21,433 nucleotides of DNA from a virus (IMGVR_UViG_3300023276_000662:1-21433); one strand, 5' to 3'. Shown: positions 1 to 21,433, numbered from the stretch's first letter. A program made the numbers and translations. The notes: generated from the sequence alone by a model not told the origin.

Positions 1-2
1 TG

Positions 3-206
3 ATTGGTGGGCAATTTGTTTTCCAAGAATGGATGTCACCTAACGACTACGCTTTTCTGGGAGCTGTTGCTCAGGGGATACGTGGAAAGTTTGAGGAGAT
101 AAGTTCGGATGATTGTCCTATAATTACGAAGGACGAAGTATGGGATAAAGTCGAACTACCAATGACACGGGAAGAAGAACTAGAAGAGACGTTAAGAAGA
201 CGCTAA
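3..206 (+). CDS. C-terminal part of an unknown protein (5' end outside window)
   Basis: An open frame enters from the left edge and ends at TAA 204-206, giving the last 67 residues of a protein. The tail is strongly acidic and basic, ending in a Glu-rich stretch followed by three arginines (LEETLRRR). Two tryptophans and the segment DEVWDKVELP suggest a small folded domain, but I do not recognise a family. The next plus-strand gene starts within 20 nt, so it is probably cotranscribed with the early-type genes to its right. Because the N-terminus is missing, no function is offered. Confidence 0.6.
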   Translation: MGGQFVFQEWMSPNDYAFLGAVAQGIRGKFEEISSDDCPIITKDEVWDKVELPMTREEELEETLRRR

Positions 207-221
207 CAAACTAAATGAACA

Positions 222-482
222 TTGAAAGAAAGAAACAGAATATCAAACAGAGCAGAAGATTTAACGAAAGACCTACAAACTTCGTGGCTTTGGAAATGGA
301 AGCAAGCCGTTAATAACAGAGAGGCAAGACTAGAAAAAACAAAAGACGCTATAACAGGAGTACGGGAATGGCTTAAACTATATATGCTCGACCTATTATC
401 TGCCGTGGACATAGAATGGAACATCAATAGGATCAGAAGAAGATTATTTGGAGATGGGAAAGAACCACCAAAGCGTAAGTAG
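222..482 (+). CDS. Unknown basic helical protein, 86 codons
   Basis: This frame starts at TTG 222, directly after an in-frame TGA (216-218), and ends at TAG 480-482. The product is highly charged with a Trp-rich segment (SWLWKWKQ, residues 21-28) and looks wholly alpha-helical, with basic N- and C-termini (last residues PPKRK). No domain is recognised. The start is uncertain. A better-looking ATG at 215 has the TAAC motif 7 nt upstream, but it opens a different frame that stops at 313 after 32 codons. The real start could be TTG 222, or the two frames could be joined by a frameshift or sequence error near the A-rich run 225-237. The same-strand neighbours support a real gene here over the antisense open frame. 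Confidence 0.5.
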   Translation: MKERNRISNRAEDLTKDLQTSWLWKWKQAVNNREARLEKTKDAITGVREWLKLYMLDLLSAVDIEWNINRIRRRLFGDGKEPPKRK

Positions 483-496
483 GTATTTACTTTTCC

Positions 497-523
497 TTGA
501 AAATATGTTAAGATACTTATAGT
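497..523 (+). promoter_or_regulatory. Candidate sigma70-type promoter
   Basis: TTGAAA (497-502) and TATAGT (518-523) each match the sigma70 consensus at five of six positions, separated by 15 nt, slightly short of the usual 17. They sit in the only sizeable gap between 482 and 541 and would drive the 34-residue membrane protein and the secreted lysozyme-like gene. Predicted transcription would begin near 530, leaving a very short leader. This is pattern matching only, and the sequence is AT-rich enough to give such matches by chance. Confidence 0.35.
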
Positions 524-525
524 CA

Positions 526-535
526 TTAACCCCTC
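526..535 (+). repeat. TTAACCCCTC element, copy 1, just before a start codon
   Basis: The ten bases TTAACCCCTC end 5 nt before ATG 541. An identical copy ends 6 nt before ATG 1451. The sequence is not complementary to the usual end of 16S rRNA. It contains the TAAC motif seen before many other starts in this window. It may be part of the translation start signal or a binding site for a regulator shared by the two small genes. Confidence 0.45.
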
Positions 536-540
536 ATAAC

Positions 541-645
541 ATGACAACAAAATCACAAAGGAACGCCCATCTCTTTATTATTGCACTTGGGTTGTTCGTA
601 GTTGGAGTAACATTTACTGCTCCGTTCTTATCATTATTTCAATAA
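541..645 (+). CDS. Small membrane protein, 34 residues
   Basis: ATG 541 to TAA 643-645 encodes 34 residues: a polar, basic N-terminus (MTTKSQRNAH) followed by one continuous hydrophobic helix of about 22 residues (LFIIALGLFVVGVTFTAPFL). It would be a single-pass inner-membrane protein with the basic end probably in the cytoplasm. Support comes from the TTAACCCCTC element 5 nt upstream, a candidate promoter before that, and the following gene beginning 12 nt later. The short hydrophobic form fits a holin-like, pinholin-like or superinfection-related peptide, but nothing distinguishes these. It is short enough to be missed by most gene callers. Confidence 0.55.
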   Translation: MTTKSQRNAHLFIIALGLFVVGVTFTAPFLSLFQ

Positions 646-657
646 CAAAAAACAAAA

Positions 658-1428
658 ATGAAAATCGCAATGAATTACGTTAAGTATGGATTGCTTGTTA
701 TCTGTGGACTCATTATTGGCTCTGTCGTGCATTCTGTATTCGCAGATGATATAGAGTTACCAATAGCAGAGAACAATCACGAGGAGGCCGTAGGATTGCT
801 CACAGCGAGTGATAACAGAATGAATAAGCTTATAGAAAACATGGAAGCTGATATTCAGGAGATCAGAAATGATTATGCTCCATACATTCAAGACGAAGAA
901 AAGGTGAACAGTCACGCAAAAGAATTAGTTTGCAAAACCGAATCAACGTTAGCTACTGTAAAGTTACAAGCTGGAATTGACGAAGAGATTGAATTAACTC
1001 CAGAGGATTATAAAAGATTATCAGAAAAGAAACTGTGGAAATGTACTGAAGAAGTAGAAGAATCTACAGAAATAGACGAACTGCTTATTGAGGCTTGTTC
1101 TAAACACGCAAGTAATCAAGAAACTTGCCCTAAGATAATGAAGGGAGTTTTCCAAGCTGACTCTGCTCAATGTACTCAAGGAGTTGGTGCAACTAACTTA
1201 AACTGTGGGAATATACGCCCTGGATCTGGGAAGTATGGCGATCCAGATATTCAATGGACTGTTAATAACAACTTTAGGAAATATGAATCTTTAAGTGATG
1301 GAGTATTCGATAACGTAGCTTTGTATGCTCAACTATACGAAGGTCAATCCATAGACTATATGCGCAGGGTGTGGGCCAGAGGTGGTCAAGGATGGGCTGA
1401 TACAGTTAATCAATATGCTAACTCTTAA
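658..1428 (+). CDS. Secreted lysozyme/glucosaminidase-like protein with six cysteines
   Basis: The 256-residue product begins with a clear signal peptide: basic start, hydrophobic core at about residues 11-24, and a likely cut after A29 (VFA-DD). The mature N-terminal half (about 30-140) is acidic and helical. The C-terminal part (about 145-256) carries the segment NCGNIRPGSG (182-191), then a phenylalanine/tyrosine-rich stretch and a regularly spaced helix ending in WARGGQGWADTVNQY. This layout resembles phage peptidoglycan-cleaving domains of the lysozyme-like superfamily with an N-x-GNIR core. Six cysteines remain after signal removal, all suited to disulfides in the cell envelope. In glucosaminidase-type folds a Glu would be expected shortly before the NIR segment; here I see only QADSA, so catalysis is uncertain. 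TAAC lies 11 nt before ATG 658. It sits on the early-type strand, apart from the lysis genes at 2949-4351, so a role in superinfection exclusion or envelope modification is as possible as lysis. Confidence 0.7.
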   Translation: MKIAMNYVKYGLLVICGLIIGSVVHSVFADDIELPIAENNHEEAVGLLTASDNRMNKLIENMEADIQEIRNDYAPYIQDEEKVNSHAKELVCKTESTLATVKLQAGIDEEIELTPEDYKRLSEKKLWKCTEEVEESTEIDELLIEACSKHASNQETCPKIMKGVFQADSAQCTQGVGATNLNCGNIRPGSGKYGDPDIQWTVNNNFRKYESLSDGVFDNVALYAQLYEGQSIDYMRRVWARGGQGWADTVNQYANS

Positions 1429-1434
1429 AACATT

Positions 1435-1444
1435 TTAACCCCTC
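1435..1444 (+). repeat. TTAACCCCTC element, copy 2, just before a start codon
   Basis: Exact second copy of the ten-base element found at 526-535, again in a short intergenic gap and 6 nt before an ATG (1451). The flanking bases differ, so the match is not part of a longer duplication. Confidence 0.45.
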
Positions 1445-1450
1445 TCAAAA

Positions 1451-1630
1451 ATGTCTATCCCACGATTCAGAAAACACCATCCTGATGATGGTCCATGCTA
1501 CGATGATCACATACATAGTGGTCTTGATAGAAAAGTTATCCCTCGATATGCTGTGGATGCTATTGATCCATTAGCTGAAAGATTCCATAAGCAAGGGCAT
1601 ATAGATCCTCATAACATAAAGAAACGATGA
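1451..1630 (+). CDS. Small His/Asp-rich protein, 59 residues
   Basis: ATG 1451 to TGA 1628-1630 encodes 59 residues with seven histidines and eight aspartates, including HHPDDG (9-14), DDHIH (18-22), HKQGHIDPH (46-54) and a single Cys16. The spread of His and Asp could bind a metal, but I do not recognise a family. The case for a real gene is strong: the TTAACCCCTC element lies 6 nt upstream, and the stop overlaps the next start as ATGA (1627-1630), so it is probably translationally coupled to the RuvC-like resolvase. It may act with that nuclease or simply share its transcript. Confidence 0.65.
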   Translation: MSIPRFRKHHPDDGPCYDDHIHSGLDRKVIPRYAVDAIDPLAERFHKQGHIDPHNIKKR

Positions 1631-2064
1631 TCATACTTAGTATCGATTTAGGAAAAACCTGTGGAATATCTGTATGGTCTACTTCACAAGGTATTGAATA
1701 TACAGAAGAAGTAACTATAAAAAGTTTATTAGATCTTGATAAGAAGGTTAAATACTTGATTACCCGTTGGATACCCAATCTAATTCTTATCCCTTACCCT
1801 ACACGTTTCTATCGAGTTATCTTAAACCATTCTAAACTAATGGGAGTAGTAGAGCTTGAAGCAGAAAAGAAAGATACTCAAGTAATAGAAGTTCAAGATG
1901 GCACTTGTAAGAAGAATGTACTAGGTAATGGTAGAGCCAAGAAAGAAGATATAGCTGAATACTACAAAGATAAGTATCCAGAAATAGAATCAGAACACGT
2001 ACTCGACAGTATACTATTCACTCATTGGTACCTTTTGTCAACTGACCAGGGAGATATTTCTTGA
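1627..2064 (+). CDS. RuvC-like Holliday-junction resolvase (RNase H fold)
   Basis: The 145-residue protein opens with the RuvC strand motif ILSIDLGKTCGISVW, placing catalytic Asp at position 7. The middle contains HSKLMGVVELEAE (68-80), like the helix of RuvC that follows its second catalytic strand, and NGRAKKEDI (101-109), like the conserved basic loop and helix start. The end carries EHVLDSILFTHWYL, giving H124 and D127 spaced as in the RuvC form with His-x-x-Asp. The second catalytic Glu, expected on the strand at about 53-57, is not obvious, because that strand reads LILIPYP. Such enzymes resolve branched phage DNA before packaging or during recombination. Length is close to bacterial RuvC. 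ATG overlaps the previous stop by 4 nt. Confidence 0.82.
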   Translation: MIILSIDLGKTCGISVWSTSQGIEYTEEVTIKSLLDLDKKVKYLITRWIPNLILIPYPTRFYRVILNHSKLMGVVELEAEKKDTQVIEVQDGTCKKNVLGNGRAKKEDIAEYYKDKYPEIESEHVLDSILFTHWYLLSTDQGDIS

Positions 2065-2089
2065 CACTTTAATCGGCAAACGCTATCCT
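2061..2089 (+). promoter_or_regulatory. Candidate sigma70-type promoter for the HNH genes
   Basis: A perfect TTGACA (2061-2066) is followed after exactly 17 nt by TATCCT (2084-2089), a four-of-six match to the -10 box. The -35 box overlaps the end of the RuvC-like gene. Transcription would begin near 2096, only a few bases before ATG 2101, so the message would be nearly leaderless. This would let the two HNH genes be expressed independently of the upstream genes. No transcription data are available. Confidence 0.45.
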
Positions 2090-2100
2090 GTTTATAGATT

Positions 2101-2559
2101 ATGGCTAAAACACCCGAAGAAATAAAGGAATATAAGCGAAGATACTACCTTGCTAATAAGGAGAAGTTAAGCTTAAGGCATAAAAAGTATTATGACGAGA
2201 ACAAGGATAGGATTAAAAATCAAACCCTAGCCTATTATTATAAGACCAGGGTATTAAAAGGGAGAAGTGATCCGTGGAACAAGGGGATGACCATGTCTAA
2301 GGAGTATAGGCAGAAACTAAGCGATGCTCATGTTCTTAAAGACGAAAATAAATACAGAAATAGATTTGGGAAAAGAGAACACAGAAGGATAGTAGAAGAG
2401 CACATAGGCAGGGAATTAAGACGTGACGAGCTAATCCACCACATTAACGGCAAGCCAGGTGACAACAGGATAGAGAACCTATTCGTATGTGATATGAGCA
2501 CGCACAAGCTTATTCACTTCAGGGGAGCTTCGACTCGAGAAGAGTGTGAAGCTATATAA
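2101..2559 (+). CDS. HNH homing-type endonuclease with basic N-terminal repeats
   Basis: The 152-residue protein has two parts. Residues 10-50 hold tandem Tyr/Lys-rich units (YYLANKEKL, then KKYYDENKDRIKNQTLAYY at 28-46). Residues 59-75 (WNKGMTMSKEYRQKLSD) resemble the small DNA-binding NUMOD3-type motif of homing endonucleases. Residues 93-142 form the HNH nuclease: EHRRIVEEHIG, then HH at 113-114, N126 in the segment DNRIENL, and H135/H139 in the last helix. It would nick or cut DNA at a specific site. It has its own candidate promoter, and no intron is visible, so it is best read as a free-standing mobile endonuclease. Its N-terminal unit is shared with the HNH gene at 20353-20946. Confidence 0.85.
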   Translation: MAKTPEEIKEYKRRYYLANKEKLSLRHKKYYDENKDRIKNQTLAYYYKTRVLKGRSDPWNKGMTMSKEYRQKLSDAHVLKDENKYRNRFGKREHRRIVEEHIGRELRRDELIHHINGKPGDNRIENLFVCDMSTHKLIHFRGASTREECEAI

Positions 2560-2620
2560 TACTGGACTCTATACTATTTATCGATTCATATTTAAAAGAA
2601 ATAGAAGACGGAAATTATAT

Positions 2621-2884
2621 ATGAAGAAACATACTAAAATTTACTGCAAATTCTTTGGGATTGGTGAACAAGACTTTCCTATCTGTGAATGGTGTGGAAG
2701 AAGAGAGCTTATTGATGTTCACCATATCAACAATAGAGGTATGGGAGGCTCAAAAGATAAGGATTTTATAGAGAATTTAATTGGATTGTGCAGAGAGTGT
2801 CATAGTTCAGCTCACACACACAGAATATCCAAAGATGAACTCACACATAGGCACGAGTTAAAAATGATGTATAAGGCCTCCTAA
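2621..2884 (+). CDS. Small HNH endonuclease with zinc-binding CxxC pairs
   Basis: From ATG 2621 the product has 87 residues. It shows a classic zinc-supported HNH module: C22-x-x-C25 (CEWCGR), H34-H35 (IDVHHINNRG), a glycine-rich turn (GMGGSKDKD), N52 in ENLIGL, then C57-x-x-C60-H61 and H65. The two Cys pairs hold a structural zinc, and the His/Asn residues form the metal-dependent nuclease site. A longer frame from ATG 2546 would overlap the preceding gene by 14 nt and add 25 basic residues of low-complexity type. I prefer 2621 because it sits behind an AT-rich leader (ATTATATATG) like other starts here and avoids that overlap. It may be a packaging-associated or defence-type HNH. The stop codon lies inside the inverted repeat that follows. 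Confidence 0.82.
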   Translation: MKKHTKIYCKFFGIGEQDFPICEWCGRRELIDVHHINNRGMGGSKDKDFIENLIGLCRECHSSAHTHRISKDELTHRHELKMMYKAS

Positions 2885-2932
2885 AGCGCGTATTCCCTAG
2901 ACTATAAGTTGGCGGAATGGTTTAGGAGGCCT
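2874..2932. terminator. Inverted repeat at convergent gene ends, probable bidirectional terminator
   Basis: AGGCCTCCTAAA (2874-2885) and TTTAGGAGGCCT (2921-2932) form a perfect 12-bp stem around a 35-nt loop. Inside the loop ATTCC (2892-2896) can pair with GGAAT (2914-2918). It lies between the last plus-strand gene, whose stop codon is in the left arm, and the last minus-strand gene at 2949. A long T-run does not follow immediately on either side; the minus direction has a T5 about 10 nt beyond the stem, so the intrinsic terminator form is imperfect. No tRNA-like arms are seen. Confidence 0.55.
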
Positions 2933-2948
2933 ATTTAATAACGTCGTA

Positions 2949-3149
2949 TTATTTTTTAAGGCTAATTTTTCTAGCCACACTGTCTGCTACTCCAACTCCT
3001 GTAGCTAATCCTACTAGTTGAGTTAAATGTATAATCTCTTCGCCACCTATAAGACCTTTAGCCTCTAGGTAACTTAGTAAGATGTACGCAGCTAATCCCC
3101 AGAACTTCTTTGATAATAGGACTGGTAGATTTTCTTTTAAGAATTTCAT
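2949..3149 (-). CDS. Holin-like small membrane protein
   Basis: The 66-residue product has a basic N-terminus, a hydrophobic helix at about residues 16-30 (KFWGLAAYILLSYL), a short polar turn (EAKGLIGGEE), a second weakly hydrophobic glycine-rich helix (about 41-57, LTQLVGLATGVGVADS) and a basic tail (RKISLKK). This two-helix arrangement and its place 10 nt after the M23 endolysin, as last gene of the late operon, fit a holin that releases or activates the endolysin. No sequence signature proves this; it could be another small phage membrane protein. Confidence 0.55.
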   Translation of the reverse strand: MKFLKENLPVLLSKKFWGLAAYILLSYLEAKGLIGGEEIIHLTQLVGLATGVGVADSVARKISLKK

Positions 3150-3159
3150 ATTTGTAAAT

Positions 3160-3684
3160 TTATAAAGTAAATTTCTTGTGCGTTCCTTTCCAATTTAGTA
3201 CATATTCAAGGAAGTCTATATATCCAAAGAACCCATTGCTATAATCCATTACCTCCCATGAGAAGATATCTTTATCACTATCTTTTAATAATCTATATCC
3301 TCCATGAAAGTGTGGAGCTGTTGAGAAGCCCGTATTTCCCGAATAACCCATTAAGTCTCCAGAATGTACGTGACTACCATTAGGTTGTATTATGTCGCTC
3401 ATGTGGCCTCCTACGAACTCTGAAGCCTTATAAGGATTCCTAATCTTAAAATGTAAACCATATCCGTCTTTACCAGAATCCTTTACTTTTACTTGACCAT
3501 CCATCGGTGCGAATATAGGAGTACCCACTGGGATACCCCAATCGATACCATTGTGACCAGTCATACCCATAGCTTCGTACCAGTGTCGAGTATCTTTTTC
3601 ATTGAATATCTGTGAAACTTTCGGGCGAATCTGAATCCAGTTAAGGACAAATGCTGCCTTGTTTTGAATAGGACAAATAAGCAT
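3160..3684 (-). CDS. M23 family metallopeptidase, probable endolysin
   Basis: The 174-residue protein is a single LytM/M23 peptidase domain, which cuts peptide cross-links of peptidoglycan. All zinc and catalytic residues are visible: H44 and D48 (GHNGIDWG), H94 in GGHMSDI, and H125-x-H127 (APHFHGG). The lead-in strand GTPIFAPMDGQVKV and the GDLMGYSGNTGFST loop are typical of the family. No signal peptide is present, so export would need a holin, and a holin-like gene follows directly. The start lies 1 nt after the stop of the papain-like gene. It is the best endolysin candidate here. Confidence 0.9.
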   Translation of the reverse strand: MLICPIQNKAAFVLNWIQIRPKVSQIFNEKDTRHWYEAMGMTGHNGIDWGIPVGTPIFAPMDGQVKVKDSGKDGYGLHFKIRNPYKASEFVGGHMSDIIQPNGSHVHSGDLMGYSGNTGFSTAPHFHGGYRLLKDSDKDIFSWEVMDYSNGFFGYIDFLEYVLNWKGTHKKFTL

Positions 3685-3685
3685 A

Positions 3686-4351
3686 CTAAACTGTTATTTG
3701 ATAAGCTTCTAAAATCAAAGGAAAATGCTTTGTATCGTTTTTCCTTTTGAATTTAAACCATCCATTATCGGTGCCAGCTGCTTTCACTCCATGTGAATTA
3801 GCAACCCATATAACGTCTATATTATGTTTGTCTCCACATATACCTGCCATTGCATGATGTACTACTCTTTCGTAATTACTCAATACTCCGTCATCTCCTA
3901 CTGTACTTAACTTTTGAGATTCCCACATACAATCTAAGATCAAGGGTTCACCTCCTATTATCTTTGAATATGGATTTCTACCGAATAGGTAGCGATTCCT
4001 ATAACTATAAAACAACCTGCCAGACTTAATCTTGTAGTATTCTTTATTCTTCTTACAGTACATTCCTTCGCTTTTAAGAAGGTCTATAACAAAGCTCATC
4101 TTCTCATAATCTCCTCTAGGGTGAACAACCTTAAGTCTTTTGTAGAACTTATAGTAATCTAGGTCTAGCTTCTTGCCGTATTTTTCAAAGTATTTTAGCT
4201 CGAAGACGTGTTTAGTAGCAGCAGATTGACATGATCCACCTTTCTGTTTGAAGATCTCGTTGACTAATTCCTTCTTTCGTTTATACATAATCGAGTGATT
4301 AAAAGCTAAATGTTTTCTTTTTCTTACTAGATGCTTGTTCTGGCCTTGCAT
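3686..4351 (-). CDS. Papain-like (C1 fold) cysteine protease
   Basis: The 221-residue protein carries the papain triad in the right order and spacing: C41 in GGSCQSAATKH (like GSCWAFS), H166 in VVHHAMAG, and N185 in WVANSHG (like VKNSWG), followed by an aromatic WFKFKRK strand. Q36, five residues before the Cys, is a candidate oxyanion-hole residue. The middle segment GDYEKMSFVIDLLKSEGMY matches the family's helix before the substrate loop. There is no signal peptide or obvious propeptide. From ATG 4351 the gene overlaps the end of the giant gene by 53 nt; ATG 4288 (residue 22) would remove the overlap and keep the full domain, so the start is open. Its place between the giant virion-type protein and the M23 endolysin suggests cleavage of virion proteins, host proteins or peptide bridges at lysis. 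Papain-like proteases are uncommon in phage lysis regions. Confidence 0.75.
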   Translation of the reverse strand: MQGQNKHLVRKRKHLAFNHSIMYKRKKELVNEIFKQKGGSCQSAATKHVFELKYFEKYGKKLDLDYYKFYKRLKVVHPRGDYEKMSFVIDLLKSEGMYCKKNKEYYKIKSGRLFYSYRNRYLFGRNPYSKIIGGEPLILDCMWESQKLSTVGDDGVLSNYERVVHHAMAGICGDKHNIDVIWVANSHGVKAAGTDNGWFKFKRKNDTKHFPLILEAYQITV

Positions 4352-7300
4352 ATTTATAATATCTCAAAAGCGTTTCTGTAGGGATTCCCGTAACGGGTTC
4401 TTGTAATAAAGACATTATGCTCAACCAATCGCTTGCATCTTTTTCTTTCTTTTTTGCCTTGGTCCACGCTTTAGAAACATCATCAAACAATGGATAGCTA
4501 AATAAACCCTCTCCATAGTAATAATCTTTTCCTGTAAGTTTTTTTCTAATTTCAGCATAAGCATTTTCAGCTGCAGCGTCGAGCAATGGTAACGCCTGAA
4601 AAGGCTGGACAAGAATGTTCTGTAGGATATCACCAGCAACAGTGCTTTCTTCTTCTTCAACTTCTGCACCAGTTATCATTTGCCAAAGTTCTTTCACTGC
4701 AATCCCAGCTAGTACATACATAATAGGAGTATAGATTGAATATAAAACAGTATCAGCAGCAAACTCTTTTGGAGTTATTTGTTTATTTAAGGCCTGAATA
4801 GTAGAGTCAGTTTGTAACCTTAATAACTGATTTGTTGTATTTTTAAATCTAAAAAACACTCTATGAAAAAATCCCTTTGCACGTTGTGGTGATGACAAAT
4901 TGGCTGAAGATCCAGACTGCTGGGTCTTTTCTGTAAACTTTTCTAATTCTTCTGATGCCTTTTTTATATCACCATGTTTAGACATTTCATCTTTTATAAT
5001 AGGGTAGCCATTTATCATTATCGCTGTTACATCACCACTTCTAGTTAGAAGTGTTAGATATTTAGTCAAGCTCCCCATCCCCACTTTTAACTTATCCGCT
5101 CCTCTTATAACTTCTTGTAACGCCTCTGAATAACCTTGTTTAAAACGAGACCTGATATATGGAACGTTGTTCCACATATAGTCAAAGGTTCCCTTAGGAT
5201 TCTTTATAAAATCCTTGTTGTATTTTAAATAATTTTTTATACCAACTTTCCTAGTAGAATAGACACTAGATATAAGCTGTCTAACAAAAACAGTTGGGGA
5301 TCCAATCTTAGCTTTTACCCAATTATTCAAAGCCTTGTTCATAACACCAGAAAACACATCAAGCCTTTGAGTTCTATAATTAAGGGAAAAAGTATCTATA
5401 TGCTCCATCAAAGTATAATAAACTTCGATTCCATATTTTTCTTTTATTTTTCTTTCAACAGCTTCATTGGTAAAAAGGTTTTGCAACTCTTCATATTTTC
5501 TACTAACAGTCTTTACGTGTTCCGCCTCTGCAATATGTTTCTGTAACTTTAACCAAGCATTATCTGGAACTGGTTTTACGCTAGAGCTTTTAGCCCTTTC
5601 CTTCATTGCGCTAGGAGTTTCCCCCTGGATCCTTATGTCGTCATAAAAATCAGCTTTATACTTAGAAGTGGATGGCCAATAATTTTCAACAACACCCAAA
5701 TCTCTTCCAGTTATTTCAACACTTCTTTGGTTTAAAACATCCCTATACCCCTGTGCTTCCTCCATTAACGTATCAGCTAGTTTAGCGTCTTCAATAGATA
5801 GATTCTGCAACAACGCTGTCACCTGCTCTTCTCCAAAAGTATTGTAATATCTATCTTTAATTAGATCATTCTTAATAGCATTATATATATCCATTAAAGA
5901 AAGCTTGTTTATTTCTATAGTCCCTATGCTATCAGTTATCTTATAATCTGGTGAAGCAAGGTCGTTTATTAACTTCTTGTTTAACTCCCAATCACTTTTT
6001 AAATTATAAATCTGCTTTGTTTTAGCAACTATCTTTTCAACTTTTTCTCCAAAATCATTTTGCGTTTTAGTTTGAAGCCTTCCATAATCATACTGATCTG
6101 CTATCTTTTTCCCAGCTATCGCATTTAAAGCTGAATACAAATTAGAAATTGAACTAACGTATGCAGTTTTTAGCTGCTTTAGAACAGGCAAACTAGGTTT
6201 TTGAAGCTCCATGTTCTCTAATAACTCATCAACCTTTTGTCTTTTTTCAATTTTCTTAATCAAGTCATCAACATTCTTAGTCATCTTTCCAGACATTTTT
6301 ATAGTCTTTATGTCATCTAAAACCTTTTCAACTAAAGCCAGCGACGACTTAGCTCCATTCGCCTTAAGTGACAACATTCTTATTTTCATTTTATCGAACT
6401 CTGATAAATTTTCTGTAGGAGAAAGCTTTAAAACTTCTTGCGCCTTTTCTTTAGAAAATCTATTTATATCTCTCAGCTTTTCTATAACCTTATTGCTCTC
6501 ATAATCATATTTAGCAACTCTTTTCTGCCCTTTCTTTATAGGCTTAGTATATTTAAGCTCTCTTTTTATTTGCTTTTCCAGTCTCTTTTTTTCAGCAAAC
6601 TCCTGAAGTTCCCCAACTTTGTCTACTGCTCTTTTATAGTCCTTACCAGTTTTAGCATTTTTAATAGTAGCTAATAGTTTTCCCCGTTCTCTTAGCGGAA
6701 TATCTTTAGCAGACTTAATAATTTCTGACTTTATCTTTTGAGCCGCTTTTTGCTTATCAGTTATATTCCTTATGGTTTGCATACGATCTATTCTCTTTTT
6801 AAGCTTACTAGCTTTTACAGAGGTCATTCTCCTTTCAGAACGCAAGGCTGCAACTTGTCTCCTAGTGGGGATCTCTTCTATAAAGTTTATAGCTTCAGCT
6901 TCGTCTATGCCTAAAACTTCCGTAACCCTCTCAATAGTAGTATTTGCGAAATCACGCATCGCCTTTGCTTCAGCTATTTCTTTTTCTATCTTAGCAACCT
7001 TTTTTTCTGAATATCCTTTTCCAATTGGAGATTCTGGAATCTTTCTTAGCGTTTCAATATCACCAGTAGTTTTTTCTAAGATTCTATTTAACTTTCTAAT
7101 AACATTTAAATCTTCTCTATCAAATTGTTTTAACCCTTCGTCTACAGCCTCTATCTCTCCACTAAGCTCTTCTATTTTCCTTGTACTCTCTTCGTATTCT
7201 CTCGATGTTTTTAAATCCATATCTTCTATTACCGCTACCTTCTCTATTCCTGGTCTTTGACTTGCGTCTCCTTCTGGTCCACGCATGAAAGCCATTACAG

Positions 7301-9896
7301 GCGATTTAAGGACTTTATCAGTAAGCTTCGGTGTCATCTCTACCTTGTTCCATGTAACTCCTTGTTCATCAGTAATCTGTTTAATACCGTATTCTTTGTT
7401 AAGATATTTAGCCACGTCTTTTTCATAGAATTTGTAGATAGGATTGGAAGTGTCCACTTTTCCTGATATGTCGAAGGTTTCAGCAAAATTATTTATGTCC
7501 TCTAGTAACTCTTGTTCATTTTTCCCTGTCCTGCCTTTTGTCATTTGCCAAGTCTCAAACTGTTCATCATATTTCTTTTTAAATTCAGCTTTAAACCTTC
7601 CATTGTCTAAAACTTCCGTAATTACCCACTCATCTCCTATGTTACCATCTCTCCTGATTATCTGTCCTGGCGCATATTTAGCCCCTTCGTACTCACCCAT
7701 GTCCATTAGCTCTTTTAATGGAAAGCCTGTTATTTTCCCTGAATCATGCACCACCGACCAAGTAGTTGTATCCCCCAACCCCTCAATCTTCATAGCTGTT
7801 TCACCTGTAGGGAATAGGACTGTCTGCTTTCCATCTTGAGCCGCTCCCTTTATTTCTTCTCTTATTATTCTTTCATACCAGATGTTTCGGTAGGGTTGGA
7901 GTTGCTGTTCAGCCTTCACATCGTTACTACCAGACCTCAAGCCCTTCCCTTCAAAAAGCGATTCTATATTAACTCTATCAGGATCAGCATTAAATTTTGT
8001 AAGGATAGCCTGTGCCTCATTTTCAAATATGAAAAAATCTTTTTTTTCTAATTTTTCTATCTCCCTTATAGCTTCTGCATTTTTACTAAACTGCTCTCCT
8101 TCCAATCGCCCCTTCTGAAACAAGTCGCTTTGTAGTTCTATTATTCTACGGGTATCTCCTGGTACGTCTTCTATTCTGGTGTGGGCGAAGTAATTTTCAA
8201 TATCTTGTCCAAAATGAATCTGCCCTGCACTTGTTTGAATAGGACTACCATAAACAGTTTCATAATAATTTTCTATTTCACCTCTTGTTTCGTCAGGCAA
8301 TGTTATGTTCTCGTACCTATCAAAATTATATTCACCCCTATTGGTCTGAACCTTTGACAACACTTCTTCCAACGGCAATAACGCCGTCCTAACTTTGTTC
8401 TCAAACTCTGTTACGTTTATTTTGCCTCCTTCATATTCATCTAAAAATCCACGAATCATATCTCTTTCAACCTGTTTAACCTGAGGCTGATTAGTCAAAT
8501 CTTGTATGAATTGTTTTGATACAGTATCTCTTCCTTTCAAGTCTTCTAAAATCTTAGTAGTAGGAACTGTGTCGGGTAACGGAGCTGGCACGTCTATTCC
8601 AGGTCTAGCTCCTTTAGGTTTCAATCCACCGTAATAAACAAACCTGCTTTCTCCAGGACTCCAACCTAACGCCTCATTTGCTAGGTCATAAGACTTACTA
8701 TTAGACTTAGCTTTAAGAAGCTGAGTCATCTTTTCCGTATGAGCCTCTTTAGGAAACCAGTCTTTAATAGTTTGTTTCGCCCATTTTACAAACTCTGTTT
8801 TCTTTCCAGTGATAATATCTTTAACCCCCGTTCCTTTCACCCTAACCACTGGCTCTCCATTTATTATCTCTCCTTTAATCTTTTCTCCTTTCTTTAAATC
8901 CATAGCTAACTCGTTGATAGCTTGGAATGCTTTTGAAGGCGTAGCAGGCTTTTCTCCTTTAGCTATAGATTCGTGTAATCTCATTCCCTCTTCAATAAGA
9001 GGTCTTAGTTTAACTAGTTTTTCTCCTGTCCAAATTTCACCAGCTTTAGCTGTACCAGTTTTTAAATGTTTAGCTATTCTTCCTGTTATGAATATACCAA
9101 CTAGGTCTTGCCCTAAATCCCATACTTCATTATTTAGTCGCAAGTCTTGTTTGTAATCTTTTGTTAAATTATCCAGCAGTTCATCGTTCTCCATCTCACC
9201 ATAAAGCTCTTTATGCTTTTTAACATCTTCTACATACTGTCTACCTAATGCTTCTCTATGAAAATCTTTCATATTACCAGTCAGCCACCCAGCTACTTCC
9301 CATATCTTTTCAAATCCCTTCTCTGGTTCTGGTAAACCAAAAGCTTCAAAAGGAGTATCAACTCCAGTTAATGCTGTTGAAAATGGTAAAGCTGAAGCTC
9401 CTAATAACGTTTTTCCAAGAACTATAGAAGTAGAAGCGAGTCTTGTTTTATCGTCTTTTATTTGACTAGCCTTGTAATAATCTTCTCCTAGCTGTTGAGT
9501 ATGCTCTATAGTATCGGCTATTCCTCCCCATGCTTTTCTACTAGCCGTTTCCCAATACCATGGAAATGAACCTTCCTCGTTATGAGTAGGGAGTTCTTCC
9601 ATGTTTCTACTGAAGTCTACAATACTACTAGCTATGTTATTAGCCTTATCTACGTAGATTTTCTTAGCATTGTTTATAAAATTATTAACAGTGTCTTGAG
9701 TGGGAGAAGGCAAAACACTACCAACACCTTTTGTGGCACTTATCAAAGCTTCTCTCTCTGCGCTTCTAGCTGTATCATTTTTAATAGCCTGATTTACAAA
9801 CGGAAGCATTGTATCCTTCATCAAGGAAGACTCCTCTTCTTTCTTAGCTTTAAAAGACTCTCCTTTGTTTATTAAATAATCTGTTAGGTAACTCAT
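4299..9896 (-). CDS. Giant polyvalent-type phage protein, 1865 residues
   Basis: Architecture by residue: 1-130 polar and helical; about 150-215 hydrophobic and glycine/proline-rich (LGASALPFSTALTGV, then EAFGLPEPEKGFEKI); 270-400 basic; about 560-855 a compact domain with RRIIELQSDLFQKGR, WYERIIREEIKGAAQDGK, FPTGETAMKIEGLG and FYEKDVAKYL. That pattern, an arginine/Gln-Ser core with a conserved helix and a strand ending in TGE, resembles the domains found in large polyvalent phage proteins. Residues 900-1230 are long Lys/Glu coiled coil. From 1250 to the end it is helical, with VVENYWPSTSKY near 1406 and a hydrophobic, possibly membrane-inserting segment near 1712-1745 (YTPIMYVLAGIAVKELWQM). 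Polyvalent proteins are thought to be packaged and delivered into the host with the DNA. The start overlaps the previous stop as ATGA. No single catalytic activity can be assigned. Confidence 0.75.
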   Translation of the reverse strand: MSYLTDYLINKGESFKAKKEEESSLMKDTMLPFVNQAIKNDTARSAEREALISATKGVGSVLPSPTQDTVNNFINNAKKIYVDKANNIASSIVDFSRNMEELPTHNEEGSFPWYWETASRKAWGGIADTIEHTQQLGEDYYKASQIKDDKTRLASTSIVLGKTLLGASALPFSTALTGVDTPFEAFGLPEPEKGFEKIWEVAGWLTGNMKDFHREALGRQYVEDVKKHKELYGEMENDELLDNLTKDYKQDLRLNNEVWDLGQDLVGIFITGRIAKHLKTGTAKAGEIWTGEKLVKLRPLIEEGMRLHESIAKGEKPATPSKAFQAINELAMDLKKGEKIKGEIINGEPVVRVKGTGVKDIITGKKTEFVKWAKQTIKDWFPKEAHTEKMTQLLKAKSNSKSYDLANEALGWSPGESRFVYYGGLKPKGARPGIDVPAPLPDTVPTTKILEDLKGRDTVSKQFIQDLTNQPQVKQVERDMIRGFLDEYEGGKINVTEFENKVRTALLPLEEVLSKVQTNRGEYNFDRYENITLPDETRGEIENYYETVYGSPIQTSAGQIHFGQDIENYFAHTRIEDVPGDTRRIIELQSDLFQKGRLEGEQFSKNAEAIREIEKLEKKDFFIFENEAQAILTKFNADPDRVNIESLFEGKGLRSGSNDVKAEQQLQPYRNIWYERIIREEIKGAAQDGKQTVLFPTGETAMKIEGLGDTTTWSVVHDSGKITGFPLKELMDMGEYEGAKYAPGQIIRRDGNIGDEWVITEVLDNGRFKAEFKKKYDEQFETWQMTKGRTGKNEQELLEDINNFAETFDISGKVDTSNPIYKFYEKDVAKYLNKEYGIKQITDEQGVTWNKVEMTPKLTDKVLKSPVMAFMRGPEGDASQRPGIEKVAVIEDMDLKTSREYEESTRKIEELSGEIEAVDEGLKQFDREDLNVIRKLNRILEKTTGDIETLRKIPESPIGKGYSEKKVAKIEKEIAEAKAMRDFANTTIERVTEVLGIDEAEAINFIEEIPTRRQVAALRSERRMTSVKASKLKKRIDRMQTIRNITDKQKAAQKIKSEIIKSAKDIPLRERGKLLATIKNAKTGKDYKRAVDKVGELQEFAEKKRLEKQIKRELKYTKPIKKGQKRVAKYDYESNKVIEKLRDINRFSKEKAQEVLKLSPTENLSEFDKMKIRMLSLKANGAKSSLALVEKVLDDIKTIKMSGKMTKNVDDLIKKIEKRQKVDELLENMELQKPSLPVLKQLKTAYVSSISNLYSALNAIAGKKIADQYDYGRLQTKTQNDFGEKVEKIVAKTKQIYNLKSDWELNKKLINDLASPDYKITDSIGTIEINKLSLMDIYNAIKNDLIKDRYYNTFGEEQVTALLQNLSIEDAKLADTLMEEAQGYRDVLNQRSVEITGRDLGVVENYWPSTSKYKADFYDDIRIQGETPSAMKERAKSSSVKPVPDNAWLKLQKHIAEAEHVKTVSRKYEELQNLFTNEAVERKIKEKYGIEVYYTLMEHIDTFSLNYRTQRLDVFSGVMNKALNNWVKAKIGSPTVFVRQLISSVYSTRKVGIKNYLKYNKDFIKNPKGTFDYMWNNVPYIRSRFKQGYSEALQEVIRGADKLKVGMGSLTKYLTLLTRSGDVTAIMINGYPIIKDEMSKHGDIKKASEELEKFTEKTQQSGSSANLSSPQRAKGFFHRVFFRFKNTTNQLLRLQTDSTIQALNKQITPKEFAADTVLYSIYTPIMYVLAGIAVKELWQMITGAEVEEEESTVAGDILQNILVQPFQALPLLDAAAENAYAEIRKKLTGKDYYYGEGLFSYPLFDDVSKAWTKAKKKEKDASDWLSIMSLLQEPVTGIPTETLLRYYKYARPEQASSKKKKTFSF

Positions 9897-12886
9897 AATA
9901 GATATTTTATAGTATTCATAAATTCAGTATATTCCTCATCTCCGTAATCCCATCCTTCATCGTCAAATTGAGATTCAAACATCTCTTTTTCATTTCCTCC
10001 AGAGCTTACTTTGTTTGCATATTTAAGTAATTCAGTAGGTGGGATTTCAATACCGTCTATTGTAACTCCTTCTTTCACATTCGTTAATGCACTAACAGCG
10101 TTCCAATCTCCTCTTAGTTTGGCTTGCGATACCATTGTATCATAATCAGATTTTTCAATAGATCCTGCTGCTACCTCTTTTAAAATACTAGAGTTGTATC
10201 CAATAGATGAAACAGCATCTGTAAACCTTGAAGATTCATATTGAGCAGCCTTTTTATAAGGTTCCGATACTGTTTGACCAGTTCCAGTAGTTCCTAAACT
10301 AGAATCAAATCCAACAAGCCTAAAGTCTAAATGGGCTCCACTACCTCCACTTGTACTAATGCAATACCCCCCATTCCCCTGTACTCCTATTGCTTGCCCT
10401 ACTCCTATTTTATCTCCAACAACAACGGAACTACCTCCATTATTGAAGTGAGCATACTGCCACTTCCTTCCGTATCCATCTGTTATTATGACTCTTTCTC
10501 CCCATCCACTTTTAACCCCTGGATTCGGATCAGGAATAACATCGGTAACAACTCCAGAAGTAAACGACTTAACGGTTCCATCGTTAAACGTAATGTCATA
10601 CCCTCCATGAGTAGATCTACCTTTTAAATATCCAACCTTAGTATTAAAGTTTTGAGTAATGTTATCTGCAAACAAATCTAATGCAGCTCTAATGTCTGAA
10701 AAGGCCCCAGGATCAACATCAGGTATTCCCATCTCTGTGTACTCACCATCATAATTATTCTCTAAATCCTGATAAGAAGTTTCTTCCATAACTCCAGAAT
10801 AAAGTCCAACAAACTTGGCTCTCTCTGCTGCATCAGCCAAAAGCCCCTTAGCTTCATCCTTACTAGTTACACCGCTTAATATAGAAGGATCTATTCCCAT
10901 TTGACCAGCTATATTAGCTATTGACCCCATATCCGCCCCTCTATCTATTAAATTAAATAGAGTATCCATGTTGTCATTAGTAATAGATCTTTCATATTGC
11001 ATGTAATCTAACCAATATGTTTTTTCCCATTTCTTTGTATCAATAGTTTTTATACCAGTATCAACTACGTTTCCGTTCTCATCTACGGCATGCATAGTCC
11101 CCATCAATCCACTTAATTGATAAGCATTACCAATAGCATCTTGTGCTTCTTGATAATTCTGTTGATACCAAAACCTTTCTTCTGTTTTCTGGTCCTGCTC
11201 AATCTTATACATATTATCTGTAAAGCTTGTATAAGCTTCCATTCTTAATTTGTTCTTTTCTTTATTATCTAAGATCAACTCCTTCTCTATTCCTAACATC
11301 TTTTCGTTATATGTAGACTCAGCAGTAGCCTTTTTCTCTTCTACGTTTAACGTAAGTTCCACTATTCCATTCGCATAATTGTTCATTATAGATCGCGCCT
11401 GAACGTTTAATTGAGAAATGCCATAGTTATACTCACTTTGTTTAAGTTGTAGCCTCATATCAGCAGCATTGACCGCTAGAGCCATTGTCTGTAGTCCTGC
11501 ACTGGAATCTTGAGCGCCAACTGCATATAATTTAGCTTTTAAGTATCCTTCAAGCCTTGATCTATTATCTGTTTCTTGTTTCATCCATACGTCTTGCTGT
11601 GTCTTCATGTAATCTCTCTGAGCTTCTACTGATTCTAGTTGTAAGTCCTTAGACTGCTGTTGAGCTTTAGCCATCAAACCTTCATAAGTTGTTGGCATAA
11701 AATCTTTACCTGAAATAGCTTTATCAATTTCTTTCACAGCTGTTCCACCATTCCCGTATACCCTTAATGATTCTTCAAAAGTTGACATAGCATAATTCGC
11801 TGATCTTTCTAAGAAATCAGAAACAGTGGGATCATCTGCTATCGCCATACTTTGACTTAATAACATTACCTGCATTGCTTCTGAAGAAGTCATTGTATCA
11901 AGGTCTAATCCTAGTCCCTCTATCATCGTCATTACAGAACTACTACTCATATTAGAAATGTTCTCTAAAGCTTCATCTGCTTGTTGTGTAGGAGAAGCTG
12001 ATTCTGTTATATCAGTTGAATACCCTGCTCCTGGTGAAAACTCTGGATCTGGTAGATCAGCTTGTGCTGCTTGTCTTTTTTCATAATTATATATCTCTCT
12101 CGCTATTCCCATATCAACATTGTGCATTTGAGATACTTGCTTGATAGCCTCAAATTCATCTGGACTTTCTCCTGTAGCTGGTTGTGGCGCCTTTACAGCT
12201 GTTGTCTCTTTAGCTACCTCCGCTCCTTCAGCTCCTTCTTTTACTAAATACTTCTCCATTATTGGAGTAAAGTCTGTCTCACCATTCTGTTGAGCCTCTA
12301 GCATTTCAGATTGAAACTGTTCGTTAGTAATATCTACTAATGCTCCAGCTTGCTTCTGTATCATATCTAATTGCTGTCTAACTGTTTCTGTTTGCTCACC
12401 CATCATCTTTTGTAGATCTTGGAATGACTTTCTATAAGTTTCTGATTGCTCTTCAAATGTAGCAGCTAATTCTCCAGAGAATGTTTGGATATCTCCTATG
12501 ACACCTCTAAGCTCTCTCATCTCAGCCGTATATTGAGACTCAACTGGAACGCCTTCATCATTAGTCTTAACAGTTGCAGCTGGTGCTGTTGTTGGTGCAT
12601 AGTCGTCTGCTGTATACCTACCAGTTCCCTGCTCATACTCATATATTGACTTAGCTATACCCATGTCTACATCTTGAGTCTTGGAGATCTTTTTTATCGC
12701 ATCAGCAGCAGATAAACTTGGACTAGAGGATCCAGTCATTAAGGCTTTACCAGCTTTAGCTACACTCCCATATTGATTATATGCGGATTCGGGGACTTGA
12801 ACCGTTGATCCATTTAGAGTAAATGGAGCTGTGTATCCTTGTCCGCTATCAGTGAATACTATTCCTCCTATTTTTTTAGTTGCCAT
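9893..12886 (-). CDS. Large virion-type protein with an M23 peptidase-like domain, 997 residues
   Basis: Residues 1-60 are polar; two copies of a short helical motif occur at 63-85 and 247-269, on either side of a Gln-rich coiled coil (about 120-215). A long Gln/Ala-rich helical middle (about 400-640) looks like an elongated structural or internal virion protein. An M23/LytM-like domain spans about 740-865: STHGGYDITF supplies His and Asp, WQYAHFN the middle His, and GAHLDFRLV the last motif. The final motif is H-x-D where most active M23 enzymes have H-x-H, so it may be inactive or use Asp as ligand. TAAC lies 9 nt before ATG 12886. Its neighbours, the fibre upstream and the giant protein downstream, suggest a tail-tip or ejected protein that opens the cell wall during DNA entry. 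Confidence 0.75.
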   Translation of the reverse strand: MATKKIGGIVFTDSGQGYTAPFTLNGSTVQVPESAYNQYGSVAKAGKALMTGSSSPSLSAADAIKKISKTQDVDMGIAKSIYEYEQGTGRYTADDYAPTTAPAATVKTNDEGVPVESQYTAEMRELRGVIGDIQTFSGELAATFEEQSETYRKSFQDLQKMMGEQTETVRQQLDMIQKQAGALVDITNEQFQSEMLEAQQNGETDFTPIMEKYLVKEGAEGAEVAKETTAVKAPQPATGESPDEFEAIKQVSQMHNVDMGIAREIYNYEKRQAAQADLPDPEFSPGAGYSTDITESASPTQQADEALENISNMSSSSVMTMIEGLGLDLDTMTSSEAMQVMLLSQSMAIADDPTVSDFLERSANYAMSTFEESLRVYGNGGTAVKEIDKAISGKDFMPTTYEGLMAKAQQQSKDLQLESVEAQRDYMKTQQDVWMKQETDNRSRLEGYLKAKLYAVGAQDSSAGLQTMALAVNAADMRLQLKQSEYNYGISQLNVQARSIMNNYANGIVELTLNVEEKKATAESTYNEKMLGIEKELILDNKEKNKLRMEAYTSFTDNMYKIEQDQKTEERFWYQQNYQEAQDAIGNAYQLSGLMGTMHAVDENGNVVDTGIKTIDTKKWEKTYWLDYMQYERSITNDNMDTLFNLIDRGADMGSIANIAGQMGIDPSILSGVTSKDEAKGLLADAAERAKFVGLYSGVMEETSYQDLENNYDGEYTEMGIPDVDPGAFSDIRAALDLFADNITQNFNTKVGYLKGRSTHGGYDITFNDGTVKSFTSGVVTDVIPDPNPGVKSGWGERVIITDGYGRKWQYAHFNNGGSSVVVGDKIGVGQAIGVQGNGGYCISTSGGSGAHLDFRLVGFDSSLGTTGTGQTVSEPYKKAAQYESSRFTDAVSSIGYNSSILKEVAAGSIEKSDYDTMVSQAKLRGDWNAVSALTNVKEGVTIDGIEIPPTELLKYANKVSSGGNEKEMFESQFDDEGWDYGDEEYTEFMNTIKYLL
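12080..12148 (-). repeat. Protein-level repeat, copy 2 (residues 247-269 of the 997-residue protein)
   Basis: This stretch encodes AIK..S....VDMGIA..IY.YE (dots are differing residues), identical at 14 of 23 positions to the copy at 12632-12700. The bases have diverged more than the residues, so the motif is kept at protein level. Confidence 0.6.
12632..12700 (-). repeat. Protein-level repeat, copy 1 (residues 63-85 of the 997-residue protein)
   Basis: First copy of the 23-residue motif with core VDMGIA followed by an IY-x-YE end. It precedes a Gln-rich coiled coil, and copy 2 follows it, so the two copies flank the coil. It is likely a small helical binding module; I do not recognise it from a named family. 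Confidence 0.6.
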
Positions 12887-12909
12887 ATATTATTAGTTAA
12901 TTATCTTGT

Positions 12910-14784
12910 TTAGTATTCAGTTACTATCACGACTCCATCAGCTCCAGCTCCTCCAGTTCTGTCATCATTATTGTCTGCATTTACAGCTCCACTTCCACCT
13001 CCACCATAAGCACTCCCAGCCTCTCCATTTGCACCAGCTGTGGTGGCTACATACTGTCCTTTAGTAGAACCGCCTAGAACTGTTCCTCCACCATAAGCAC
13101 CAGTAACACTAAAGGTTACGTCAAGACTTCCAGTTCCACCATCGTCCCCAGCAGCATTTATATCTCCACCAGACCCAACACCACCAGCAGCTCCTTCGAC
13201 TGCTCCAGAAGTTGCAGTTCCACCACCTCCACCTCCAGTAGCTTGCAGGAGAGCACCGAAAGAAGAAGTCACTCCAGCTGAACCAGTGCTCCCACCAATA
13301 CCACCAGCTCCACCTGTTCCAACGGTTACAGCCTCTGTTGCTCCAAGAGTTGCAGCAGCTATTACTTCTCGTGAATAACCACCACCGCCCCCACCTCCAG
13401 CAGCATTGTCATCATTTGTAACTCCACCACCTCCTCCTCCACCTCCGACTACCTCAACCACTACATAAGACAGTCCAGCAGGCTTTGTCCATGTATCGTC
13501 AGAAGTATAAACATTTACGTTAGGAGCGGGTAAGGTAATTAAATCATCATTTATATATCCTCCAGTATCTATTTCAACAAGTTTTCCAGCATCACCAGCT
13601 ATGTTTAGAGCTGCAGCCGTAACAACACCGTTTCCAACATCACAATCCATATAAGAATTAGCACCTGCTCCAGATATATCAGTTCCTGAAGCTCCTGCAG
13701 TAGTTACAGTTATTGCACTTGAAGAAGTTTCATCAGCTGATGAAATCACAATAGCTGTCCCACTCCACGTACAAGTTTCTGTGCTTCCAGTTACCGTCCT
13801 AATTCCTGTCTGCATAACCAATACTACGTCTCCCATGCTTGTGACTGAAGAAAAATCAAGCCCAGTTACACTAACTGCTCCTGCATCAATAGTCATTTGA
13901 AACGCCCCGTCTGTTACTGCAGTCCATAGCCCAAAGGTTGAGAACACGTTTCCGCCAGAAGTTAAATAGGCTGGCGTATAAGAATTATCTCTATTTGCAA
14001 TTGAATCTAGCGTTGCAGCGTTAAAAGCAACATCTATGTTAATAGACTCGTTACCAGAAGGATTAACCAAGCTTTTTGTAACAATAGCTCCAGCCCCTGA
14101 TGATACTGTTAGTTTAGCATCAAGGTAATCAGCAGTAGTGTCTGCACTAGTAGCTTGTATTGCTCCTTTTGCACTCAGAACTCCTCCTGTAAGATCTAAA
14201 CCCTCTCCAGCTGAAATTGACCCAGTCCCAGTAAATGGATTCTCCGATACTCCATCTGGAGCATAAACAAAGATATCACCAGCTGCATCATATTTAATAT
14301 AAGGAGGTGTAGCATCAGCATTATTGAAATACCAATAAATATCTGAATCTGTTTCATCTCCGACTCTAAATATATTAGATCCTGTCGCCTCTGCTCCTCT
14401 AATAATTTGGTTAATAATCTCTGTATAAACGTGTATATCTGCACATCCTATCTCCCTGTTGACTGGATGTTTGTTACCAGTGGCTTGTCCTACCAAGTTA
14501 CCGTATTTGAGAACGTCCCTACCTATAACAGTAGCTCCACTCTTCGCTACGTTAATAGTAGTAATTCCTCCTGATGTAGAATGAGAACTAGCTAATATAA
14601 TCTCAAAATTCTCATCATCTTTACTAAGAGTGAAAACTAGGGTATCAGCTTGTGGTTCCCTTGCTACACCAGTCTTTTTATCCTCAAATTGAGCATATAT
14701 CGTATCTGATGTGGAAGTTACACTTTGCTGTACTATTCTTCCAACTAAGGTTGTTTCTGATGATTGTGGATTTGTGAGTGCCAT
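12910..14784 (-). CDS. Tail fibre / receptor-binding protein with glycine-rich tip
   Basis: The 624-residue protein starts with a conserved-looking N-terminal part (1-150, mostly strands, including NLVGQATGNKHPVNREIG) that probably attaches to the tail. The middle (150-430) is Ser/Thr/Ala-rich with repeating short strands, typical of fibrous phage proteins. The C-terminus (about 425-624) begins with TWTKPAGLSYVVVEVVGG and contains long glycine runs (8 in a row and 7 in a row) and a closing GGAGADGVVIVTEY. That start and end are characteristic of the glycine-rich tip domain found on many tail fibres, where exposed glycine loops bind the host receptor. TAAC 8 nt before ATG 14784 includes the upstream stop codon. 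The gene lies directly after the nozzle candidate. Confidence 0.8.
   Translation of the reverse strand: MALTNPQSSETTLVGRIVQQSVTSTSDTIYAQFEDKKTGVAREPQADTLVFTLSKDDENFEIILASSHSTSGGITTINVAKSGATVIGRDVLKYGNLVGQATGNKHPVNREIGCADIHVYTEIINQIIRGAEATGSNIFRVGDETDSDIYWYFNNADATPPYIKYDAAGDIFVYAPDGVSENPFTGTGSISAGEGLDLTGGVLSAKGAIQATSADTTADYLDAKLTVSSGAGAIVTKSLVNPSGNESINIDVAFNAATLDSIANRDNSYTPAYLTSGGNVFSTFGLWTAVTDGAFQMTIDAGAVSVTGLDFSSVTSMGDVVLVMQTGIRTVTGSTETCTWSGTAIVISSADETSSSAITVTTAGASGTDISGAGANSYMDCDVGNGVVTAAALNIAGDAGKLVEIDTGGYINDDLITLPAPNVNVYTSDDTWTKPAGLSYVVVEVVGGGGGGGGVTNDDNAAGGGGGGGYSREVIAAATLGATEAVTVGTGGAGGIGGSTGSAGVTSSFGALLQATGGGGGGTATSGAVEGAAGGVGSGGDINAAGDDGGTGSLDVTFSVTGAYGGGTVLGGSTKGQYVATTAGANGEAGSAYGGGGSGAVNADNNDDRTGGAGADGVVIVTEY
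12925..13460 (-). repeat. Low-complexity glycine-coding tract
   Basis: The region encoding the fibre tip is dominated by GGN codons, seen on the plus strand as repeated CCACCT/CCACCA units, for instance near 13200-13230 and 13378-13445. It is noticeably richer in G+C than the surrounding genes. Such tracts can shrink and expand by replication slippage or recombine, which would vary the receptor-binding tip. They are also where short-read assemblies tend to break. Confidence 0.6.
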
Positions 14785-14793
14785 ATATTTATG

Positions 14794-16374
14794 TTAAGTA
14801 GTTTTTTGAGTATTGACTCGATCTCTCTTAATAAGAGTAGGCAGAATTTCGTAATCAATACCAATGAAATCTATTTTAAAAGGTTCTTCTGCATTACTAT
14901 TCTCTAGGGTTATCTGTATCTCAGCTCCTTCTCTAATATCTCTATCAAAGTCTAATGGTGCATAGAATCTTTTAAACCTAGTTTCTGATGGAGCATCTCC
15001 ACCTAGCCAAGCATCACCCTTCCAATTATCTCCTATGTAATTAGAGTATGAATTTCTAATTAAAAAAGTATTATCAATCTCATACTTCTTCTTAGTTCCG
15101 TCTACGTCTACTGTTATATAAAACCTAGTAGCTGAATCCATAGATCCAATAATATCTATTCTCTTGAATCTCTTGTATTGGATACTCGTTCCGAACGTGA
15201 ATACCTTAGAAACCCATTTCCTTGTATATCCATCTCCATCATAAGAATAGCTCTCATCATTGAACTTATAAATCTTTTGACTAAAGTGATCTCCAAAATA
15301 CAGTTGCTCTTCATAATCCTCATCTCTAGCAGTAGTTAATCCACCAGGATAGAATCCAGTTCTTAATGTCCATATCTTCCATGTTTCATCGTATACGAAT
15401 GTTCTTGATGGAAATTGATCTGTTCCATAAGGAACTGATAACCAATACTGTTGATTCTTTTCGAAGTGAGCTGATCTAGCTACGTTCCTATACTTCTTAT
15501 TAGTAAATCTTAAACTTGGTTCAATATCTTTACTTAAACTTAATGGTCTAGGTAATCCAACCTCGTCTATTCCTTGCTCTGATCCTAATCTCATAACACC
15601 TCTCTCACTCCAATAATAAGAATCTGATCCAACCTTTTGTACTGATAAAGGAGCTAGGCATCCATAAGGACGTTCATATGGCTCTTTAAGAGGCGTAGAG
15701 AGATTAAATGAGTCATCATAGGTAAACACAACTCCTTGGTTAAAAGTCCGTGTAATGACCGTTATACGCTCCCCGTTTACTGATAGACCTGTGATTATAT
15801 CATTAAACTTGATTGTTCCTATCCAGCTATCTTCGTCCTCTATATCTGAATAATGTAATATATTCCCAACAGCTATAAACAATCTCCCCATAAAGGGAAC
15901 CATTATATAACCTTTTGGAGCTGTTCCACCTATTGGATTCATTGGATTTGTAATATCTACCTGTTGTGGAGTATTAACTCCCCCTGATGTTCCTACAATA
16001 GCTACTCTTTCAGCCGTGTTACCAAAATAAGTTGTTCCACCTATTTCACTAGCTGCATCCCCATAATCTCCTAAATCATTCCAGGCTACATTAGTTGGAT
16101 CAATGGAGTAGTGATGATCTCCAGCACTTATAAGTAAGTACCTCTCATCATCATCTTTATCATAATTGTAAAGATTCCTGATTCCATCCGCTCCAACTCC
16201 TTCTGAAAACAATTCATACCCAGAAGATGTGATAAGTGATCCTTCACGAGTAGCTTCCATATTCTCCATAACTGTAGCATCAGCTATTCCAGCATTATCT
16301 TTGTTTGGCTGAAGATAACGTGGATCTACGTTTGTAACTAATCCTTTAAAATTGTTGATATATAAGTATCCCAT
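14794..16374 (-). CDS. Tail nozzle / DNA-stabilisation-type protein (podovirus gp10-like candidate)
   Basis: The 526-residue protein opens with INNFKGLVTNVDPRYLQPN and then a region rich in Asn-Met-Glu-Ala and glycine turns (ATREGSLITSSGYELF), a beginning commonly seen in short-tail nozzle and P22 gp10-type proteins. The rest is almost entirely beta-strand, with repeats of a Tyr/Trp-ended blade such as YWSERGVMRLGSEQG and YDETWKIWTLRTGFY, which suggests a beta-propeller. A C-terminal beta domain runs from about 400. It follows the adaptor candidate with no gap (TAA 16375-16377, then ATG), as nozzle and adaptor genes often do in podoviruses. Sequence similarity was judged by eye only. Confidence 0.65.
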   Translation of the reverse strand: MGYLYINNFKGLVTNVDPRYLQPNKDNAGIADATVMENMEATREGSLITSSGYELFSEGVGADGIRNLYNYDKDDDERYLLISAGDHHYSIDPTNVAWNDLGDYGDAASEIGGTTYFGNTAERVAIVGTSGGVNTPQQVDITNPMNPIGGTAPKGYIMVPFMGRLFIAVGNILHYSDIEDEDSWIGTIKFNDIITGLSVNGERITVITRTFNQGVVFTYDDSFNLSTPLKEPYERPYGCLAPLSVQKVGSDSYYWSERGVMRLGSEQGIDEVGLPRPLSLSKDIEPSLRFTNKKYRNVARSAHFEKNQQYWLSVPYGTDQFPSRTFVYDETWKIWTLRTGFYPGGLTTARDEDYEEQLYFGDHFSQKIYKFNDESYSYDGDGYTRKWVSKVFTFGTSIQYKRFKRIDIIGSMDSATRFYITVDVDGTKKKYEIDNTFLIRNSYSNYIGDNWKGDAWLGGDAPSETRFKRFYAPLDFDRDIREGAEIQITLENSNAEEPFKIDFIGIDYEILPTLIKRDRVNTQKTT

Positions 16375-17064
16375 TTAACGACATTTATCATAATAACCGC
16401 CAGTTTGTCCCAATAGACTATATCTGTCCCAACGGCTTTTTAGTTTTGATCCTTGCTTAACTCCTCCTGGATTTTTAACGGCCAAGTATGTTTCCGCTTT
16501 CTTTTCTAAGTAAAGTCTTTCTAATTCACGAGCTTCATCAAACAACTTAGCTTGCTGTAGAACTCTCATAGATGATCCATATGCTACACATTCATCCCAT
16601 TTACTGCTTAATCCTGATTCATCTGTTGATACGGTCATGGTAGTAGGATTCTTAACGTATCTACAGTCAACCGCTGTTTCAGTAGTAGGTTTAATCATTA
16701 ACTTTCTAGTATCATCATCTGGATCGTAATCTTCTGTCCAATAATAAGCTGCTGTACTAGATAGCTGATCAAAATCATCTGGAACGATATATGTGTATAT
16801 ATTTGATTCAATCCCCGAAGTTCCTGTTTTCCACAGCTTTGTCATTCTAAAATAATCAGCAGGGAAATCCGCTTTACCACTAGCAAATGTTAATTGACCA
16901 GTAGTAGAAGGTCTTCTGGTAAACTCAGGAATATCATATTCCTTAAGTATCTCAGCGATAGTATCATTAGCAGCTTGTAATTTTACTTCTGGAGTAAAGA
17001 ATACCTCGGAAGTATTAGCAAGCTTCTGCTCTATCAAGTTGTCATAAGTGTCGAATGTAGACAT
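16375..17064 (-). CDS. Head-tail adaptor candidate (podovirus gp4-like)
   Basis: The 229-residue protein begins with a helical segment (FDTYDNLIEQKL and LQAANDTIAEILKEY) followed by short strands (STTGQLTFASGKADFPADYFRMTKLW). The phrase ending in a proline-aspartate-phenylalanine-type turn before a strand is typical of the gp4/adaptor family that joins portal to nozzle. The C-terminal half has helices VAYGSSMRVLQQAKLFDEA and ELERLYLEKKAETYLA, then a basic tail (SKLKSRWDRYSLLGQTG). Length fits the family. Immediate junction with the nozzle candidate supports the call. An alternative is another minor tail protein. Confidence 0.6.
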   Translation of the reverse strand: MSTFDTYDNLIEQKLANTSEVFFTPEVKLQAANDTIAEILKEYDIPEFTRRPSTTGQLTFASGKADFPADYFRMTKLWKTGTSGIESNIYTYIVPDDFDQLSSTAAYYWTEDYDPDDDTRKLMIKPTTETAVDCRYVKNPTTMTVSTDESGLSSKWDECVAYGSSMRVLQQAKLFDEARELERLYLEKKAETYLAVKNPGGVKQGSKLKSRWDRYSLLGQTGGYYDKCR

Positions 17065-17068
17065 ATAA

Positions 17069-17365
17069 TTATAGTTTAGTTTTAATTTCTTCTAGAATTG
17101 TAAAGATTTGAGCTAACTGTGTTTCAATTCTTGCCTGAGTAATGTCTTGCTGTTGGTCTGAAGATTCAACAACCCCCATCCTAGCCTCGAGACCGTTGTA
17201 CCATTTAGTGCAATGTTCATACTGATTCTCCGCTGTAGCAAGGTGTGTATAGATTTCAGCCCTCTCATCCATTACCCACACAGTCATTGAAATTATAAAG
17301 ATAGCAACAGTTGCTATAGTCCCAACCTGGATTTTAAGAGCGTGCTTCTTTAGAGTTTCAGACAT
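17069..17365 (-). CDS. Small membrane-anchored coiled-coil protein
   Basis: The 98-residue product has a short basic cytosolic-type start, one transmembrane helix at about 14-31 (VGTIATVAIFIISMTVWV) and then a long helix with heptad-like spacing (about 32-98) containing C52 and a Gln/Ile-rich end. The layout resembles inner-membrane spanins and other membrane-coil phage proteins, but spanins need a partner lipoprotein and none is visible next to it. It is wedged between a LamG adhesin (2 nt) and the adaptor candidate (4 nt), so a role in virion assembly or at the membrane during entry is also possible. Confidence 0.55.
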   Translation of the reverse strand: MSETLKKHALKIQVGTIATVAIFIISMTVWVMDERAEIYTHLATAENQYEHCTKWYNGLEARMGVVESSDQQQDITQARIETQLAQIFTILEEIKTKL

Positions 17366-17367
17366 AG

Positions 17368-19065
17368 TTATTGTATGTAAGGAATAAATTTAAAGTTTCT
17401 TAACTTATCAGATGTAGTCATGTAGGTTGAAACCATCTTACATTCTGTGTGTACTGAGTTAGTAACTGGATTAGAGCCAGTAACACTAGCATCTATCAAA
17501 GTATAATTCTTTCCATCATCTGTTGAATAATACATAGTGAACTTATTGCTCCTATCTCTAGTTATCTTAATCTTATACCAAGTATTGTTGCTTAAATAAC
17601 CAGTAGAACTCTCAGATAAAATACTAGCTGAACCATTAGTTGAGAGAATTAAACGAACAGACTCTACTGATGTTAATGTAAAATAATATCCATTCTGTCC
17701 TGCTGTTGCATAATCTCCAGGAATCTCCGCTATAAATCCTACACGGCTAGAATTCCCCTCAGCTCCTTTATAGAAATCAAACTCCCATGTTCCATATGCC
17801 TGATAACTTGGTAATACTAATGCCATTGGCCCAGCATTACATGTAAAGTCTTTGTTGAAACCATCATATGCATTTACGTCGATATTTCCAAGTTCTCTAT
17901 ACCATCCAGTATTAGTCACGTATCCATCAGCAGCTATTGGGGCTATGGTCTCGTTCCATCCTTTACCATCTGCTATATAAGCTTCAGTATATTTTGGCGT
18001 ACCGTCTAATTCACATTCGAATATCTCTAGCTCATCCCATTCTGCGTAACCAGCACTGGTTGCGCTAGAAGACCAAGCAGCTTTTGTGTTGTCAGCAGTC
18101 CAGATTATGTCAAAGTATGTCCAGTCTGTGATTGTTCCAAAGTTAGTTTTAATGGCTGCTCCAGCTCCAGTATAAATCTTAGGGTCAAACACTCCGTCTC
18201 CTTTTGCATATCCTCTAAGTCTATATGTTTTTCCAACCTGGAACACAGCTTGCATTGCTCCAGGACTATTAGAACCGTTATAAGCAACTCTTAGTGCCTG
18301 TCCTGCAACTCCACCAGTTACCTTTGTAATAGTCGCACTGTTTCTAGCCTCCCATCTACCTACTCCAGCCTCTTCGCAATCTCCGTCAGGTAAGAAGTTT
18401 CTATAATTACCATTACTCTTGTAGTCTACTATGTTGTAAGGTTTACTTGTTAATTCTTCTTCGGCAATCTTTGCAATATCTTCATCTGAAATAGCCGTAT
18501 TGTAAACAGTTATAACTTGGATATTCCCTTTCCAAGCATCACTACCAGCACTTTTTGAGCCAAGATATATCTTTGCATCTGTTAATGACAAAGCTGAATA
18601 AGCTCCTGAATTAGACAAAGAACCATTGATATAAATATATCTATTAGTTCCATCATACTTGAAAGTTAGATGGTAAATCTTACCGTTTTCCAATGCATCA
18701 GTAGTGGCTAAATTTCCACCCCAGTTATCCAATAAAACAGTGCCATCATCATTAACAGTCCCAGAAAAGAAAGCATTAGCAGACGTATTTCCTAGTCTGA
18801 AAATTCTTTTATTGTTTCCGTTACCATTATTCTTATTTACAATCAAAGCTGTAACAGTCATTGATTGATTCCCAGTAAGCCCTACATTTGCATTAGATGC
18901 AGAAAGAGAACTAGAACCATTACAGAAAAGACTACGAGCAGGTGACTTCTCAAAATAAGAATCAGTTACACTCGTAATATCATTTGTACTAGTTTGGTCT
19001 GCAAGTGAACCCTTACGAAAATCATAAGAGATTACTTCGTTTGCCTTGTATTTATCTCTTATCAT
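17368..19065 (-). CDS. LamG/concanavalin-like adhesin, 565 residues
   Basis: Three beta-sandwich domains can be seen. Residues 1-210 form a LamG-type domain, with the closing pattern YHLTFKYDGTNRYIYINGSL, YLGSK, and the typical ISDEDIAKIAEEEL helix. Residues 220-360 look like a carbohydrate-binding domain (FLPDGDCEEAGVGRWEA start, KTYRLRGYAKGD, ending AEWDELEIFE). Residues 380-565 form another concanavalin-like domain (TWYKIKITRDRSNKFTMYYS, then LRNFKFIPYIQ). Such domains bind sugars on host surfaces. The ATG overlaps the stop of the upstream LamG gene by 4 nt, so they are coupled. It is likely a tail fibre or decoration protein. Confidence 0.72.
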   Translation of the reverse strand: MIRDKYKANEVISYDFRKGSLADQTSTNDITSVTDSYFEKSPARSLFCNGSSSLSASNANVGLTGNQSMTVTALIVNKNNGNGNNKRIFRLGNTSANAFFSGTVNDDGTVLLDNWGGNLATTDALENGKIYHLTFKYDGTNRYIYINGSLSNSGAYSALSLTDAKIYLGSKSAGSDAWKGNIQVITVYNTAISDEDIAKIAEEELTSKPYNIVDYKSNGNYRNFLPDGDCEEAGVGRWEARNSATITKVTGGVAGQALRVAYNGSNSPGAMQAVFQVGKTYRLRGYAKGDGVFDPKIYTGAGAAIKTNFGTITDWTYFDIIWTADNTKAAWSSSATSAGYAEWDELEIFECELDGTPKYTEAYIADGKGWNETIAPIAADGYVTNTGWYRELGNIDVNAYDGFNKDFTCNAGPMALVLPSYQAYGTWEFDFYKGAEGNSSRVGFIAEIPGDYATAGQNGYYFTLTSVESVRLILSTNGSASILSESSTGYLSNNTWYKIKITRDRSNKFTMYYSTDDGKNYTLIDASVTGSNPVTNSVHTECKMVSTYMTTSDKLRNFKFIPYIQ

Positions 19066-20363
19066 ATGTTTAAGTTAGCGAATGCTTTATTTGATAATTC
19101 CTTTATCTGTGTAGGAGTGAGTGCTTGTTTAACTGCGAACGGAAACTTCATTGCCCCATCTAAAGGAGTCGATGTATAATTAGTAGCACGAATCCCCACC
19201 GCTGTACTTGTGGCATTATGGGTAAGCCCTCCGTGCCAACTCGCCAATCCATATGGCTGCTCTACTCCATTAAAGTATATCTTGAACCCAGTCGATGCTT
19301 CGGAACCATCATAAACACCCACTACGTGCGCCCATTGCCCTACTTGTGGGAATGTATTTGAAAACCTGTAGTTGTGGTAAGCCCCACCACCATCATTAAG
19401 CTCAAGCCCTATCCCATTTCCAGCAAGAACAGTTAATAACCAGTTGTTGTCACTTTCCATTATGCACTGTGTCCCCAGCGAATCAAGGCGCATAAGCCCT
19501 CCCACTGAAATTGTTTCAGTAGTAGCGGCAACTATTACAGGGGCTGGCTTCTTTAAGTAAACAGCTCCTGAAGTAAAATCTACCCCGTTATGCTCTAGTA
19601 AATCTGGCTCTGCGCTTCCTGCGCCATCTCCCCAATAAACATTCCCAGCAGTCCCGATATTCTCTGTCACCTCATCAGAACCATCGTCAAAATGACTTCT
19701 GGCATTAAGGAACATCTCCATCTTTCCTGCATCCATACTTGTAAATGTGTCGTTCTCATAAACATCTACAGCCTCTTCTTCTGTTATTGCCCTGTTACGA
19801 ATAGTCAAATCCTTCATTGTAAATGCACCGTAAGCAGCATTTGCTCTTCCTATTTCAAAAGGTCCAGTATTAGTGATGTCGGCATTGACAAAGGTTGTTA
19901 CCAAGCCGACTGAAGCTGCTCCATCTACATAGAACCGTAAAGTATCACTCCAGTCTCCTGAGATAGTAATGTCATATTCGGTATTCGCCGCAGAGATAAC
20001 CCCTGTAGCAGAAACACCAGAAATCTTAATCACTCCACCTACCAAACAAAACATAAATATCGATCCATTAACGTCCCTTCTTATATACCACCTATTATTT
20101 GCGTCCCCCCATTTAGAGAAAATATAATTCTGTGTGTCTGCTGATGTAAAACTAACCTTGAAGTTAAAAGAAAAGTTGTCAGCACCTAGATTAGCTATGT
20201 CACCATAACTCACTAGCTGACTAGAACCGTTCATGGTTACCCCATTGCTGATAGTAGGTGAGCCTGTTGCAACTCCACCATTATCAGTAACATAATCATC
20301 GTTGATGAAGTTCTCTCTAAACACTACGTCCTCTGATGGTCTGGAAGCATATTTAAGCCCCAT
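19062..20363 (-). CDS. Tandem LamG-domain adhesin, 433 residues
   Basis: Two LamG/concanavalin-like domains lie end to end. The first spans about 12-200, with NFSFNFKVSFTSAD, YDITISGDWSDTLRFYVDG and the closing LTIRNRAITEEEAVDVYEN. The second spans about 205-430, with WAHVVGVYDGS, FKIYFNGVEQPYG and the closing ALTPTQIKELSNKAF. These are sugar-binding modules common in tail and surface proteins of phages. TAAC lies 10 nt before ATG 20363. Its start overlaps the end of the HNH endonuclease gene by 11 nt. It may share host-receptor duties with the next gene. Confidence 0.78.
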   Translation of the reverse strand: MGLKYASRPSEDVVFRENFINDDYVTDNGGVATGSPTISNGVTMNGSSQLVSYGDIANLGADNFSFNFKVSFTSADTQNYIFSKWGDANNRWYIRRDVNGSIFMFCLVGGVIKISGVSATGVISAANTEYDITISGDWSDTLRFYVDGAASVGLVTTFVNADITNTGPFEIGRANAAYGAFTMKDLTIRNRAITEEEAVDVYENDTFTSMDAGKMEMFLNARSHFDDGSDEVTENIGTAGNVYWGDGAGSAEPDLLEHNGVDFTSGAVYLKKPAPVIVAATTETISVGGLMRLDSLGTQCIMESDNNWLLTVLAGNGIGLELNDGGGAYHNYRFSNTFPQVGQWAHVVGVYDGSEASTGFKIYFNGVEQPYGLASWHGGLTHNATSTAVGIRATNYTSTPLDGAMKFPFAVKQALTPTQIKELSNKAFANLNI

Positions 20364-20946
20364 ATTGTAATTGGTTAAATGATACGAACCTACCCTTCTC
20401 GTCTCTTACCGCTTGCTTTACGTGCTCTATAGCGTGAATCCTCATATGTTCCGCTCTACTCATTACCTCGAGATTATCAATGTTGTTATTTGTAAAGTCT
20501 CCGTCTTTGTGGTGAACATCCTCAGAAGCCTCCAGGTCTCGTCCCAAGACTTTTCCCACAAGTTTTCTGTACAGAGAGTTCCTTCGCCCCTTGTAATCAT
20601 CACCAGCCCACCTTGGATTCTTTTCTCCTGTCATATTGTTTTGAGGGCGAGCCTTAATCATCTCTTTGAACTCAGGTGTTCCCTGTTCCAGTACTCCGCT
20701 AGCATGCCTACGCTCTTGTAGCTTCTGCTTGTGTTCATCTGTACGCCATTTAGCAGTTATCTGCTCCCTATTCTCATTGTAATAAGCAGAAGTCTGTGCC
20801 TTAATTTTATCTTTATTCGCCTGGTAGTACTTCTTGTCATTCAAAGATTTGCACTCTTTACACCAAAGCCCTTTCACACCAAAGCTAGGAGCTTCTTTAG
20901 CCTCCTTACAGATAGAACAAGTTTTGGTCTCTACTCCTTTTAACAT
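20353..20946 (-). CDS. Zinc-finger HNH homing-type endonuclease
   Basis: The 197-residue protein starts with a zinc-binding pair set, C10-x-x-C13 (CSIC) and C29-x-x-C32 (WCKEC). Then comes a basic repeat, KKYYQANKDKIKAQTSAYY (38-56), nearly identical in pattern to one in the HNH gene at 2101-2559. The nuclease domain has HH at 145-146, N157, H167 and H171 (AEHMRIH). It is inserted between virion genes and stops 11 nt inside the next gene, which suggests it moved in as a free-standing mobile endonuclease that exploits coupled translation. TAAC lies 12 nt before ATG 20946. Confidence 0.88.
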   Translation of the reverse strand: MLKGVETKTCSICKEAKEAPSFGVKGLWCKECKSLNDKKYYQANKDKIKAQTSAYYNENREQITAKWRTDEHKQKLQERRHASGVLEQGTPEFKEMIKARPQNNMTGEKNPRWAGDDYKGRRNSLYRKLVGKVLGRDLEASEDVHHKDGDFTNNNIDNLEVMSRAEHMRIHAIEHVKQAVRDEKGRFVSFNQLQYGA

Positions 20947-20969
20947 AATTATTATTTAGTTACTTCTAC

Positions 20970-21263
20970 TTATTCAACTACTTCAGGAGCAGTAAGTTCT
21001 GCTATCTTAGCTAGCCTAGCCATGTCAATCTCTTTGATTTGACCGTAAGAGAATCCTTTAGCAGAAACTTGCTTCTCTCCATCCATTTCTACTCTCCTAA
21101 CTGTCTTACGTATTTCTTTGTAAGACTTACCTGCAACCAAGCCTGCAAGTATAGCTTCTTTCTCTTCCAGTGTAGGTTCTAATAGATTTAACTCCTTAGC
21201 TGGAGCCACTACAACTAGGTCTTCTAGCTCCTTGCCTTCAAAGACAGTGTCTAAATTTTCCAT
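20970..21263 (-). CDS. Unknown 97-residue phage protein
   Basis: The first 25 residues are acidic with a hydrophobic strand (LEDLVVVAPAKEL); residues 30-60 form a helix with KSYKEIRKTVRR; the end holds KGFSYGQIKEIDMARLAKI, a helix of regular Leu/Ile spacing. It could be a small virion or assembly protein, but I do not recognise its family. It is the first complete gene of the late strand inside the window, with TAAC 8 nt before ATG 21263, and an unknown gene ends 13 nt upstream. Confidence 0.65.
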   Translation of the reverse strand: MENLDTVFEGKELEDLVVVAPAKELNLLEPTLEEKEAILAGLVAGKSYKEIRKTVRRVEMDGEKQVSAKGFSYGQIKEIDMARLAKIAELTAPEVVE

Positions 21264-21276
21264 GTGTTTTTGTTAA

Positions 21277-21433
21277 TTATAAAAATGTTAATGTTGACCC
21301 ATTTATTGGATAATACTCAAAGTGTATCTTTACATCAAAGTCTATAGGGTTATCAGTTGTAGTAAGGTTCAGCTGAATAAAGGTATCCGCTCCATCCTTC
21401 TGCGTGATTATGAATGGTCTTCCAGCCTTTTTA
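21277..21433 (-). CDS. C-terminal end of an unknown late protein (start outside window)
   Basis: Reading leftward from the right edge, a frame runs to TAA at 21277-21279 and gives the last 51 residues. They look like beta-strand structure: GRPFIITQKDGADTFIQLNL, then DFDVKIHFEYYPING. The place at the head of the late gene group and the strand-rich character suggest a capsid or decoration protein, but the fragment is too short to assign. Confidence 0.5.
   Translation of the reverse strand, partial: KKAGRPFIITQKDGADTFIQLNLTTTDNPIDFDVKIHFEYYPINGSTLTFL

Follow-up and report, generated by a model that had tools for sequence, protein, structure and literature searches.

Start-codon choice in bacteria that lack a Shine-Dalgarno (SD) sequence is an open question, and the SD-less signals known to date are diffuse A-rich stretches. 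In Flavobacterium johnsoniae, an A-rich, Kozak-like region serves SD-independent initiation (Baez et al. 2019, PMC6847099), and domain 4 of bS1 is thought to lie at the A-rich determinant in Flavobacterium (PMC6847099). A further set of described organisms, termed "SD-scarce" and either with or without CCUCC, includes Candidatus Peribacter riflensis (PMC10783764). Here, we examined a compact motif, (T)TAAC, that recurs 8-12 nt before start codons in a tailed-phage fragment (the window; the whole 21,433-bp IMG/VR record IMGVR_UViG_3300023276_000662:1-21433).

This arrangement resembles that of F. johnsoniae in that (i) no SD is present, (ii) the anti-SD is usually retained, (iii) the signal lies at -10 to -16, (iv) A is favoured at -3, and (v) the neighbourhood of bS1 is the proposed site of contact. 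It differs in that the phage motif is a defined T-A-A-C, in which the C is specific and after which the spacer is poor in G, rather than an A run, and in that the candidate host lineage belongs to the Patescibacteria, whereas the tested Bacteroidota genomes and phages carry no TAAC signal. Like the SD/anti-SD system, it consists of a short motif that precedes each gene of an operon, at a distance from the AUG that may vary within limits; unlike that system, TAAC has no complementarity to the 16S tail in ten TTAAC-rich genomes, and SD motifs are absent from the phage. The organisms of PMC10783764 share the low SD use, and a Peregrinibacteria genome is among them, but what is reported there is the absence of SD, with no mention of TAAC. 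An A/T-rich element upstream of the start also recalls the -10 box of leaderless mRNAs, from which TAAC is set apart by its use within operons and overlapping genes and by the lack of a -35 element. In the literature searched, TTAAC was not described as an initiation motif or SD replacement, although such an absence is not proof; SD-less initiation is known as such, and what this literature did not contain is a compact tetramer at bounded spacing common to a phage clade and a Patescibacteria lineage. Start selection becomes testable with such a short motif, spaced like an SD and present in phages and bacteria alike, and a TTAAC signal would improve gene calling in Patescibacteria, as well as provide a sequence clue to the hosts of phages without cultured relatives. 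Should standard-code Peregrinibacteria-like Patescibacteria and their phages indeed initiate through TTAAC, bacteria would have a second initiation code of the sequence-specific kind, by which uncultured phages could be matched to hosts.

The window encodes an SU10-type adaptor (Pfam SU10_adaptor), head-closure-like and tail-fibre proteins, as well as M23 peptidases, HNH endonucleases, and a RuvC-like protein. Its end overlaps contig IMGVR_UViG_3300023112_000655 near-identically (6 differences in 18,520 bp), and this contig extends 10.3 kb past the window into a region with the terminase, portal, and major capsid genes; another overlapping contig, L007 (3300023210), supplies the early region, including a primase-helicase-like protein. 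Terminase identity to the phage is 79% for L008 and L009, 73% for L010, 65% for L012, 59% for L013, and 55% for L014 and L015, after which the next relatives share only 24-32%. Its capsid relatives are L247 and L248 (64-65% identity), and the closest named phages, with mixed hosts, are ∼22-31% identical in terminase and capsid. TGA serves as a stop in the phage, which therefore uses the standard code. The starts considered below, in phage and genomes alike, are ORF predictions.

The preliminary description of this DNA had placed TAAC 8-12 nt before nine ATG starts, and all nine sites are present. On the plus strand, TAAC lies at 527..530, 10 nt before ATG 541 of a 34-codon ORF with a hydrophobic segment; at 643..646, 11 nt before ATG 658; and, as part of TTAAC, at 1436..1439, 11 nt before ATG 1451. 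On the minus strand, TTAAC precedes ATG 12886 of a 997-aa protein with an M23 domain (TAAC at 12896..12899; 9 nt), ATG 14784 of a Gly-rich, tail fibre-like protein (14793..14796; 8 nt), ATG 20363 of a lectin-domain protein (20374..20377, within the upstream gene; 10 nt), and ATG 21263 (21272..21275; 8 nt), while TAAC precedes ATG 19065 of another lectin-domain protein (19074..19077, also within the upstream gene; 8 nt) and ATG 20946 of an HNH endonuclease (20959..20962; 12 nt). Two additional starts qualify, namely ATG 1627 of the RuvC-like gene on the plus strand (1612..1615, within the upstream gene; 11 nt) and ATG 3684 of a metallo-endopeptidase-like gene on the minus strand (3693..3696; 8 nt). 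The overlap of the motif with an upstream stop codon, which had been claimed for 658 and 14784, was seen at both, with TAA as the stop. While TAAC itself stands at the nine sites, the consensus is better given as (T)TAAC plus a spacer almost free of G: in phage starts aligned on the motif, T precedes TAAC in 66%, and few G residues lie between TAAC and the ATG. Position -3 is A in 67% of the phage starts, and a spacing of 8-12 nt places the two A residues of TAAC at -10 to -15.

The motif is strongly concentrated at real starts. On both strands of the window, TAAC at a spacing of 8-12 nt precedes 11 of 19 credible ATG starts, as compared with 14 of 714 other ATGs (2.0%; P = 1e-14). In an unsupervised tetramer count over positions -4 to -14 before starts, with internal Met codons as background, TAAC was the most enriched tetramer in the window (9/17 versus 0.31 expected, P 5e-12), as well as the top tetramer in L007 (16/25 versus 0.31 expected, P 6e-25). 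Moreover, all four held-out starts (4832, 5683, 6171, and 7168 of IMGVR_UViG_3300023112_000655), which lie in the 10.3 kb beyond the window and were absent from the sequence first described, carry TTAAC at 9-11 nt. Among 48 curated phage starts, including those on overlapping contigs, 28 have TAAC at a spacing of 8-12 nt, versus 10 with TAAA; the individual spacings are 8 (six starts), 9 (eight), 10 (five), 11 (seven), and 12 nt (two), and none of the other spacings up to 59 nt has TAAC at more than two starts. A bulk count of TAAC-N4-10-ATG across the whole window showed no excess (24 versus 23.9 by chance), because non-start ATGs dominate such a count and the signal is restricted to real starts. 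The expectation of genome-wide enrichment with rarity at internal ATGs was thus borne out across the phage. SD motifs (GGAG, GAGG, or AGGA, 3-11 nt before the start) occurred at 0-1 of 12-25 starts (0/16 to 1/25), at or below the internal-Met background, in agreement with the earlier remark that no SD is seen.

TAAC is also kept among relatives at 64-79% protein identity, preceding 6/8 and 7/8 starts in L008 and L009, respectively, 4/7 starts in L012, and 9/17 starts in L247. Four late genes of L009 (∼79% terminase identity) retain TAAC despite differing spacers, the spacer pairs in this comparison being TTAACATCTATACA/TTAACCATTTAAT, TTAACCAAAGTAAAAC/TTAACAAGCAAAT, TTAACGATTATAGACT/TTAACCCTTAAAAA, and TTAACAATTTAAAAC/CTAACAATTATATA. 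L013-L015 (55-59% terminase identity) are SD-less with TAAA or AATA instead, and the relatives at 24-32% terminase identity are SD users. The use of TAAC therefore tracks the phage clade, as expected if the signal follows the host.

To survey candidate hosts, more than 500 genomes were searched for the pattern TTAACH8N0-3ATG against a reversed control pattern, and genomes with at least 25 hits and a ratio of at least 2 were taken as enriched. In the class of the Peregrinibacteria MAG SI075_bin40 (Patescibacteria), which presumably corresponds to GTDB Gracilibacteria, 27 of 145 genomes were enriched, with ratios of 2.0-5.0; in the remaining Patescibacteria the ratio rarely exceeded 2, and none of 148 Bacteroidota genomes was enriched (ratios mostly 0.4-1.2, with a maximum of 1.8 at no fewer than 25 hits). 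TAAC is the top tetramer in G159 (GC 36%; 13/54 predicted starts versus 1.0, P 2e-11), with SD at background, and in G249 (11/33 versus 0.1, P 1e-20), with no SD, and it ranks second in G317 (14/51 versus 1.4). In five pooled genomes, TTAA precedes 83/223 starts versus 12.8 expected and TAAC 36 versus 6.2, with SD at 2% versus a 9% background. In others, TTAA plus A, T, or C takes this place, and SD is at or below background. Overall, TAAC stands at ∼10-33% of the predicted starts in candidate hosts versus ∼60% in the phage. The same motif at the same spacing was thus found in one bacterial lineage when candidate host genomes were checked. The earlier suggestion that the phage or its host initiates translation by means of TAAC is supported by the enrichment in the phage, by conservation in its relatives, and by this lineage, although the host is a candidate; it is likely that (T)TAAC is an SD-replacing translation-initiation signal of the phage family and of a host among the tiny, uncultured Peregrinibacteria-like Patescibacteria. 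Neither 353 genomes of the SI075_bin40 class nor the wider genome collection contained a close prophage or phage contig; a search of genomes for terminase relatives gave none, apart from one distant match in an SD-using contig (G334).

That TAAC arises by chance, or as a by-product of TAA stops followed by C, would agree with the 4 of 29 motifs in which TAA is the upstream stop, but in the other 25 it is not; moreover, the probability of 1e-14 against other ATGs and the conservation in relatives contradict chance, and we count this reading as refuted, its likelihood being negligible. It is virtually certain that the motif is real and functional at starts. What remains to be weighed is the process it serves, since TAAC could be a transcription signal, either a -10-like box of leaderless or short-leader mRNAs, which would be expected at about this distance, or a promoter for a phage polymerase. 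Indeed, two TAAC-less starts have a -35/-10 pair 6-11 nt upstream: in the window, a sigma-70-like promoter, TTGACA-17-TATCCT (2061..2089, plus strand), ends 11 nt before the HNH start ATG 2101, and in L007 a near-consensus sigma-70 promoter, TTGACT-16-TATACT (4818-4791), ends 6 nt before ATG 4784. Such starts with close promoters may belong to leaderless or short-leader mRNAs. TAAC itself, however, is found before overlapping and abutting operon genes, on both strands, and in early as well as late gene sets. Of 26 starts that overlap an upstream co-directional gene or begin no more than 15 nt from it, 13 carry TAAC, as do 13 of 18 more distant ones, so that the earlier statement that genes without TAAC mostly overlap or abut holds as a weak trend only. 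Further, TTGAC is missing from the 40-nt stretches before all 29 motifs, which leaves TAAC with no -35 partner; no other strongly conserved positions surround it; T is not conserved at the sixth hexamer position, unlike in TANNNT; and the spacing tolerates 5 nt. The presence of TAAC inside operons without a -35 element thus indicates a translation signal rather than a promoter, which we regard as highly probable, and a role in transcription is improbable.

A Bacteroidota host (e.g., of the Cytophagales), with TAAC as this phage's version of the A-rich initiation motif known from Bacteroidota at -11 to -14, was first hinted at by a scan of named genomes for TTAAC before EF-Tu, whose hits included Bacteroidota and also one Peregrinibacteria MAG; this was unsupported across the 148 genomes, which lack TTAAC-ATG enrichment of the needed size. 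The ratio outliers among the Bacteroidota (G098, G110, G149, and G091) have SD or A/T-rich start motifs, not TAAC. Consistent with such a host, the position of the signal and the SD-less architecture are those of F. johnsoniae (PMC6847099), A occupies -3 in 67% of phage starts, and TAAA is shared by the relatives at 55-59% terminase identity and known Flavobacteria phages, the latter being SD-less with TAAA or A-runs. Yet these known phages have TAAC at only 0/56, 7/48, and 5/38 starts, and some early genes of the phage follow sigma-70 type promoters whose spacers measure 16-17 nt. Near tuf, TAAC occurs in Roseivirga/Cyclobacteriaceae at 14/62 versus 1.1, but elsewhere in the Roseivirga genome it falls to background (1/35). 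Tetranucleotide usage (0.62-0.64 for G159 and G284, and 0.65 for Roseivirga) does not separate the candidate hosts from some Bacteroidota; likewise, L007 is depleted in TAHHTTTG, the -7 element of Bacteroidota, but this element is not enriched in a known Polaribacter phage either and is thus not discriminating. We lean modestly towards a host in the Peregrinibacteria-like lineage, consider a host in the Bacteroidota unlikely, and view a host outside both groups as doubtful. An unsampled host whose 16S 3' tail is altered (GUUAA) and pairs with TTAAC would fit the position of TAAC, which corresponds to that of UAAG in an extended SD, as well as the report that some Patescibacteria lack CCUCC (PMC10783764). 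In the ten TTAAC-rich genomes compared, however, no 16S 3' tail contains GUUA and seven keep CCUCC, the tails reading GGA(T/A)(C/T)ACCTCCTTT or a similar sequence, without GTTA, and G315, which has a readable 16S that has lost the anti-SD and a TGA inside its bS1-like gene, shows no TTAAC enrichment. The comparison with the 16S 3' end that had been suggested at the outset thus speaks against base-pairing with TAAC, and because GUUA is missing and CCUCC mostly kept, TAAC does not represent an altered SD pairing in these genomes; we hold the altered-tail explanation to be very improbable.

If (T)TAAC acts in translation without the 16S tail, UUAAC in the mRNA 8-12 nt upstream of the AUG, followed by an almost G-free, A/U-rich spacer, would recruit the ribosome, and the 30S subunit would position the AUG through an SD-independent contact with the mRNA at -10 to -16. 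This contact would most plausibly be made through bS1 or the 30S platform, since the position equals that of the Flavobacterium A-rich determinant and a bS1-like protein is encoded in 23 of 24 TTAAC-rich genomes tested. An unstructured, G-poor, A-rich leader with A at -3 may help by keeping the start open. The proposal that bS1 itself reads the motif is tentative. A broader one, which we see as evenly balanced, is that in standard-code Peregrinibacteria-like Patescibacteria and their phages, some part of the ribosome apart from the 16S tail recognises UUAAC at about -10 to -16 to initiate translation, with CCUCC mostly retained. The match in G159, a fragmented MAG, is weak and lies in a longer S1-domain protein. 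Weak matches to bS21, seen in 38 of the 145 genomes in the class, did not clearly follow TTAAC use.

The genetic code offers a further observation on the class. The bS1-like gene of TTAAC-rich genomes contains no TGA, and several TTAAC-poor genomes of the class, among which only G315 has a readable 16S, have it there; recoding of TGA is known, and the TGA codons inside these genes fit with it. The use of TGA as a stop in the phage is consistent with a standard-code host.

Around tuf, the EF-Tu gene, the top motif in Roseivirga/Cyclobacteriaceae, members of the rival host group Bacteroidota, was TAAC (14/62 versus 1.1; L057, L061, L063, L064, L075, L084, L092, and L105), whereas among random genes of one Roseivirga it was not the top motif; TAAC near tuf is possibly a trait of highly expressed genes in the Cyclobacteriaceae/Roseivirga family. 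Within the candidate host class, the TGA-recoded genome G315 (L191) has wholly lost its anti-Shine-Dalgarno (16S tail, GATAGACCACCATCATAAAA), and TTAAC enrichment was not found in it. Contig 20 of G334 (L224, L225), a MAG of the same class, carries a distant terminase match and has a Shine-Dalgarno at 56% of its starts, in contrast to the TTAAC genomes; this contig may represent a misbinned phage.

In the second phage contig, L007, which adds the early region, TTGACT-16-TATACT (4784-4820, minus strand) ends 6 nt upstream of an ATG, and the early mRNA from this site is probably leaderless, although the phage otherwise uses TAAC. Both phage gene sets are dotted with several HNH-type endonuclease genes (window 2101-2559, 2546-2884, and 20353-20946; L007 1959-2426 and 18678-19181). 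Those at window 2101 and L007 18678 lack TAAC, possibly a sign of recent insertion.

The 1865-aa protein encoded at window 4299-9896 had zero matches in PHROGs and Pfam. The two converging gene sets of the window flank an inverted repeat at about 2868-2935 (arms, AGGCCTCCTAAA and TTTAGGAGGCCT); since the near-identical overlapping contig 3300023112_000655 ends within it, this repeat may be either a bidirectional terminator or a site where the assembly broke.
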